In this document: piece by piece, positions 1-60,360 of the stretch
Position numbering within the stretch: position 1 is the first letter of the stretch
How the letters are laid out: every line of letters starts with the position of its first letter
NCBI RefSeq assembly: GCF_018263905.1
Contig: NZ_JAAFZU010000005.1
Coordinates: forward strand, 1-60,360
Length of the DNA: 60,360 bases
Direction of reading: 5' to 3'
Source of the DNA: Loktanella sp. SALINAS62
GTDB lineage: Bacteria; Pseudomonadota; Alphaproteobacteria; Rhodobacterales; Rhodobacteraceae
The notes under the pieces: model-generated
The model's input: the letters and a program-made list of their open reading frames with translations, nothing else
Told to the model about the DNA's origin: nothing
The model's database searches: none
Made by a program: the position numbers and the translations under genes

Positions 1-1
1 C

Positions 2-628
2 GGCTTCGAGGTCTTCTTGTTGTGTGTCTGTTCCATAATGGGCAATTCTCCGAGAGTTTTACCCTCCGGTAAACCCGGGGCGGTTCACTGGGATCGCACC
101 CATGCCATCCTGCAGGAAAGCCCCCGCAAACGGGCCAACAACAGCCGATCCCGGACTCCTGCTCTACTAAAGGGCCTGATCTTCAGTGACACCGGTACGG
201 CCATGACGCCCACAAGCACCAAGAAGGGCGCAAAGCTTTACCGCTACTATGTGTCAATGGACATCATACGAAACCGCGAGACCGGCGAAGAGACCGCCCC
301 GATGCGGCTGGCGGCCGGAATGGTTGAGGACGCGGTCGTGACCGAGGTCCGCCGTATTCTGCAAACGCCGGAGGTGGTGAAACAGGTGATTCCGGCCCTG
401 AAGACGGAAAATGGCGCGATTTCTGAGGCCGACATCATCGGGGCACTGCATGAGTTCACCGCGCTCTGGGCGCAGCTGTTCCCAGCCGAGCAGGCACGGA
501 TCATCCAGCTCTTAGTCCGGCGCGTCACCGTCACCGCCGCAGGTCTTGAGGTGGACATCAGGCGCGAGGGGATCACAGGCGTCATCCGTGAGATGGTCGC
601 GCCGCGCAATCTGGAGGCAGCCGAATGA
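2..628 (+). pseudogene. Serine site-specific recombinase, C-terminal remnant cut by window start
   Basis: The frame is open to the window edge and ends at 628. From about base 90 it reads WDRTHAILQESPRKRAN, then ALLKGLIFSDTG and KLYRYYVS, which I recognise as the recombinase/zinc-ribbon region and C-terminal tail of large serine recombinases (resolvase/invertase superfamily). The segment before that shows no family resemblance, so either the N-terminal catalytic domain lies outside the window or the gene was rearranged just upstream. The catalytic serine domain is not present here, so this copy cannot act alone. The next gene overlaps its stop by 4 bases, the arrangement usual for this recombinase and its small partner in rhodobacteria. 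Confidence 0.7.
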
Positions 629-1007
629 CCCATGCCGATGACACAATTCGCGTGCTGATACCATTGAAGGTCCGCAAGAAGAATGGTTGGCCGAAAATCC
701 TGCCGCCTGCCGATTATCTGCCGAGCGAGGACCAGACGCAGCATCCGCATGTCCTCCGCGCCATTGGGCGGCGTGGGGTTGGCTGCGGCGCATGGACACT
801 GGCGAATTCAGCACTATCCAAGAACCGGCCGAAGCCGTCGGGCTGGCCAAGCGCCATGTCAGTCGCCAGTTGCAGCTGGCCTACCTCGCACCGGAGGTAC
901 TCAAGCGGCTGACCTGCAGGCGCGAGCCGTTGGCGGTCAGCCTGAACGATCTGTACTTTCTCGCAGGAGAGGCTTGGCCAGAGAAAGAACAGCGCGGGTT
1001 CAGTTAG
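625..1007 (+). pseudogene. Small recombinase-associated protein, frameshifted
   Basis: Begins with an ATG overlapping the recombinase stop and reads MTHADDTIRVLIPLKVRKKN, then ILPPADYLPSEDQTQ. Near base 765-775 the homology moves to another frame, continuing as MDTGEFSTIQEPAEAVGLAK, RHVSRQLQLAYLAPEVLKRL and FLAGEAWPEKE up to a stop at 1005-1007. Read through, the two frames give a protein of about 125 residues with a helix-turn-helix-like middle, of the kind commonly found behind large serine recombinases in Rhodobacterales. A single frameshift inactivates it, which agrees with decay of the adjoining recombinase. Confidence 0.65.
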
Positions 1008-1010
1008 ATT

Positions 1011-1847
1011 CTAATGAAAGCTCGCCTGAAAGGCCGTCGCGGTCAACGAGACATGGGCTCCTAAAGGCGGGCGCAACTCAAATGCTTTCGGCTCACGCGA
1101 GAAATTCCAGAGACGGAACAAGCACCATTCTGACCGGCGCTCTTCGGCGACCACCAGTTCATTGCGGGAAATGTAAAAGGGCGTTCGTTCCCAGCCATTT
1201 GTCGTTTTCACCTCGATCAAACGCTCCTGTCCGTCCGGCGTAAAGCTGGAAATGTCGTACCCGGCACCGTCACCATCCTCTTCGGAAATCCACCGCACTT
1301 TGCGCGCCAGATCATCTCGACCGGCCACTTTCAAAGCGGACCGTTCGTGTGCAACGACGCGCTCTTCTCCCGCACGTCCGAGGGCGCGGTTGCGTTCATC
1401 CCGACCCGCCACGTCGAACTTTTTAGCGACATGCAACATCTGCTCCAGTTCCAGCGGCGGCGGCTGGTTCGACAGCGTCGGTGACGGTCCAATCCAGATC
1501 TGCGCAGCCTCGCGCAAACCATTTGCTGATCGCGAGCCCGACATCCGCCCAAGCCAGGCCGGGTTCCATGCCAACCAGCGCGCCACAGCATCGACCAAGG
1601 TCATCTGGAAATTGAACGCTGGCTTGTAGCCGGGGATCCAATCTTCGCCGAGCCCCTTCGGTACCGCGCTGATATTCTGATGCTTGAACTCGATCGAGCC
1701 TTCTGTTCGGCGCCGCAAAAGGGGCATCAAACTGCGCCGATGCTGAGCCTTATTGTAGGGACGGCTCGCCATGTCCTCGGCCAGCATCGCGAAGTAATCC
1801 GCGACGATCAGGTCGTTTTCTGCATCTGTCCAAGGCCCGTTCGACAT
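1011..1847 (-). CDS. DUF3883 (NOV C-terminal) domain protein, PD-(D/E)XK nuclease-like
   Basis: A 278-residue protein. The N-terminal half (WTDAENDLIVADYFAMLAED, then RRTEGSIEFKHQNISAVPKG) resembles a DNA-recognition segment found in DUF3883 and restriction-like proteins. The C-terminal half holds the DUF3883 core: ALGRAGEERVVAHERSAL, then GYDISSF and LIEVKTTNG. The D, E and K of GYD...IEVK fit the PD-(D/E)XK nuclease pattern. The family is associated with restriction and other defence modules, but no methyltransferase or helicase partner is visible. It ends 3 bases from the recombinase-associated pseudogene, converging with it. No strong ribosome-binding site precedes the ATG at 1847. A role as an orphan restriction-type endonuclease is inference. 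Confidence 0.7.
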   Translation of the reverse strand: MSNGPWTDAENDLIVADYFAMLAEDMASRPYNKAQHRRSLMPLLRRRTEGSIEFKHQNISAVPKGLGEDWIPGYKPAFNFQMTLVDAVARWLAWNPAWLGRMSGSRSANGLREAAQIWIGPSPTLSNQPPPLELEQMLHVAKKFDVAGRDERNRALGRAGEERVVAHERSALKVAGRDDLARKVRWISEEDGDGAGYDISSFTPDGQERLIEVKTTNGWERTPFYISRNELVVAEERRSEWCLFRLWNFSREPKAFELRPPLGAHVSLTATAFQASFH

Positions 1848-2439
1848 GTCGCAAGGCTATGAGCGGAAAGTCTTTTTGTCATCAACGACTTCTCGCGACC
1901 GTTCGCACAGTTTCGAAGAACCACGCCGCCTTTGAGTGTCTCCGTTTGCTTTGATAGCGGTCGAACCGGCCTCAACTGCGGCGCAACCCATTTTTGGCAA
2001 GCATCTGAAAAGACGACCATTTTTTTATGCGTCTCGATTTGGGTGAAGGGCGGGTGAAAGGAAACGCGGGGCGTTCGGAGACCAATTTCGGGCCAACGGC
2101 CAGTCTCCGAAAGTCGGATGGCTCCGCTAAACCCCTTTGAAACAGAAAGAAAAAAGGCCCGCACTGGGGCCTCGTCTCGGGTTTGCGATATGCAAGTGGC
2201 GGACAGACAGTCAGCCCTCAACATATATCCATATAAGTTATCGCAGTAAATTAAGCCAGATATAGAAAGCTCCCTCACACTTTGTGTAGCAGTATGTGTA
2301 GCAACATTTCAGACTGACATTTGGTTGCGGGAGGGCGCAACCCTCGTCAATTGCCTGAAGTCCATTATTGAAAAAACAGAGAAATCGAAAGTTCGACGAG
2401 GTGCCGCGTGAGCGAGCGCAGCCCTCGATCTGAAAGCTA
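1848..2439. other. Gene-free stretch between DUF3883 gene and IS630 element
   Basis: About 590 bases with no convincing coding frame on either strand. It contains a likely terminator at 2149-2168 and a local direct repeat of TGTGTAGCA near 2285-2302. The sequence around 2200-2300 is distinctly AT-rich compared with its surroundings. No tRNA or attachment-site pair could be recognised. Confidence 0.5.
2149..2168 (-). terminator. Possible rho-independent terminator, minus strand
   Basis: Read on the minus strand, GGCCC and GGGCC form a 5-bp stem around a 6-base loop and are followed directly by a run of six T. It could end a minus-strand transcript entering from the IS side, but no gene upstream of it was recognised. 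Confidence 0.4.
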
Positions 2440-3379
2440 AAGCGTCCGGCGCGAAACCTGAATCGTTGGGATTCCCTTGAGCGCTGATCTGTGATTCATC
2501 CTGTCTGGGAGGATGGATCATGTCAGCACCTTTGCCGGATGCGCTGCGGGCGCGGTTTCAGCAGTTGATTGAGGAAGGGTTAAGCGGGCGTGCGGCAGCG
2601 TTGCGCCTGAAACTTTCGCCGGCCACCGGGGCGCGTTGGGGGCTCTCGATCCGGCGGACGGGTCAGGCAAGGGCCGCGCCTCAGGGTCGGCCTCGCGGCA
2701 AGGGCAAGCTTGATCCGCATCGCTCCTTTTTGATTGAGCTGATTGATCAGGACGGCGACATGACCATGCCCGAACTGGCCGGAGCTTTGGCTGATGCAAC
2801 CGGTGTGCAGGCGCACCCCGATGCCATTGGCCGGTTCCTCCGCAAACTCGGCTTAACGTATAAAGAAAGACACTGGTCGCTACCGAGCGGCGCCGTGCAC
2901 GGGTAAGAAAGCTGCGTGACGAGTGGTTCAAGCACCGCCTTCCAGCCGTCACAGCCCAGCCAGATCGCGTTGTCTTTATTGATGAAACCTCCGTCAAAAC
3001 CAACCTGACCCGACAACGGGGTTGGTCGCAGCGCGGCGAGCGGTTGGTGATAGATGCTCCGTTCGGATCATGGGGGACGCAAACCTTCATCGCAGGCCTC
3101 GGCGCCAATGCCTTGATCGCACCGTGGGTCATCAAGGGGGCGATGGACGGCGAAGCCTTTGCGGCCTACGTCACGCAAGTCCTGCTTACTGAACTGGAGC
3201 CAGGCACCGTCGTCATCTTGGACAACTTCGCCACACACAAGAATGCCGCTGCCGCCAAAGCCATGCGCGAAGCCAAATGTTCAGCGCTCTCGCGGAAATA
3301 TGCGACCTCTTCTCCCCGGACGAGTGCTGGAATAACTTCAAGGCTGCCGGATATGTCTCAGGTTAAAAGTCGGATGCTT
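2440..3379 (+). mobile_element. IS630-family insertion sequence, internally deleted
   Basis: The ends match as inverted repeats: AAGCGTCCGGC at 2440-2450 and AAGCATCCGAC read inward from 3379. Each is flanked by TA (2438-2439 and 3380-3381), the target duplication expected for IS630/Tc1-mariner elements. The element is about 940 bases. It carries one transposase frame that is frameshifted and lacks the segment with the last catalytic acid, so it is dead. Its right end lies only 29 bases from the stop of the first transporter gene of the catabolic island. Confidence 0.75.
2520..3366 (+). pseudogene. IS630-family transposase, frameshifted and deleted
   Basis: The first frame (MSAPLPDALRARFQQLIEEG ... 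AIGRFLRKLGLTYKE) is the helix-turn-helix region. After a frameshift near 2885-2900 the catalytic part continues as VVFIDETSVKTNLTRQRGW and GTVVILDNFATHKN, giving the first two acids of the DDE triad. After MREAKC (about 3280) the sequence jumps, in another frame, straight to FSALAEICDLFSPDECWNNF and the normal C-terminus at 3366. The missing piece of roughly 40 codons includes the usual PPYSPDLNPIE motif with the third catalytic residue. Confidence 0.75.
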
Positions 3380-3407
3380 TAAGCCCGGGATGACGTTTAA
3401 CTGTCCC

Positions 3408-4145
3408 TTAGTGTCGCAATATCTTACCGAAGAAATTGCGCGCGCGGTCTGTCTTCGGATTGTCGAACAGCTGCGCAGGCGGACCATGCTCGACGACAAC
3501 TCCACCATCCATGAACACGACTTGATCGGCGATTTCGCGCACGAACGCCATCTCGTGGCTGACCAGAACCATCGTCATCCCGTCTTCTGCCAGTTGCCGA
3601 ATACTGTCGAGGACCTCATTCACCAACTCGGGGTCGAGCGCGGATGTGACTTCGTCCAGCAACAGAATTTCGGGATGCAGCGCCAGCGCCCGGGCGATGG
3701 CGACACGCTGTTGCTGCCCACCGGACAATTGATCGGGAAAGGCCTGCAATTTGTCGGCAAGTCCGACCATCGCCAAAAGCCGTTCCGCATCTGCGCGCAC
3801 TTCGGCCTTTGGACGTTTCTTGATCTTGGTCGGGGCGACGGTCACATTGTCGATGATGCGCATGTTCTGGAACAGGTTATATTGCTGGAACACGATCGCG
3901 ATCTGGTCGCGCGCCCGGCGCAGGGATGCAGTGCTGGCAAAATCGATTCTGTCATCGTTGATCATGACGTTGCCGCCCGTCGCAGGTGTCAGCCCCACGA
4001 GCGTGCGCAACACCGTTGACTTGCCAGAGCCCGACGGGCCGACCAAAGCCACAACCTGACCTTTTTCGATTGAAAAGCTGACGCCCTTCAGAACGTCAAG
4101 TGCGCCGTATCTTGCGCGAAGTTCGTTGACCGCGAGGTGTGGCAA
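3408..4145 (-). CDS. Polar amino acid ABC transporter, ATP-binding protein
   Basis: A 245-residue ATPase that powers uptake through the two permeases just upstream. It has Walker A GPSGSGKST (about residues 36-44), Q-loop FQQYNLFQNM, signature [15 protein letters not shown], Walker B ILLLDEVTSALDP and switch histidine in VLVSHEM, the pattern of GlnQ/HisP-type ATPases of the PAAT family. Full family length is retained although an IS element ends 29 bases downstream of its stop. Its start lies about 50 bases inside the preceding permease gene, so translation is probably coupled. The substrate is probably an amino acid or amino-acid-like compound; the family alone does not identify it. Confidence 0.9.
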   Translation of the reverse strand: MPHLAVNELRARYGALDVLKGVSFSIEKGQVVALVGPSGSGKSTVLRTLVGLTPATGGNVMINDDRIDFASTASLRRARDQIAIVFQQYNLFQNMRIIDNVTVAPTKIKKRPKAEVRADAERLLAMVGLADKLQAFPDQLSGGQQQRVAIARALALHPEILLLDEVTSALDPELVNEVLDSIRQLAEDGMTMVLVSHEMAFVREIADQVVFMDGGVVVEHGPPAQLFDNPKTDRARNFFGKILRH

Positions 4146-4809
4146 GCCGCTTCTCCAAATATTGGCCCAGCATGCTGAGCGGGAATGACATCAGAAAGTA
4201 GCACAGGGCGATTGTGCCGAAGACGAGGACCCCTGAGTATCCTTGGTTATTCAGTTCCTTGCCGCGAAAGGTGAGTTCGAACACACCGATCTGGCTGACC
4301 AGGGCCGTGTCCTTGATAAAACTCACGGCAAAGGCGATGGCCGGGGGAATGATGATGGGCCACGCCTGCGGCAGCGTGATGGTGAGCATCGTGCGCAATC
4401 GTCCGAAATTCATCGCCCGCGCGGCTTCCATTTGCGTTGTGGGCACGGATTCCAGTCCGCCCCGGATGATTTCTGCGGTGTAGGCGATGGCGTAGATACA
4501 GATCGAAATCACCGCGATCGTGAAGAGAGAGGCATTGGTGGCCACGGTCTGGATGAAAAACAACACCAGATAGATCACCACGAGGAACGGAATGCGGCGA
4601 AAAACCTCGACGTAGGTGACGCAGATGATCCGCAGCGGGATCGCCCACTTGCCGGGGGTCTGTCGCAGGAAGACGAGAACGAGAGCCAGCACGAACCCAA
4701 TCACGCAGCCGACCAACGTCATCGCGAGGGTAAGCCCTGCGGATTGCAGCAGCAACACCATGTTGTCGGCGGTGAAGAAGCGGGGAATTTGCTCGATGAT
4801 GCGGTCCAT
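4096..4809 (-). CDS. Polar amino acid ABC transporter, permease 2
   Basis: A 237-residue inner-membrane permease with an N-terminal segment TADNMVLLLQSAGLTLAMTL typical of HisMQ-type permeases, about five hydrophobic helices and the cytoplasmic coupling loop (EAARAMNFGRLRTMLTITLP) that contacts the ATPase. The ATG at 4809 is chosen because it overlaps the stop of the previous gene as TAATG; an upstream start in the same frame would extend into that gene. It works as a heterodimer with the permease encoded immediately upstream. Confidence 0.88.
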   Translation of the reverse strand: MDRIIEQIPRFFTADNMVLLLQSAGLTLAMTLVGCVIGFVLALVLVFLRQTPGKWAIPLRIICVTYVEVFRRIPFLVVIYLVLFFIQTVATNASLFTIAVISICIYAIAYTAEIIRGGLESVPTTQMEAARAMNFGRLRTMLTITLPQAWPIIIPPAIAFAVSFIKDTALVSQIGVFELTFRGKELNNQGYSGVLVFGTIALCYFLMSFPLSMLGQYLEKRLATPRGQRTSRKIRRT

Positions 4810-5486
4810 TAGAAGATCCTGACTTTCACGCGGAACGCCCACCGCCCGAGCAGGGCAAGCCCGATCGAGGCCACGAACGTCAGCGCCACATAGAGGACAG
4901 CCACGACGGAGAAGTATTCAAGCCAGCGGTAGTTGATCGACGACAGGTTAATCGCCTGTCCGGTCAACTCGTCCACACCGATCAGCGCACCGACGGACGT
5001 GCCCATCACCAGCACCACGATGAAAAAGTTCGCAAGGGCCGGATACACCGACTTGGCGATATGCGGCACGATGATATAGCGGATCTGCTGCACCACGGAG
5101 AAGCCCATGGTCAGGCCGGCCTCGATCTCGTTCTTGCGCACGGACAGGAAACCGGCGCGCAGGATCATGGTCAGATAGGCGCCTGCGTTCAACACCAGAC
5201 CGATCAGGACACAGGCCTCGTTCGACCAGCGCACACCAAGTTCGGGCAGTCCGAAATAAAGAAAGTATATCTGGATCAGGGCGGGCGTGTTGGTGATGAA
5301 GACAACGTAACTGTCCACTAAGATCCGCAACGGCAGCGGTCCGTAGGTCTTGATCGAGGCGCAGATCAGCCCGATCAGGAGGCCGCCCCCGAACGCGAAC
5401 ACGCCCAGCTGTAACGTTAACCAGGCGCCTTCCATCAAGGCACCGAAGTTGTCCCAGACAACGCCGTATTGGAAAGTGTAGTTCAT
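4809..5486 (-). CDS. Polar amino acid ABC transporter, permease 1
   Basis: A 225-residue HisMQ-family permease starting MNYTFQYGVVWDNFGALMEG. It has several hydrophobic helices, the motif TNTPALIQIYFLYFGLPELG characteristic of amino acid permeases, and a coupling loop around IEAGLTMGFSVVQQIRYIIV. The ATG at 5486 was preferred over an upstream in-frame start because the extra residues (MRRRGQGAPNP) fall in a hairpin region and have no family match. Co-transcribed after the binding protein, with a strong hairpin between them. Confidence 0.88.
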   Translation of the reverse strand: MNYTFQYGVVWDNFGALMEGAWLTLQLGVFAFGGGLLIGLICASIKTYGPLPLRILVDSYVVFITNTPALIQIYFLYFGLPELGVRWSNEACVLIGLVLNAGAYLTMILRAGFLSVRKNEIEAGLTMGFSVVQQIRYIIVPHIAKSVYPALANFFIVVLVMGTSVGALIGVDELTGQAINLSSINYRWLEYFSVVAVLYVALTFVASIGLALLGRWAFRVKVRIF

Positions 5487-5506
5487 CGGATTTGGGGCAC
5501 CTTGGC

Positions 5507-5531
5507 CCCGCCTGCGCATCGCGCAGGCGGG
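5507..5531 (-). terminator. Intercistronic hairpin (attenuator or mRNA-stabilising)
   Basis: CCCGCCTGCG and its complement CGCAGGCGGG form a stem of 10-11 bp with a loop of 3-5 bases between the binding-protein stop and the first permease start. There is no T-run, so partial termination or protection of the upstream mRNA is more likely than full termination. Such hairpins commonly raise binding protein over permease levels. Confidence 0.55.
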
Positions 5532-5546
5532 ACGCTAGAGGAAGGA

Positions 5547-6359
5547 TCAGAAGTAGGGCGTCGGGGTGACTTCACGCAGCATCGGCGCGCCGTAGTGCGA
5601 TTCCCATGCGGCGTTCACGGCACCGGATGAATGCAGATTGTACAGGATCACGTTCAGAACCTCGGTGAGGTCTTCATTGCCCTGTGAGACACCAGCAGCA
5701 CAATACGCCACGAAAATCGGTGTTTCGACGACGCGCCATTCGGTGTCGGGGAAGTTTTCGGTGAAGGCCATGAAAAAGTCGATGTTCTCGACGATGGCGT
5801 CCGCCCTGCCCTGTGCCACTAGGCGCACGGTGTCCGCGATGCTGTCGACCAGCTCGATCTCGACGTTTGGCATGTTCTCTTCGATCCAGCCGACCGTCCA
5901 GTTGCCGCGCATGTTGGCAAGTGTCACTCCTTCTGCGTTGAAGTCCTCCCAAGTGTCGCCTTCGATGGCGGCAGTGGTTAGCACGGCCAGAACCTCGGTG
6001 TGGACCGGCACGGTAAAGTCGATAAGCATGGCGCGTTCGGCGTTGCGTGTCAGCGCGCCGAGGGCGACGTCGATGCGGTCGGACACCAGAAACGGCACGC
6101 GTTGCGCGGTTTCCGTCGGCACCCATTCGACCTCGACGCCAAGACCGTTGGCAAGCTCGGTGCCGATGTCGATGTCGAACCCGGCCCACTCACCTACGTC
6201 GTTGCGGGCGCTCATGTTCGGAAAGTTGGGATTGATGCCGATCCGAATGACGCCTTCTGACAGAATTTCATCGAGGCTTCGCGCCTCGGCAGCGGTAAAC
6301 GGGGTGGCCAACACGGCAAGTCCGGACAGGGCCGCGGCGATAAAACTACGCTTCAACAT
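5547..6359 (-). CDS. Polar amino acid ABC transporter, periplasmic binding protein
   Basis: A 270-residue protein of the SBP_bac_3 type. MLKRSFIAAALSGLAVLATP is a Sec signal with cleavage probable after TAAEA. The mature part starts SLDEILSEGVIRIGINPNFP and includes WAGFDIDIGTELANGLGVEV and DVALGALTRNAERAMLIDFT, classical for amino acid binding proteins. The ATG at 6359 is chosen because GGAG sits about 8 bases upstream and the signal peptide begins there. It heads the minus-strand importer operon, and the shared operator lies about 75-105 bases upstream of its start. Confidence 0.9.
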   Translation of the reverse strand: MLKRSFIAAALSGLAVLATPFTAAEARSLDEILSEGVIRIGINPNFPNMSARNDVGEWAGFDIDIGTELANGLGVEVEWVPTETAQRVPFLVSDRIDVALGALTRNAERAMLIDFTVPVHTEVLAVLTTAAIEGDTWEDFNAEGVTLANMRGNWTVGWIEENMPNVEIELVDSIADTVRLVAQGRADAIVENIDFFMAFTENFPDTEWRVVETPIFVAYCAAGVSQGNEDLTEVLNVILYNLHSSGAVNAAWESHYGAPMLREVTPTPYF

Positions 6360-6432
6360 TGATATTTCTCCAGGTTGGCAGCGCCATTCGTGGTGCGTGG
6401 CGCCGTTTATGAAAAGGCCGCAGATGCAATCT

Positions 6433-6466
6433 GTGCGCAATGCGAACTTATGTTCGAATTTAGGTC
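6433..6466. promoter_or_regulatory. Operator A: tandem 15-bp palindromes
   Basis: GTGCGCAATGCGAAC (6433-6447), a 4-base spacer TTAT, then GTTCGAATTTAGGTC (6452-6466). The first copy matches the consensus well; the second matches mainly in its left arm. It lies upstream of the amino acid importer operon. The same arrangement recurs at seven other promoters in the window. Confidence 0.65.
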
Positions 6467-6483
6467 ACCGCTTTTCAAGTCTG

Positions 6484-7974
6484 TCAATCCCCGCCTGCAG
6501 ATTTCGTGCCGGATATATCGGCCTCAGCCTCGATTTCGACGTCATAGGGACCGATAAGATTGACCCCGGCGATCAAAGTGTTGGCCGGGCGAATGTCCTT
6601 GAGATAAAGGGCGTGGATGGCAGAAACCGCCTCCCAGTCCGCCTCGTGACGCAGGTAGATGCGGGTGCGCGTGACATCGTCGATCGATCCTCCCAGCGCT
6701 TCGATGGCCGCTGAAATCTTGTCCAGAATGAAGGTGGCCTGTGCCGCCGCGTCCCCGGAAGCGACGGGACTTCCGTCCGGTCCGGTCGCCGTCGTGCCGC
6801 TGACCGACACCCGGTCCCCGCTGCGCAGCGCGCGCGAGAAACCAGCCTTTTCTTCCCAGATCGAACCGCTCTCGGCGCGAGTCCGGCCCGGGCGGGCCGT
6901 GCTCTCAACGACTGGAAACACCGGCGCCATCGTCGCCAGATGATGGCTTAAATCACCCGAGGCAGTCAGAAACGGCGGCTTGCGATACTCATCGCCGCAA
7001 TCGCCCGGAATGGCGGGCATGGTGGACACGACGGCCTCGATCGCGGCGCGATCTTCGGGGTCGAGCACCAGCTCGAGGGCGCGCTTGTTGTCGCTGCGGT
7101 GCTCCCCCTCGCCCAGGCGGGCGCCGATGATAGTCGCGGTGATCGCGGGATGAGCCAGAGTCCATGCCGTGGCCACATTGCTGATCGAAACACCGTGCTT
7201 GTGCGCCACCTGCCCCAGAACCCCCAGCAGCTCCTGAAAGCGCGCCCAGCCGCCGCTTGCGTCGATGAAGCGCTTGTATTTCATCCGGCTCCAGTCGTCG
7301 ATCCGGTCCGGCTCTGCGACGCCAAGCCATTTGTTCGACAGGAACCCTCCACACAGTGTTCCGAAGGCGAAGATCGCGACGTCGTGTGCTTCGGCGACAT
7401 CGCTCAGCGCCCCTGCCGCGCGACAGTCCAAGAGCGAGAAACAGACCTGATTGGACGCCACCTCGATCCCCTCGCGAAGGACGAGGTTCAGGTGGGCCGC
7501 GTCGAAATTGGTCAGGCCGATCTCGCGGATCAGCCCCTCTTCGCGCAGTCGCATCAGATGTTTCAGCGCCGTGAGGTAGTTTGGCGATTCGTAGCGCCAC
7601 CAGTGGAACTGCATGACGTCGACGACCGGCAGGCCGAGGCGCTCGAGCGCCGTTTCCACAGCGCGCCGCACTGTCCCCTCGTCCATCGAGCCGGGTTCGG
7701 GGCACCATTTTGTCAGGATCGTCGGCGCCGGATCGCCAGCCTCTGTCAGCGCCTTGTGCGCCATGCCCGCCACGACTTCAGCACTGCCGTAGTGATCGGC
7801 CATGTCAAAGGTGTCAAAACCGTCTCGGGCGTAGTGCACCAGCGCCTGCGCCGCCGCGTCGAGGTCATAGGGTTTGCCGTCCCTCTCCTGATCGGCCATC
7901 TGCCACAGCCCCGTGACTAGCCGCCGCACCGGCACGTCTCGGCCAATCTTCGCTTTCTCTGACTTCAATCTCAT
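6484..7974 (-). CDS. Aldo/keto reductase fused to a RidA-like domain
   Basis: A 496-residue two-domain protein. Residues about 10-340 form an aldo/keto reductase: D57, Y62 (DMADHYGSAE), K89 (ILTKW) and H124 (MQFHWW) correspond to the catalytic tetrad, and TIIGARLGEGE fits the NADP-binding tail. Residues about 370-490 form a YjgF/YER057c/RidA domain (GDRVSVSGTTATG ... YDVEIEAEADI). In RidA the active arginine follows PA (PARST); here the text is RPANT, with N465 at that position, so imine/enamine hydrolysis may be lost. The ATG at 7974 is preceded by GGAGG; the open frame extends about 146 codons further upstream, but that part is antisense to the divergent gene. Divergent from the NAD-kinase-like gene, with an operator between. 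Confidence 0.85.
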   Translation of the reverse strand: MRLKSEKAKIGRDVPVRRLVTGLWQMADQERDGKPYDLDAAAQALVHYARDGFDTFDMADHYGSAEVVAGMAHKALTEAGDPAPTILTKWCPEPGSMDEGTVRRAVETALERLGLPVVDVMQFHWWRYESPNYLTALKHLMRLREEGLIREIGLTNFDAAHLNLVLREGIEVASNQVCFSLLDCRAAGALSDVAEAHDVAIFAFGTLCGGFLSNKWLGVAEPDRIDDWSRMKYKRFIDASGGWARFQELLGVLGQVAHKHGVSISNVATAWTLAHPAITATIIGARLGEGEHRSDNKRALELVLDPEDRAAIEAVVSTMPAIPGDCGDEYRKPPFLTASGDLSHHLATMAPVFPVVESTARPGRTRAESGSIWEEKAGFSRALRSGDRVSVSGTTATGPDGSPVASGDAAAQATFILDKISAAIEALGGSIDDVTRTRIYLRHEADWEAVSAIHALYLKDIRPANTLIAGVNLIGPYDVEIEAEADISGTKSAGGD

Positions 7975-7979
7975 GGCAA

Positions 7980-8013
7980 CCTCCTTTTGCGAACAAGTGT
8001 GCGCATTATAAAC
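7980..8013. promoter_or_regulatory. Operator B: half site plus 15-bp palindrome
   Basis: A right arm TTTTGCGAAC ends at 7994, then the 4-base spacer AAGT, then GTGCGCATTATAAAC (7999-8013). It lies between the divergent reductase-RidA and NAD-kinase-like genes and overlaps the ribosome-binding site of the former, so a bound regulator could shut both. Confidence 0.6.
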
Positions 8014-8053
8014 ACCGCGACAAGACGTTTTGCACAAAAGGAGCAATGCCGCG

Positions 8054-9166
8054 ATGAAAATAGGGTTGGTCGTCAATCCGATTGCCGGGCTGGGCGGGCG
8101 TGTAGGATTGAAAGGCACCGACGGGGCAGGAACGGCCTCCTTGGCGCTGGACCGTGGCGCCATTGCGCAATCTGGCCTGCGCACGCGCCGCGCGCTGCAA
8201 CGGCTGGCCGACCGGGTTCCCGATGCCGCACTCACCGTGGCGGCGGGAGACTTGGGCGAGACATGGGCCGTGGGGCTTGGCATGAACATGACCACCATCG
8301 ACCTGCCCGCGCCCACCGGCACACCGGACGACACAGATAAGGCGGTGCGCGCGATGGCGGCCTGCGATCTGATCGTTTTTGCCGGAGGCGACGGAACGGC
8401 GCGCGATGTCACCGCCGCCGTGTCCCCGAGTCAGGCGATTCTGGGAATTCCTTGCGGGGTTAAGATGCATTCGGGCGTGTTCGTCGTAACGCCCGAGGCG
8501 GCGGGGGCCCTGTTGGCGGATATACTGTTGAACCCCGATCAGGTGACTTGGAACGATGCGGCCGAAGTGATGGACATCGACGAACAGGCCCTGCGGGCGG
8601 GGCGTATCGCCCCGGTCCTTTATGGCCATGTCCGCGTGCCGAAAATGCGCAGCAGGATGCAGGCGGCCAAGGGTGGCCCTCGGATCTCGTCCGGCGCAGC
8701 GCTGGCCACCGCCGCCGCACAGATCGCCCGGCAGATGGACGAAGGCACCCTCTATGTCATCGGGCCCGGCACCAGCGCGGCCGCGGTGGTCGAGGCCACC
8801 GGACAGTCTTCGACACTTCTTGGCATCGACGTGATGTTGGACGGCGCCGTCATCGCGCGCGATGTGACCGCCGCGCAGATCGAAACTCTGACGGCAAAGC
8901 GCGCGGTGCGTGTCGTCCTTGGCGTGACCGGACAACAGGGGTTCCTGATTGGACGCGGCAATCAACAGATCAGCCCGGACGTTCTGAGGCGGGCGACCCG
9001 CGACGGCCTGATTATCCTAGCTTCCGAGGAAAAGTTGCGGGGCCTTGCGCAGCCGGTGCTCTGGATCGACAGCAGCGATCCGGACCTGGATGCGGAACTG
9101 GCGGGCTTTGTGCGGGTCCACACCGGTCAGGGCCGCCAAACGATGATGCGTCTATCTGCGGGTTGA
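8054..9166 (+). CDS. ATP-NAD kinase-family (AcoX-like) protein
   Basis: A 370-residue protein. MKIGLVVNPIAGLGGRVGLK at the N-terminus and LIVFAGGDGTARDV (about residues 111-124) match the GGDGT signature of the NAD kinase/diacylglycerol kinase fold. The length and C-terminal part agree with the AcoX-like ATP-NAD kinase family found beside catabolic operons rather than with housekeeping NAD kinase. True NAD phosphorylation has not been shown for most members, so its role here (cofactor supply for NADP-dependent reductases, or small-molecule phosphorylation) is inference. The ATG at 8054 has AAGGAG about 11 bases upstream. It is followed after 8 bases by operator C and then the P-protein-like genes. 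Confidence 0.8.
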   Translation: MKIGLVVNPIAGLGGRVGLKGTDGAGTASLALDRGAIAQSGLRTRRALQRLADRVPDAALTVAAGDLGETWAVGLGMNMTTIDLPAPTGTPDDTDKAVRAMAACDLIVFAGGDGTARDVTAAVSPSQAILGIPCGVKMHSGVFVVTPEAAGALLADILLNPDQVTWNDAAEVMDIDEQALRAGRIAPVLYGHVRVPKMRSRMQAAKGGPRISSGAALATAAAQIARQMDEGTLYVIGPGTSAAAVVEATGQSSTLLGIDVMLDGAVIARDVTAAQIETLTAKRAVRVVLGVTGQQGFLIGRGNQQISPDVLRRATRDGLIILASEEKLRGLAQPVLWIDSSDPDLDAELAGFVRVHTGQGRQTMMRLSAG

Positions 9167-9174
9167 AACGCAGT

Positions 9175-9208
9175 GTGCGTTATGCGAACTTTTGTGCAAC
9201 TTTGAATT
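9175..9208. promoter_or_regulatory. Operator C: tandem 15-bp palindromes
   Basis: GTGCGTTATGCGAAC (9175-9189) is among the best matches in the window. It is followed by the spacer TTTT and a degenerate GTGCAACTTTGAATT (9194-9208). It lies 60-90 bases before the first P-protein-like gene, on the coding side of the preceding stop, and so gives that pair its own regulated promoter. Confidence 0.7.
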
Positions 9209-9266
9209 CCAGCACCAGAATCACTCGTCGAACGACGACCGTCCCAGGCAAGCAGGAGGCCCCGCA

Positions 9267-10673
9267 ATGCCCACACAGACCAAAGCCCACCCCTGGATGG
9301 CCCTGTCCGCCCCCGGTGTGATCGACGACATGCTCGCCGCCATCGGGGTGTCCGAAATCGCCGATCTGTTCGAACAGATTCCTCAGGATCATTTTCGCAA
9401 GACGCCAATCAAGATGCCGCCTGCCCTCACCTCCGAGATGGAGCTGCGACGCGATCTGGTTACACGCCTGAAACGCAACGGCGATTGCGAAAGCAACCTC
9501 AGCTTTCTGGGCGCGGGCGTATGGCAGCACCACGTTCCGGCCGTCGTCGACGAGATCGTCGGACGCACTGAATTCGCCACCAACGTCTGGGGCAGCTACC
9601 AATCCGACCACGGGCGCAATCAGGCGTGGTTTGAGTTTTCGTCGCAGCTGGGGGCGCTTCTGAACCTCGATGTGGTGCAATTGCCCGTCTATTCATGGGG
9701 CTGCGCGATCGGCCACGCCGTGCGGATGGCGACGCGCATGACAGGTCGTACCAAGGTGCTGATGCCGCGCCTGTCGGACCCGGAGCGCCTGTCGGTCATC
9801 CGCACCTACTGCCAACCGACCGAAATGGACGGCAGCATCGACGTCGTCATGGTGGCCGCAGACCCAAAGACCGGACGCCTTGATCTGGCCGATCTTGCCT
9901 CGAAACTCGGTGATGATGTTGCGGCGATCTATTTCGAGAACCCCGCCTACCTCGGCACGATCGAAACAGAAGCCGCGCAGATCGCAAAGCTGGCCCGCGC
10001 TGCGGGGGCCGAGACCATCGTCGGCGTCGATCCGGTCAGCCTTGGCGTGATGATGGCGCCGGGGGATTACGGGGCCGATATCGTCACCGGACCCGTGCAA
10101 CCCCTTGGCGTGCATATGCAATGCGGTGGCGGTGCGGGCGGGTTCATCGCCTCGCGCGATGAAGAACGCTACGTGCGCACCTACAACGGGTTTTTGGTGT
10201 CCATCGCGGACACCGCTCGCGACGGCGAATTCGGCTTCGGTCTCGCCTGTCCGCACCAGAATTCCTACGGAATGCGGGAGGACGGCAATGACTGGACCGG
10301 CAATTCCACCTACCTATGGGCCATCGCCGGTGCGGTCTACATGAGCCTTCTGGGCCCCGACGGATTTGCAGAATTGGGCCGCCTGATCGTGTCGCGGGCG
10401 CGCTACGCCGCGCGGATGATCGACGCGCTTCCGAATGTCTCGGTCCAATGGCCGGACCGGCATTTCAAGGAATTCGTCGTCAACTTCGACGCCACGGGCC
10501 GCAGCGTATACGACATCAACGACGCCTTGCGCGCGCAGGGCATCTTTGGCGGAAAGGATATTTCCGGCGAGGAATCCAACCTTGGCCAATGCGCGCTTTA
10601 CTGCGTCACCGAAATTCACACCGCCGCCGACATCCGCAGACTGACCGACACCTTGAAGGAGATCCTCGCATGA
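9267..10673 (+). CDS. Glycine dehydrogenase subunit 1-like (GcvPA family), divergent
   Basis: A 468-residue member of the GcvPA half of the split glycine decarboxylase P-protein. Family marks are FLGAGVWQHHVPAVVDEI near residue 80, AAIYFENPAYLGTIE, GADIVTGPVQPLGVH and AGAVYMSLLGPDGFAELGRL. Two stretches normally near-invariant in true GcvPA, the YTPYQPEISQG loop and the EKATSNICT segment, read here as WGSYQSDHGRNQAWFEF and MREDGNDWTGNSTY. That suggests a changed substrate pocket. AGGAGG precedes the ATG at 9267; the frame extends further upstream without homology. The stop overlaps the next gene's start as ATGA. No GcvT, GcvH or lipoamide dehydrogenase gene is present in the window. Confidence 0.8.
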   Translation: MPTQTKAHPWMALSAPGVIDDMLAAIGVSEIADLFEQIPQDHFRKTPIKMPPALTSEMELRRDLVTRLKRNGDCESNLSFLGAGVWQHHVPAVVDEIVGRTEFATNVWGSYQSDHGRNQAWFEFSSQLGALLNLDVVQLPVYSWGCAIGHAVRMATRMTGRTKVLMPRLSDPERLSVIRTYCQPTEMDGSIDVVMVAADPKTGRLDLADLASKLGDDVAAIYFENPAYLGTIETEAAQIAKLARAAGAETIVGVDPVSLGVMMAPGDYGADIVTGPVQPLGVHMQCGGGAGGFIASRDEERYVRTYNGFLVSIADTARDGEFGFGLACPHQNSYGMREDGNDWTGNSTYLWAIAGAVYMSLLGPDGFAELGRLIVSRARYAARMIDALPNVSVQWPDRHFKEFVVNFDATGRSVYDINDALRAQGIFGGKDISGEESNLGQCALYCVTEIHTAADIRRLTDTLKEILA

Positions 10674-12223
10674 GCCGCTTGCCAGAGTTTCACGCGGCCA
10701 AATGGGACGAGCCGGTCGTCATGGAGCTGGGTCGCCCCGGCGGGCGCGGCCAGATTTTTCCGGCACCCGAGGACGAGGTTGCCCAAGACGTCGGAGACGA
10801 CCTGATCCCCTCCTCCATGATGCGCAAGGATCGCCCGGTGCTGCCCGAAATCACCGAGTTCGAGGCCCAGCGCCACTACCTGCACCTAAGCCAGATGACG
10901 CTTGGAATGATGGGCGTCAGCCTGTTCGGCACCTGCACGATGAAATACAACTCCAAGACATCGGAATACGCGACGCTGCGCCCCGAACTGGCCGAGGTCC
11001 ATCCCTACCAGCACCCCGACACGCTTCAAGGTGTGTTAAGCATCATCCATGATTTCGACCACATCCTGCGGTCCCTGTCGGGGATGGATCAGTTCATCTT
11101 TCAGGCCGGCGGCGGGGCGGATGCGGCCTATACGATGGCCATCGTCGCGCGCGCCTATTGGGCCGACCGTGGTCTGCTGGATCAGCGCACCGAGATGGTG
11201 ACCTCCATTCAGGCGCACCCGTGCAATCCAGCCACGGCCGCCGCGGCAGGTTTCAAGGTGGTAAACCTGCCCCTGGAAGAGAACGGTTATCCGTCGCTGG
11301 ACGCCCTGAAGGCCGCCGTCAGCGACAAGACCGCCCTGATCATGATCAACAATCCCGACGACATGGGCATCTACAACCCCGAGATCAAGGAATGGGTCCG
11401 TGTCGCCAAAGAGGCAGGTGCGTTGTGTTTCTACGATCACGCGAACTTCAACGGCGTCATGGGCAAGCTGTCCGCGCGCGAGCTTGGGTTCGATGCCTGC
11501 ATGTTCATGCTGCATAAGACCTTCGGCGCGCCCAAGGCGGGCGGCGGTCCCGCTGTCGGTGCGTTCGGCTGTTCGGATGAGCTGGCCCAATATGTCCCCT
11601 GCCCTGTCGTCACGAAAGCCGGTGCGCGATACATCCTCGATGAAGACCGCCCGAAATCGGCGGGAAAGGTCCGCGAATTCTGGGGCAACGTGCCGCAAGT
11701 CGTGAAGGCCTACGCCTGGGCGCGCGGCATGGGTGCGGACGGCATCAATCTGGCCTCCGACATCTCGGTGGTTGCCAACAACTACATGGACAAGCGCCTG
11801 TCGGAGATACCCGGCATCGCCATTTCGAACCCCGACATCACGGCCAACCGCATGGAGATGAGCCGCTGGTCGTTCGCCCCCCTGTGCGAGGAAACCGGCA
11901 TCGGAACGGTCGACGTCGCCAACCGGATGGCCGACTACGGCATCGACCCGTTCTGGATGAGCCACGAGCCGTGGATCGTCGCGGAGCCGTTCACACCCGA
12001 GGCGGGCGAGCTTTGGTCAAAAGAGGACATTGATCTGTGGATCGACGTCATTGCCAAGATCGCCGACGAGGCCCGCACGGACCCCGAAATGGTCAAGTCC
12101 GCGCCACACAACCAGCCCGTGGCGCAGGTCAACGGCGACGTTTTCGAAGATCCGGGCAAATGGGCGATGACGTGGCGGGCCTACCTGCGCAAGGTCGCTT
12201 CCGCCAAGGCGAACGGCAGCTGA
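10670..12223 (+). CDS. Glycine dehydrogenase subunit 2-like (GcvPB family), PLP-binding, divergent
   Basis: A 517-residue GcvPB-type subunit. The PLP lysine is K283 in MLHKTFGAPKAGGGPAVG. Other family marks are LFGTCTMKYNSK, EVHPYQHPDTLQGVLSIIHD and ALIMINNPDDMGIYNPEIKE. In glycine decarboxylase this subunit decarboxylates glycine and hands the aminomethyl group to lipoylated H-protein. Here the late motif usually reading PPTVYFPLIVPEA is replaced by DPFWMSHEPWIVAEPFTPEA, and no H-protein is encoded nearby. The pair may therefore use a different amino acid or acceptor; that is inference. Start and stop overlap the GcvPA-like gene, so the two are coupled. It converges on an FAD oxidase gene with 20 bases between the stops. 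Confidence 0.82.
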   Translation: MSRLPEFHAAKWDEPVVMELGRPGGRGQIFPAPEDEVAQDVGDDLIPSSMMRKDRPVLPEITEFEAQRHYLHLSQMTLGMMGVSLFGTCTMKYNSKTSEYATLRPELAEVHPYQHPDTLQGVLSIIHDFDHILRSLSGMDQFIFQAGGGADAAYTMAIVARAYWADRGLLDQRTEMVTSIQAHPCNPATAAAAGFKVVNLPLEENGYPSLDALKAAVSDKTALIMINNPDDMGIYNPEIKEWVRVAKEAGALCFYDHANFNGVMGKLSARELGFDACMFMLHKTFGAPKAGGGPAVGAFGCSDELAQYVPCPVVTKAGARYILDEDRPKSAGKVREFWGNVPQVVKAYAWARGMGADGINLASDISVVANNYMDKRLSEIPGIAISNPDITANRMEMSRWSFAPLCEETGIGTVDVANRMADYGIDPFWMSHEPWIVAEPFTPEAGELWSKEDIDLWIDVIAKIADEARTDPEMVKSAPHNQPVAQVNGDVFEDPGKWAMTWRAYLRKVASAKANGS

Positions 12224-12243
12224 CGGCGATGACCACTGCACCC

Positions 12244-13380
12244 CTAATCCGCGAGGACAGACACACCCTTGAGGGACGCGGTGTCACGCTGGTCGAGCAC
12301 CAGTTCTGCCGTGACCTTGGCGGTCATTGGTGCGCCGCTGAAACCCACCCAGGGAAACAAGGCCAGATAGAAGCCTGTCGCGCCCGGCAGTTCGCCCAGA
12401 ATGGGCCGCCAGTCAGGCGTGCCGTTGACCCATGCGGTCCAGCTGCGCAGCGCCCGCATCTGGCCCACACGCGGCACCACGCCTGCGGCCATCGCCATAT
12501 TTCCGGTGAGACTGACAGGATCGGTGGCAAGGCTTCCGTCGCCGCGACGGGCCGCTGGCCAGCCCCCGCCGATAATGCATCCCCCATTCGGAGCCTGCTT
12601 CAACGACAGCTTTCCGGCTGCGGAATAAATCAGATGCGGTATCAACGGCGCGACGGGCTCGGTGGCTGTCACCTGAAGCGGAAATCCGTCGATGTCGATT
12701 TGCAGGCCCAGCATCGCGGCGATCTTTCCCGCCGAGGCCCCGGCCGCATTCACCACCTTGGGCGCCTGAAATTGCCCCTGAGGGGTGGTCACGCAATACC
12801 CGCCGTGCACGGCTTCGAGCGCCGTTGCCGCGCAGTCGCGCAGGATGTGAACGCCCGCGCGCTCAATACAGGCCTGGATCGCGGGCGTGACGCGCAAGGT
12901 GTTCGCCTTGCCTTCCATCGCGCAATATCCGCCGCCGATGGCTGCGTCGGACAGGTAGGGTGCAATCTCGAACAACGCCGCACGGTCAAGGACCTGCGTC
13001 TCGACGCCATGCTTTGCTTCGATGCGCGCCTTGGCGGCGATCAGCGCCATTTCGGCCCCGGTCTGCGCCACGACGATGCCGCCCCCCATCTTGACGCCGA
13101 GGTCTTCGCCCGTCCGGCGCGACAGATCCTGCCACAACGCCAGCGAGTCCTTCAGAAAACCGAGGCAGGGTCCGTAGTCGCGGGCCCAGTCCTCTCCGAA
13201 CTTGGCGAATTCGGGATACTGGATCTGCAAATGCAGACTGCCCGCATTGGCACCCGACGCCTGTGCACCCAACTCACCGCTTTCCAGAAGCACTACGTCG
13301 CGCCCCGCGTCCGCCAAATTCCATGCCGTCATCATTCCGGTGATGCCCCCCCCGATCACGATCACATCCGCTTTTCTCAT
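12244..13380 (-). CDS. FAD-dependent amino acid oxidase/dehydrogenase (DAAO/HcnC type)
   Basis: A 378-residue flavoprotein. The Rossmann motif VIVIGGGITGMMTAWNLADA lies at the N-terminus. ASGANAGSLHLQIQYPEF and the C-terminal GFYLALFPWVGFSGAPMTAK are as in the DAAO/GlyOx/HcnC group that oxidises the C-N bond of glycine, D-amino acids, hydroxyproline or opines. It is clearly paralogous to the protein at 20629-21756, sharing the ANAGSLH motif. The start is ambiguous: ATG at 13380 (chosen, fits family N-termini) or TTG at 13395 with a good GAGGTGG site. Its start lies only 26 bases from the divergent DHDPS-family gene. Confidence 0.85.
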   Translation of the reverse strand: MRKADVIVIGGGITGMMTAWNLADAGRDVVLLESGELGAQASGANAGSLHLQIQYPEFAKFGEDWARDYGPCLGFLKDSLALWQDLSRRTGEDLGVKMGGGIVVAQTGAEMALIAAKARIEAKHGVETQVLDRAALFEIAPYLSDAAIGGGYCAMEGKANTLRVTPAIQACIERAGVHILRDCAATALEAVHGGYCVTTPQGQFQAPKVVNAAGASAGKIAAMLGLQIDIDGFPLQVTATEPVAPLIPHLIYSAAGKLSLKQAPNGGCIIGGGWPAARRGDGSLATDPVSLTGNMAMAAGVVPRVGQMRALRSWTAWVNGTPDWRPILGELPGATGFYLALFPWVGFSGAPMTAKVTAELVLDQRDTASLKGVSVLAD

Positions 13381-13406
13381 CTTCAAAATCGTCAAAGGAC
13401 CACCTC

Positions 13407-14360
13407 ATGACCAAAGCTCAATTCTCTGGCAGTTACACTGTGACCGTCACCCCCTTTACCGAAGGCGGTGAGGCAATTGATTACCCCGCGTGGGAACGTT
13501 TTCTGGATTGGCAGCTCGAGAGTGGCGTTCCGGGCATCATTATCCTGGGCACTACCGGCGAATTCCTGACGATCACCGATCAGGAGCGTGAAGAGTTCGT
13601 TGCCGCGACGGTCAAGCACATCGCAGGCCGCATTCCGGTTCTCGTTGGCACGATGAACGCCTACACGCCCAACGCTGTGCGCTATTCCAAACAGGCCCAA
13701 GACCTTGGCGCGGATGGCCTGATGATCGTGCCGCCATACTACTACACCCCGACCGAAGACGAGATTTACAACTACTACAAAGCCATCTGCGAAGGCTGCG
13801 ATCTGCCGATCATGCTTTATAACAACCCGTTCACGTCCCACGTCGACATGAGCGCCAAGTTGGTTGGCAAGCTGACCAAGGACTTCCCGCAGATCCGCTA
13901 CATCAAAGAGGCGTCGCAGTGTTGGGAGCGGATCAACGACATCATCGTCGAAAGCGACGGCCTGATGAACGTCTGGGCCGGAAGCCGCGTTCTGGAAAGC
14001 TACAAACTGGGCGCAAAGGGATATGTGAATCCGTATGGCAACTACATCCCCCGCGCGACCGCGAAGTACGTCGAATGGGCAGAACAGGAACGTTGGGATG
14101 ATGTTCAATCCGTGCAATCGGTCATCTTCGAGTTCGACAAGATCATCACCGAGGGGCATCCGCTTTATGGGCACCAGTGCTACTCCAAGGCGCTTGCCGC
14201 AGCCGCGGGATATCCGGTCGGCGACGTGCGCGCGCCGATCACCACCTTTGCCTCGCTCGGCAAAGAAGGCGAGGACCGGGTCGCGAAAATGGTGTCCCTG
14301 ATGGCGAAGCTGAATCGCATCGTCGATGAGATCGAGGCCCGCGACGCCGCTGCCGCCTGA
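13407..14360 (+). CDS. Dihydrodipicolinate synthase-family lyase/deaminase (1)
   Basis: A 317-residue class I TIM-barrel aldolase. GTTGE at residues 48-52, Y138 in MLYNNP and the Schiff-base lysine K167 in RYIKEAS are all in place. Catabolic members of the family cleave or dehydrate 2-keto acids (for example 5-dehydro-4-deoxyglucarate dehydratase or pyrroline-hydroxycarboxylate deaminase), and the neighbouring FAD oxidases make a deaminase-type role after oxidation plausible. It is only distantly like the second copy at 27085. AAAGGA precedes the ATG. No separate promoter space exists, because the divergent FAD oxidase starts 26 bases upstream. Converges on the SDR gene with two bases between stops. 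Confidence 0.87.
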   Translation: MTKAQFSGSYTVTVTPFTEGGEAIDYPAWERFLDWQLESGVPGIIILGTTGEFLTITDQEREEFVAATVKHIAGRIPVLVGTMNAYTPNAVRYSKQAQDLGADGLMIVPPYYYTPTEDEIYNYYKAICEGCDLPIMLYNNPFTSHVDMSAKLVGKLTKDFPQIRYIKEASQCWERINDIIVESDGLMNVWAGSRVLESYKLGAKGYVNPYGNYIPRATAKYVEWAEQERWDDVQSVQSVIFEFDKIITEGHPLYGHQCYSKALAAAAGYPVGDVRAPITTFASLGKEGEDRVAKMVSLMAKLNRIVDEIEARDAAAA

Positions 14361-14362
14361 CC

Positions 14363-15124
14363 TCATCTGATGTAGGCCGCGCCGTTCAGATCGATCGTCG
14401 CGCCCGTCAGATGGCGGGCGCGACCGGTGGCCAGAAACACAGCCGTCTCGGCAATATCCGACGGTGGCACCCATTCGCCCATGGGCAGTGTTGCGGTGAC
14501 CGCGTCGACCCCGCCGGTTTTTTCCGCGCTGGCGACCGACATCTGGGTGCCCACGACGCCCGGCGAGATGACATAGGCGAGAATGCCGTGTGCCGCGTAA
14601 TTGCGCGCCACGGTTTTGGTGGCGGCCGAAATCGCGGCCTTCGATGCGGCATAGGCAATCGCGCCGGGGTTGCTGGTGCCCCGGGTCGAGACCCAGCTTC
14701 CGATCCCGATGATCGCCCCCATTTGATTTGCCTCGAGCCAGTCGCGCACAGCGTGGCGCATAAGGCGCGCGGGCGCGGTCACATTAACGGCGAGCGCTTC
14801 TGTCCAGACGGCATCCCATTCGTCAATCGGGTCGCTGATGCCCCCGGTCTGTCGCATGATGCCCGCGTTGTTAACCAAGACGTCTATTCGCCCCCCCGCG
14901 GCGGCTCGTGCCTCTTTCCAGAACGCATCGACCGCAGCCATTTCAGACAGGTCTGCTTGCAGAAGCGTCGCCTTTCCGCCTGTTGCAGCCTCTGCCCCTG
15001 CCCGGTCGCCCCCATAGTGGGCGATCACGGTTGCGCCAGCATCCACCATCGCCTGCGCAGTCGCGGCACCGATGCCCTTGGACGCGCCTGTGACGAGAAC
15101 GGTTTTACCTGTCAGATCGTCCAT
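14363..15124 (-). CDS. Short-chain dehydrogenase/reductase (1)
   Basis: A 253-residue classical SDR with cofactor motif TGASKGIG (about 13-20), VNNAG, catalytic S in IGIGSWVS and YAASK, so an active NAD(P)H oxidoreductase is expected. It overlaps functionally with the OYE gene upstream: the OYE stop and this ATG are separated by three bases, so the two are translated from one transcript. The substrate is probably an alcohol or keto intermediate of the local pathway; the family does not specify it. Confidence 0.88.
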   Translation of the reverse strand: MDDLTGKTVLVTGASKGIGAATAQAMVDAGATVIAHYGGDRAGAEAATGGKATLLQADLSEMAAVDAFWKEARAAAGGRIDVLVNNAGIMRQTGGISDPIDEWDAVWTEALAVNVTAPARLMRHAVRDWLEANQMGAIIGIGSWVSTRGTSNPGAIAYAASKAAISAATKTVARNYAAHGILAYVISPGVVGTQMSVASAEKTGGVDAVTATLPMGEWVPPSDIAETAVFLATGRARHLTGATIDLNGAAYIR

Positions 15125-15127
15125 GTT

Positions 15128-16228
15128 TCAGGTCCTTGTCACAAACGGTTTCGCGGCGAGCGCGGGGTTGCAGCGCGAATAGGGTGCGGGCAACGAAATC
15201 TCAGCGCCCAAGGCGACGGCAGCCTTCCACGGCCAGCGCGGGTCCCACAACATACCCCGCGCCAGCGCCACGAAATCCGCCTGCCCGGTGGCGACAATCG
15301 TCTCGGCCTGTATCGGGTCGGTGATCTGGCCAACCGCCATGACGGGCATGTCGGCTTCGCGGCGCAGCGTCTCGGCGAACCGAACCTGATAGCCGGGTCC
15401 GGTAACGATGGACTGACGCTGGTCCAGCCCGCCGGAGCTGACGTCCATGGCAGCGCATCCCAGAGCCTTCAAGGCCTTCGAGAATTTAATCGACCCTTCC
15501 ATATCCCAGCCGCCGTCGATCCAGTCGATTGCCGACAGGCGGACCACGATCGGCAGATCGTCTGGGCAAGCCTCGCGCACCGCGGCGAACACCTCCAGCG
15601 GGAAGCGAATGCGGTTTTCAAGGCTTCCGCCATATTCGTCCGTGCGCGTGTTGGTGATCGGCGACAGGAATTGATGCAGCAGATAGCCATGAGCGGCGTG
15701 CAACTGAACGACGTCGAACCCGATCCGTGCAGCGCGGCGGGCGGCGTTTGCGAAGGCATCTTTCACACGTGTCATCGCATCTGCGTCCATGGCCTGCGGC
15801 GCGGGCCAATCCGGCAGGTAGGGCATCGCCGAGGGCGCAATCGGGGTCCACCCCTCCGCCCCTTCGATCAGGCCGCCGCCGTCCCAAGGCGACGCCGTAC
15901 TGCCCTTGCGGCCCGCATGACTGAGCTGGATGCCGATCCGGCTGTCGCCCACCGACTTCATGAAAGACACGATGGCGGCAAAGGCGGCCTCGGTTGCATC
16001 GTCATAAAGGCCGGGGCAATGCGGGGTGATACGGCCGTCTGGCTCGACCCCGGTCGCCTCCACAATAATCAGGCCCGATCCGGACATCGCGAACTGGCCC
16101 AGATGCGCTTGATGCCACGCCCCGGGCACCCCGTCCTTTGCCGAATACTGGCACATCGGTGCAACGACGATCCTGTTCGGAACGGTCACGCCGCCCAGAT
16201 CGAACGGAGAAAACAAGTGGCTGGTCAT
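15128..16228 (-). CDS. Old yellow enzyme-family NADH:flavin oxidoreductase (YqjM-like) (1)
   Basis: A 366-residue FMN TIM-barrel protein. PMCQYSA near residue 24 carries the redox-tuning cysteine of the YqjM group. LHAAHGYLLHQFLSP holds the substrate-binding histidines, and NTRTDEYGGSLENRIRFPLE is the family signature. It lacks the C-terminal Fe-S and FAD domains of dienoyl-CoA reductase or trimethylamine dehydrogenase, so it should act as an ene-reductase or a small flavin oxidoreductase. A second copy, at 48514-49620, has the same length. Divergent from the isomerase-like gene across operator D. Confidence 0.9.
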   Translation of the reverse strand: MTSHLFSPFDLGGVTVPNRIVVAPMCQYSAKDGVPGAWHQAHLGQFAMSGSGLIIVEATGVEPDGRITPHCPGLYDDATEAAFAAIVSFMKSVGDSRIGIQLSHAGRKGSTASPWDGGGLIEGAEGWTPIAPSAMPYLPDWPAPQAMDADAMTRVKDAFANAARRAARIGFDVVQLHAAHGYLLHQFLSPITNTRTDEYGGSLENRIRFPLEVFAAVREACPDDLPIVVRLSAIDWIDGGWDMEGSIKFSKALKALGCAAMDVSSGGLDQRQSIVTGPGYQVRFAETLRREADMPVMAVGQITDPIQAETIVATGQADFVALARGMLWDPRWPWKAAVALGAEISLPAPYSRCNPALAAKPFVTRT

Positions 16229-16286
16229 GTGTTTGTAACACCTTTCACAAATGAGATTGATCCGCTTTGCGGTCGCGTTATAGGGT

Positions 16287-16320
16287 GTGCGTTATAGTAA
16301 CCTTTGTGCGTTATTTGAAC
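16287..16320. promoter_or_regulatory. Operator D: tandem 15-bp palindromes
   Basis: GTGCGTTATAGTAAC (16287-16301), spacer CTTT, GTGCGTTATTTGAAC (16306-16320). Both copies are recognisable, making this one of the clearest tandem pairs. It sits between the divergent OYE/SDR unit and the isomerase-like gene. Confidence 0.72.
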
Positions 16321-16356
16321 ATGACGCAGAAACCCTGACAAGCAGAAAGCTCGAAA

Positions 16357-17196
16357 ATGCCTCAACATGACGTCGCAGCCAGCACCTTTCCCTTTCTCTA
16401 CTCCCACAGCGGTCTGGATGCCCTCAAGCATCTAAAGACGCTGGGGTTCGACACCTTCGAGATGATGATCTTCCCGCCCCATTGTTGGCCACGTGAACTC
16501 ACCACGAAGGACCGACGCGAATACAAGGCCTGGCTGAACGGCGAAGGCGGCGCGTTCTCGAGCTTTTGTTACCCCGCGCTCGACAACAACCCCAATGGCG
16601 TCGACCGGTTGATGCGTGCCTACACGCTGGACCGCTACAAGGAAGCAATTGATCTGGCCGCAGAATGGGAATGCCCCTATGTCGTGGCGATCCCGGGTCC
16701 TGTGAACAGCCTGATCAATCCCCCCCACGACTGGATGCTCAATTGGTTCGTCGAAGGAATGCAGGAGTTGCTGGCCTATTCCAAAGGCACCGGCGTGCAG
16801 CTGTTGCTGGAAAACGTGCCATTCACCTACCTGCCGACCGTTCAGGACATGATCGACACCGCCAAACTCATCGGGCCGGAGATCGGCGTGAACTATGACA
16901 TCTGCAACGCGGCCTACATCAAAGAGGACCCGGCAGAAGGAATCCGATTGCTGGGCGACATGTGCAAGAACGTCCACATCTCCGATTCGGGATACGGTGA
17001 GTTCAAACACGAACGCCTCGGCACCGGAATTGTCGACCCCGCCCCCATTGCCAAAGCGCTGGATGACATCGGCTACAGCGGCATCACAGTCCTCGAGATC
17101 ATCACAGACGCCTTGCAAGAGGGGGCAGATCCGGACGCGGACATCCTCGCAAGCCGCGACATTCTGGCCGCGAACGGCTGGAAAGGCCGCGGCTAA
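16357..17196 (+). CDS. Sugar phosphate isomerase/epimerase-type TIM-barrel protein
   Basis: A 279-residue AP-endonuclease-2/xylose-isomerase-like TIM barrel. Probable metal ligands are the acids and histidine in LLLENVP, NYDICNA, KNVHISDSG and VLEIITD. Members include hydroxypyruvate isomerase, tagatose epimerase and inosose dehydratase; the sequence does not decide among these. It is transcribed alone from the operator D promoter and its stop overlaps the stop of the convergent SDR by three bases. The ATG at 16357 follows GCAGAAAGC, a weak ribosome-binding site. Confidence 0.82.
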   Translation: MPQHDVAASTFPFLYSHSGLDALKHLKTLGFDTFEMMIFPPHCWPRELTTKDRREYKAWLNGEGGAFSSFCYPALDNNPNGVDRLMRAYTLDRYKEAIDLAAEWECPYVVAIPGPVNSLINPPHDWMLNWFVEGMQELLAYSKGTGVQLLLENVPFTYLPTVQDMIDTAKLIGPEIGVNYDICNAAYIKEDPAEGIRLLGDMCKNVHISDSGYGEFKHERLGTGIVDPAPIAKALDDIGYSGITVLEIITDALQEGADPDADILASRDILAANGWKGRG

Positions 17197-17951
17197 CCAA
17201 GCCCCGCCTCGACGGGCAGGACCCGACCGGTCATGCCCGCCGAAGCGTCGGATGCCAGAAAATGGGCGACGTTCGCCACATCCTCGGGCGTTGCAAGCCG
17301 CCCCAAGGCGGCGTCGCCCGCAAGGCTGCGCAAGGTCTCCTCGACCGTTGGGCCACCCTGCGCATGGCGCGCCCTGATGCGCGACAGCAATGCCTCGGTC
17401 GCAATCGGCCCCGGTGCCAATCCATTCACCCTGATGCCCCGCGGCCCCAAATCAAGGGCCGCGGCGCGGATGATTCCGACCACCGCATGTTTTGATGCCG
17501 TATAAAGCGCCTGTTTGGCGTGCGCTGTGTATCCATTGATCGAGGCCATCGCGACAATCGCGCCATGGCCCGATCGCTCCAACGCGGGAGCGAAGGCCCC
17601 GATCGTTGCCGCAACAGACCAGGTGTTCACCCGCATCACATGATCCCACTCGGCGCGATCCAAGTCCTCGAATCCCCGCCACGGCGGCACGATACCTGCA
17701 TTCGCCACGACAACATCGACGGTCCCCAGTTCTGCGGCAAGCGCCGCAAGCCTGACGTCGGCGTCGTCCGCAGCCAGATCAAGCGCGACCCCTTGCCACT
17801 GGGCCGGCACGACGGACATCATGTCGAGCAGATCAATCGCGACGATCCGTGCCCCTGCCGCCTCAAGGCGCTCTCCAATTGCGCGCCCAAGTCCGCGCGT
17901 GGCCCCCGTGACCACGGCCACACGTCCAATAAGTGTTTCGTCGATGCCCAT
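17193..17951 (-). CDS. Short-chain dehydrogenase/reductase (2)
   Basis: A 252-residue classical SDR with TGATRGLG, VVVANAG, catalytic S in VAMASINGY and YTASK. The ATG at 17951 is preferred because AGGAGG lies 8 bases upstream; a GTG at 17957 in the same frame would be too close to it. Divergent from the hydroxyacyl-CoA-dehydrogenase-type gene across operator E. It ends on the stop of the isomerase-like gene. Confidence 0.88.
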   Translation of the reverse strand: MGIDETLIGRVAVVTGATRGLGRAIGERLEAAGARIVAIDLLDMMSVVPAQWQGVALDLAADDADVRLAALAAELGTVDVVVANAGIVPPWRGFEDLDRAEWDHVMRVNTWSVAATIGAFAPALERSGHGAIVAMASINGYTAHAKQALYTASKHAVVGIIRAAALDLGPRGIRVNGLAPGPIATEALLSRIRARHAQGGPTVEETLRSLAGDAALGRLATPEDVANVAHFLASDASAGMTGRVLPVEAGLG

Positions 17952-17986
17952 CGACACGCCTCCTATTCTTGTTCACAAGGTACGCG

Positions 17987-18020
17987 TTGATTGTTTCGCA
18001 CAGTTGTACGTTATGTGAAC
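17987..18020. promoter_or_regulatory. Operator E: tandem 15-bp palindromes
   Basis: TTGATTGTTTCGCAC (17987-18001, right arm only), spacer AGTT, GTACGTTATGTGAAC (18006-18020). A further GTTCA arm lies at 17971. The site lies between the divergent SDR gene and the three-gene dehydrogenase/oxidase unit starting at 18041. Confidence 0.6.
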
Positions 18021-18040
18021 AAATACAAGGATATCCGTAA

Positions 18041-18988
18041 ATGTCATTGAAAAAGTCTCGCATCGTGATTCTTGGCGCCGGGTCGATCGGCGTGGCCTTT
18101 GCCGCGACTCTGTCCGAGGCCGGCGCCTCCGTCCTGATCGTCGATCCGGATGCCGCACGCCGGATGTCCGTCCACGCCAGTCTGGCCCAGCAACGCGCGG
18201 CCATCGCAAAGGCGGGACTGTCCCGAACCGATCCCGGTCCGGTCGACGTGGCCGCCTCGGCGGAAGATCACCTCGGTTCGGCGCAAATGGTTCTGGAATG
18301 CGGCCCCGAAGACATCACCATCAAGCAGGCGATCTTTGCAAACCTGTTGGCGAATGCGGGACCGGATACCGTTCTCGCGACGGCCTCCTCTGCCATCGCC
18401 ATATCGCGGATCGTGTCGGAGCCCGCGGATCAGGCGCGCTGCATCGTCGCCCATCCGGTCAACCCGCCATCGGTGCTGCGCGTGATCGAACTGGTCCCCG
18501 CCATGGGCACCGTGCGCGACACGATGACGGCAGCCGAGGGTATATTTCAGGCAGCAGGCTTTGCCACCGTCGCACTCGGGCATGAAATCGAGGGGTTCGT
18601 GCTCAACCGGTTGCAAGGCGCGGTGCTGCGCGAAGCCTACCGGTTGGTGCAGGAAGGCATCACCGACGTCGCGGGCATCGATGACATCATGCGGCTCGGC
18701 CTCGGCCCGCGGTGGGCCCTGTCCGGCCCGTTCGAGACAGCCGAGCTGAACACGCCGGGCGGCATTCGCGCCCACGCCGCCCGCATGGGCCCCGCCTACA
18801 AGCGCATGGGCGAGGCCCGTGGCGAAACGGTAGACTGGAACGACGATCTGGTGTCGCGGGTCGTTGACGAACGCCGCGCGTTGCTGCGAGATGACCAGAT
18901 CGCCAACCGGGTCGCGTGGCGCGCCCAGGCGGTCGCACAGCTCATCGCGGCCAGAGACACTCTTATGAAAGACGCCGAAGATGACTGA
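18041..18988 (+). CDS. 3-hydroxyacyl-CoA dehydrogenase-fold enzyme (L-gulonate/L-carnitine 3-dehydrogenase type)
   Basis: A 315-residue protein with NAD-binding GAGSIG at residues 12-17, IVAHPVNPPSVLRVIELVP and GFVLNRLQGAVLREAYRLV, as in the single-unit beta-hydroxyacid dehydrogenases related to lambda-crystallin, L-gulonate 3-dehydrogenase and L-carnitine dehydrogenase. Such enzymes turn a 3-hydroxy acid into a 3-keto acid, which is the substrate type of the BKACE enzyme at 32362. First gene of a unit with the two FAD proteins; its end overlaps the next start by 8 bases. Confidence 0.85.
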   Translation: MSLKKSRIVILGAGSIGVAFAATLSEAGASVLIVDPDAARRMSVHASLAQQRAAIAKAGLSRTDPGPVDVAASAEDHLGSAQMVLECGPEDITIKQAIFANLLANAGPDTVLATASSAIAISRIVSEPADQARCIVAHPVNPPSVLRVIELVPAMGTVRDTMTAAEGIFQAAGFATVALGHEIEGFVLNRLQGAVLREAYRLVQEGITDVAGIDDIMRLGLGPRWALSGPFETAELNTPGGIRAHAARMGPAYKRMGEARGETVDWNDDLVSRVVDERRALLRDDQIANRVAWRAQAVAQLIAARDTLMKDAEDD

Positions 18989-20642
18989 CAACCGCTTTAC
19001 CTTCGACGGCCAGTCGGTCACGGCCAAGCGCGGTCAAAGCCTGGCGGCGGCCCTGACGGACGCAGGCCACCGCACGTTTCGTACGACGGCGAAATCAGCG
19101 GAGAGGGGCATATTTTGCGGCATGGGCGTGTGCCAGGACTGTCTTGTAAGCATCGACGGCCAGCCCAATCAGCGCGCGTGCATGTCACTGGCATCGGACG
19201 GCATGACGGTGACACGGCAGGTGCCCTTCCCCGCGTTCTCCGGCACGGCGGCAAAAGCGGGCGCGCCGCTCACCCTCGCGCCCGATGTGCTGGTCATAGG
19301 CGGAGGCGCGGGCGGCCTCTCGGCTGGTATTGCTGCCGCGCGCGCAGGGGCGGATGTGGTGCTTCTGGACGAGCGCAAGGTGTCCGGTGGACAGTATTAC
19401 AAACAGGCTGCAGATGGCGTGGTCCTCGATGGCCAACAGCGCGACGGAGCCGACCTAGTGGCGGCCGCCAAATCGGCGGGAATCACCATTTTGTCCGGCG
19501 TCGAGCTTTGGGGCGCGTTCGATGATCTGCTGTTCATGGCCCAACAGGGTGACAGGGCGATCATCGCCCGTCCCAAAACCGCCATCGTGGCAACCGGCGC
19601 CTATGAACGGCCGGTCATGGTGCCCGGTTGGACCCTGCCGGGCGTAATGACGACCGGTGCCGCGCAAACGCTGTGGCGCAGCTACCAATCGCTTGCCGGC
19701 AAGCGGCTGGCAATCTGTGGATCCGGGCCATTGAACCTGCAGGTCGCCGTAGAACTCGCGCGTGGAGGGGCGACCATAGTGCGTCTGGCCGAACGGGCCG
19801 CGCACCCGGTCACGCGTCCGCTGCAGGCAGCAAGGATGGCCGTGTCGGGACCTGCCCTTGCGATGAAGGGCCTGAAGATGGAGTGGGCGCTCAGACGGTT
19901 AGGCGGCACAGTGCGATACGGCAGCGATCTTATCGGTGTCGCGCAATGCGGCAACGCTCTGGCGGCGACGTTCCAGTCCTCGGACGGCACGCGCGACACG
20001 ATCGAGGTGGATGTCGTATGTATGAACGCAGGGTTCGAGCCGCAAAACGAAATCCTGCGACTTCTGGGCGTTTCGATGCACTATGACCCTGCGATGGGCC
20101 ATCTTCGCTGCCACACGGACGACGCGATGCAAACCAACATTCGCGGCCTCTACGCCGTCGGCGACTGCAAGGGACTTGGCGGAGCACCAGCGGCCTGCGA
20201 CGAAGGTGTCATCGCGGGCACCCATGCAGCTGCGGCAGCGGGGTTTGGCGACGCCTACGATCTTCACAGTGTGCGCCGTCGACTTACTGGTCATCGCCGC
20301 TTTCAATCACGGCTCTGGCCGCTTTATGATATCGCGCCACGACAGGCGGCTGACATGCCGAGTGACACGATCATCTGCCGGTGCGAAGAGTTGACGCTGG
20401 ATGACATCCGCACGGGTCTGGACGACAAACCCGGACACGCAGGCACGCTCAAGCGCGCGACGCGGGTCGGAATGGGTCGCTGTCAGGGCCGCTATTGCGG
20501 CCCGGTCGCGGCACGGATGGTGGCGGAGACGACCGGAAAACCCATAGAAAACCTGAGCTTTTTTGCCCCACGGGTGCCGATCAAACCGGTTGCTATCTCT
20601 TCGATCTTCGCTGCGGAAGAGGCTGTTCGTGAAAAAACCTGA
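18981..20642 (+). CDS. 2Fe-2S/FAD/BFD-type oxidoreductase, HcnA-HcnB fusion (opine/hydroxyproline oxidase alpha-like)
   Basis: A 553-residue three-part protein. Residues 1-85 form a ferredoxin-like 2Fe-2S domain with C46, C51, C54 and C67. From about 100 comes an FAD/NAD disulfide-reductase fold (DVLVIGGGAGGLSAGIAAAR, then PGVMTTGAAQTLWRSYQ and YAVGDCKGLGG). The C-terminal part carries a BFD-like [2Fe-2S] motif with C466, C468, C501 and C506. The same domains are separate HcnA and HcnB in hydrogen cyanide synthase and occur in opine oxidase and D-hydroxyproline dehydrogenase complexes. Its partner, HcnC-like, starts 14 bases before this gene's stop, so a membrane-associated dehydrogenase complex passing electrons to the respiratory chain is likely. 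Confidence 0.85.
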   Translation: MTDNRFTFDGQSVTAKRGQSLAAALTDAGHRTFRTTAKSAERGIFCGMGVCQDCLVSIDGQPNQRACMSLASDGMTVTRQVPFPAFSGTAAKAGAPLTLAPDVLVIGGGAGGLSAGIAAARAGADVVLLDERKVSGGQYYKQAADGVVLDGQQRDGADLVAAAKSAGITILSGVELWGAFDDLLFMAQQGDRAIIARPKTAIVATGAYERPVMVPGWTLPGVMTTGAAQTLWRSYQSLAGKRLAICGSGPLNLQVAVELARGGATIVRLAERAAHPVTRPLQAARMAVSGPALAMKGLKMEWALRRLGGTVRYGSDLIGVAQCGNALAATFQSSDGTRDTIEVDVVCMNAGFEPQNEILRLLGVSMHYDPAMGHLRCHTDDAMQTNIRGLYAVGDCKGLGGAPAACDEGVIAGTHAAAAAGFGDAYDLHSVRRRLTGHRRFQSRLWPLYDIAPRQAADMPSDTIICRCEELTLDDIRTGLDDKPGHAGTLKRATRVGMGRCQGRYCGPVAARMVAETTGKPIENLSFFAPRVPIKPVAISSIFAAEEAVREKT

Positions 20643-21756
20643 AGTCATCGTCATCGGTGGCGGTGTGACCGGGACCGTGGCAGCCCTGACGCTCGCCGAG
20701 GCCGGGGCCTCGGTCATGTTGATCGACGAGGGCGTGAATGCCGGATCGGGCGCGAATGCGGGGTCGCTGCATGTCCAGATGCAAAGCCGGTTTATGCGGC
20801 TTTATCCCGATCAGGTTCCCAACGTCGAAGCGGCGCTGCCTTTCTACCGTATGGCGGCAGAGGAATGGGTGCGTCTGGACAAGGATCTCGGGGGGATCGA
20901 GCTTGTCCGCAAGGGCGGCCTGATGCTGGCCGAAACCGAGGAGCAACTTGCTTTTCTGTCAAAGAAGGCAGAGCGCGAAGCTGCGCAGGGGCTGTCCGTG
21001 GAGATCCTAAACCGAGAGGCTCTCGACAGGATCGCGCCGTGGCTGGGGCTGCAGATCATCGGCGCGGAACTTTGCCGGGACGAAGGAAAACTGAACCCGC
21101 TCATCGCCAACCGTCTGCTTGGCGCCCGCGCTGCGGCGGTCGGGGTGCGTCGATTGGCGGGGCGCGTCACCGCCCTGCGACCGACCCCGCAGGGCATCGA
21201 ACTGGAGACCGCGCACGAAACCCTGACGGCGGACAAGGTCGTCGTCGCGGCGGCGTGGGGGGCCGGTGCGCTCGTGCACGGATTTGGCGTGAGCTTGCCC
21301 ACCAAGGCCGAGCCTTTGCACATGAACATCACAGAACCGGGTGCACCCGTCATCAACCATCTTGTCCAGCACGCGGAGCGATCCATAACGCTTAAGCAAT
21401 TCAGCACCGGGCAGATCGTGATCGGCGGCGGTTGGCCAGCCACAACCGCAGGCTGGAGCGCGCCCCCCACGGTCATTTCCGGATCGATGCTTCAGAACGT
21501 GGCGCTGGCGGCGCACTTAGCCCCCGCCATTTCCAATCTGCGGGTTATTCGCACATGGGCGGGCATGAACACCACGATCGACGGGGCTTCCGTGATCGGC
21601 CCCCTGCCCGCTTCGGATCGCATCGTCATGGCGGTGCCCGGCGACGCGGGTTACACACTCGGACCGCTCGTGGGGCGAATTGCGGCACAACTGGCGATGG
21701 GAGACATGGGCGAAATCGACGTCGGACGGTTCTCTCCCGCGCGGTTCGCGACCTAG
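20629..21756 (+). CDS. FAD-dependent oxidase, HcnC/DAAO type (catalytic partner)
   Basis: A 375-residue flavoprotein with VIVIGGGVTGTVAALTLAEA, SGANAGSLHVQMQSRF, QIVIGGGWPAT and GDAGYTLGPLVGRIAAQLAM. It is of the glycine/D-amino acid/opine oxidase group and is paralogous to the 12244-13380 protein. The GTG at 20629 is chosen because GGAAGAGG lies upstream and homology begins there; it sits inside the end of the preceding gene. Together with the preceding protein it should oxidise a C-N bond of an amino or imino acid. Its stop overlaps that of the convergent IclR gene by two bases. Confidence 0.86.
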   Translation: MKKPEVIVIGGGVTGTVAALTLAEAGASVMLIDEGVNAGSGANAGSLHVQMQSRFMRLYPDQVPNVEAALPFYRMAAEEWVRLDKDLGGIELVRKGGLMLAETEEQLAFLSKKAEREAAQGLSVEILNREALDRIAPWLGLQIIGAELCRDEGKLNPLIANRLLGARAAAVGVRRLAGRVTALRPTPQGIELETAHETLTADKVVVAAAWGAGALVHGFGVSLPTKAEPLHMNITEPGAPVINHLVQHAERSITLKQFSTGQIVIGGGWPATTAGWSAPPTVISGSMLQNVALAAHLAPAISNLRVIRTWAGMNTTIDGASVIGPLPASDRIVMAVPGDAGYTLGPLVGRIAAQLAMGDMGEIDVGRFSPARFAT

Positions 21757-22622
21757 CGGCGCAGCGCGTTCGAAATGTCGTGCACCGTTGCCTGCAACTT
21801 CGGCAAGATCTCGTTGACCATGCCTTCTGGGGTCATGCGCAGGGTCGGAATCCCGACATTGACGGCGCCGATGATGCTCCCCGATGAGCGGTAGACGGGC
21901 GCCGCAATCGACATCAAGCCCACTTCGAGTTCCTGATCGACCAAGGCCCATCCCTTTTCGCGGACACCCTGAAGTATTTTCGAGAATTCCTTCTTATTGG
22001 TCACGGTCCGGTCGGTCATGCGGGTCAGCGTGATGCGATCGAGCATCGCGGGCCATTGATCGTCCGGCAAGGCGGACAGCAGGACCCGCCCCGTGGCGGT
22101 CGCATGCGCGGGAAAGCGTCGCCCAACGGTGATACCGACGCTGATCACGCGGTGGAATTGCGTGCCACTGACGTAAACCACGCTGTCGTCATCCAAAACG
22201 GCGGCGGACACGCTTTCCCGGATGTCTTCGGACAGATGCTCGATAAAGGGGCGCGCGATATCCCACGCACCTTTCGACGAAAGAACCGAGAATCCAAGCT
22301 CGAGAACCTGGGGTGTCAAATCGAACAGGCGGCCATCGGCGACGGCATACCCTTCCCGAACGAGCGTCAGCAGGATGCGCCGCGCGCCCGCGCGGGTGTT
22401 ACCGGTTTCAGTGGCGACTTCGGACAGGGTCATCTTGCGGCGGGTCCGGTTGAAGGCGCGCAGCACCTCAAGCCCACGTGCAAGCGAACTTACGTAATCG
22501 CGCGAACTGACCACATCATCGCCAAGGCTTTCTTCGACATCGGCGGCAGCCGTCATCAGACCGGAGCGCGGACCGATTTTACCGCTAGATTTTTTCTTAT
22601 TCTTTTCCGACGCGTCTGTCAT
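21753..22622 (-). CDS. IclR-family transcriptional regulator
   Basis: A 289-residue regulator. A basic, lysine-rich N-terminal extension (about residues 1-45) precedes the winged helix (SSLARGLEVLRAFNRTRRKM, LSEVATETGNTRAGARRILL) and the effector-binding GAF-like domain (SVAVLDDDSVVYVSGTQFHR analogue, FPAHATATGRVLLSALP, GWALVDQELEVGLMSIAAPV). It resembles the PcaR/PcaU/PobR branch, whose operators are imperfect 15-bp palindromes of the type seen eight times here. The ATG at 22622 has AAGGA 7 bases upstream. It is divergent from the sugar-type transporter operon across operator F, so it probably controls itself and the island. Confidence 0.9.
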   Translation of the reverse strand: MTDASEKNKKKSSGKIGPRSGLMTAAADVEESLGDDVVSSRDYVSSLARGLEVLRAFNRTRRKMTLSEVATETGNTRAGARRILLTLVREGYAVADGRLFDLTPQVLELGFSVLSSKGAWDIARPFIEHLSEDIRESVSAAVLDDDSVVYVSGTQFHRVISVGITVGRRFPAHATATGRVLLSALPDDQWPAMLDRITLTRMTDRTVTNKKEFSKILQGVREKGWALVDQELEVGLMSIAAPVYRSSGSIIGAVNVGIPTLRMTPEGMVNEILPKLQATVHDISNALRR

Positions 22623-22758
22623 TCGGTGTCCTTGCTGCTCAGTTGCGGAACTGCCCAGGTCCATTCCCGCTCGTTGGTGTCCAATCATTAGTATCACAAG
22701 AATCTGCAAGATCGCATCTGCAGTTTATAAATTTTGGGCTTGCGCGACTCGCGATTAA

Positions 22759-22792
22759 GAACAACTATCGCACAATAGTTCGTTATGCGAAC
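22759..22792. promoter_or_regulatory. Operator F: tandem 15-bp palindromes at the regulator gene
   Basis: GAACAACTATCGCAC (22759-22773, right arm matches), spacer AATA, and a perfect palindrome GTTCGTTATGCGAAC (22778-22792). It lies between the IclR gene and the 12-gene operon beginning with a binding protein. This is the best copy in the window and serves as the reference consensus. Confidence 0.75.
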
Positions 22793-22815
22793 AAACCAAC
22801 AAACGGGAGATTAAA

Positions 22816-24153
22816 TTGACCACGCATTCAATCACTGCGACCAGAATTTCGCGCCGCACCGCACTCATGGGTCTGACCGCATCGACGGCCATGGCCGCCA
22901 TGCCGATGAGAGCGCGCGCCCAGTCCGCCGCTACGATCCGCTGGTGGTCGCCGCAAGGCGCCCCGGCGCAAGTCGCGGCCTATGAATTCCAGATCGCAAA
23001 GTTCCAGGAGCTGCACCCGGAAATCACCGTCGTGTTCGAAACCACCTCCGACGAGGGCTATGCGCCGCAACTGGCGGCCGCCTTTTCCTCCGGTGAAGTG
23101 CCGGACGTCGTCACGCACCTGCCGTCGTTTGCGGTCCAGTCCTATTACGCCAATGGCCTTGTCGAACCCTTCGACGACGTGATCAACGCCATCGGCGTCG
23201 AGGACTTCTATCCAGGCGCCAACGACGTGTTCCGCACCGCGGACGGCAACTACTGCGGCACCGGGATCGGCAACTCGGCAGCCAACATGATGTGGCTGCG
23301 GACTGATCTGATGGAGCGAGCCGGTATCGAGAAGTCCCCGGTCACCTGGGACGAGATGCGCACCGCGCTGGCCGCGATGCAGACAGGCGGCATCTACGGT
23401 GCGCCCCTGCCCTACGGCAGCAACTCGATGACATCGCTGATCTTTATCGGGTTTATCCATCAGGCGGGCGGTCAGGTGTTCACACCGGACCTGCAGGTGG
23501 CACTTGACAACGAAGGCACGCGCAATGCGCTCGAGTTCTACCGCGAGCTGCGCGAATACTGCCCTCCCGGTGCGACGAACTATTCGTGGGGCGAAAGCCT
23601 GACCGGTTTCGTTTCAGGTGCGACGGCGACCGGCATCTACACCGGCCGTGTTCTGGCAAACGTGCGTGATCAGAACCCGTCCATCGCCGACAGCATCACT
23701 TGCGTGACCTACCCGCGCATCTCCGAAGATGTGGCACCGTGGACCTTTAACGACTTTCCTTCCGTGTTCATTCCGGCCCAGTCGCAAAACAAGGATGCGG
23801 CCAAGATGTTCGCTGCGTTCCTGTTCGATCCCGAAGGCTATATCCAACAGCTCCACGCCGCGCCGGGCCACGTTCTGCCCGTGCTGGAATCGATCAACAG
23901 CAACCCGATGTATCAGGACAACGACATCATTCAGAAATACTCGCAAGAGGTTGATCTGATGGCCAGCGCAGCGGCAGGCGGGTTCAATCTGGGCTATGAG
24001 AGCACCGAACACCAATCCAATGACAAGGCCGGAGAGATCATCGGGTCCAATATCATTGCGGACCTGGTCCAGAAAGTCGTTCTGAACGGTGACAATGTGG
24101 ACGAGGCGCTCAGCACTGCATCCGCTGCCATCGAAAACATCGTGCGGGGCTGA
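22816..24153 (+). CDS. ABC transporter substrate-binding protein, family 1 (sugar/polyol type)
   Basis: A 445-residue periplasmic protein. The Tat-type signal contains ISRRTALMGLTASTAMA, with processing likely near RARAQS. The mature part has IRWWSPQGAPAQVAAYEFQI, FQELHPEITVVFE and PDVVTHLPS, typical of SBP_bac_1 proteins that bind sugars, polyols or glycerol phosphates. The start is TTG at 22816 with GGGAG upstream; there is no ATG in a suitable position. First gene of a long plus-strand operon, followed by a strong hairpin and then the permeases. The Tat signal implies folding before export. Confidence 0.88.
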   Translation: MTTHSITATRISRRTALMGLTASTAMAAMPMRARAQSAATIRWWSPQGAPAQVAAYEFQIAKFQELHPEITVVFETTSDEGYAPQLAAAFSSGEVPDVVTHLPSFAVQSYYANGLVEPFDDVINAIGVEDFYPGANDVFRTADGNYCGTGIGNSAANMMWLRTDLMERAGIEKSPVTWDEMRTALAAMQTGGIYGAPLPYGSNSMTSLIFIGFIHQAGGQVFTPDLQVALDNEGTRNALEFYRELREYCPPGATNYSWGESLTGFVSGATATGIYTGRVLANVRDQNPSIADSITCVTYPRISEDVAPWTFNDFPSVFIPAQSQNKDAAKMFAAFLFDPEGYIQQLHAAPGHVLPVLESINSNPMYQDNDIIQKYSQEVDLMASAAAGGFNLGYESTEHQSNDKAGEIIGSNIIADLVQKVVLNGDNVDEALSTASAAIENIVRG

Positions 24154-24178
24154 TCGGCGCTGCGCTAGCACCATAATA

Positions 24179-24208
24179 GCGGTCGCTCTTTTACGAAAGA
24201 GCGGCCGC
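24179..24208 (+). terminator. Intercistronic hairpin behind the binding-protein gene
   Basis: GCGGTCGCTCTTT and AAAGAGCGGCCGC form a 13-bp stem (one G-T pair) with the loop TACG. No T-run follows. It is probably a partial terminator or 3' stabiliser that allows excess binding protein over the downstream genes. Confidence 0.6.
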
Positions 24209-24224
24209 CTGACGAAAGTACTTT

Positions 24225-25121
24225 ATGTCCACTCAAAAAACCTTGCTAGAGCGGCGCTACGCCACCCTTGGTATGGCCCTGATCGCACCCACTGTCCTTA
24301 TTTTCTGTGCCGTCATCGTGTATCCCCTCTTCTCTGCGATCTATCTGTCGTTCTATAGTGTCTTCACGCCGACACTCGAAGGGGAGTGGGTCGGACTGAG
24401 CAACTATTCCGAACTGCTTCAGACCGGACGCTTCTGGAATGCCTTGGGCAACACGCTCATCTGGACCATCGGCAGCCTCTTCTTGCAGATCATATTGGGG
24501 ATCGGGATCGCGTTGGTCCTCCACCAGAACATTTGGTTTCGCAGTCTCGCGCGGTCCTTGATCCTTTTTCCCTACTTCATCTCGACCGTGGTTGCGGTGC
24601 TGGTTTGGAAATGGCTGTTCAACGATCTCTACGGGATCCTAAACCACTTGCTGATGAAAGTCGGGATCATCGAGTTTCCGATGGATTTCCTTGGCACGAT
24701 GCCCAATGCGATGATTTCGGTCATTCTGGTCGGCGCTTGGAAGTATTTCCCCTTCGTAGTGATCGCCGTTCTGGCGCGGCTGCAATCCATTCCCGAATCT
24801 CTATATGAGGCGGCCAAGATCGATGGCGCCGGCCCCGTCGCGCGCTTTTTCGACGTCACACTGCCGCAGCTGCGCGACGTTCTGGTCGTGATCATCATGT
24901 TGCGCGCCATCTGGGACTTCAAGGAATTCGACATGATCTATCTGCTCACCGGCGGTGGACCACTGGACGACACGCAAACCCTGCCGCTTCTGGTTTACCA
25001 AGAGGCTTTCGCACTCAATGACATGGGAATGGCCTCGGCCTATGCGGTCGTGATGATGCTGATCATGCTGGTGTTCATGCTCGTCTACATCCGCCGCACC
25101 AAAGATGATGGGGGTGTATGA
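24225..25121 (+). CDS. ABC transporter permease, MalF/UgpA type
   Basis: A 298-residue membrane protein with six predicted helices and the family coupling loop YEAAKIDGAGPVARFFDVTL, followed by LPQLRDVLVVIIMLRAIWDF. MSTQKTLLERRYATLGMALI precedes the first helix. It pairs with the next permease, whose ATG overlaps this gene's TGA. Part of the importer fed by the protein at 22816. Confidence 0.9.
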   Translation: MSTQKTLLERRYATLGMALIAPTVLIFCAVIVYPLFSAIYLSFYSVFTPTLEGEWVGLSNYSELLQTGRFWNALGNTLIWTIGSLFLQIILGIGIALVLHQNIWFRSLARSLILFPYFISTVVAVLVWKWLFNDLYGILNHLLMKVGIIEFPMDFLGTMPNAMISVILVGAWKYFPFVVIAVLARLQSIPESLYEAAKIDGAGPVARFFDVTLPQLRDVLVVIIMLRAIWDFKEFDMIYLLTGGGPLDDTQTLPLLVYQEAFALNDMGMASAYAVVMMLIMLVFMLVYIRRTKDDGGV

Positions 25122-25948
25122 TGCCGACCTTCAAGAAAATCCTTTTCAACCTGTTTGCGTGGTCCATCGTGCTGGCCGTGGCGTTTCCGCTGTTCTGGAT
25201 GCTGGTCACATCGGTCAAACCGGGGTTCGAGCTGTTCCGCCGTCCGCCGACGATCCTGCCCGAGACGTGGACGCTGGAGCACTACTGGAAACTGTTGAGC
25301 GAGACCAACTTCCTTATCTATTTCCGCAACTCGATCATCCTATCGACAGCCACCACTCTGGTCGTCGTTGCGGTTGCCACGCTTGGGGCATTCAGCCTTG
25401 TGCGGTTTAAATACCGGGGCCGCGAAAGCCTCGCATTTCTGGTGTTGTTCACCTACCTGCTGCCCTCTGTCGTGCTGATCATTCCGCTCTATCTGCTGAT
25501 GGTGGGACTGGGCCTGTCAAACACGATCTTCAGCCTCGTGATCGCCTACACGACCTTTGCGCTGCCATATGCCCTGTGGCTGTTGCGGTCATTCATGGCG
25601 GGCATTCCTGAGGATCTGGAAAGTGCCGCCCTATGCGACGGAGCCACCCGCATGGGTGCCTTTCGGGACGTGATCCTGCCGCAACTTCTGCCCGGCATCA
25701 TCTCGACCGCGCTGTTCACTTTCATCCTGAGCTGGAACGAATACCTCTACGCTCTGGTGCTTGTGAACTCCGACGCGTCACGCCCCCTGACAACCGGCGT
25801 CATGAACATGCTGATCTCGAGCTTCAACATCGAATGGTCCCTGCTTATGGCAGCGTCCGTGATGATGTCGGTGCCGCTGATCATCGTATTCGCCTTCCTG
25901 CAAAGCTATCTGACCCGCGGCTTCGGTGCCGGCGGTGTGAAAGGATAA
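25118..25948 (+). CDS. ABC transporter permease, MalG/UgpE type
   Basis: A 276-residue membrane protein with the MalG-type start region (ILFNLFAWSIVLAVAFPLFW), coupling loop ESAALCDGATRMGAFRDVIL and the C-terminal end ARGFGAGGVKG-like tail (TRGFGAGGVKG). Two ATGs lie in tandem; the first (25118) overlaps the preceding stop. It ends 3 bases before the ATPase gene. Confidence 0.9.
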   Translation: MMPTFKKILFNLFAWSIVLAVAFPLFWMLVTSVKPGFELFRRPPTILPETWTLEHYWKLLSETNFLIYFRNSIILSTATTLVVVAVATLGAFSLVRFKYRGRESLAFLVLFTYLLPSVVLIIPLYLLMVGLGLSNTIFSLVIAYTTFALPYALWLLRSFMAGIPEDLESAALCDGATRMGAFRDVILPQLLPGIISTALFTFILSWNEYLYALVLVNSDASRPLTTGVMNMLISSFNIEWSLLMAASVMMSVPLIIVFAFLQSYLTRGFGAGGVKG

Positions 25949-25951
25949 TCC

Positions 25952-27088
25952 ATGGCCGAAGTGGTCTTTTCAAACGTCCAGAAGAAATTCGGCACCTTTA
26001 CGGCCGTTCACGGTCTGGACCTCAATATCAACGAAGGCGAGTTCGTCTCTCTGCTCGGGCCATCGGGGTGCGGCAAGACGACAACGTTGCGCATGCTCGC
26101 GGGGTTGGAGTTTCCAAGCTCGGGCGACATTCGCATCGGGTCGCGCGTGGTCAACGACCTTGCTCCGGGCGAGCGCGACATCGCGATGGTGTTTCAATCC
26201 TACGCGCTTTATCCGCATATGACTGTGGGCGACAACATGGCCTATCCGCTCAAGAAGCGCGGGGTAAAGAAGGCCGAGCGTGAGGCGGCAGTCGCCAAGA
26301 CAGCCGAGCTTTTGCAACTGACGCCTCTGCTGTCGCGCAAACCCCGCCAGCTCTCGGGCGGCCAGCAGCAGCGGGTTGCTCTGGGTCGCGCTTTGGTGCG
26401 TGATCCGCAAGTGTTCCTGCTGGACGAACCTCTCTCGAACCTCGATGCGAAGCTGCGCGGCTACATGCGGGTCGAACTCGTCGAACTGCATCGCCGCCTT
26501 GGCCGCACCATGGTCTATGTAACCCACGACCAGCTTGAAGCAATGACCATGTCCGACCGGATCGCGGTGATGGAAGGTGGCAAACTGCAGCAATTCGCAC
26601 CCCCAGCAGAGGTCTACGCCGAACCGGCCAACCGGTTCGTGGCGAGTTTCATCGGAACGCCCGGCATGACCCTGATGGATGGCGATCTGACCCGGCAAGA
26701 CGGCTGCTGGACGTTTTCCGCACCGGGCCTGTCGCTGCCGGTCGGCCCGCTGAAAGACATCGCACAACCGGGACCTGCGTGTTTCGGCGTGCGGCCCGAA
26801 CATGTCCGCATCGGCGAAGGCCCCGTGTCCGGTCTCGTTCAGGTGGTCGAAAAGACTGGCCATGAAAACATCGTCATCATCGGCCTCGAGGGCGGCCAGC
26901 GGCTGACGGGGCGTGTGCCTGCACCGCAAAGCTGGACGATCGGAGAGTCCGTCCGGCTGTCGTTCGACACCGACTTTGCCCACATCTTTGCCGCCGGCAC
27001 CCATGGAGAGAGATTGAACCTCACGCAGGCGCCCCGCTCGGCCAATCACCTCAATCTCACGACCGTAAAGACGGAAACCCAGTCATGA
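25952..27088 (+). CDS. ABC transporter ATP-binding protein, MalK/UgpC type
   Basis: A 378-residue ATPase with Walker [10 protein letters not shown], signature [19 protein letters not shown], Walker [17 protein letters not shown] and switch VYVTHDQ. A C-terminal OB-type regulatory domain of about 140 residues includes [12 protein letters not shown], as in MalK/UgpC. It drives the permease pair just upstream. Its stop overlaps the start of the second DHDPS-family gene (ATGA), which ties uptake directly to catabolism. Confidence 0.92.
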
Positions 27089-28029
27089 ACAGAGACAGTA
27101 TTTCTTGGGGCGGGCCCATGCCCGCCGTCACAACCGCATTTCGCGACGATTATTCGCTGGATGAAGACAGTTACACCGCCAACGTCGACCGTTTGCTGGA
27201 CGCGGGAGCCACAGGGGTTGTCGCGGCAGGTTGCACCGGTGAATTCTGGGCGCTGTCCTTTGCCGAGCGGTTGCGCCTGACGGAACTGACGGTCGCCTCG
27301 TGCAAGGGACGCGGCACGTCGATCGTGGGCACCGGCGCGGTGACCGAAAGCGAAGTGATCGAGCAGATCGACGCTGCACGGGGCGCGGGTGCAGACGGGG
27401 CGCTTGTTCTGCCGCCCTACTTTGCCCATCTCACCAAATCAGAGATCATCGCCCATTTCGAAGCGGTCAGCGACAAGGCGACCCTTCCCGTGGTCCTCTA
27501 CAACATCCCCGGAAACGCCGGCAACGCGATCACGCCCGACATCGCCGACATTCTGGCGGATTTGGATAATGTGGTCGCCATCAAGGAAAGCAGCGGCGAC
27601 TGGGGGAATTTCCATCGCACACTCGCTGCCGTGAAAGACCGCATTCGCGTCTTCTGCGGCCCCTCATCTACCTTGGGCGTGGCGGCTTCACTGGCCGGTG
27701 CCGACGGACACATCGACTGCTTTCCGAACGTCTGGACCGACTGCATGCAAATCTGGCACGCAACGGCTGCCGGTCGCATTGACGACGCCTGGGCGCTTCA
27801 GAGGACCGGCATCGCCATGACGGATCTGTACACCGCCAACGGTCGCACGCTCTACCCCGCGACCAAGGCGGTCATGAACGCCAACCGCCTACCCGGTGCA
27901 GGTGCCTTACGCCCGCCGCTCCGTCCGCTTTCTGGCACGTCGCTGGAAGAATTGCTGTCGGGCATGGAGCAACTGGTCGCCCCCAAACAGCGCGTCGCTC
28001 GAGGCACGCAGAAAATATTCAAGGAGTAA
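27085..28029 (+). CDS. Dihydrodipicolinate synthase-family lyase/deaminase (2)
   Basis: A 314-residue class I aldolase-fold protein with AGCTGEF (residues 48-54), Y139 in VLYNIPG and Schiff-base K167 in VAIKESSGD. It belongs to the catabolic part of the DHDPS superfamily (KDG aldolase, KDGDH, hydroxyproline-pathway deaminase and similar). It lies directly behind a sugar-type importer and before two SDRs, so it may act on the imported compound after its oxidation. It is only moderately similar to the copy at 13407, so the two probably act on different intermediates. Confidence 0.87.
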   Translation: MNRDSISWGGPMPAVTTAFRDDYSLDEDSYTANVDRLLDAGATGVVAAGCTGEFWALSFAERLRLTELTVASCKGRGTSIVGTGAVTESEVIEQIDAARGAGADGALVLPPYFAHLTKSEIIAHFEAVSDKATLPVVLYNIPGNAGNAITPDIADILADLDNVVAIKESSGDWGNFHRTLAAVKDRIRVFCGPSSTLGVAASLAGADGHIDCFPNVWTDCMQIWHATAAGRIDDAWALQRTGIAMTDLYTANGRTLYPATKAVMNANRLPGAGALRPPLRPLSGTSLEELLSGMEQLVAPKQRVARGTQKIFKE

Positions 28030-28035
28030 TGAAAA

Positions 28036-28821
28036 ATGGATCTCGGTTTAAAAGGACGCAAAGCCATCGTCGCCGCCGCTAGTCGCGGGCTTGGTTTTGC
28101 AGCTGCGCGGTCACTTGCACGCGAAGGTGTCTCGGTGATCATGAACGCCCGAACGCAAGGACCGCTGGAAGAGGCGGCACAATCGATCCGTGATGAGTTT
28201 GGCGTCGAGGCAATCGCGGTGCCTGCAGACTTTAACACCACTGAGGGCCGAGCAGCCATTCTCGATGCCGCAGGCGGGGCGTGCGATATCCTCGTCAATA
28301 ACCCCGGCGTGCGGCAGGTCCCCACCCCTTACGACCAGATCACCGCCGAAGACTGGCGATACTGGATGGAAGTGCACTTCATGTCCTCGATCGAGATGAT
28401 CCAAGCGGTAGCGCCCGGTATGAAGGCGCAGAAGTTCGGACGCATCGTCAACATGTCAGTGAGCTTCATCAAGTTTCCACAGGTTGGCTTTGCGCACACC
28501 CACGCCGCGCGCCTTGCGCTGTCGGGGGCCACGGCTGCGATGACCCGTGAACTGATCGGCCACAACGTAACGATCAATTCGGTTTGTCCCGGCCTGTTCG
28601 ACACGGACGCCTTGCAGACCAACCTGCACGGCCACGCGGAACGGGGCAACACCACCTACGAGGCCATCGTCCAGAACCGGCTGGAAAACTGCCCCGCCGG
28701 CCGCTTTGCCGATCCGGCGGAGTGCGGGGACCTGATTGCCTACCTGTGTTCCGATCAGGCGGGGTTCATGTCCGGCCAGAACATCGTCAACGACGGTGGC
28801 GTCTATCAGGGACTGTTCTGA
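28036..28821 (+). CDS. SDR-family oxidoreductase with altered catalytic motif
   Basis: A 261-residue SDR-fold protein. The nucleotide loop reads AAASRGLG and the motif DILVNNPG is kept. The usual Y-x-x-x-K of the active site is missing: the stretch aligned to it reads VGFAHTHAARLALSG, with histidines and an arginine. A branch of FabG-like SDRs naturally carries NGAR instead of YxxxK, so this may be subfamily variation rather than damage; activity may be lost or different. GGAG lies 5-8 bases before the ATG. The stop overlaps the next start as TGATG. Confidence 0.85.
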   Translation: MDLGLKGRKAIVAAASRGLGFAAARSLAREGVSVIMNARTQGPLEEAAQSIRDEFGVEAIAVPADFNTTEGRAAILDAAGGACDILVNNPGVRQVPTPYDQITAEDWRYWMEVHFMSSIEMIQAVAPGMKAQKFGRIVNMSVSFIKFPQVGFAHTHAARLALSGATAAMTRELIGHNVTINSVCPGLFDTDALQTNLHGHAERGNTTYEAIVQNRLENCPAGRFADPAECGDLIAYLCSDQAGFMSGQNIVNDGGVYQGLF

Positions 28822-29513
28822 TGGCAAAAGTCGTCATGGTGTCCGGCGGGGGCCGCGGCCTGGGTGCTGCGATCACACGGGCTCTGATCGAGGCCGACTG
28901 GACCGTATCGCTCGGCCTGCGCGATCTGTCCCAGGCGGACGCGTTCGACGGGGCTGTCTCCGCGCATCCGTTCGATGCAATCGATCCAGCATCGGCGCCC
29001 GCGTGGGTGGACGCCACGGTGGCTCGGCACGGCCAGCTCGACGCCATCGTCAATAATGCGGGTATCTTGCGCATGGTCGATTTTGACCAAGGCACCGAGG
29101 ACGATCTGGACGACCTTTGGGCGATCAACGTCAAGGCTCCGTTTCGGCTGATCAAGGCGGCCATGCCCCATCTGCGGACCTGCGGCACGGGACGGGTCGT
29201 CAACATCGCCTCGACGGATGCCAAACGGTTCCGTCAGGGCACGTCGATCGGCTACTCGATGACCAAGCACGCGCTCCATGTGCTGACCCAAGCCACCCGC
29301 GCGGCGGGCTACGATGACGGCGTGCGCGCCACGGCGCTGTGCCCCGGCGCAATCGACACCGATCTGATCGCAAACATTCCCGGCGTGACGCCAAAGGCCG
29401 ATCGCCTGACACCGGAAACCGTGGCAGGCCTCGTGACAATGCTTCTGGCCCTGCCCAATCAGGCCAGCGTGCCGGAACTGGTCGCCAACACGAGATATGA
29501 GAGCCTGATATGA
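28821..29513 (+). CDS. Short-chain dehydrogenase/reductase (short form)
   Basis: A 230-residue SDR with [14 protein letters not shown], catalytic S in VNIASTD and YSMTK, so catalytically complete. It is somewhat shorter than most classical SDRs. The ATG at 28821 is fixed by the TGATG overlap with the preceding gene; the same frame runs further upstream inside that gene without homology. The next gene starts in an ATGA overlap. A role as alcohol/ketone oxidoreductase in the operon's pathway is inferred. Confidence 0.86.
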
Positions 29514-30889
29514 TACCCGACGCCCAACTGAACGACACCCTCGCCGCATGGGACCGCGACCACCTGTTGCATCCCACCACGCACACCGCCAACCACGCCA
29601 ACGGAACCGTGCCCGGCCGGATCATCACCGGAGGAAAAGGCGTCTATATCACCGACCGCAACGGCACCGAATACCTGGATGCCTTTGCCGCGCTGTATTG
29701 CGTGAATGCAGGCTACGGCCGCACCGAAATCGCCGATGCCATCGCCGAGCAGGCCCACAAGCTGGCGTTCTTTCACGCCTTTGCCGGTCACGGAAACGAG
29801 CCTGCCATCACGCTCGCGAAGATGGTTATGGACCGCGCGCCCGATCATATGTCGCGCGTGTATTTCGGTCTGTCCGGATCGGACGCAAATGAAACGAACG
29901 TCAAGTTGGCATGGCATTACAACATCCTGCGCGGAAAGCCTGAAAAGCGGAAGATCATCAGCCGCTGGCGCGCCTACCACGGCTCCGGCCTCGTGTCGGG
30001 TTCGATGACGGGGCTGGCAGCCTACCACGCGCGGTTTCATTTGCCGCTGGACGGGTTCTTGCACACCCATTGCCCTCATTATCTGCGCCGACCCGACCGC
30101 GACATGACGCAGGCGCAATACCTCGATTTTCTGATCGCCGAGCTTGAACAGATGATCCTCGATGAAGGGCCGGAGACGGTCTGCGCCTTCATCGGAGAGC
30201 CTGCGATGGGCACCGGAGGGCTGATCCCGCCGCCCGAAGGCTACTGGGCCCGCGTGCAAGAGGTGCTGGACCGCCACGACATCCTGTTGATCGCGGACGA
30301 GGTCGTTACCGGTTTTGGACGCACCGGCTCCATGTTCGGCTCTCAGCATTACGGATTGCGGCCCGACTTCATAGCCATCGCGAAGGGTCTGACCTCGGCC
30401 TACGCACCGCTGTCCGGCTCGATCCTCTCCCAGCGGGTGTTCGACGTGCTGAAACAGGGCTCGGACGACTTTGGCGCATTGGCGCACGGCTGGACCTATT
30501 CCGCCCATCCGTTGGGCGCTGCGGCCGGCATCGCGACGCTCGATCTGGTGGACAATCTGTCTCTTGTTGACAACGCGCGCGACACCGGCGCCTACCTGCT
30601 GCAGGCCATGAAATACGCCGTCGGCGATCATCCCAACGTCGCCGAGGTGCGCGGAGTCGGCCTGATGGTGGCGGTCGAATTCATGAAGGACCCCGCAGAA
30701 CGCGAATGGTTCGAGCCCATGACCGTCGGCCCGCAAATCTCAGAGGCAATGACCCGCCTCGGCGTCATCGCCCGCGCCATGCCCGAAGGCAACATCGTCG
30801 GCTTCGCCCCGCCCCTTTGCATCAACCGCGACGAAATCGACATCGTCGCAAAGGCGCTGTGCGCCGCAACACACGAGATCTTGTCATGA
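29510..30889 (+). CDS. Class III (omega) aminotransferase
   Basis: A 459-residue PLP enzyme. The cofactor lysine is K292 ([15 protein letters not shown]) with D263 in [33 protein letters not shown] and [10 protein letters not shown] are hallmarks of the beta-alanine:pyruvate/putrescine/GABA transaminase group. It probably moves an omega-amino group to pyruvate or 2-oxoglutarate and yields a semialdehyde, which fits the aldehyde dehydrogenase encoded immediately next (ATGA overlap). The exact amine donor cannot be read. Confidence 0.9.
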
Positions 30890-32358
30890 ACGCCCCCCTC
30901 CGCCACGCCGACAAAAACTTCGCCCCTCTGATCCGTCAGCAAAACCTGATCGATGGTCGCTGGGTGGATGCTGATTCCTCTGCAACCTTCGATGTGACCG
31001 ATCCGGCCACCGGCGAGGTCATCGCCACCGTTCCGAATTCCGGAGCCGCAGAGACACGTCGCGCCATCGACGCGGCACACGCCGCCTTTCCGGCCTACGC
31101 CGCGATGCCCTTGGGCGAGCGCGTGGCGTTGATGCGCAAGTTGCATCAGGTCATTCTCGACAACCTCGAGCCGTTGGCCGCAATGATGACGGCAGAACAG
31201 GGCAAACCCCTGGCCGAGGCGCAGGCGGAAGTGGCCTCCTCTGCCGCCTATGTCCTGTGGTTCGCCGAAGAGGCCCGCCGCGCCGATGGTGCGGTCATCC
31301 CCTCGCCAGTGGCGGGACGCAAGCTGATGACCACCCGCCATCCGGTCGGCGTGGTCGCGGCGATCACGCCATGGAACTTCCCCTCGTCGATGCTGGCGCG
31401 CAAACTGGGGCCCGCTTTGGCCGCCGGGTGCACCGTGGTCATCAAACCGGCAAGTGCGACGCCGCTGTCGGCCCTCGTCTGGGGCCATCTGGCAGAGCAG
31501 TGCGGCTTCCCCCCCGGCGTCGTGAACATCGTCACCGGTAGTGCACGTGCCATCGGCGCCGAAATCACGTCCAACCCGAAGGTCCGCAAGATCACTTTCA
31601 CGGGGTCCACCGAAATCGGAAAGCAACTGTTGGCCGAGGCATCAGGCACCGTGAAACGGATGTCGATGGAACTGGGCGGTAACGCGCCGTTCATGGTATT
31701 TGACGACGCCGACATCGAGGCGGCGATCGACGGCGCCCTGATCGCCAAGTTTCGCAACGCAGGCCAGACCTGCATCTGCACCAATCGCCTGTTCATTCAG
31801 AGCGGCATCTATGACCGCTTTGTAGAGGCGTTCTCTGCCCGCGTGGCGGCGCTCAAAGTCGCACCGGGGAACGAGGACGGGGCAGAGCAAGGCCCGCTGG
31901 TCGACGCGCAGGCGCTGACCAAGATCGAAGCCATGGTCGCCGATGCCCTGGCCAAGGGCGGCACGCTGGTCACGGGCGGGGCCGCGCACGAACGCGGCGG
32001 GCTGTTCTTCCAGCCGACCGTGATCGCCGATGCGACCCCCGACATGCGTGTCACCACCGAGGAAATCTTCGGCCCGCTGGCGCCGATCTACCGGTTCGAG
32101 ACTGAAGACGACGTCATCGCCGCCGCCAATGACACCGAATTCGGGCTGGCTTGCTATGCCTACACCAAGGACATGGCCCGCATGTTCCGCCTTCAGGACA
32201 AAATGGAATACGGGCTGATCGGGATCAACGAGGTGTTGATCGTGATGCCGGAAATCCCGTTTGGCGGGCTGAAGGAGTCCGGCCTCGGAAAGGAAGGGTC
32301 CTGGCAGGGGATCGACGACTACCTGGAGACGAAATACACCTGCATCGGCGGCCTTTGA
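30886..32358 (+). CDS. NAD(P)-dependent aldehyde dehydrogenase, succinate-semialdehyde dehydrogenase type
   Basis: A 490-residue ALDH with catalytic C296 ([11 protein letters not shown]), general base E262 (MELGGNAPF) and the NAD-binding [20 protein letters not shown] stretch. Strong resemblance to GabD/succinate- or glutarate-semialdehyde dehydrogenases. The ATG at 30886 overlaps the transaminase stop; an upstream in-frame extension lies within the transaminase gene and is discarded. With the transaminase it forms a standard amine-to-carboxylate module. Confidence 0.9.
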
Positions 32359-32361
32359 TCC

Positions 32362-33189
32362 ATGACAAATCCCTGCATCATCTGTGTCGCGATCACCGGA
32401 TCGATCCCCACCAAGGCGGCCAACCCGGCCGTGCCGATCACCATTGCCGAACAGATCGAAAGCACCCACGAGGCGTTCGAGGTCGGGGCCTCCATCGCCC
32501 ACTGCCACGTGCGTGACGACGACGGCAAACCGACGTCCGATCCCGAACGCTTCGCCCGCCTCAAGGAAGGGATCGAACGGCACTGCTCCGGCATGATCGT
32601 GCAACTGTCCACCGGTGGGCGGTCCGGTGCGGGCAAGGATCGCGGCGGCATGTTGCCGCTGTCGCCGGACATGGCGTCGCTCTCGGTGGGGTCCAACAAC
32701 TTTCCCACGCGGGTCTACGAAAACAGCCCCGATCTGGTCGACTGGCTGGCGTCCGAAATGATTGCCCACGACGTGAAACCAGAAATCGAGGCCTTCGATC
32801 TCAGCCACATCGTGCAGGCCACCCGCATGGCCGCCGACGGTCGCCTCAAGGGGCCGCTTTACGTGCAATTCGTCATGGGCGTTAAAAACGCCATGCCCGC
32901 GGACGAGCGGATTTTCGACTTCTACATCAAAACCCTGAACCGCCTCGCACCCGACGCGCAATGGTGCGCCGCAGGCATCGGGCCGGATCAGTTGACCGTC
33001 AACGAATGGTCCATCACCAAGGGCGGCCACACCCGCGCGGGGCTCGAAGACAACGTGCGGCTGGACCGCGACACGCTGGCCCCGTCCAACGCGGCCCTCG
33101 TCCAGCGCGCCGCGGACCTGTGCGAGAAATATGAACGCCCCGTCGCCACCTGGCAACAGGCCCGCGAGATTCTGGGGCTTGCCTCATGA
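32362..33189 (+). CDS. BKACE-family (DUF849) beta-keto acid cleavage enzyme
   Basis: A 275-residue TIM-barrel protein starting CIICVAITGSIPTKAANPAV. Metal ligands H47 and H49 lie in AHCHVRD. Further family marks are VQLSTGG and NEWSITKGGHTRAGLEDN with the late glutamate. BKACE enzymes exchange the keto-acid side chain with acetyl-CoA, releasing acetoacetate and a new acyl-CoA; known members include 3-keto-5-aminohexanoate cleavage enzyme and the dehydrocarnitine enzyme. No thioesterase or CoA-transferase is encoded nearby to deal with the CoA product. Overlaps the next gene by 4 bases. Confidence 0.88.
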   Translation: MTNPCIICVAITGSIPTKAANPAVPITIAEQIESTHEAFEVGASIAHCHVRDDDGKPTSDPERFARLKEGIERHCSGMIVQLSTGGRSGAGKDRGGMLPLSPDMASLSVGSNNFPTRVYENSPDLVDWLASEMIAHDVKPEIEAFDLSHIVQATRMAADGRLKGPLYVQFVMGVKNAMPADERIFDFYIKTLNRLAPDAQWCAAGIGPDQLTVNEWSITKGGHTRAGLEDNVRLDRDTLAPSNAALVQRAADLCEKYERPVATWQQAREILGLAS

Positions 33190-34076
33190 ATGACGGCATG
33201 GCCCCTCAGGACTGGCCCGAAGATCTCTGGCGCGGCCACGTCAACCACGTTCGCGCAGGCAAGCGTCTCGCACCGGACGGCTGGCCCGGCGGCTGCAAGG
33301 CCGCCCTCGCCCTTTCGTTCGATTGCGATCATGAAACCTTTGAGATGGGCGCCGGAAAACATGCGGTCGGGCGTTTGGCGTGGGGCGAATTCGGACGCCG
33401 CGTCGGCGTGCCGCGCATCCTTGATACATTGCACAAACACAGCGCACAGGCATCGTTTTTCATTCCCGCTGTTTCCGCCCTGATCGACCCTGACGAGCCG
33501 CGCCGCATCGTCGGGGCTGGCCACGAAATCGGTGTGCACGGCTGGATTCACGAACCCAACGCGACCCTAACTGAAACCGAGGAACGCGACCTGCTTCACC
33601 GGTCCCGTGACACGCTCGAACGGCTTGGCGGGCAACGACCCGTCGGCCATCGCGCGGCCCATTGGGATCTGAGCGACAACACCATCCGACTGGTCGCCGA
33701 AGCGGGGTTCCACTACGACACCTCGATGATGGCAGATGACAGCTGCTATGAGCTTTTGTGCAACGGCACGCCTACCGGATTGGTCGAGGTGCCTGTCGAC
33801 TGGGTGCGCGATGACGCGGTCTATCTGCTGTTCAACCGAACGCCCCCGACGCGCCCGACCCTCACGGCGGACGATGTGCTCGCGATCTTTCTGCGCGAAT
33901 TCGATGCCGCCTGCGACGAGGGCGGTGTTTGCCAATTGGTCATGCACCCTTTCGTGATCGGTTATCGGTCGCGCATCTGGATCCTCGACGAACTGCTGCG
34001 CCACGCCCGTGCGCGCGGCGATGTCTTCATCGGCACTCACGCAGCGATTGCCGCCTACGCAAAGGAAAATGGATAG
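33186..34076 (+). CDS. NodB-fold polysaccharide deacetylase-family hydrolase (PuuE-like)
   Basis: A 296-residue protein of the NodB homology superfamily with LSFDCDHETFEMGAG (metal-binding acid), EIGVHGWIHEP (metal-binding histidines) and GHRAAHWDLSD. No signal peptide is present, so it is cytoplasmic. In catabolic operons this fold commonly acts on small molecules such as allantoin (PuuE) or cyclic imides rather than on polysaccharide; that role is inference here. It would open a ring or remove an acyl group from an operon intermediate. Confidence 0.82.
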   Translation: MNDGMAPQDWPEDLWRGHVNHVRAGKRLAPDGWPGGCKAALALSFDCDHETFEMGAGKHAVGRLAWGEFGRRVGVPRILDTLHKHSAQASFFIPAVSALIDPDEPRRIVGAGHEIGVHGWIHEPNATLTETEERDLLHRSRDTLERLGGQRPVGHRAAHWDLSDNTIRLVAEAGFHYDTSMMADDSCYELLCNGTPTGLVEVPVDWVRDDAVYLLFNRTPPTRPTLTADDVLAIFLREFDAACDEGGVCQLVMHPFVIGYRSRIWILDELLRHARARGDVFIGTHAAIAAYAKENG

Positions 34077-34080
34077 ACCC

Positions 34081-34575
34081 ATGACGCAGGACAGTTTTGC
34101 ACGTTTCGATCTGGCGCTCGACGCCGCCAAGACACCCGACGACGCCTATCGCGCCCTAGACAGACTTGTGCGCGACACAGTCGGTGTCGATCTGTTCACC
34201 ATCATGACGATGGATCTGGACGCCATGGAAGCGCGGCGCATCTACACCTCCGACGAGGATAGATATCCCGTGACGGGCACCAAGCAAATTACCAAGGACC
34301 GTTGGTACAATCACGTCGTGACCGAAGAGAAAACCTTTGTCGCCAACACGCTCGAAGACATTGCGACCGTGTTTCCGGATGCAAAACTAGTCGGCAGCAT
34401 GGGCCTTGGCTCTGTGGTGAACATCCCCGTGCGCGAGAACGGCACGCTCATCGCGACCGTCAACATCTCGGACGTGGAGCATCATTATACACCGGAACGT
34501 GTGGCGTTCTGTGAGACGGAATTATCAGCCCCAGCGGCGCGAACGATCCAGCGCGGAAAAGAGCTGCAAGGCTAG
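34081..34575 (+). CDS. GAF-domain protein
   Basis: A 164-residue single-domain protein with FARFDLALDAAKTPDDAYRA, then MGLGSVVNIPVRENGTLIAT and VNISDVEHHYTPERV, a small-molecule-binding GAF fold with no attached output domain. The ATG at 34081 directly follows the previous stop; an ATG at 34069 overlapping that stop is possible but AAGGA is then very close. Last gene of the operon, converging with the XRE-cupin gene 10 bases away. It could sense the pathway compound or be an enzyme of the fRMsr/GAF kind; no catalytic cysteines stand out. Confidence 0.75.
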   Translation: MTQDSFARFDLALDAAKTPDDAYRALDRLVRDTVGVDLFTIMTMDLDAMEARRIYTSDEDRYPVTGTKQITKDRWYNHVVTEEKTFVANTLEDIATVFPDAKLVGSMGLGSVVNIPVRENGTLIATVNISDVEHHYTPERVAFCETELSAPAARTIQRGKELQG

Positions 34576-34585
34576 GCCTGCGCGC

Positions 34586-35170
34586 CTACTCGGGCTCGGG
34601 GCGGTCCTCGAACAGATCGATCGTTCCCGTCCAAAGCAGGCGCACTGTCTTGTCCGACATGTTCGACCAACCATGCGGGCGGGCGGCGTCATAATGGGCG
34701 CTGTCGCCCTCGGCCAAGACCATCTTGTTACCGTCGATCGTCAATTCCAGCGCACCGGTAAGGATGAACACAACCTCTTCGCCGCTGTGCGTAACGATCT
34801 CGGACGTGTAGCCGGGTTCGAGAACCATGATGAACGACGTGAGTTCATGCCCCGCGAAACTTGCACCGAGGCGTTCGTAGCGGACTTGCGTCGTCCCCAT
34901 CAGGAATTGCTGACGGTCCTTGGCATGGCTGACGCATTCATTCGGCGTTGGACGGGAAATGAAAAACTCTATTCCGACGCCCAGTGCCTTTGCGATGCTG
35001 GCCAGCGTTGTCAGCGTCGGGATGGACTTGTCCCGTTCGATCAGGCTCACGTAGCCGATCGACACACCGGCGTCATCCGCGACCTCTTGCAATGTCAGCT
35101 TCAGCTTCTTGCGACGGGCGCGGATGGTTTCGCCCATCCGCAGGCCGGTTATCTCGGTGACTTCATTCAA
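34586..35170 (-). CDS. XRE-family regulator with C-terminal cupin domain
   Basis: A 194-residue regulator. Residues about 12-70 form the helix-turn-helix (MGETIRARRKKLKLTLQEVA, GVSIGYVSLIERDKSIP). Residues 100-190 form a cupin (FIMVLEPGYTSEIVTHSGEE, FILTGALELTIDGNKMVLAE, DAARPHGWSN), which in this family binds the effector. Such proteins (PuuR/SutR type) often control amine or amino acid catabolism. Its ATG overlaps the stop of the importer ATPase gene, so it is the last gene of the opine-type transporter operon and may sense the imported compound. Confidence 0.9.
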   Translation of the reverse strand: MNEVTEITGLRMGETIRARRKKLKLTLQEVADDAGVSIGYVSLIERDKSIPTLTTLASIAKALGVGIEFFISRPTPNECVSHAKDRQQFLMGTTQVRYERLGASFAGHELTSFIMVLEPGYTSEIVTHSGEEVVFILTGALELTIDGNKMVLAEGDSAHYDAARPHGWSNMSDKTVRLLWTGTIDLFEDRPEPE

Positions 35171-35961
35171 ACGTCTTTCTCCGTCTCAGGGGCCATGGGC
35201 AGGCTCTTTTGTCGAGCACGGTCTCCGGCCCCTAGGCTCGATGCGTATAGCTCTTGTGCGTAGGGTTTGGCAAATGTGCCCTCCCTCAACACTTCGATGC
35301 CCGCCTGCTCGACCATCCCGCCCTGACGCAGAACACCCAGCCGGTCGCACAGAAAACTGACGACAGGCAACGAATGCGTCACAAGCAGATAGGTCAACCC
35401 GCGTTCCTGTCGCAGGCGGACCAGCAGGTTCAGGATTTCGGCCTGCACGCTCACATCGAGGGCGGAGGTCGGTTCGTCCAGCAACAGCAGGTGCGGCTCA
35501 AGCATGAGGGCGCGCGCAATGGCGACCCGTTGCCGTTGCCCGCCCGACAACTGATGCGGGAACCGGTAGCGGAACCGGCGGTCCAGCCCGACGGCCTCGA
35601 GCATGTCCGCCACCTTTGCCGACCCACCGCCGATGCCATGTATTTTCAACGGCTCCAGCAAGGTGGCGTCGACAGTGCGGCGCGGATGAAGCGAGGCGTA
35701 GGGGTCCTGAAACACCATCTGGCAATGGCGCGCGAAGTCGAGGTTGCCATAGGCCACTTGCGTTTCGCCGTCGATCAGCGTTTTGCCGCGCCAGTCCGGG
35801 GCCATTCCGACGATCGCACGCAGGATCGTCGACTTGCCGGAACCGCTTTCCCCCACCAAAGCGTAACTTTTGCCTTTGGCCACGGAAAACGACACGCCCT
35901 TGACGACGTCGACCCGTCCATAGCGGACAAACAGGTTTTCTACGTGCAGCGCCGGGTTCAT
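35167..35961 (-). CDS. Peptide/opine/nickel ABC transporter ATP-binding protein (DppF/NikE type)
   Basis: A 264-residue ATPase with GESGSGKST, LSGGQRQRVAIARALML and LLLLDEPTSALD. It lacks the C-terminal oligopeptide-permease domain with paired cysteines seen in the second system, which fits the shorter NikE/opine type. The ATG at 35961 overlaps the stop of the other ATPase gene (ATGA); the long in-frame region upstream belongs to that gene. Works with the ATPase at 35958 as a heterodimer. Confidence 0.88.
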   Translation of the reverse strand: MNPALHVENLFVRYGRVDVVKGVSFSVAKGKSYALVGESGSGKSTILRAIVGMAPDWRGKTLIDGETQVAYGNLDFARHCQMVFQDPYASLHPRRTVDATLLEPLKIHGIGGGSAKVADMLEAVGLDRRFRYRFPHQLSGGQRQRVAIARALMLEPHLLLLDEPTSALDVSVQAEILNLLVRLRQERGLTYLLVTHSLPVVSFLCDRLGVLRQGGMVEQAGIEVLREGTFAKPYAQELYASSLGAGDRARQKSLPMAPETEKDV

Positions 35962-36794
35962 GTTTCGTATACCTCGGAGCGGTCCATCACCGGAAGCACG
36001 GTGCGCGTCTCGTTCATGCGAGGCACAGCCGCCAAGAGCCCCTTCGTGTAGGGATGGCGCGCCGCATGCAACTGGTCTGCCGCCAATTCTTCCACGACCT
36101 CGCCCTGACGCATCACCAGAACGCGGTCGCAATACCGTGCGACCAGTTCAAGGTCGTGACTGATCAGAATCAAACCCATTCCGTTTTTCAGAATCATCTG
36201 CTCGATCAGGTCGAGCACCTGCGCCTGCACGCTCACATCAAGGGCAGAGGTCGGTTCGTCCGCGATCAGGATGTCGGGCTGCGGGATCAGCATCATCGCG
36301 ATCATCACGCGCTGTCCCATCCCGCCGGACACCTGATGCGGATACAGTTTCATCACGTGTTGAGGATCATCGATGCGGACCTGTTCAAGCATGTCACAGA
36401 CACGGGCGTGTATTTCGCGGCGCGGAAGCTTTTCGTGCAGGCGCAGGGCTTCGGCGATCTGGACACCGATCGTCATCACCGGATTGAGCGAATACTTCGG
36501 GTCCTGCATCACCAACGAAATCCGTGCACCGCGCACGGCGCGCATTTGGCGTTCATTGAGCGACGGAAGGTCCATGCCATCGAATACCAGCCTGTCTATC
36601 GTGACCCGCGCGGGCGGCTTCAGCAGCCGCAACAAGGCGCGCCCGGTAAGGGATTTACCCGAACCGCTCTCTCCGACGATGCCCAGACGTTCGCGGCCCA
36701 GATCGAAGGACACGCCTTTGACGACGTCCACCGGACCACGCGGGCCGGAAAAGGAGACGCGCAGGTTGCGCAGTTGTAGCAAGGGCGCGCTCAT
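35958..36794 (-). CDS. Peptide/opine/nickel ABC transporter ATP-binding protein (DppD/NikD type)
   Basis: A 278-residue ATPase with GESGSGKSL, VSGGMGQRVMIAMMLIPQP, ILIADEPTSALDVSVQ and LISHDLELVARYCDRVLVM. Shorter than OppD and without the cysteine-containing tail. Overlaps the second permease gene by 4 bases. The signature reads VSGGMGQR, as is normal in the DppD branch. Confidence 0.88.
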   Translation of the reverse strand: MSAPLLQLRNLRVSFSGPRGPVDVVKGVSFDLGRERLGIVGESGSGKSLTGRALLRLLKPPARVTIDRLVFDGMDLPSLNERQMRAVRGARISLVMQDPKYSLNPVMTIGVQIAEALRLHEKLPRREIHARVCDMLEQVRIDDPQHVMKLYPHQVSGGMGQRVMIAMMLIPQPDILIADEPTSALDVSVQAQVLDLIEQMILKNGMGLILISHDLELVARYCDRVLVMRQGEVVEELAADQLHAARHPYTKGLLAAVPRMNETRTVLPVMDRSEVYET

Positions 36795-37696
36795 CGCCCG
36801 TCCCTCTGGCGCGGATCAAGCACGTCGCGCAGCCCGTCGCCCAGAAAACAAAAGCCGAGACTGATGATGATGATAGCAAGTCCGGGCATCGTCGCGACCC
36901 ACCATTGATCAAGGATGAACGACCGCCCGCGCGAGATCATCGCCCCCCATTCCGGCAAGGGCGGCTGCGCGCCGAGGCCCAGAAAGCCCAGCCCAGCGGC
37001 CGTCAGGATAATGCCGGCCATATCAAGGGTCACGCGGATGATCGTGGACGACATGCACAGCGGCAACACGTGCAGCCCGATGATGCGCATGTTCGAGGCG
37101 CCTTGCAGTTGAACCGCCGCGATGAATTCCGAATTGCGAAACGTCAGCGTTTCGGCCCGCGCGATCCGGGCATAGGCGGGCCATGCCGTCACCGCAATCG
37201 CGATGATCGCGTTCTGCAATCCCGCCCCCAGTGCCGCCACGAACGCCAGCGCCATGATCAACTTGGGCAGCGAGAGGAACACGTCCGTGACAGCCATCAG
37301 GACGCGGTCTGTCCAGCCTCCGAAATAGCCCGCGATCGCACCGATCAGCAGGCCCAGCGGCGCAGAGATCACGGCTACCATGACTACGATCAACAGCGTG
37401 ATGCGCGACCCGTGAATGATCCGGCTCAGGATATCGCGGCCCAATTCGTCCGTGCCCAGCCAGTTCTCGGCACTGGGTGGCATGAGCCGCATCGAAAGGT
37501 TCTGGCCAGTCGGCGAATACGGCGCAAGCCACGGCGCGAACATCGCGACCAGCACCAGCAAACCGACAATCACCGCCCCCAGCATCGCCAGTGGATTGCG
37601 CGCAAAACTGCGCGAGATCGCGTAGATCTGGCCCGCCTGTGCCTGCCAACGAGAGTCAGGCGCATCGGCCGTCAACCAGAGCTTCATGGCCCCCAT
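36791..37696 (-). CDS. Peptide/opine/nickel ABC transporter permease (DppC type)
   Basis: A 301-residue permease of the OppC/DppC class: an N-terminal cytoplasmic tail, a first helix PLAMLGAVIVGLLVLVAMFA, the motif NWLGTDELGRDILSRIIHGS and the coupling loop AVQLQGASNMRIIGLHVLP. The ATG at 37696 has AGGAG 9 bases upstream; the frame extends into the preceding gene without homology. Confidence 0.88.
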   Translation of the reverse strand: MGAMKLWLTADAPDSRWQAQAGQIYAISRSFARNPLAMLGAVIVGLLVLVAMFAPWLAPYSPTGQNLSMRLMPPSAENWLGTDELGRDILSRIIHGSRITLLIVVMVAVISAPLGLLIGAIAGYFGGWTDRVLMAVTDVFLSLPKLIMALAFVAALGAGLQNAIIAIAVTAWPAYARIARAETLTFRNSEFIAAVQLQGASNMRIIGLHVLPLCMSSTIIRVTLDMAGIILTAAGLGFLGLGAQPPLPEWGAMISRGRSFILDQWWVATMPGLAIIIISLGFCFLGDGLRDVLDPRQRDGR

Positions 37697-37698
37697 CG

Positions 37699-38757
37699 TC
37701 AATGGCTCCTCGGATCGAAGATATGATAAAGCACGTCGGACGTGCGGTTGATCACGATGAACACGGCGCCGATCAGGATCGTCGCCCCAAGGACCGCGTT
37801 CATGTCCGCCGTCAAAAGCGCCGTCGTCAGGTAATTTCCGATGCCGGGCCAAGAGAACACGATCTCGACCATGACCGACCCTTCCAGAAGAACCGCGTAG
37901 GACAGCCCGATCACGGTGATCAATTGGACCCGGATCGGATAAAACGCATGTTTCCAGATCACGGCCCGCTCACTCGCGCCTTTGACCCGCGCGGTGGTGA
38001 CAAATTCCTGCTGGAGCTGTTCAAGCATGAACGACCGTGTCATGCGCGCGATATAGGCCAGACTGAAAAAGCCGAGGATGGCGGACGGCAACACCAGATG
38101 CGACAGCGCGTTTCGCAGAATCACCCAGTCGCCTGCAAGGATCGCATCCACCGTGAGGATGCCTGTCACCGTGGGCACCAGCCCGTCGTAGAAAATATCA
38201 AGCCGTCCCGGCCCTGCGGACCAGCCAAGCCCCGCGTAGAACACGGCCAAAGCGACCAGCCCCATCCAGAATGCAGGCACCGCATAGCCCAGCAAACCGA
38301 GCACCCGGATGATCTGGTCAAGCCAGCTTCCGGCATGGGCCGCCGCAACCACACCCATCGGCACGCCAAGCACCACACCGATCAGGATGCCGAACGTTGC
38401 CATTTCGAAGGTCGCGGGAAAGTAGCGGATCAGATCCTCCATCACCGGACGGCCCGTGGACAGCGACATGCCGAAATCTCCCGTGACGACATCGCGCACA
38501 TAGATGGCGAATTGCTGGATCAACGGGCGGTCCAACCCCATTTCGAGGAATGTCGCATCGTAAACCTCTTGCGAGGCACGGTCGCCGACGACCGCAACGA
38601 CGGGGTCGATCGGAACGACGCGCCCGATAAAAAAGGTGATCGCAAGCAGGCCAAGAAATGTCATCGCCGTCACGACCCCGAACCGCGCCACGATGCCCGC
38701 ACCGCCCAGCAGACGATGGGTGCGGCGCAGATCGCCATCAGGTGTGAGGGCACTCAT
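37699..38757 (-). CDS. Peptide/opine/nickel ABC transporter permease (DppB type)
   Basis: A 352-residue permease of the OppB class with an N-terminal helix GVVTAMTFLGLLAITFFIGR, LGLDRP-like MGLDRPLIQQF, coupling loop TTARVKGASERAVIWKHAFY and C-terminal LYHIFDPRSH. The ATG at 38757 is chosen since GGAGG stands 9 bases before it. First gene of the minus-strand unit; its binding protein is encoded divergently at 38931, with operator G between. Confidence 0.88.
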   Translation of the reverse strand: MSALTPDGDLRRTHRLLGGAGIVARFGVVTAMTFLGLLAITFFIGRVVPIDPVVAVVGDRASQEVYDATFLEMGLDRPLIQQFAIYVRDVVTGDFGMSLSTGRPVMEDLIRYFPATFEMATFGILIGVVLGVPMGVVAAAHAGSWLDQIIRVLGLLGYAVPAFWMGLVALAVFYAGLGWSAGPGRLDIFYDGLVPTVTGILTVDAILAGDWVILRNALSHLVLPSAILGFFSLAYIARMTRSFMLEQLQQEFVTTARVKGASERAVIWKHAFYPIRVQLITVIGLSYAVLLEGSVMVEIVFSWPGIGNYLTTALLTADMNAVLGATILIGAVFIVINRTSDVLYHIFDPRSH

Positions 38758-38783
38758 GCTTGCCAACCTCCAGACACAGGAAT

Positions 38784-38817
38784 GTTCGCATTACGAACAA
38801 AAGTTCTTTGAATGTAA
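38784..38817. promoter_or_regulatory. Operator G: tandem 15-bp palindromes
   Basis: GTTCGCATTACGAAC (38784-38798) is a perfect GTTCG/CGAAC palindrome. The spacer AAAA follows, then a weak GTTCTTTGAATGTAA (38803-38817). It lies between the divergent transporter operon and its binding-protein gene and close to the former's ribosome-binding site. Confidence 0.7.
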
Positions 38818-38930
38818 AGTCATCTTTGCTAGCATTAAAGAAGTTTTACTGCCGCCGTTTGTCAAGGCATCAGAATCGGCCCTGACTGTTCAGGTTCCGT
38901 CGACGTTCGATCCAACATGGAGTTTCAATC

Positions 38931-40520
38931 ATGAAGACATTCACCCGCACCATCGCAGCAGCGTTACTGACCGTGCCGCTGCTTTCGACCAGCGCTCTTG
39001 CGGAAACGCCGCCCGGCGTGCTCGTCGTGGCGCAAAATATCGACGATATTGTCGCCATCGACCCCGCGCAGGCCTATGAATTCACATCCAGCGAAATCAT
39101 GGCCAACGTCTATGACCGACTTGTCCAGTACGAGGCCGAAGACACCACCCTTCTGGTCGGCGGTTTGGCCGAAAGCTGGGAGGCTGACGCCGAAAGCAAG
39201 ACCATCACCTTTACGCTGCGCGACGGTGTGTCGTTTCACTCGGGTAATCCCGTGCGCGCGGAAGACGTGGTGTTTTCGTTCGCCCGCGTTGTAAAGCTTG
39301 AAAAGAACCCGGCGTTCATTCTGACCCAGCTGGGCTGGACCCCCGAGAACGTCGAAGAGATGGTCACAGGCGAAGGCAACACCGTGACGGTTCAATACAC
39401 CGGCGACTATTCACAGAACTTTGTGCTCAACGTTCTGGCGGCGCGGCCTGCGTCAATCGTGGACCGTGAATTGGTCATGGAAAACGAGGTCGACGGCGAC
39501 CTTGGCAACGCCTGGCTGAACCAGAACACCGCCGGATCGGGGGCCTTCGTTCTCGATGCGTACCGCCCGTCGGAACTGCTGCGTTTTGCCGCAAACCCAG
39601 ACTATTACCGTGGCGCGCCCGCGATGGATCAGGTCATCGTGCGCCACGTGGCAGAGGCGGCAACCCAGCAATTGCTGTTGCAGCAAGGTGACGTCGACAT
39701 CGCCCGCAACATGACGCCGGAACAGATCGCCAGCTTGCCCGACGACGGCTTCGAGGTCGGGACGTATAAACAGGCGACCGTGCATTTCATCGCGTACAAC
39801 CTGAAAGTGGACGCGTTGAACAACCCTGCCCTTTGGGAAGCATCCCGTTACCTGATCGACTATGACGGTCTGGCCGACACGCTGCTTTTGGGCCAGATGG
39901 AGAAACACCAGGCTTTCTGGCCGACCGGTTTCCCCGGCGCTTTGGAAGAGACCCCGTTCAGCTACGACCCTGAACGCGCCAAGCAGATCCTCGAAGATGC
40001 AGGCGTTGAGCTGCCGATCACGGTCGAACTGGATGTGTTCAACTTCGCCCCTTTCACCGATGTAGCGCAATCCATCCAGGCAAGCTTTGCCGATGCCGGT
40101 ATCAACTTCGAAATCACGCCGGGTACTACCGCAGGCATCATCACCAAGTATCGTGCCCGCGAGCATGAAGCGATCATGCTGTACTGGGGGCCGGACTTCA
40201 ACGATCCACACTCCAACGCAAAGGCCTTTGCCTATAACGCCGACAACTCGGACGATGCCTATATCTCGACGACGACATGGCGCAACGCGTGGGCCGTGCC
40301 GGAAGAGTTCAACGAGCGAACAATGGCCGCGCTGGTCGAGTCCGATCCGGAGGTGCGCAACCAGATGTATCTGGACCTTCAGAGTGACGTGCAAAACGCC
40401 GCGCCCTTCTTCATCATGTTCCAGGGGACACTTCAGGTCGGCATGGCTGACAACGTGGAAGGCTACGTCCACGGCGCAAGCTCCGACCTCGTCTTCTACC
40501 GCCTGGTCGAGAAAAGCTGA
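38931..40520 (+). CDS. ABC transporter substrate-binding protein, family 5 (peptide/opine/nickel)
   Basis: A 529-residue periplasmic protein. MKTFTRTIAAALLTVPLLST is a Sec signal with cleavage likely after ALA (SALAETPP). ETSSEIMANVYDRLVQYEAE-like text, VSFHSGNPVRAEDVVFSFAR and FSYDPERAKQILEDAGVELP are SBP_bac_5 hallmarks. It feeds the permease genes transcribed in the opposite direction from the same intergenic region. GGAG-type site AACATGGAG lies just upstream of the ATG. A strong terminator follows the stop. Confidence 0.9.
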   Translation: MKTFTRTIAAALLTVPLLSTSALAETPPGVLVVAQNIDDIVAIDPAQAYEFTSSEIMANVYDRLVQYEAEDTTLLVGGLAESWEADAESKTITFTLRDGVSFHSGNPVRAEDVVFSFARVVKLEKNPAFILTQLGWTPENVEEMVTGEGNTVTVQYTGDYSQNFVLNVLAARPASIVDRELVMENEVDGDLGNAWLNQNTAGSGAFVLDAYRPSELLRFAANPDYYRGAPAMDQVIVRHVAEAATQQLLLQQGDVDIARNMTPEQIASLPDDGFEVGTYKQATVHFIAYNLKVDALNNPALWEASRYLIDYDGLADTLLLGQMEKHQAFWPTGFPGALEETPFSYDPERAKQILEDAGVELPITVELDVFNFAPFTDVAQSIQASFADAGINFEITPGTTAGIITKYRAREHEAIMLYWGPDFNDPHSNAKAFAYNADNSDDAYISTTTWRNAWAVPEEFNERTMAALVESDPEVRNQMYLDLQSDVQNAAPFFIMFQGTLQVGMADNVEGYVHGASSDLVFYRLVEKS

Positions 40521-40543
40521 TCTCGCCCGACCTTCAAAATGCG

Positions 40544-40577
40544 AACAGCCGCCGGATGTCCGGCGGCTGTTTCTTTT
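40544..40577 (+). terminator. Rho-independent terminator after the binding-protein gene
   Basis: AACAGCCGCCGGA and TCCGGCGGCTGTT form a 13-bp stem with a 2-base nominal loop, followed by TCTTTTT. This is a textbook terminator for the plus-strand binding-protein transcript. It also separates that transcript from the convergent GST gene. Confidence 0.85.
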
Positions 40578-40600
40578 TGTGAAGCTGATGCGCGAAAAAC

Positions 40601-41281
40601 TTACTCGTCGCTGAAAATCTGCGGATACATGAACCGGATCGCGGCGGCGTCCATCTCGGTCTTGAACGGGTGCTGACCCGGCAATGCAAGGGCACGCTGC
40701 GCAGCAGGCCGCTCGTTCAGCTCGTCCATAAGACCTTTGATGTTGGTGAAGCCTGCTGCGGAGTCGTTGTCCAGCATGAACGGAATACGCGGCGCCCACC
40801 CCCAAACCGCCATGTCGACGATGGTATAGTCATCGCCCAGCATATAGCGTCCCTTGCCCAGCTGGTCGTCTATGATCTGCCAATGACGGCGCGCCTCAAA
40901 GCGGTATCGCTTGACGGCATACGGGCTTTTGTCGACGGCGAAATGCTGGAAATGCACCGCTTGCCCGGAATACGGCCCGACGCCGGAGGCCACGAAAAAA
41001 AGCCACGACAACATCGGTCCGCGCAAAGCGGCATCTTGCGGCAGAAAAGTTCCTGTCTTCTCGGCCAGATAAAGCAGGATCGCATTACTATCAAACAGTG
41101 ACACCCCGTCGTCGATCAGCGCCGGCAGCTTGGCGTTCGGATTGATCGACAGGAATTCAGGCGTGTGCTGCTGGCCCAGTTTGGTGTCCAACGGTTTGGC
41201 GCGATACACAAGGCCGCTTTCTTCAAGGAACAGCGCCACCTTCATCGGGTTCGGGGCGGCGTTGAAATAGAAATCAATCAT
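40601..41281 (-). CDS. Glutathione S-transferase family protein
   Basis: A 226-residue GST. The N-terminal thioredoxin-like domain has NPMKVALFLEESGLVYRAKP, INPNAKLPALID and the glutathione-contacting DSNAILLYLAEKTG. The C-terminal helical domain has MLGDDYTIVDMAVWGWA. It resembles YghU/YfcG-like GSTs. Monocistronic, between two terminators, with no operator copy seen in front. It may detoxify an electrophilic intermediate or act as a reductase; this is inference. Confidence 0.88.
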   Translation of the reverse strand: MIDFYFNAAPNPMKVALFLEESGLVYRAKPLDTKLGQQHTPEFLSINPNAKLPALIDDGVSLFDSNAILLYLAEKTGTFLPQDAALRGPMLSWLFFVASGVGPYSGQAVHFQHFAVDKSPYAVKRYRFEARRHWQIIDDQLGKGRYMLGDDYTIVDMAVWGWAPRIPFMLDNDSAAGFTNIKGLMDELNERPAAQRALALPGQHPFKTEMDAAAIRFMYPQIFSDE

Positions 41282-41316
41282 TGGATGTACTCTCGGGGAT
41301 GCGTGAAAAATGAAAA

Positions 41317-41355
41317 ACCGCGCCCGCCGTCCATGGTCGGACAGGCGCGCGCGGT
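41317..41355 (-). terminator. Probable terminator of the second peptide-type transporter operon
   Basis: On the minus strand ACCGCGC pairs with GCGCGGT around a long, partly self-complementary loop and runs into TTTTTC. It lies 30 bases after the stop of the M24 hydrolase gene and before the GST gene. Confidence 0.6.
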
Positions 41356-41386
41356 CTGGAGGTGTCAGTCCGGTCCCGACATCAGG

Positions 41387-42535
41387 TCATTCGATGATGA
41401 TCAGGTCCTGAAATCCGGATGTCAGCGCCTCGCCACCGTGGGGGCGGGCAACGATGCAATCCTCGACACGGGCGCTGACCGATCCGTCCTGGAAGATCGA
41501 CGGCTCGATCGTAAAGATCATCCCTTCTTCGACCATTGTCTTGTCGTCCTTGGTCAGGAATGGCGGTTCGTGAACGTCCCACCCGATCCCGTGACCCAAA
41601 CGGTGGCGGAACTTGTCGCCGTAGCCAGCGTCATCAATGACGTCGCGTGCGGCTTTGTCGACCGCTTCACATGTGACCGAACCGGACTTAAGCGCCTCGA
41701 TGCCGGCACGTTGGCTGTCCATGATCAGCTTATGAACCAGCACCTGTTCCTCGCTCGGCTGCCCGAAGCAGACCGTGCGCCCAAAGTCGTAGCACATCCC
41801 GTCCAGGATCGCGCCGAAATCGAACAACACAGATACCGGCGGCGTCAGCACCCGGGGCCAGCTCGCTAGTTTATCCCCGAACTTTAGCGGGTGGTTCGGC
41901 CCGGTGTTATAAAGCGACGTGGTGAAAGACGGCCCCAGAGAGCCGTGCTTTTTCATCTGGTAGTCGATCTCGGAAACGGCATCGAGTTCGGTCATCCCGA
42001 TCTTCATCTGCGCCACTGTCGCGGCAAACGCTTTTTCGGTAATCACTCCGGCCGCCCGCAGCTTTTCGATCTCGTCCGCATCCTTGATCACCCGCATAGG
42101 GCGCAACAGATCGGTGCCAGAGGCAAAGCGCACGCCAGAGATCAGGTTTTGCAACTCAATCAGAGATTCAGCCTCGGCATCGTCGCTGACCGCAACGGTG
42201 GCGCCATCTTTGACGTTCAGGTCGGCGATGATCTTGCGCACCATGTCGCGCGGGTCATCCCAGTCGCCCAAGACCCGCACGTCCATGCCATCGGTGCCTC
42301 CGATCTGTCCGAACTCCGCCGTCATACGCGGCAGCGTCAGGATCGGGTCGCGGCCGGGCGCGATCCACATGCCCTCCAGCCACATTCCGGGATGCAAGTT
42401 GCGTCCATAGGTCGGAATTTCGCGGTGAATGCCGGTCACATAATCCAGATCGGTTCCCATCGGGAAAAAGATCAGATCGGCCTTGCCGTCGATCAGTCCG
42501 AGAAACTTTTTCATTCTTTGTGCATAGCTAGCCAA
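41387..42535 (-). CDS. M24 peptidase-family hydrolase (Xaa-Pro aminopeptidase/creatinase fold)
   Basis: A 382-residue pita-bread-fold protein. All five metal ligands can be placed: D239 and D250 (VLFDFGAILDGMCYDFGRT), H315 (RLGHGIGWDVHE), E344 (FTIEPSIF) and E358 (SARVEDC). The fold covers prolidases, but also creatinase and ectoine hydrolase, so hydrolysis of an imported small amide is as likely as of a Pro-peptide. The start is taken as TTG at 42535, since AAGGAG lies 7 bases upstream inside the end of the ATPase gene; ATG at 42514 is the alternative. Last gene of the importer operon, which implies action on the imported compound. Confidence 0.87.
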   Translation of the reverse strand: MASYAQRMKKFLGLIDGKADLIFFPMGTDLDYVTGIHREIPTYGRNLHPGMWLEGMWIAPGRDPILTLPRMTAEFGQIGGTDGMDVRVLGDWDDPRDMVRKIIADLNVKDGATVAVSDDAEAESLIELQNLISGVRFASGTDLLRPMRVIKDADEIEKLRAAGVITEKAFAATVAQMKIGMTELDAVSEIDYQMKKHGSLGPSFTTSLYNTGPNHPLKFGDKLASWPRVLTPPVSVLFDFGAILDGMCYDFGRTVCFGQPSEEQVLVHKLIMDSQRAGIEALKSGSVTCEAVDKAARDVIDDAGYGDKFRHRLGHGIGWDVHEPPFLTKDDKTMVEEGMIFTIEPSIFQDGSVSARVEDCIVARPHGGEALTSGFQDLIIIE

Positions 42536-43529
42536 TTGAAAACTCCTTTTTGGCATCTGTCTCGAAAAGGTGGCAGGCCGCCTGACGGCCAGCTGCGATG
42601 TCGCGCAACAAGGGGCGTTCGGTGGAGCACCGCGCGTGTGCCAGCGAGCAACGCGGGTGGAAATGGCAGCCTTTGGGGGGATTGATCGGTGACGGAATGT
42701 CACCCTTGATGGGCGCGTAAACGGTGCGGCGACGGTCCAACCTCGGCACGCCGTCGATCAGAGCACGGGTGTAGGGGTGTTGCGGGCTCGCGAAAATCTC
42801 CTCCGCAGGTCCGCTTTCGACGATCCGGCCAAGGTACATCACCACGATCCTGTCAGAGATATGTTCGACCACTCCAAGGTCGTGACTGATGAACACATAG
42901 GTCAGGCCGAATTCATCCCGCAGGTCCATGAACAGGTTCACGATCTGCGCTTGGATCGAGACATCGAGCGCGGACACCGCCTCGTCACACACGAGGATTT
43001 CGGGCCGGACGGCCAAGGCCCGCGCGATCCCGATACGTTGGCGCTGACCGCCGGAAAACTGGTGGGCGAACCGGTCACGGTAGCTCTTGTCGACGCCGCA
43101 TCTCTCCATCATATCGGCGACATGGGCGTCAAGATCCGGGCGCGGCACGATGCCATGGACGCGCGGCGCTTCACCGATCAGCTCCGACACGCGTTTGCGC
43201 GGGTTGAGGGATGAAAACGGATCTTGGAAAATCATCTGCATCGGCAGTGCACCGCTGGTGGCCCCGCTGGCTTTCGCGACAACTTCGCCTTCGGACGGCT
43301 CGAGCAGGCCAGCGACCATGCGCCCCAGCGTGGACTTGCCGCATCCGGATTCGCCTACAACGCCAAGGACCTCGCCCTTGTGTAAATCGAACGACACATC
43401 CTCGACCGCGTGCACCACCGCACGCGGTGCGGCCAAGCCCAGCCGGTTGAGCCCACGGGCAATCAGATCGCCGCGTCCGCCGAAGCGTTTGGTCACATTG
43501 CGGACAGACAGGATCACCTCATCGCCCAT
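42528..43529 (-). CDS. Oligopeptide-type ABC transporter ATP-binding protein (OppF/DppF)
   Basis: A 333-residue ATPase with GESGCGKST, FSGGQRQRIGIARALAV, ILVCDEAVSALDVSIQ and the C-terminal oligopeptide-permease domain with paired cysteines (GCHFHPRCSLAHARC). The Walker B region reads DEAVSALD rather than the usual DEPTSALD, a tolerated change. The ATG at 43529 with GGAG upstream overlaps the OppD-type gene by 16 bases. Confidence 0.9.
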   Translation of the reverse strand: MGDEVILSVRNVTKRFGGRGDLIARGLNRLGLAAPRAVVHAVEDVSFDLHKGEVLGVVGESGCGKSTLGRMVAGLLEPSEGEVVAKASGATSGALPMQMIFQDPFSSLNPRKRVSELIGEAPRVHGIVPRPDLDAHVADMMERCGVDKSYRDRFAHQFSGGQRQRIGIARALAVRPEILVCDEAVSALDVSIQAQIVNLFMDLRDEFGLTYVFISHDLGVVEHISDRIVVMYLGRIVESGPAEEIFASPQHPYTRALIDGVPRLDRRRTVYAPIKGDIPSPINPPKGCHFHPRCSLAHARCSTERPLLRDIAAGRQAACHLFETDAKKEFSIG

Positions 43530-44500
43530 AATGCGCGCTCCATCAAAGGATGGAAACAGCGCACCGAACGCGTCGGACCAAAGGCTTCCATATCGGGAAG
43601 TGCGGCGCAGGCCGCCGTTGCATGCTCGCAGCGCGGCGCGAAGGAACACCCGTCGGGCAGATCCGCCAAAGATGGCATCCGTCCGGGGATTTGGTTGAGC
43701 CGCTTACCGCGTTGGCCGCGGGCCGGAACGGACTCGATTAGTCCGCGCGTGTAAGGGTGCGCTGGCGCATCGAGCAGGTCATCGACGGGGCCCACCTCGA
43801 CCACGCGGCCTGCATACATCACCGCCAGACGGTCGGCGATGCCGGCCACAACAGCCAGATCATGGGTGATCCAGATCAGGGCGGTGCCCCTGTCACGGCA
43901 CAAGCCCTGCACCAGTGACAGGATCTGGCCCTGAATGGTGACATCGAGCGCTGTCGTCGGCTCATCGGCAATGATCACGTCGGGCTTGTGCAGCAGGGCG
44001 ATGGCGATGGCGACCCGCTGCCGCATGCCGCCGGACAGTTCATGGGGGTAGCTGCGCAGGCGGCTTTCGGGGGCCGGAATGCCGACCTCGTCCAATGCGG
44101 CGATGGACCGTTTGCGCGCCTCTGCCTTGCCAATCTTTTCATGCGCGCGCAACGCATCGCGCATCTGTGTCTCGATCCGCAGCACGGGATTGAGCGTCAT
44201 CATCGGGTCCTGAAAGATCATCGCGATCCTCCGACCACGCAACTTGCGCATCTTTTCTTCGCTCAAAGTGAGCACATCTTCTCCGTGCAGCATCACCTGC
44301 CCGCCCACCACCTCACCGGGAGGGCTGATCAGCCGGTTGATAGAAAATCCGGTCAAAGTCTTGCCTGATCCGCTTTCTCCAACGAGCCCGAGGATTTCCC
44401 CCTTTGCGACAGACAGCGATACCCCTTGCAAAGCCGCGACTGTCAGCCCTGGCGTGATGAACGACGCGTAAAGATCCTTGACGTTTAGAACGGCTGTCAT
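43514..44500 (-). CDS. Oligopeptide-type ABC transporter ATP-binding protein (OppD/DppD)
   Basis: A 328-residue ATPase with [44 protein letters not shown] and the cysteine-containing tail [15 protein letters not shown]. Full OppD length. It works with the OppF-type protein encoded next. Confidence 0.9.
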
Positions 44501-44510
44501 GTGCGGGTCC

Positions 44511-45401
44511 TCACAGTCGCGGGTTCAGAATATCGCGCAGGCGGTCGCCCAGCACATTGGCGCTGATGATAATGGCAAGCAGCACGACACCTGGCAGGAC
44601 ACTGATCCAGTAGCGGCCCGATTGCAGGTAATCGAAGCCGTTCGCGATCAGCAGACCCAGCGACGGCCGCGTCGGCGGCAACCCAAGGCCAAGGAACGAC
44701 AGCGTCGCCTCGAGCGAGATCGCCATCGCCATCTGCATGGTCGCGACCACCAGAATAGTGGGCAGGCAATTGGGCAGGATGTGCAGGAACAGAATACGCA
44801 TCCCGCCAAGCCGCAGCCCGCGTGCCGCGTCCACATATTCACGCGCCCCTTCGACAAGAGCGACGCCGCGCACAGTACGCGCGAAATAGGCCCATTGCAC
44901 GACGACCAGCGCGAAAATGATCTTGTCGACGCCGCGCCCCAAGATGACCAGCAGGATCAGCGCGACCAGAATGGTCGGAAACGACAACTGCAAATCGACG
45001 ATCCGCATCAGCAGGGTATCGACCCAGCCTCGACGGTAGGCCGCAATCAGGCCGACAAACGTGCCGAACACCAGCGCAAGAACCCCCGACAACAACCCAA
45101 CGATAAGCGAAATGCGGATCCCGTAAAGCATCGCGCTGAGCATATCACGCCCCTGCCCGTCCGTGCCGAGCCAATAGGTCAGCCCCGTATAGCTCACGCT
45201 GCCCGGAGGCATGAGGCTATCCAGGATATCGACCTGTCGCAGGTCATAGGGGTTTTGCGGCGCGATCCACGGGGCCCCAAAGCCAAGGATGCAGAACAGA
45301 ATGAACACGCTTAAAGCGATGACCGCACTGGGGACGGACAGAAACCGGCGCGCCAGTTCGCGCGGCGAGCCTGCGATGGGTGCGTGCGACAGCGTGGTCA
45401 T
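44511..45401 (-). CDS. Oligopeptide-type ABC transporter permease (OppC/DppC)
   Basis: A 296-residue permease with PSAVIALSVFILFCILGFGA as first helix, WLGTDGQGRDMLSAMLYGIR and the coupling loop DAARGLRLGGMRILFLHILP; ends in LRDILNPRL as usual for OppC. Overlaps the OppB-type gene by 4 bases (ATGA). Confidence 0.9.
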   Translation of the reverse strand: MTTLSHAPIAGSPRELARRFLSVPSAVIALSVFILFCILGFGAPWIAPQNPYDLRQVDILDSLMPPGSVSYTGLTYWLGTDGQGRDMLSAMLYGIRISLIVGLLSGVLALVFGTFVGLIAAYRRGWVDTLLMRIVDLQLSFPTILVALILLVILGRGVDKIIFALVVVQWAYFARTVRGVALVEGAREYVDAARGLRLGGMRILFLHILPNCLPTILVVATMQMAMAISLEATLSFLGLGLPPTRPSLGLLIANGFDYLQSGRYWISVLPGVVLLAIIISANVLGDRLRDILNPRL

Positions 45402-46375
45402 GTCTGGTTGCCCCCCAGCCGTACTCGCGGATCAAGGAGCGAATACAGGATATCCACCAGAAGATTCAGGACCACGAACATGAAGACCACGAAAATCAGG
45501 TAGGCGACGATCAGCGGACGGTCGAGGACCCCGATCGCATCAATGAGCATCTTGCCCACCCCCGGCCAGCTGAAGATGGATTCCACCACCACCGCAAAGG
45601 CGATGACACCGCCGAATTCCATGCCGAGCACCGTAACGATCGGGATCAGCAGGTTTTTCATTACGTGGGTCGACAGGATACGCCGTTCACGGATGCCATT
45701 GGCGCGGGCGAACTTGATGTAATCGGCAAAAATCACTTCGCGCATCCCCGCACGCGTCAGCCGGATAACAATCGCCATCATGATCAGCGATAAGGTGAAG
45801 GCGGGCATGGCCAGATGGTGCAGCCCGTCGGGGGTCAGCAGGCTCAGGTCCGCGCCGAACACCTCGACCGTGTCACCGCGCCCGATGGCGGGCATCCAGC
45901 CGAGTTGAACCGAAAACGTCAGAATCATGATCAGACCGATCCAGAACACCGGAAGAGAGAAAGCGATCATCGAAAACGCCATGATGCAGCGGCTGATGAA
46001 GGTGTCGGGCCGCAGTCCGGCCCAGACGCCCAAGGGCAGCCCGATGCCAAGCGCAAGGGCCAGCGCGCAAAAGGCGAGCTCCAGCGTGGCAGGCAACCGC
46101 TCGAAGATCAGAGACAGGGCCGGAATGCCGTGGGTAAAGGAATTGCCCAGATGGCCTTGCAGCAGGTTCCCTAGAAAAACGAAGTATTGCTCCCACAGCG
46201 GGCGGTCCAGCCCCAGCTCCGCGATGGTTTTCGTCAGGCAAGCCTGATCGCATTCGGATGAGGCAAAGATGTAGACCGGATTTCCGATCACGTTGACGCC
46301 GAAGAATACCAGCACTGTCATGACAAACAGGACGATCATCGCCTGTAGCACGCGTTTGATGATAAATTCCGTCAT
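45398..46375 (-). CDS. Oligopeptide-type ABC transporter permease (OppB/DppB)
   Basis: A 325-residue permease starting MTEFIIKRVLQAMIVLFVMT, with LGLDRPLWEQYFVFLGNLLQ, FARANGIRERRILSTHVMKN as coupling loop and the C-terminal YSLLDPRVRLG. It follows the binding-protein gene by 28 bases. Confidence 0.9.
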   Translation of the reverse strand: MTEFIIKRVLQAMIVLFVMTVLVFFGVNVIGNPVYIFASSECDQACLTKTIAELGLDRPLWEQYFVFLGNLLQGHLGNSFTHGIPALSLIFERLPATLELAFCALALALGIGLPLGVWAGLRPDTFISRCIMAFSMIAFSLPVFWIGLIMILTFSVQLGWMPAIGRGDTVEVFGADLSLLTPDGLHHLAMPAFTLSLIMMAIVIRLTRAGMREVIFADYIKFARANGIRERRILSTHVMKNLLIPIVTVLGMEFGGVIAFAVVVESIFSWPGVGKMLIDAIGVLDRPLIVAYLIFVVFMFVVLNLLVDILYSLLDPRVRLGGNQT

Positions 46376-46403
46376 CTTTTCCTTGCCTCACCCGGTGTTG
46401 TGG

Positions 46404-48011
46404 TTAGTCGACCCGCGATACATCCATCGCCATGGTGCGTTCATTGGTCCGTGGCTGATGCTCGAGACCGGCGCGCATGGCCCAGTTGTTCACCTGGAAG
46501 TGAAGCGGGATATAAGCGTAGTCATCCATGCCGATGGTGATCGCCTCTTGCAGCAGGCGCAGGCGCTCATCGGCATCCACCATCTGCTTGGCCAGAACCG
46601 ACCGCGCGTCGATTTCGGGGTTGGAATATCGGCCGAAGTTGCCGTTTCCGCCGCCCGTCGCCGCGTTATACGTCTCGAGCGTGCCGGACACGGTATAGGT
46701 CGCCTCGCCCGCCACAGTGCCCCAGCCCGTCAGGGACATGGAGAACTCCGGCACATCGAAACCCGGGATCGTCAGTTCATCGCCACGGATCAAGCGCGAA
46801 AAGAAGATGTTGCGCGGCATGGCGTCGACTTCGGTGGTGATACCGACACGGCTCCACATCTGTGCGACCACTTCGAGGATGCGGGCATCGTTGACATAAC
46901 GGTCGTTGGGACCGTGCAGCACGATGTTGAACCCGTCGCCATAACCCGCCGTCTCGAGCAGGGCCTGTGCCTCCTCGAGATCGTAGGGGTCCGCTTCGAG
47001 CGCGTCGACGTAGCCGAAAAAGCCCGGTGGAACGATGTTGCGCGTCGGCAAGGACGCCCCGCCCATGACACGGTCACGGATCGTCTCGCGGTCGATGGCA
47101 AGGCTGAGAGCGCGGCGCACACGCCAGTCACGCAACGGGTTGGGCACCATGACGTTGCCATCGTTGTCGGTGATGAACGGCTCGACATGCTTGTAGCCGG
47201 GCATCAGATAGATCAGCCGGTCCGCCGGAATGGTCGAGACGGTGAAGTCGGGATCTTCCTGAAGTTGCGGCAAATCAATGGTCGGCGGATAGTCGATCAT
47301 GTCGACGTCGCCGTTCAGCAGTGCGGCCAGACGCGATGCATCCTGCGTGATCGGACGGAACACCACTTGATCCCACTCGATCTCTCCGCCCCACCAGTTC
47401 GGATTCTGAACGACGCTGGCAAGGTTGCCCGGGCTGTATTCCTCGAACATGAATGGGCCGGTGCCGATCGTCGCAAGGCCGCTGTTGAAATCGACCGATT
47501 CCGTCACTCCGGTGGCGGCGTGTTCGGCCACGATCGCCAGCATGGCAAGGTCTTCTGCAACGGTGGGATAAGGTTCGGACGTGGTGATGTGAATGGTGTA
47601 GTCGTCAATCCGCTCCCACTGCTTGGCCCCTTTTTCCAAGTGGAAGGCTGGCGAGGCAGGCGCGCCGGAAATTCCTGCCCGCAGGCGGTCGAACGAAAAG
47701 ATGACGTCGTCGGCATTGAACACTTCGCCGTCATGCCACGTCACACCTTCGCGCAGCTTGAATTCCCACGTCAGCTCGTCGATGGGCGCCCACGAGACGG
47801 CGAGGCCAGGAATGGGCTGCGACGTCGCATCTAGCGCGACCAGCTTCTCGAAAATATGTTCATGCACCTGAACGTCAGCGGACAGCTGGGTCCAATGGGG
47901 ATCGAGCGAACTGGTTTCGGACCGCACGCCGATCGTCAGGACCTCTTGCGCGGCGACTGGCAGGGCCAGCATCACGGCCGCGGCAAACAGGCCGGGTTTC
48001 AGAAAGGTCAT
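46404..48011 (-). CDS. ABC transporter substrate-binding protein, family 5 (peptide/opine)
   Basis: A 535-residue periplasmic protein with the Sec signal MTFLKPGLFAAAVMLALPVA (cleavage near VAAQE), VTWHDGEVFNADDVIFSFDR and WRVRRALSLAIDRETIRDRV. SBP_bac_5 family; only distantly like the protein at 38931, so the two importers probably take different ligands. First gene of a six-gene minus-strand unit that ends with the M24 hydrolase; operator H lies about 165-200 bases upstream. Confidence 0.9.
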   Translation of the reverse strand: MTFLKPGLFAAAVMLALPVAAQEVLTIGVRSETSSLDPHWTQLSADVQVHEHIFEKLVALDATSQPIPGLAVSWAPIDELTWEFKLREGVTWHDGEVFNADDVIFSFDRLRAGISGAPASPAFHLEKGAKQWERIDDYTIHITTSEPYPTVAEDLAMLAIVAEHAATGVTESVDFNSGLATIGTGPFMFEEYSPGNLASVVQNPNWWGGEIEWDQVVFRPITQDASRLAALLNGDVDMIDYPPTIDLPQLQEDPDFTVSTIPADRLIYLMPGYKHVEPFITDNDGNVMVPNPLRDWRVRRALSLAIDRETIRDRVMGGASLPTRNIVPPGFFGYVDALEADPYDLEEAQALLETAGYGDGFNIVLHGPNDRYVNDARILEVVAQMWSRVGITTEVDAMPRNIFFSRLIRGDELTIPGFDVPEFSMSLTGWGTVAGEATYTVSGTLETYNAATGGGNGNFGRYSNPEIDARSVLAKQMVDADERLRLLQEAITIGMDDYAYIPLHFQVNNWAMRAGLEHQPRTNERTMAMDVSRVD

Positions 48012-48513
48012 CTATAGTGTCCTCCGTGTTGTATAAAGGGAGCGACCCCCGCCCCACATGTGAAACGGCTGCGCGTGACGGATGACATTGCCTTCAAAAT
48101 CGCCGCCTCGATTCGTGATTATTTACCGTCAGTAAAATTATTTTAGTGGTGAAGTGGCGGCCGTGTCCATCGATAATTCATATTGCGAACAAAAGTTCGT
48201 ATATGCAACACTTTGAATCTCTCATGAGAGTCCTCCGAAAATGCGGCAGGAAACTGACAATCTGATTATAAATATTAATTTATTACAACATTTTGGCAAA
48301 AAATACGTTGACCTCGGCCCCCCACTGAAGGTTTTGACCGTGCCGCCTGATGACGTACCTTCACGGCGCTCTAACGGGTTGAGGCGACCGTCGAGTGCGC
48401 TATCGTAACTTCTGTACTCAAGACGTGCGGCGGCACACCCATCCGGTTTCTTTAGTCAGGATCGGGCACATATGCGTCCTCGCCTCTCACTTTGAACAGA
48501 AAGCAGTCCCTCA
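48012..48513. other. 502-base divergent intergenic region
   Basis: Separates the peptide-type importer operon (minus) from the second OYE gene (plus). It contains operator H at 48176-48209, an AT-rich block around 48255-48305 and no coding frame that looks real. The left part should hold the importer promoter. The right part has no operator copy, so the OYE gene may be controlled differently. Confidence 0.6.
48176..48209. promoter_or_regulatory. Operator H: tandem 15-bp palindromes
   Basis: ATTCATATTGCGAAC (48176-48190), spacer AAAA, GTTCGTATATGCAAC (48195-48209). Inner arms are perfect (CGAAC, then GTTCG); outer arms are degenerate. Upstream of the second peptide-type importer. Confidence 0.68.
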
Positions 48514-49620
48514 ATGACACAGGTCCCAGCCTTGTTCACGCCCTTCACTGTACGCGGCGTGACATTTCCCAACCGCATCACACTCGCGCCCATGTGCCAA
48601 TATCAGGCGATCGACGGTGTCCCCAACATCTGGCACCAGGCGCATCATGGACGCTACGCGACTTCCGGTATAGGATGCGCGATCGTCGAAGCCACGGGCA
48701 TCAGTGCCGAGGGACGGATCAGCCCCGGATGCGTCGGGATCTACACCGACGCGCAGGTCGAGGCTTGGAAACCGATCACCGCCTTGTACCGTGCTCAAGG
48801 CATTCCCGTGATCGTGCAACTCAACCACGCGGGCGGCAAGGCATCGACGATGCGACCTTGGGACGGGGGCGGCCCGCTCGACCCCCAAAGTGACGAACCA
48901 CCGTGGGACACCGTCGCTCCCTCCCCAGTGCCCGCCCGCGACGGCTGGCACACACCCCGTGCCCTCGAGGTGTCAGAGATGGCGGGGATCGCCGCAGACT
49001 TCGCGGCGGCGGCAAAACGCGCCTTGGACGCCGGTTTCGACGGGGTCGAAATCCACGGCGCACACGGCTATTTGTTGCACAGCTTCATGTCGCCCTGGTC
49101 CAACCGGCGCACAGATGCCTATGGCGGCACGCTGGAGGGTCGGATGCGACTCCCGGTCGAGGTCGCTCGCGCCGTGCGCGCGGCTGTGCCGGACACCGTG
49201 CCGGTGCTCTACCGCGCGTCCTGTGTCGATGGCGAAGGCGGCGGACTGACCCTCGACGATACGGTCGCCTTATGTGCCAAGCTGAAAGGCGCAGGGGTCG
49301 ATCTGGTCGATGCGTCCGGTGGCGGCATTCCCGCAGGAATGCGCATGGCGAAGATGAAAACGCCCGCAGGCTTTCAGGTGCCCTACGCCGATCGCATCCG
49401 TCATGACATCGGACTGCCAACGATGGCCGTTGGCATGATCACGGAACCCGAGCTTGCAAACCGCATCGTGGAAGACGGCAAGGCAGACATGGTCGCCCTC
49501 GCCCGTCAAATGTTGCGGGATCCCGCATGGCCCTACCGCGCCGCACAAGAGTTGGGCCATCCGGAACCGGCCTCGATCCTGCCAAAGCTCTACGCGTTCT
49601 ACCTGCGCATCTCCGCATGA
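48514..49620 (+). CDS. Old yellow enzyme-family NADH:flavin oxidoreductase (YqjM-like) (2)
   Basis: A 368-residue FMN TIM-barrel protein with PMCQYQAIDGVPNIWHQAHH, IHGAHGYLLHSFMSPWSN and RTDAYGGTLEGRMRLPVEVA. Same subgroup and length as the copy at 15128 but divergent in sequence, so probably a distinct substrate rather than a recent duplicate. Its stop touches the truncated IS66 remnant on the other strand, so the last residues may have been affected by that insertion. The ribosome-binding site before the ATG is weak. Confidence 0.9.
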   Translation: MTQVPALFTPFTVRGVTFPNRITLAPMCQYQAIDGVPNIWHQAHHGRYATSGIGCAIVEATGISAEGRISPGCVGIYTDAQVEAWKPITALYRAQGIPVIVQLNHAGGKASTMRPWDGGGPLDPQSDEPPWDTVAPSPVPARDGWHTPRALEVSEMAGIAADFAAAAKRALDAGFDGVEIHGAHGYLLHSFMSPWSNRRTDAYGGTLEGRMRLPVEVARAVRAAVPDTVPVLYRASCVDGEGGGLTLDDTVALCAKLKGAGVDLVDASGGGIPAGMRMAKMKTPAGFQVPYADRIRHDIGLPTMAVGMITEPELANRIVEDGKADMVALARQMLRDPAWPYRAAQELGHPEPASILPKLYAFYLRISA

Positions 49621-49797
49621 GGGTGGATCAGGTTGCTGTTCATTGCGTAGCGCCGCGCCACCTGAGCAACCGAAACACCAGGCGCGCGCTGCCTGTGCGC
49701 AGATCAGGCGCTTCTCATCATCCGACCAGAACCGCCGCTTTTGCCCCTTCTTGCCCGCCATCGCCCACCTCAAGGTGTCCAAATCCATGGTGGACAT
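49618..49797 (-). pseudogene. IS66-family OrfA remnant, frameshifted and truncated
   Basis: From the ATG at 49797 the minus strand reads MDLDTLRWAMAGKKGQKRRF and WSDDEKRLICAQA. After one frameshift it reads RAPGVSVAQVARRYAMNSNL, then stops at the end of the OYE gene. This is the N-terminal DNA-binding part of the small IS66 accessory transposase. It marks the right edge of the catabolic island. Confidence 0.75.
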
Positions 49798-49951
49798 CTA
49801 GCAGGCGCTCCATCGCGCCGTCAGAGCGGGGGCATCGTACGGATACTGCGATACAGACGCGCTGAAATCGGGAACCGTCTGCGCCACCTCGCAGTTGAAC
49901 TTTACCGTCTTTAAGGGCGGTTTATTCAAATCATCCGCAGGGAGCGTCACC

Positions 49952-51091
49952 ATGGACAAGGCCACCGAGTTCAAACGGCCCGTGCCGATCATTCTCGCCA
50001 TCGTGGCCGCAATCGGATGGATCTTCGCGCTTTACCAGGTTGGTGTCAGTTCCAACCTTGACTCCCGCCTCGAATCCCAGACGCAGGCAACCGGAACGCT
50101 CGAAAGCCTGCGCAGCGAGGTTGCCGTGATCACGACTGAGCGAGATCGCCTGACCAGCGATCGCGATGCTGTCGCAGCCGATCTCGCGGAACAGCAACAA
50201 GCGCTGAGCGACGTGCAGCAGCAACGCGAAACGGCCAGCGATGATCTGGCCCGGGCGCAGTCTGACCTCGACCAGGCGCAGCAGAACCTTGCACCGATGC
50301 GAGAGGAGATAGCGAACTTCGACAGCGCGCGCGCCGAGGCGGAGCAGCGCCTGGCCGAAGCGACGCAGGAGTTGGCAGACACCGGCGACCGCTTGACCGA
50401 AGCACGCGCTACGGAGGCCGATCTTCAGCAACAGCTTGCGGAGCTGACGCAGCAGACATCAAGCCTGACGCAGGAGGCGTCTGAAGCGGAAGAGCGGGTG
50501 CAGGAAGCCCGGGACGCCGAGGCTGCCTCTCAGTCCGCCGTCGCCGAGGCGTCGGCTGAACTCGACAGGCTGACGCAACAGCGGACCGAGGTGTCGTCGG
50601 ATTTGGAATCTATGACCCAACGGCGCGAGCAGCTTTCGGCGGATAACGCCGCGGCGGAGGAGCAGCGCCAGTCGGTGCAAGCGCTGGTCTCGCAGCTGTC
50701 CGATGACCTCGCCGTCCGCAGCCAGCAGCTGTCGGAGATCGAGCAGCGGATCGCCGACCTTCAGGCCCAAGCGACCGGGGCCCAAGAGGCCGCATCGGAC
50801 ACGGGCACGTCACCGACGCTCAGCCCCGGCTCCTATTCCGGCGGGCCCTTCACGCTGACGCTGAACCCCGACGGCACGTTCGAAGCGTCTAACGACAGCA
50901 TCGGTGAAATCGTCACAGGCAAGTACACGGTCCAGGACGAGCGTCTGACGCTGTTGGACGCCGAAGGCGATGTGGACCCGGCCTCTTTACCGATCGTCTG
51001 CGGCATTGCCAAAGCGGATCAGGGCTTCACACTGTCGGATACGACGGACAAGCCCTGCCCTCTCGACGGTTTGACCCTACAGGCGCAGTAA
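49952..51091 (+). CDS. Membrane-anchored coiled-coil protein with C-terminal beta domain
   Basis: A 379-residue protein. One transmembrane helix (about residues 11-32, PIILAIVAAIGWIFALYQVG) is followed by roughly 240 residues of Q/E/A/D-rich coiled coil and then a short C-terminal domain of about 90 residues (SYSGGPFTLTLNPDGTFEAS, IVTGKYTVQDERLTLLDAEG, two cysteines in VCGIAK and KPCPLD) that looks beta-rich. The topology suggests a short cytoplasmic tail and a periplasmic coiled coil. I do not recognise the family. The ATG at 49952 has GGGAG upstream; homology-free residues in the frame before it are left out. Confidence 0.75.
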   Translation: MDKATEFKRPVPIILAIVAAIGWIFALYQVGVSSNLDSRLESQTQATGTLESLRSEVAVITTERDRLTSDRDAVAADLAEQQQALSDVQQQRETASDDLARAQSDLDQAQQNLAPMREEIANFDSARAEAEQRLAEATQELADTGDRLTEARATEADLQQQLAELTQQTSSLTQEASEAEERVQEARDAEAASQSAVAEASAELDRLTQQRTEVSSDLESMTQRREQLSADNAAAEEQRQSVQALVSQLSDDLAVRSQQLSEIEQRIADLQAQATGAQEAASDTGTSPTLSPGSYSGGPFTLTLNPDGTFEASNDSIGEIVTGKYTVQDERLTLLDAEGDVDPASLPIVCGIAKADQGFTLSDTTDKPCPLDGLTLQAQ

Positions 51092-51324
51092 ACCTTACCT
51101 GAAATCGGGCCAGCATAGGCCCGGCGCGCAGCTGCTGGTCACGAAAAGATATGAGGTATGCAACCTGGTGTTCGAAGCATGGCTCACCTTAATGACACCT
51201 GGCCCGGCGCGACCCTCCCGATGCTGCGCGATCCCTTCCGCTAGACACCAAGTCTGACACGGATATCAAAAAGATATTTAGCCGCGTTGTGACACGAGAG
51301 GTCCGGGAGATGGAGAGAGATACT

Positions 51325-52299
51325 CTAGAAAGTTTTTCTTAGTGCCCAACCCAATCTGGAGATTGGGACTGCCCACATTTTATTGCGTTTTCTACAAATA
51401 GGCATATCGCTGGGCTTACGGCTGCTTATTGCACCGTTCCCACGGGACGGGTCGAGGACGATGCCACTGATTTCGGACGCAAATGCTGCTATCAGGTCTT
51501 CGGCCAGATTCTGGGGCGTAAAGACGAGATCGGCATCTGCGTCGTTCTGCTCAGGCACCAGCCGTTTCGAGGGGACGGCCAGAACCTCCATGATGCGAAG
51601 AACACGCAAGTAGCGGCGCAATGTGTCGATGCGTCCGCGGAACCGGGTTTCGAGAGTGACGACGGTTTGCGGGCCCCGCCCCGCCCCGCCCGCCATAACG
51701 AACAGAACGATAACCAGAGCGGGACCGACGAGGCTGTGAAGGATCGCCGCGTCCCGCGCGAGTGTGACGGAGGACAGGCCGGTCGCCGTCACAAGCGGCA
51801 CAACCGGCGTCCCGATGGCCCCGAAGGAGACTCCGGCCGCGTGACCGATCAGGGCCAGCGTCAAGGCACGCACGGGCGAGAAGCCCAACCCCACGAGAAT
51901 CGGCGCCGCCAAGGCAACCGGCGTGCCGAACCCCGCCACGCCCTCCATGAATAGCCCGAAGAACCAGGCCACCAGAAGCACCTGAATGCGCGGATCGTCC
52001 GACAGCCCCGCCAGCGCATCACCGATCACGTCGAAAGCACCGGACCTTTGCTGCGCCTCGTAGATGCAGAGCGCCGGAAAGATGATCCACAGGATCGTCG
52101 TCGTCGTAAACAGCGCCTCGGCCATCGCACCACCGACGGCAACCGCAGGGCCAAAGGTTGCGCCAAGATCGAAAATCCAAACACCCAGGATCAAGGCGCA
52201 TGCCAGTCCCATCAGACCAGCGGTCGCCGCACGCCAACGCAGCCCCGCCATCGCAAGGATCACCAGCGCGATCGGCACAGAGGCCAGAAGTGCCTGCAC
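51325..52299 (-). pseudogene. Truncated L-lactate permease joined to foreign sequence
   Basis: Residues 1 to about 205 are a good match to the N-terminal part of LctP-type L-lactate permeases (LFTTTTILWIIFPALCIYEA, GLFMEGVAGFGTPVALAAPI, GVSFGAIGTPVVPLVTATGL). Full-length proteins have about 550 residues. After VMAGGAGRGP (about 51670) the text changes completely to a soluble segment with LVFTPQNLAEDLIAAF and GIVLDPSRGNGAI, which resembles motif I of N6-adenine DNA methyltransferases, then random sequence to the stop at 51325. The join falls in a C-rich repeat. The frame is intact but the protein is not expected to transport. GTG start at 52299, 3 bases after the D-lactate dehydrogenase stop. 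Confidence 0.7.
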
Positions 52300-52302
52300 C
52301 GG

Positions 52303-53313
52303 TCAGCCTTTCGCCAGCTTCTCGGTCGAGACCTCGTGCAGCGCTGTCCCGGTCTGGGCAAAGGCGCCGATGTTGTCGATGGTCGTCTGCGCGATCTTCG
52401 TCAGCGCCTCGCGGGTGAAAAACGCCTGATGGCCGGTAATCAGAACGTTGGGAAAGGTCAGCAGGCGGGCGAAGACATCGTCCTGGATCATACCCGCCGA
52501 CAGGTCCTCAAAGAACAGGTCCCCCTCTTCCTCGTAGACGTCCAGTCCGAGGCTGCCGATGGTGCCGTCCTTCAGCCCCCGGATCGCCGCGCGCGTGTCG
52601 ATCACCGCGCCACGGCTGGTGTTGATCAGCATCATGCCGGGCTTGAGCAGCGGCAGCGTGTCGGCGTCGATCATGTGGTGGGTCTCGGGCGTCAGCGGAC
52701 AATGCAGCGACAGGATGTCGGACTGCGCGAGGATCTCGTCGCGCGACACATAACGCATCCCCAGCGCCGCGCACTCCAGGTTGACCGCGATGTCATGGCC
52801 CAGCAACGTGCAACCGAAGCCCGCCATGATCCGCGCGAGCACCGCACCGATCGTGCCGGTGCCCACGATCCCCACCGTCTTGCCGTGCAGATCGACCCCC
52901 ATCAGCCCGTCGAGCGCGAAGTTGCCCTCGCGGACGCGGTTGTAGGCGCGGTGGATATTCCGGTTCAGCGAAAGGATCAGGGCGACGGTATGCTCGGCCA
53001 CCGCATGGGGGGAATAGGCGGGCACCCGCGCCACGGTGATCCCCAGTTCTCGCGCCGCCACCAGATCCACGTGGTTGAACCCGGCACTGCGCAGCGCGAC
53101 AAGGCGCGTGCCGCCTTGCGCGAGTATCTCCAGAATGGACCGGTCGGCGGTGTCGTTCACGAAGATGCAGACGGCATCGCTGCCCCGCGCCAGCGGGGCC
53201 GTGTCCATCGAAAGACGCACGTCGAGAAACCGCAGATCGTGGCCCGTGTCGCCGTTCGCCGCGTTCAGGAACTGACGGTCATAGGGCTTGGTGCTGAAGA
53301 CGGTTAACTGCAT
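52303..53313 (-). CDS. ldhA: D-lactate dehydrogenase (2-hydroxyacid dehydrogenase family)
   Basis: A 336-residue NAD-dependent D-2-hydroxyacid dehydrogenase starting [20 protein letters not shown], a very typical LdhA start. NAD motif [16 protein letters not shown], catalytic R in [12 protein letters not shown] in the VYEEEGDLF region and H in [13 protein letters not shown]. Expected reaction: pyruvate plus NADH to D-lactate. It is followed by the truncated lactate permease, so a former lactate module is likely. The ATG at 53313 with AAAGGTG upstream is chosen; in-frame residues before it are without homology. Confidence 0.9.
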
Positions 53314-53505
53314 CGGGGCACCTTTGTGGCTGGCGTGACAGACTGCCCCAAGCTCATACCATTTGGCAGGCCGTGTGAAGAGCCCGTTCAAGGCCTGCCA
53401 CTGATGTGGGCTGACATCGGACACTCATCGCAGATTTTGTGAACACCACGTCCGGGATGTTTTTCGCTTACATGGAGGATACCCAGGTGCCTTGAGAACG
53501 GGCAC

Positions 53506-54234
53506 TCAGCCGTCGACCAAGGACCAGAAGCCATAATTGCGGGCGTGTTTTTCCCGAAGCGCTGCGACAAACTCTTGATGGGTCAGGACTGCGCCAAAAT
53601 CGGTAATAGCCTGATCCGAGGCCTGGCACTCCGCCAGATGGCGCACCGCGTGGCGGTAACGGGTGGATTTTGCACCGTTCAGCGTGTCCTCGATCATCGC
53701 GCGGCGCAAAAGTGTCGCGGCCAACGGGTAGCGCGCGTCCAGTGCCTCTGCAGCGGTGGTCAGCGTCGTGTAGCCATCGCCGTCAAGCTCACCCCTACGC
53801 GCAAGCACGACCCGCGCGGCACGCTCAAGCGCGGGCCATTCGACGAGGAAACTGATGGTCGCGGCAAGCCGAGGATAGGCTTCGACAACATCAAGCGCAG
53901 TCTCCTCGGCCTCGACATCGTCAAAATCCGGCAAGAGCTTGAGGTAGTCACGCAAGGCCCGCGCGCTCAGGGAATCTTTGAACCTGGTCCAAAGATGCGC
54001 CTTCAGTTCATCCAGCTTGCCCATTTGGTTCAAGCAGTCCTCATACACCTCATCCATCTTGGAATTGAACGCCTGGAACGAAGTCTGCGCCTCGCGAGTC
54101 ATGGACGCGCGCAAAATGTCGTAGGCTTCCGACGCCCGCCCCGCGGCGATCAGACGACGTGCCACATCAGGGGCGATGGTGCCATAGGTCGAGAACGATA
54201 CCCATAAACCGTGAGAGAGGACAGAGTGAGCCAT
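53506..54234 (-). pseudogene. DUF6880-family protein, 5'-truncated
   Basis: The C-terminal part matches this family: TTAAEALDARYPLAATLLRR, AMIEDTLNGAKSTRYRHAVR, HLAECQASDQAI and HEEFVAAL-like QEFVAALREKHARNYGFW. Recognisable homology starts near IAPDVARRLIAAGRASEAYD; the longer N-terminal region of full proteins is absent and the upstream DNA is not coding. The family has no known function. An ATG at 54234 could still give a shortened product. Confidence 0.55.
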
Positions 54235-54613
54235 CAAAGATCCTGACGCCAAACCGGCGTATCGCAGAATAGGCCGAAACGCTTCGTGATTCCTGACATC
54301 ACATGCTCCGATCCCCTCGGCCAACTGTGGCCCTCTGGCGTAGGGCTCGTGATCCGCGGACTGCGAGCGCTGCCGTCGCGGACCTGAAGTCCATACCTTC
54401 CTCTACCCGAACGAAAGCTGCAGCGCAGCTCTGCCCACGCTCTGAAAAACGAGGCATTAGGGGGCATAAGACCCCGTCCACATCCATTCCAGCATTTCGA
54501 CAATTGCAGGGTAGGCTTCGAGAGAAAAGCCTTGATCGGTTGGCACAGTCAGGGAATCTTGAAGCTGAACGGCAGTCCACTTCAGGAATGTCAGAAACAG
54601 ACGAGGGACATCC

Positions 54614-56572
54614 ATGCCAATCACGTTGAACCGCCGCCATTTTCTGGCGTCCACCGCCGCCTTCGCCACGCTTCACCCTTATTCCGCCTCTGCGCAGGCT
54701 GGGCAGGCTCACCTGCGCCTGATGGAGACGACGGACATTCATGTCCATGTCTGGCCCTATGACTACTATGCCGACCGTTCCGTCGACACCCTTGGCCTGT
54801 CCCGCACCGCATCGCTGGTCGAGCAGATCCGCGCCGAAAGCACCAACGCAATGCTTTTCGATAACGGCGACTACCTGCAGGGCAACCCGATGGGCGACTA
54901 CATGGCCTATGAAAAAGGCATGGACGACGAGACGGTGCACCCTATCATCGCCGCCTTCAACGCGCTGGGTGTCGAGGGCGCGACTGTCGGCAACCACGAA
55001 TTCAACTACGGCCTCGACTTTTTGATGAAGTCCGTGGACGACACCAACTTCCCTGTCGTTTTGGCCAACGTCGTGACCAGTGAGGGTGCAACGCCGCTGG
55101 AAGACGAGACCCTTTTGCCGCCCTATGTGATCCTCGATCGCGAAATCACGGATGGCGCGGGCGAAACGGCCCCTATCAAGATCGGCATCATCGGATTCAC
55201 GCCGCCACAGATCATGAACTGGGACCGCAAGAACCTTGAAGGACGGGTCACCGTGCGGGATATCGTTGAAACCGCGCAAGCCTACGTCCCGCAGATGAAA
55301 GACGAAGGCGCCGACATCATCATTGCTCTCGCCCACTCTGGTATCGGTGCCGCCGACCATGAACCCGGCATGGAAAATGCCGCGATCCCCTTGGGCGGCG
55401 TCGACGGGATCGACGTAATTTTCAGCGGTCACTCGCACCGCGTCTTTCCCGGCCCCGATTACGCCGAATGGCCAGGCGTGGACAACGAGGCTGGCACGAT
55501 TGGCGGCAAGCCCGGCGTCATGGCCGGGTTCTGGGGCAGCCACATGGGCCTCGTCGACTTGATGCTGGAACGCGACGGTGACGGCTGGCGCATCGCTGAC
55601 TTCTCGGTCGAAGCCCGCCCGATCACGCAACGCGCGGAGGATGGCGACGTCACTGCGCTGGTCGAAGACCAGGAAGCGGTCCTCGAAGCCACCCAACACG
55701 AACACGACGCCACTCTGGACTATGTTCGCGCGGAGGTCGGCATGACCGATGCGCCGCTCTATTCCTATTTTGCGCTGGTCGCTGACGACCCCTCTGTGCA
55801 GATCGTCTCCAACGCCCAAACCTGGTATGTGCAGCAGCAGATGGTGGGCACCGACTACGAGGGTCTACCGATCCTGTCGGCGGCGGCGCCCTTCAAGGCT
55901 GGTGGCCGTGGCGGACCCGACTATTTCACCGACGTGCCCAAGGGTCCGGTGGCGATCAAGAACGTGGCCGACCTCTATCTTTATCCCAACACCGTCCGCG
56001 CGGTGAAGGTCACGGGCGCGCAGGTGAAGGACTGGCTGGAGCGGTCCGCCGGCATGTTCAACCAGATTGAGCCAGGGGCACAGGATGCACAGCTTCTGAA
56101 TCCCGATTTCCCGTCCTACAATTTCGACGTGATCGACGGTTTGACCTACCGGATCGACCTGAGCGAGCCGTCAAAGTTCGACGCCGACGGCGGCATGTTG
56201 AATCCCGATGCAAACCGGATCACCGATCTGCGCTTCGAGGGCGAACCAATCGATCCCGCGCAGGAGTTCATCGTGGCCACCAACAACTACCGCGCATCTG
56301 GCGGCGGCAGTTTCCCAGGTGCGGACGGATCCACGGTGATCTTTGAAGGCCCGGACACCAACCGCGATGTGATCGTGCGCTACATCGTCGAACAGGGGAC
56401 GATAAGCCCCGAGGCCGACGCGAACTGGAGCTTTGCACCAATGGACGGCACCAGCGTGCTGTTCGAAACTGGGCCGGGTGCGGCGGAGTATGCCGCAACG
56501 CTGGAAAGCGTGAATGTAACTCCGGCGGGAAACACAGACGCGGGCTTCGCACTCTATCGCATTGCCCTCTGA
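54614..56572 (+). CDS. cpdB: 2',3'-cyclic-nucleotide 2'-phosphodiesterase/3'-nucleotidase
   Basis: A 652-residue periplasmic enzyme, full CpdB length. A twin-arginine-like signal ([20 protein letters not shown]) precedes the metallophosphatase domain: [16 protein letters not shown] (D-x-H), [29 protein letters not shown] and [12 protein letters not shown]. The C-terminal 5'-nucleotidase domain has [14 protein letters not shown] and [15 protein letters not shown]. It hydrolyses 2',3'-cyclic nucleotides and 3'-nucleotides in the periplasm for phosphate and nucleoside salvage. AGGGACATCC precedes the ATG. A strong hairpin follows the stop. Confidence 0.93.
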
Positions 56573-56580
56573 ACGCAAAA

Positions 56581-56607
56581 TGGGGCCGGCTGCTGCAGCC
56601 GGTCCCA
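56581..56607 (+). terminator. Hairpin after the cpdB-type gene
   Basis: TGGGGCCGGCTG and CAGCCGGTCCCA make a 12-bp stem (one G-T pair) with a 3-base loop, 8 bases after the stop. There is an A-run before it but no T-run after it, so termination may be rho-independent only on the opposite strand or weak. Confidence 0.55.
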
Positions 56608-56793
56608 TCATCATGGCGACATTGATCGGCAACTGTCGAGGACGACGTCATCAAACCAAGGGGGGGTCAGAGGTAGGCCCGAAAACAGACTCCATCCTTT
56701 CCCCAAGCAAACCGGCCGCGAGGTCACGTTGAGGTGCAATATCCAGTGCTTCCTGAATGTCGGTGTTGGGCGGGATCGCGTCAGGGCCCGAGC

Positions 56794-56860
56794 TTACTGG
56801 CCGCCGCAGCAACGCTTGTATTTCCGCCTTGAACCATAGGGGCAGAGTTGGTTTCGACCT
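56794..56860 (-). pseudogene. C-terminal SEC-C motif remnant
   Basis: The minus strand reads VGRNQLCPYGSRRKYKRCCG followed by GQ and a stop at 56794. This is the zinc-binding SEC-C tail (normally CPCGSGKKYKRCC) seen at the end of SecA and many small proteins, with one cysteine changed to tyrosine. No matching upstream part of a gene is visible, so only the tail survives. Confidence 0.5.
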
Positions 56861-56910
56861 ACCTTTTTGTCAGCAGCGGACCGACCGCGATCACAGACGC
56901 ATGAAATGCG

Positions 56911-56975
56911 CGCCGCGGTGGGTGTGTGCCTCCGGTCGGGCTACGCCCTCCCTCCGTCACACACCCACCGCGGCG
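56911..56975. repeat. Perfect 18-bp inverted repeat
   Basis: CGCCGCGGTGGGTGTGTG (56911-56928) and its exact complement CACACACCCACCGCGGCG (56958-56975) flank a 29-base spacer. No T-run follows, and no gene lies directly upstream. It could be the end of a lost mobile element, a palindromic interspersed repeat or a structured RNA. Confidence 0.65.
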
Positions 56976-57291
56976 TCTCATCCAGATTGACGCGGAATCT
57001 TTGCCTGATTGTCGCGCCGCAGCCGTTCCCGACAATGGCTCAACTGTCAGCCGAGATGCCCAAATCGGTCTGACGATAATGGGCGATACTGTGAGGAAAG
57101 AAAATGCAGGTCGGAGGTAAACATACAGCAATCGCGGCACCTCCTGCGAATGGGACGTGGTGTTGCCGTATGCGATCTCCGATCAAGCGCGGAGCCATGT
57201 ATAGTTATTGCGCGGCGACACTGAAGTAAGAACGCCAGTCCAAGGACAAGTCATATAAGAGGCGATATTGTCATGCGGCGCATAAGATGGC

Positions 57292-57388
57292 TTTGATGAT
57301 GTGACCGCCCCCCTCGACGGAATCAATGTTCCGGGTTGGGTCTACGATAATCGATAGGTGAAGACGGTCATGTCAGACCTTATCAGCC
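57292..57388 (+). mobile_element. IS110-family left-end remnant (1)
   Basis: The stretch beginning TTGATGATGTGACCGCCCCC and ending with ATGTCAGACCTTATC is clearly similar to 59337-59425, where it leads into an IS110-type transposase start. Only the leader and about six codons remain here. Confidence 0.5.
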
Positions 57389-57693
57389 CCTCTCCCGGCC
57401 TGTCACAGCGGCGAGCGCCACCCATCCCAAATAGTTTTCCACAGGCACGTCGTCCGGTGAGTCGGAATCACTCTGCAAATTTCGCTTGGGTCGGTTAAGG
57501 TCATGTCAAGCGGCATCTGATGCCATTGTTAAAAACAGATCGATAGAGCGCCCCGGATGTGATGTCGGCGGTGACCGGAGGACCACGTCATGGCGCGTGA
57601 ACACAAGAGGCTTGCCGAAAGCCAGGCGGCGAAGAAGACCGAAGCGCGGGATCAGGACCTGTCAGATTTGACAGCCGGTCTTGCAAAAGGGTC

Positions 57694-57879
57694 TTGTCAC
57701 TCAACTTCTCCTCTCATCGCGCTCGTCAAACTCACAAAGCATCCCTTATCGAGACCTGCAAACTCAACGGGATCGAGCCCCATGGCTATCTGTCCGGTGT
57801 CCTGAAAGCCATCGCAGGCGGGCACAAACAAACCGATATCAACCTGCTGCTGCCCTGGAACTACGTCAATCCGGTGTGA
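57694..57879 (+). pseudogene. IS66-family transposase, C-terminal remnant
   Basis: ASLIETCKLNGIEPHGYLSG, VLKAIAGGHKQTDINLLLPW and NYVNPV with a stop at 57879 are the conserved C-terminal end of the large IS66 transposase. The rest of the gene is missing. With the fragment at 49618 it suggests two or more past IS66 insertions in this area. Confidence 0.7.
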
Positions 57880-57968
57880 ACGGCGCACCGCTTATGCTCG
57901 TTTTCGAGCCGTGAATCATGCTGCCCGCCAGAAATCAATGGGTCCAGACCCTACAAAGCACAGCGCTC

Positions 57969-59204
57969 TTACGAAGAGCCACCGTTCACACCTTCATTTC
58001 CAAATGCGATTCCCTTGGCCCGGCGACGTGCCATTTGGACCGAACGCAGAATGCGCGTCTCGGAATCTCTAGCCAGTGAGGGTTGCGGTTTTAAAGGTCC
58101 CCCGATCGCGGTGAAGAAAGACAGGTCATTGAGCTCACTGTTCCAGAAATTAAGTTGAGCCAGTTTGCGTTCAAACTGTGCTTCAAGCTCTGGGAGTTGT
58201 GATAGATCAACCCCTGTAGTGACGACGACAAAGCTATCATCATCGAAAGGTGCAATTAGGAAAACCTCTACATCAAAGCACTCCTTTGCGGCAAGCGTGA
58301 CATTATACTCAAAAGATTCCCGCTGCTGTGGCGGAATCGGTCTTGCTGAAGTCGCCAATTGCGTAAATGTTACTCCGAAAATCTGGATTTCCGGCGCAAT
58401 CTGCGGCGGAATCTGTGACAGAAAGTTAACGATAACGCTGTTATCGACCAATGAATTTGGCACAGGCACCGGTGCACCCAAGGACGGCTTACGCGGGGAC
58501 CTTGTGTGCTTTGCCAGCGGTGGTGGAGCATCAGACGCGGCGGAGCCGGCGACCCCTGACAGTTTCATTTCATAAACGAACTGGAGCCGCATTACGAACT
58601 CTTCGACATCGAACGGCTTGGTGGTGTAGGTTGTCGCCCCGGCCTTGAATGCTTCTGCCATGTTGTGGGCATCACGCGCAGCGGTCAGCATGATGATCGG
58701 TGTCTGAATATAACCGGGCATCTTTCGGATCGCTCCGCAAAGTGCGATGCCATTCATATTAGGCATGTCGATATCCAACAAAAAGCAATCGAAGACGACG
58801 TCCTTTTGAGCAAGATATTTCAGAGCTGCTTCACCAGATAGCACTGAGGTTACGTCAAACCCGGCTTGGCTTGGCGCGATCATCGAAACAAGGTCCAGGA
58901 TCAGCGGGTCGTCGTCGACAGCAAGGATCTTAAGCGTGGACGCTGGCGATAATCCAGTTCCCAAACGAAGCGGTTTTGATCGTTTGATCTGATCGACTGT
59001 CGTTCGGTAATGGCTAGGGATATCATCGCCCATCAGCCGTTTGGCCCCTCCGATGATAAAGGCCAAACCAGCAGTGGCAATGAACGCCATTCCTGCGACC
59101 AAAGCGAATAAAAATACCATCTCGATGAATGTGGCACCTGCGCCATAAGCTACAAGGGAGGCTATAAAACCTGCAACCGTGCTAACAAGTATGGAACCAG
59201 TCAT
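57969..59204 (-). CDS. Membrane-anchored response-regulator receiver protein
   Basis: A 411-residue protein. Two hydrophobic helices (about residues 5-22 and 29-51) are followed by a CheY-like receiver domain at 91-210: acidic pocket D97-D99, phosphoacceptor D144 (FLLDIDMPNMNG), T173 and K196 (TTKPFD) all present. A linker rich in proline follows, then a C-terminal domain of about 150 residues (IPPQIAPEIQIFGVTFTQLA, FDVEVFLIAPFDDDSFVVVT) that I cannot assign; no DNA-binding, GGDEF signature or histidine kinase motif is seen. GGGAGAGC precedes the ATG. A receiver tied to the membrane is unusual. No kinase gene lies nearby. Confidence 0.8.
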   Translation of the reverse strand: MTGSILVSTVAGFIASLVAYGAGATFIEMVFLFALVAGMAFIATAGLAFIIGGAKRLMGDDIPSHYRTTVDQIKRSKPLRLGTGLSPASTLKILAVDDDPLILDLVSMIAPSQAGFDVTSVLSGEAALKYLAQKDVVFDCFLLDIDMPNMNGIALCGAIRKMPGYIQTPIIMLTAARDAHNMAEAFKAGATTYTTKPFDVEEFVMRLQFVYEMKLSGVAGSAASDAPPPLAKHTRSPRKPSLGAPVPVPNSLVDNSVIVNFLSQIPPQIAPEIQIFGVTFTQLATSARPIPPQQRESFEYNVTLAAKECFDVEVFLIAPFDDDSFVVVTTGVDLSQLPELEAQFERKLAQLNFWNSELNDLSFFTAIGGPLKPQPSLARDSETRILRSVQMARRRAKGIAFGNEGVNGGSS

Positions 59205-59336
59205 AAGAATTGCTCTCCCACCGAACCAAATACGATTTTGAGACGATGGTTGATTTACGCGGTATGTTCGTGACCAAAGTATGGTTCAGGGGCGGCAAAG
59301 GTGCCTCATTGCAATAAAGTCGCTGTCAACGGGCGT

Positions 59337-59535
59337 TGATGATGTAACCGCCCCCCGACGGCATGGATGTGCCAAGGTGGGTCTGCGATGATCCACAAAG
59401 GAGGTCGGTCATGTCGGAGATTATTACGGTCGGGCTCAATCTGGCGATGAATGTGTTCGCATGGAGCCGACGCCGCTGGTCGAGCGGTCTTGCACAAAGA
59501 CATCCAAGCCGCCCAGAGGCGAGTCCACAGCTATA
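59337..59535 (+). mobile_element. IS110-family left end with broken transposase start (2)
   Basis: A leader like that at 57292 is followed by an ATG at 59411 with GGAGG before it, reading MSEIITVGLNLAMNVF. After a small deletion causing a frameshift it reads HGADAAGRAVLHKDIQAAQR. IS110 transposases start MSEIITVGLDLAKNVFQVHG, so the first catalytic D of the DEDD domain is N here. The remainder of the element is absent. Confidence 0.65.
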
Positions 59536-59646
59536 AATTACCCTCTGCGCAGTTTTCCCGCGTGGGGGCCGAAGCTGAAATTTATTCGTTAGGCCTACTC
59601 TTTGACTTATGGATTATAACGAGCCTGCCAAAGACATAAAAAAGCA

Positions 59647-59733
59647 ATGAGCCGTGGTGCCATTGGCAGCTGCCTAAATTGTGGAACAGGCAAGTTGTTT
59701 ACCGGTTACTTGGCGGTCAGGGATCGCTGCAGT
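59647..59733 (+). pseudogene. DUF983-family protein, N-terminal fragment cut by an IS
   Basis: From the ATG at 59647 the frame reads MSRGAIGSCLNCGTGKLFTG and YLAVRDRCS, matching the zinc-ribbon N-terminus of small DUF983 membrane proteins (C-x-x-C, KLF, then RC). At about 59733 the sequence passes into the terminal repeat of an IS3-type element, and the expected second cysteine pair and membrane helices are lost. Confidence 0.6.
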
Positions 59734-60044
59734 GGACCTGTCCCGTTTTTGTGCCGCCCCCGGTGCTCGTTTAGGCCACCTTCCGCTCGAAAGCGACTGG
59801 GCTTTTCCAGCCCAGTGCTGAATGGCAGCGGCGCGGATTGTAGAAGCCATTGATGTATTCGAAGATTGCAATTTCGGCTTGCCGCCGTGTTTCCCATGAC
59901 CTTCGCCAGATCAGCTCTGCCTTGATGGTTTTTAAAAACGTCTCGACGGCGGCATTGTCATAACAACTGCCCTTGCCGCTCATCGAGACTTGGAAGCCAT
60001 GTTGGCGCAGGATCTTCGGATAATCGTGATAAGAGTATTAGACG
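59733..60044 (-). pseudogene. IS3-family transposase OrfB, C-terminal remnant with element end
   Basis: Minus-strand text HDYPKILRQHGFQVSMSGKG, SCYDNAAVETFLKTIKAELI, IFEYINGFYNPRRCHSALGW and KSPVAFERKVA is the C-terminal third of IS3-family (IS407-type) OrfB, including the last catalytic glutamate. The terminal TGGACCTGTCCCG at 59733 is the probable right end of the element. Its 5' side is cut at about 60040 where an IS30-like sequence begins. Confidence 0.75.
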
Positions 60045-60049
60045 GATTC

Positions 60050-60360
60050 AACTGGTTGTCGCAACACCCTGACCTTGGAGGTGTAAAAAATGATAGGAAG
60101 ACGGAAGTCCCAACGCTCTATTAGGCGCAAATTGTCGTCACCTAGCATGCCACCGGTCTGGCGGCCTGATGATCTATACCAGTTCTGGCGGGGGATTTCA
60201 GCGGGGCTGTCCAATGAGGAGGCCGCCGTTGAAGCGGAAGTCTCTGCGCCTGTCGGAACTCGATGGTTTCGGAGGGGAGTGTCATGAACTCTGTGTATCT
60301 GGTCTGGCGCATGCGGGTTTCAGATACAGTTACGCATTGAAGCGATCTTCGAACATGATA
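60050..60360 (+). pseudogene. IS30-family transposase start, cut by window end
   Basis: An end-like sequence (ATTCAACTGGTTGTCGCAAC at about 60045-60065) precedes an ATG at 60090. The frame reads MIGRRKSQRSIRRKLSSPSM, then FWRGISAGLSNEEAAVEAEV and GTRWFRRG, the N-terminal helix-turn-helix of IS30-type transposases. It meets a stop at 60285-60287, suggesting a frameshift or nonsense change. The element appears to have inserted into the IS3 copy. The rest lies outside the window. Confidence 0.55.

Follow-up and report, generated by a model that had tools for sequence, protein, structure and literature searches.

The 46-kb catabolic island in the window analysed here, a stretch of 60,360 nucleotides from Loktanella sp. 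SALINAS62, raises the question of whether its many genes are controlled together and by which regulator. As judged from sequence comparisons, eight promoters of the island share one operator, for which the IclR-type regulator encoded in the island is very probably the binding protein; if so, the island would be one jointly controlled unit. The eight sites had been proposed in an original prediction, and we found all of them at the predicted positions as 34-bp elements (15 + 4 + 15), always between genes, which were called in this analysis from codon usage (Table 1). Wholly intergenic 34-bp positions make up 3.0% of those within 3408–49620, and the chance of eight intergenic sites out of eight would be about 1e-12 if placement ignored genes, a value to be read with the fact that intergenic sites had been selected beforehand, unlike in our profile search of the genome, which used no annotation. 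The strong copy is the second one at 7980 (7999–8013), 17987 (18006–18020) and 22759 (22778–22792). The best copy had been placed at the IclR gene, and the site there is the top-scoring one of the genome; this gene also has the window's single occurrence of the exact 15-mer. The candidate ninth site is absent from the matches listed by the profile.

Table 1. Predicted regulator, predicted operators and putative target units of the island
Feature	Position	Strand	Remark
iclR, proposed regulator, PcaR/PcaU/PobR branch of IclR family	21753–22622	-	ORF extends to 22709 with TTG start
Three-box operator, 5′ of amino-acid-type ABC importer (5547–6359 to 3408)	6433–6466	+	profile E 0.004
Three-box operator between AKR-Rid fusion gene (-) and NAD-kinase-like gene (+)	7980–8013	-	profile E 0.15
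Three-box operator, 5′ of gcvPA-gcvPB; third box GTGCA	9175–9208	+	profile E 0.65, weakest of eight
Four-box operator between OYE-SDR (-) and epimerase-like TIM-barrel gene (+)	16287–16320	-	profile E 0.005
Three-box operator between SDR2 (-) and HCDH/SoxA-like/SoxB-like operon (+)	17987–18020	-	profile E 5e-4
Three-box operator between iclR (-) and Ugp-type ABC importer operon (+)	22759–22792	-	profile 25.1 bits, E 5e-5
Three-box operator between dppB1 (-) and dppA1 (+), first Dpp-type importer	38784–38817	+	profile E 0.003
Operator 5′ of dppA2 (second Dpp-type importer and M24 peptidase)	48176–48209	+	profile E 4e-4
Possible weak ninth site, 86 bp upstream of second OYE gene (48514)	48395–48428	+	tandem score 10.0
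Amino-acid-type ABC importer, 4 genes	3408–6359	-	family scans
AKR-Rid fusion (-) and NAD-kinase-like (+)	6484–9166		family scans
gcvPA-gcvPB	9267–12223	+	family scans
OYE1-SDR1 (-) and TIM-barrel epimerase-like gene (+)	14363–17196		family scans
SDR2 (-) and HCDH-SoxA-like-SoxB-like (+)	17193–21756		family scans
Ugp-type ABC importer, DapA-like, two SDRs, aminotransferase, SSADH-like, BKACE, deacetylase-like, GAF	22867–34575	+	family scans
XRE-cupin regulator and dppFDCB1 (-), dppA1 (+)	34586–40520		family scans
dppABCDF2, M24 peptidase, perhaps GST gene	40601–48011	-	family scans

In the proposed operator, a 15-bp palindrome resembling GTKCG-N5-CGMAC, its centre rich in A and T, would be joined at a spacing of exactly 4 bp by a third half-site GTKCG. 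The three boxes would alternate in direction, and a full fourth box is present in the window at 16287 only. The original prediction had described a second copy or half copy at 4-bp spacing, read as room for two dimers. The fixed spacing held, but the conserved unit mostly consists of three half-sites, and two dimer sites are found in a minority as well as in two more distant relatives (G010 and G043), which carry two full palindromes at or near iclR. An alternating third half-site beside the palindrome is characteristic of the 60 strong copies collected: at a spacing of 4 bp, 85% of them score 4 or more (best flanking half-site 4.58 of 5), compared with 0–12% at the other spacings from 0 to 20. 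The box means over 67 hits were 4.24, 4.81, 4.24 and 2.09 versus 1.6 for random sequence; these were computed before any hits were dropped, and since each orientation was the one with the better third box, the value for box 3 is inflated. Using the window-trained 15-bp matrix, eight tandem sites score above 14 at an offset of 19, versus none to two at each other offset between 15 and 26.

This matrix was built from nine strong window copies and then used to find orthologous sites. Nine of the 67 hits above 13 were dropped before alignment, seven with a third box under 3 and two by hand (L028:4092 and L013:831), and 49 distinct sequences among the remaining 58 sites built the profile R1. Because the matrix chose the orthologous sites behind the profile, the two are not fully independent. 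The profile, derived from sites of other genomes, recovered all eight window sites in the 3.83-Mb genome (E 5e-5 to 0.65), and just two further places were listed at E ≤ 10, C78:374470 (E 0.77) and C53:4027 (E 0.84), both inside long ORFs; as 150 of the 569 first-look candidates were scored, this search may have missed weak matches. Site 9175, the weakest of the eight, is roughly on a par with these two places outside the island. The pattern GTNCGYWATNYGAAC matches seven times in the genome, six of them in the window, and its backwards control gave no match. Without the AT-rich centre (GTKCGN5CGMACN4GTKCG), two matches were obtained with no mismatch, both in the window, and one mismatch added two more in the window and 10 elsewhere in the genome. 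Up to two mismatches yielded 133 matches versus 85 in the backwards control; three half-sites lacking the AT-rich centre are not specific, which counts against the finding. Likewise, the bare 15-mer with up to three mismatches matched six times versus 1.63 times in shuffles, and one of 100 shuffles reached six. These last two counts are what may be said for regarding the palindromes as chance, promoter-like or REP-like repeat sequences with no common regulator. We rejected this explanation as scarcely conceivable on the grounds that the full motif clusters in the island, keeps a fixed spacing, persists where most of the flanking sequence is not conserved, and in the 57 relatives lacking the regulator is about as frequent as expected by chance. 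Random density elsewhere had been named in the original prediction as the case against it, and the genome profile search, the GTNCGYWATNYGAAC counts and the relatives all speak against such a density for the full motif.

A scan of related genomes had also been proposed, and among 60 relatives, matches at E ≤ 0.01 were obtained only in G010, G032 and G043. These are the three relatives with an IclR relative of 46–57% identity, and each has a site beside it. The other 57 gave no match at E ≤ 0.01 and 12 matches at E ≤ 0.2 versus 11.4 expected by chance; stricter filters were used and 115 or fewer candidates were scored per genome, which makes this search a lower bound. At the orthologous loci, 23 of 24 have a copy above 15 or a tandem above 13, counts which are not independent events because the sequences are related; the exception, L019, has only 38 bases available upstream of the match. 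One profile search covered the genomes of 15 of the 24 loci, whose main sites were in the training set, and sites were also present on two named plasmids used in no model. In eight genomes, the sites are kept at the same modules despite a different gene order, and they recur at these modules even where the importers have changed. Related genomes keep genes and sites together, and the prediction is not refuted by a loss of sites from retained genes. In G061, G062, G066 and G075, counterparts of site 6433 precede the same binding-protein gene; those of 9175 are present in G061, G062, G063 and G071, and those of 48176 upstream of dppA2 in G068 and G071. Site 7980 has counterparts in G061, G062, G068 and G071, and in G067 beside the NAD-kinase-like gene only; G063:141100 was grouped with these sites, though it lies between a GST and the NAD-kinase-like gene. 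For 29 further sites, the best-scoring register within 25 bp was taken, which biases the scores upward. The epimerase gene was found in 11 other genomes, 10 of which have a copy above the preset 12 within 3.8 kb, nine directly beside the gene. L121 has a site at SDR2/HCDH and its other copy (12.1) inside the epimerase gene, and the two best copies of L120 reach 11.9. We take the organisms bearing the conserved operator, from their names, to be Rhodobacterales and Hyphomicrobiales.

The protein encoded at 21753–22622 belongs to the IclR family, as indicated by HTH_IclR (PF09339, 52.4 bits) and IclR_C (PF01614, 141.9 bits), and its earlier assignment to the PcaR/PcaU/PobR branch was borne out by TIGR02431 (301.8 versus a curated cut-off of 284.75 bits). 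No pca or pob enzyme was called among the 50 window proteins scanned with NCBIfam (best 25 families per protein), and for this reason, we did not file the protein as a PcaR, PcaU or PobR orthologue. The sole link to the β-ketoadipate pathway is a BKACE family named 3-oxoadipate:acetyl-CoA acetyltransferase. The attribution of the sites to this protein was supported by the comparison, in which relatives of the protein travel with the sites. In all likelihood, it is the predicted reader of the eight operators and would govern nearly the whole island; its predicted binding to them is well supported by co-occurrence and position. A different reader of some or all sites, either the XRE-cupin protein (34586–35170) or a second IclR-like protein elsewhere in the genome, is quite improbable. 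The XRE-cupin gene does lie in the dpp1 unit beside site 38784, and a weaker relative of the same subfamily is encoded at C22 (140.7 bits), but XRE-cupin has no listed tblastn match (E ≤ 1e-15) in 20 stretches of eight genomes keeping the sites, and every one of the 23 loci that include the region upstream of iclR has a site adjoining this gene (above 15 in 21, 13.2 in L026, seen only as a tandem hit in L033). Both candidates were rejected since the sites go with the IclR relative, also among the 60 relatives at E ≤ 0.01.

Three-box operators have been described for many IclR regulators, and tandem palindromic sites with centres 18–22 nt apart for 94 of 181 orthologous groups (PMC8222616). Because both are already described there, the type of site is known, and what would be new is a large regulon for an uncharacterised pathway. 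As in the PcaU, PobR and HmgR operators, a 15-bp GTNCG-N5-CGNAC palindrome is joined by an external half-site repeating the first box directly, with boxes alternating in direction; for PcaU, the third box was reported to be needed for binding (PMC8222616). Unlike in those systems, the island genes are not β-ketoadipate, 4-hydroxybenzoate or homogentisate genes, and eight promoters in the island are involved. The group-1 palindrome GTNCG-N5/6-CGNAC, as defined in PMC8222616, is exact at four of the eight sites (6433, 9175, 22759 and 38784) and imperfect at the others. Tetramer binding has been cited to explain tandem sites (Lu et al. 2010, in PMC8222616). The island sites resemble these in their centre-to-centre distance of 19 bp, with a clear second palindrome at 16287 and a partial one at 48176 (second copy fairly strong, fourth box 3/5), as well as near iclR in G010 and G043, whereas most island sites hold only half of it, the fourth box being near random at the other window sites. 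TtgV (PDB 2xrn, 2xro) is likewise of the IclR family but a distant relative of the window protein (56 bits). It controls efflux, not catabolism, and is presumably the subject of the Lu et al. work. PcaR of Pseudomonas putida, whose site is GTTCGATAATCGCAC in PMC12455658, is of the same subfamily and has very similar half-sites. Four of the five succinate-pocket positions reported there as mutated (Y151, T177, S240, N257 and S259) are identical in the window protein by eye from the alignment, and S259 is a glycine; the protein scores 185.5 bits to the PcaR structure with succinate (PDB 8eju), and its predicted target genes are different.

Promoters were scored using −35/−10 weights, and the overlap test counted the strong copy and the following bases only, which is why −10 places in the copy before the strong one were missed. 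At 16287, the −10 of the top-scoring leftward promoter falls within the operator in 12 of 15 sequences, versus one of 15 on the opposite strand; in the window itself, the site includes the −10-like TCAAAT of the OYE promoter, and the −10 of the rightward promoter lies just outside. The corresponding overlaps on the two strands are 11/16 and 0/16 at the iclR site and 12/16 and 3/16 at 17987. The operator at iclR may precede the promoter of iclR itself, a position from which activation would be possible. Because a constant pair of hexamers was found at 16287 only, the promoter calls at the other sites being weak, we make no general claim of repression. Between site 7980 and the AKR-Rid start codon there are 6 bp, and the weak half of the site overlaps a CCTCC (Shine-Dalgarno-like on the minus strand) adjoining that start; the site therefore lies at or downstream of any ordinary AKR-Rid promoter, which suits repression. 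Relatives within this subfamily may either activate or repress according to where the operator lies, and the mode of PcaR turns to repression when its box overlaps the −10 or sits downstream (PMC12455658). Since the operator covers the −10 at the best-resolved promoter, repression is the most likely mode, and the IclR protein probably acts as a repressor at these operators. It would repress importers and enzymes until a pathway intermediate binds it and lifts the repression; for the effector class, a small carboxylic acid has about an even chance. An activator reading the same sites, with the operators upstream of unrecognised start sites, is unlikely: the family includes activators (PMC8222616), and both the positional switch of PcaR and the possible upstream position at iclR would allow it, but the −10 within the operator at 16287 and the placement of site 7980 argue against it. 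The preferred reading thus remains repression by the island's IclR protein. PcaU and PobR are reportedly activators of their catabolic operons.

We called 44 genes from 3408 to 49620, and 41 of them belong to units that begin at a site, unit membership being assigned by hand and the GST gene counted in tentatively; three genes (12244, 13407 and 48514) have no clear site. For each importer, at least one unit begins at a site, which is consistent with the predicted control of all four importers and most enzyme units. Family scans and solved-structure searches of three enzymes yielded broad classes only for the pathway substrate. As a guess, it could be mycosporine-like amino acids, which are glycine-bearing marine compounds; among the papers listed on them, no title or abstract opening tells of such a gene cluster, and no paper combining at least four of six terms, five of them island features and the sixth Rhodobacter, was found. 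With a regulator named, operators located exactly and hosts that can be cultivated, some 41 genes without a known joint purpose would become a single regulon open to testing, in which the inducer of the operator would offer a direct route to the substrate. Cultivated strains that carry the island include Paracoccus aminophilus JCM 7686 (on plasmid pAMI4), Pseudotabrizicola formosa, Hoeflea alexandrii DSM 16655 and Jannaschia seohaensis DSM 25227.

A more speculative reading, rather less likely than not, is an undescribed catabolic regulon across Rhodobacterales and Hyphomicrobiales, on large plasmids in some of them. Its enzyme core would be constant and its importers exchanged (amino-acid-type ABC, Ugp-type, different Dpp-type, perhaps TRAP and TTT), each newcomer gaining the same three-box operator, and the three boxes would allow two alternative regulator pairings, giving divergent promoters a two-sided switch. 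The orthologous three-box sites would form a natural set for probing the proposed alternative dimerisation of IclR proteins, and the island would show how importers get recruited under an existing operator.

The eight intergenic sites that had been predicted to share one operator were all present (8/8), each between genes and built of 15 + 4 + 15 bp; wholly intergenic 34-bp positions make up only 3.0% of the island. Counted within the window only, the 15-mer on its own gave 6 matches with three mismatches, compared to 1.63 expected, and because this is a modest excess over chance, the case for the sites depends on wider tests. The pattern GTNCGYWATNYGAAC matched the genome seven times, six of them inside the window, and yielded no match in the control. 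A profile (R1) derived from 49 sites of other genomes only, with no window sites included, was used to search the source genome (3.83 Mb, with the window representing positions 1-60360 of its contig C72). It found all eight sites with E values of 5e-5, 4e-4, 5e-4, 0.003, 0.004, 0.005, 0.15 and 0.65, and after scoring the best 150 of 569 first-look candidates, only two further places were obtained at E<=10 (0.77 and 0.84), both inside long ORFs. Searching for the three half-sites alone resulted in 2 exact genome matches, both in the window, 12 with one mismatch (2 in the window, 10 elsewhere), and 133 with up to two mismatches vs. 85 in a backwards control. As the half-sites alone were less telling, the AT-rich centre belongs to the signal.

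To describe the operator, we numbered its half-sites as boxes 1 to 4, with the strong 15-bp palindrome (boxes 1 and 2) first and box 3 located 4 bp further. The mean matches to GTKCG in boxes 1-4 were 4.25, 4.88, 4.50 and 2.38 at the window sites and 4.24, 4.81, 4.24 and 2.09 in 67 hits at orthologous loci (random, 1.6). In a spacing-free test, a half-site was sought on either side of 60 strong 15-mers at spacings of 0 to 20. At spacing 4, the flanking half-site reached a mean of 4.58 and at least 4 matches in 85% of the cases, vs. no more than 12% at any other spacing; with the half-site reversed, the share stayed at or below 17%, indicating that the operator unit consists of the palindrome and a third half-site. 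Of the second copy or half copy postulated at 4 bp spacing, the spacing and the third half-site held, whereas a full second palindrome is clear in the window only at 16287, the OYE/epimerase promoter. The fourth box is real there (5/5 in 10 of 15 orthologous hits); it is weak at 48176 (3/5). Two full palindromes also occur at or near iclR in G010 and G043, which are more distant relatives.

Coordinates of the features discussed (operators by start position; L126 is the pRA01 locus)
Feature	Position	Strand	Remark
Predicted operator	6433
Predicted operator	7980
Predicted operator	9175
Predicted operator	16287		OYE/epimerase promoter
Predicted operator	17987
Predicted operator	22759
Predicted operator	38784
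Predicted operator	48176
AKR-Rid gene	6484-7974		single protein; aldo-keto reductase domain 18-315, Rid/RutC-like domain 377-485
gcvPA-gcvPB	9267-12223
Glycine-oxidase-like and DapA-like genes	12244-14360		divergent, starts 11 bp apart
iclR	21753-22622	-
BKACE gene	32362-33189		492 bits vs. cut-off 350, 3-oxoadipate:acetyl-CoA acetyltransferase family
Lactate-permease-like ORF	51325-52299		324 aa; profile match limited to positions 7-202 of 530
Weak pRA01 site	L126:3574-3772		before TRAP genes
Weak pRA01 site	L126:37030-37163		before TTT genes
Weak pRA01 site	L126:38617-39050		before succinate-semialdehyde-dehydrogenase gene

The IclR protein of the island passes TIGR02431, and 2ia2 and PcaR (8eju) are among the solved structures nearest to it. 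Relatives of 66-83% identity occur in 24 loci, mostly with Rhodobacteraceae-type organism names and some others, e.g., Microvirga and Hoeflea. A site is predicted upstream of the regulator in 23/23 loci holding that stretch, scoring above 15 in 21 of them (L026, 13.2; L033, tandem hit only), and no other strongly conserved block of the alignment is as long as the operator. Among 60 relatives, R1 matches at E<=0.01 were confined to G010, G032 and G043, the three with IclR relatives of 46-57% identity, each with a site beside iclR. The other 57 showed none at this threshold and at least 12 matches at E<=0.2 (a lower bound, as stricter filters were applied), close to the 11.4 expected. This co-occurrence is the strongest argument that the IclR protein would own the sites, and comparison lends good support to the proposed control by this regulator.

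The full motif was neither at random density elsewhere nor lost in the related genomes that keep the genes, but concentrated in the island and kept at the same modules: eight genomes with wider stretches carry sites as in the window, though the modules shift place. Sites are not universal across the modules: gcvPA, for example, has none among the matches listed in G067, G068 and G075. The amino-acid importer adjoins the NAD-kinase-like gene in G066, and G066, G067, G068 and G071 possess a different Dpp importer with its own site (binding protein 30-31% identical to dppA2). We also surveyed the epimerase gene in 292 genomes of the order, our own included, fetching 3.8 kb per carrier. Eleven other genomes carry it, 10 of them with a site at the preset threshold (directly beside the gene in 9), and the remaining one was narrowly below threshold.

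The island is also carried by the large plasmids pAMI4 of Paracoccus aminophilus (typed mobilizable) and pRA01 of Roseicitreum antarcticum, both with a site in the regulator/importer gap. Further sites are present at SDR2/HCDH and GcvPA/NAD-kinase in pAMI4 and at epimerase/OYE in pRA01 (25651, seen only by the matrix trained on the window's strong copies). Weaker pRA01 sites precede TRAP (3657, matrix only) and TTT importer genes (R1 only, E 0.022), which suggests that exchanged importers acquire the operator; single weak pRA01 sites are uncertain because the reversed control gave 3 hits above 11. The eight same-genus genomes searched lack a close IclR relative, their best matches having 25-29% identity (E about 1e-25 to 1e-17), which makes the distribution of the island patchy. 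Together with the plasmid location, this points to horizontal spread.

At 16287, the leftward promoter shows a TTG-type -35 (TTGTCA in 11/15), followed after 16-18 bp by TCAAAT or a variant in the operator region in 14/15 sequences (L022 lacks it). By a scripted overlap count, the -10 lies within the operator in 12/15. The other strand reads TTGAAC-16-TATAGT or similar, with the second -10 falling in the other copy in 9/15 and just outside the operator in the window itself. Overlap with a -10 may explain why box 3 is GTTAC at this site. The site at 7980 comes within 6 bp of a start codon. For PcaR, PMC12455658 reports repression with the box on the -10 or downstream of it, and activation with the box upstream. 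From these positions and the PcaR rule, repression relieved by an acid effector appears most likely: IclR would bind the operator over the -10, and a small acid would lift the repression. The island protein matches PcaR at four of five succinate-pocket positions (alignment read by eye), hinting that the effector may be a small carboxylate.

Of the 181 IclR groups in PMC8222616, 94 have predicted tandem palindromes 18-22 nt apart and 32 have predicted three-box sites, with PcaU (which needs the third box), PobR and HmgR cited as cases; the island operator is of the same kind. The same paper describes IclR regulators as generally controlling their own genes plus one or two neighbouring operons; its regulogs range from 1 to 55 COGs. 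Set against its main text, the regulon found here appears new, as do the size and conservation of this regulon, although the regulog tables may already predict this group.

Codon-usage gene calls and family scans place the catabolic island at about 3.4 to 49.6 kb, with four ABC importers (amino-acid type, Ugp type, two Dpp type) and one IclR regulator. Its enzymes comprise GcvPA-GcvPB, an aldo-keto reductase fused to a Rid domain, an NAD-kinase-like protein, an FAD oxidase of sarcosine/glycine-oxidase type, a SoxA-like/SoxB-like pair, two DapA-like aldolases, four SDRs, two old-yellow-enzyme-like reductases, an epimerase-like TIM barrel, a hydroxyacyl-CoA-dehydrogenase-like protein, a class III aminotransferase, a succinate-semialdehyde-dehydrogenase-like protein, a BKACE enzyme and a deacetylase-like protein. 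Neither gcvT nor gcvH was found beside gcvPA-gcvPB among the called island genes or the annotated pAMI4 and pRA01 stretches; either glycine is released by the pathway or gcvPA-gcvPB acts on another substrate. No operator lies between the divergent glycine-oxidase-like and DapA-like genes, unlike other divergent island pairs. The AKR-Rid fusion is kept, as near full-length matches of 66-78% identity occur in four genomes (G061, G062, G068, G071). Of the eight genomes compared, only G061 has the BKACE gene among the matches listed for its stretches. The lactate-permease-like ORF looks truncated and adjoins a 2-hydroxyacid-dehydrogenase-like gene.
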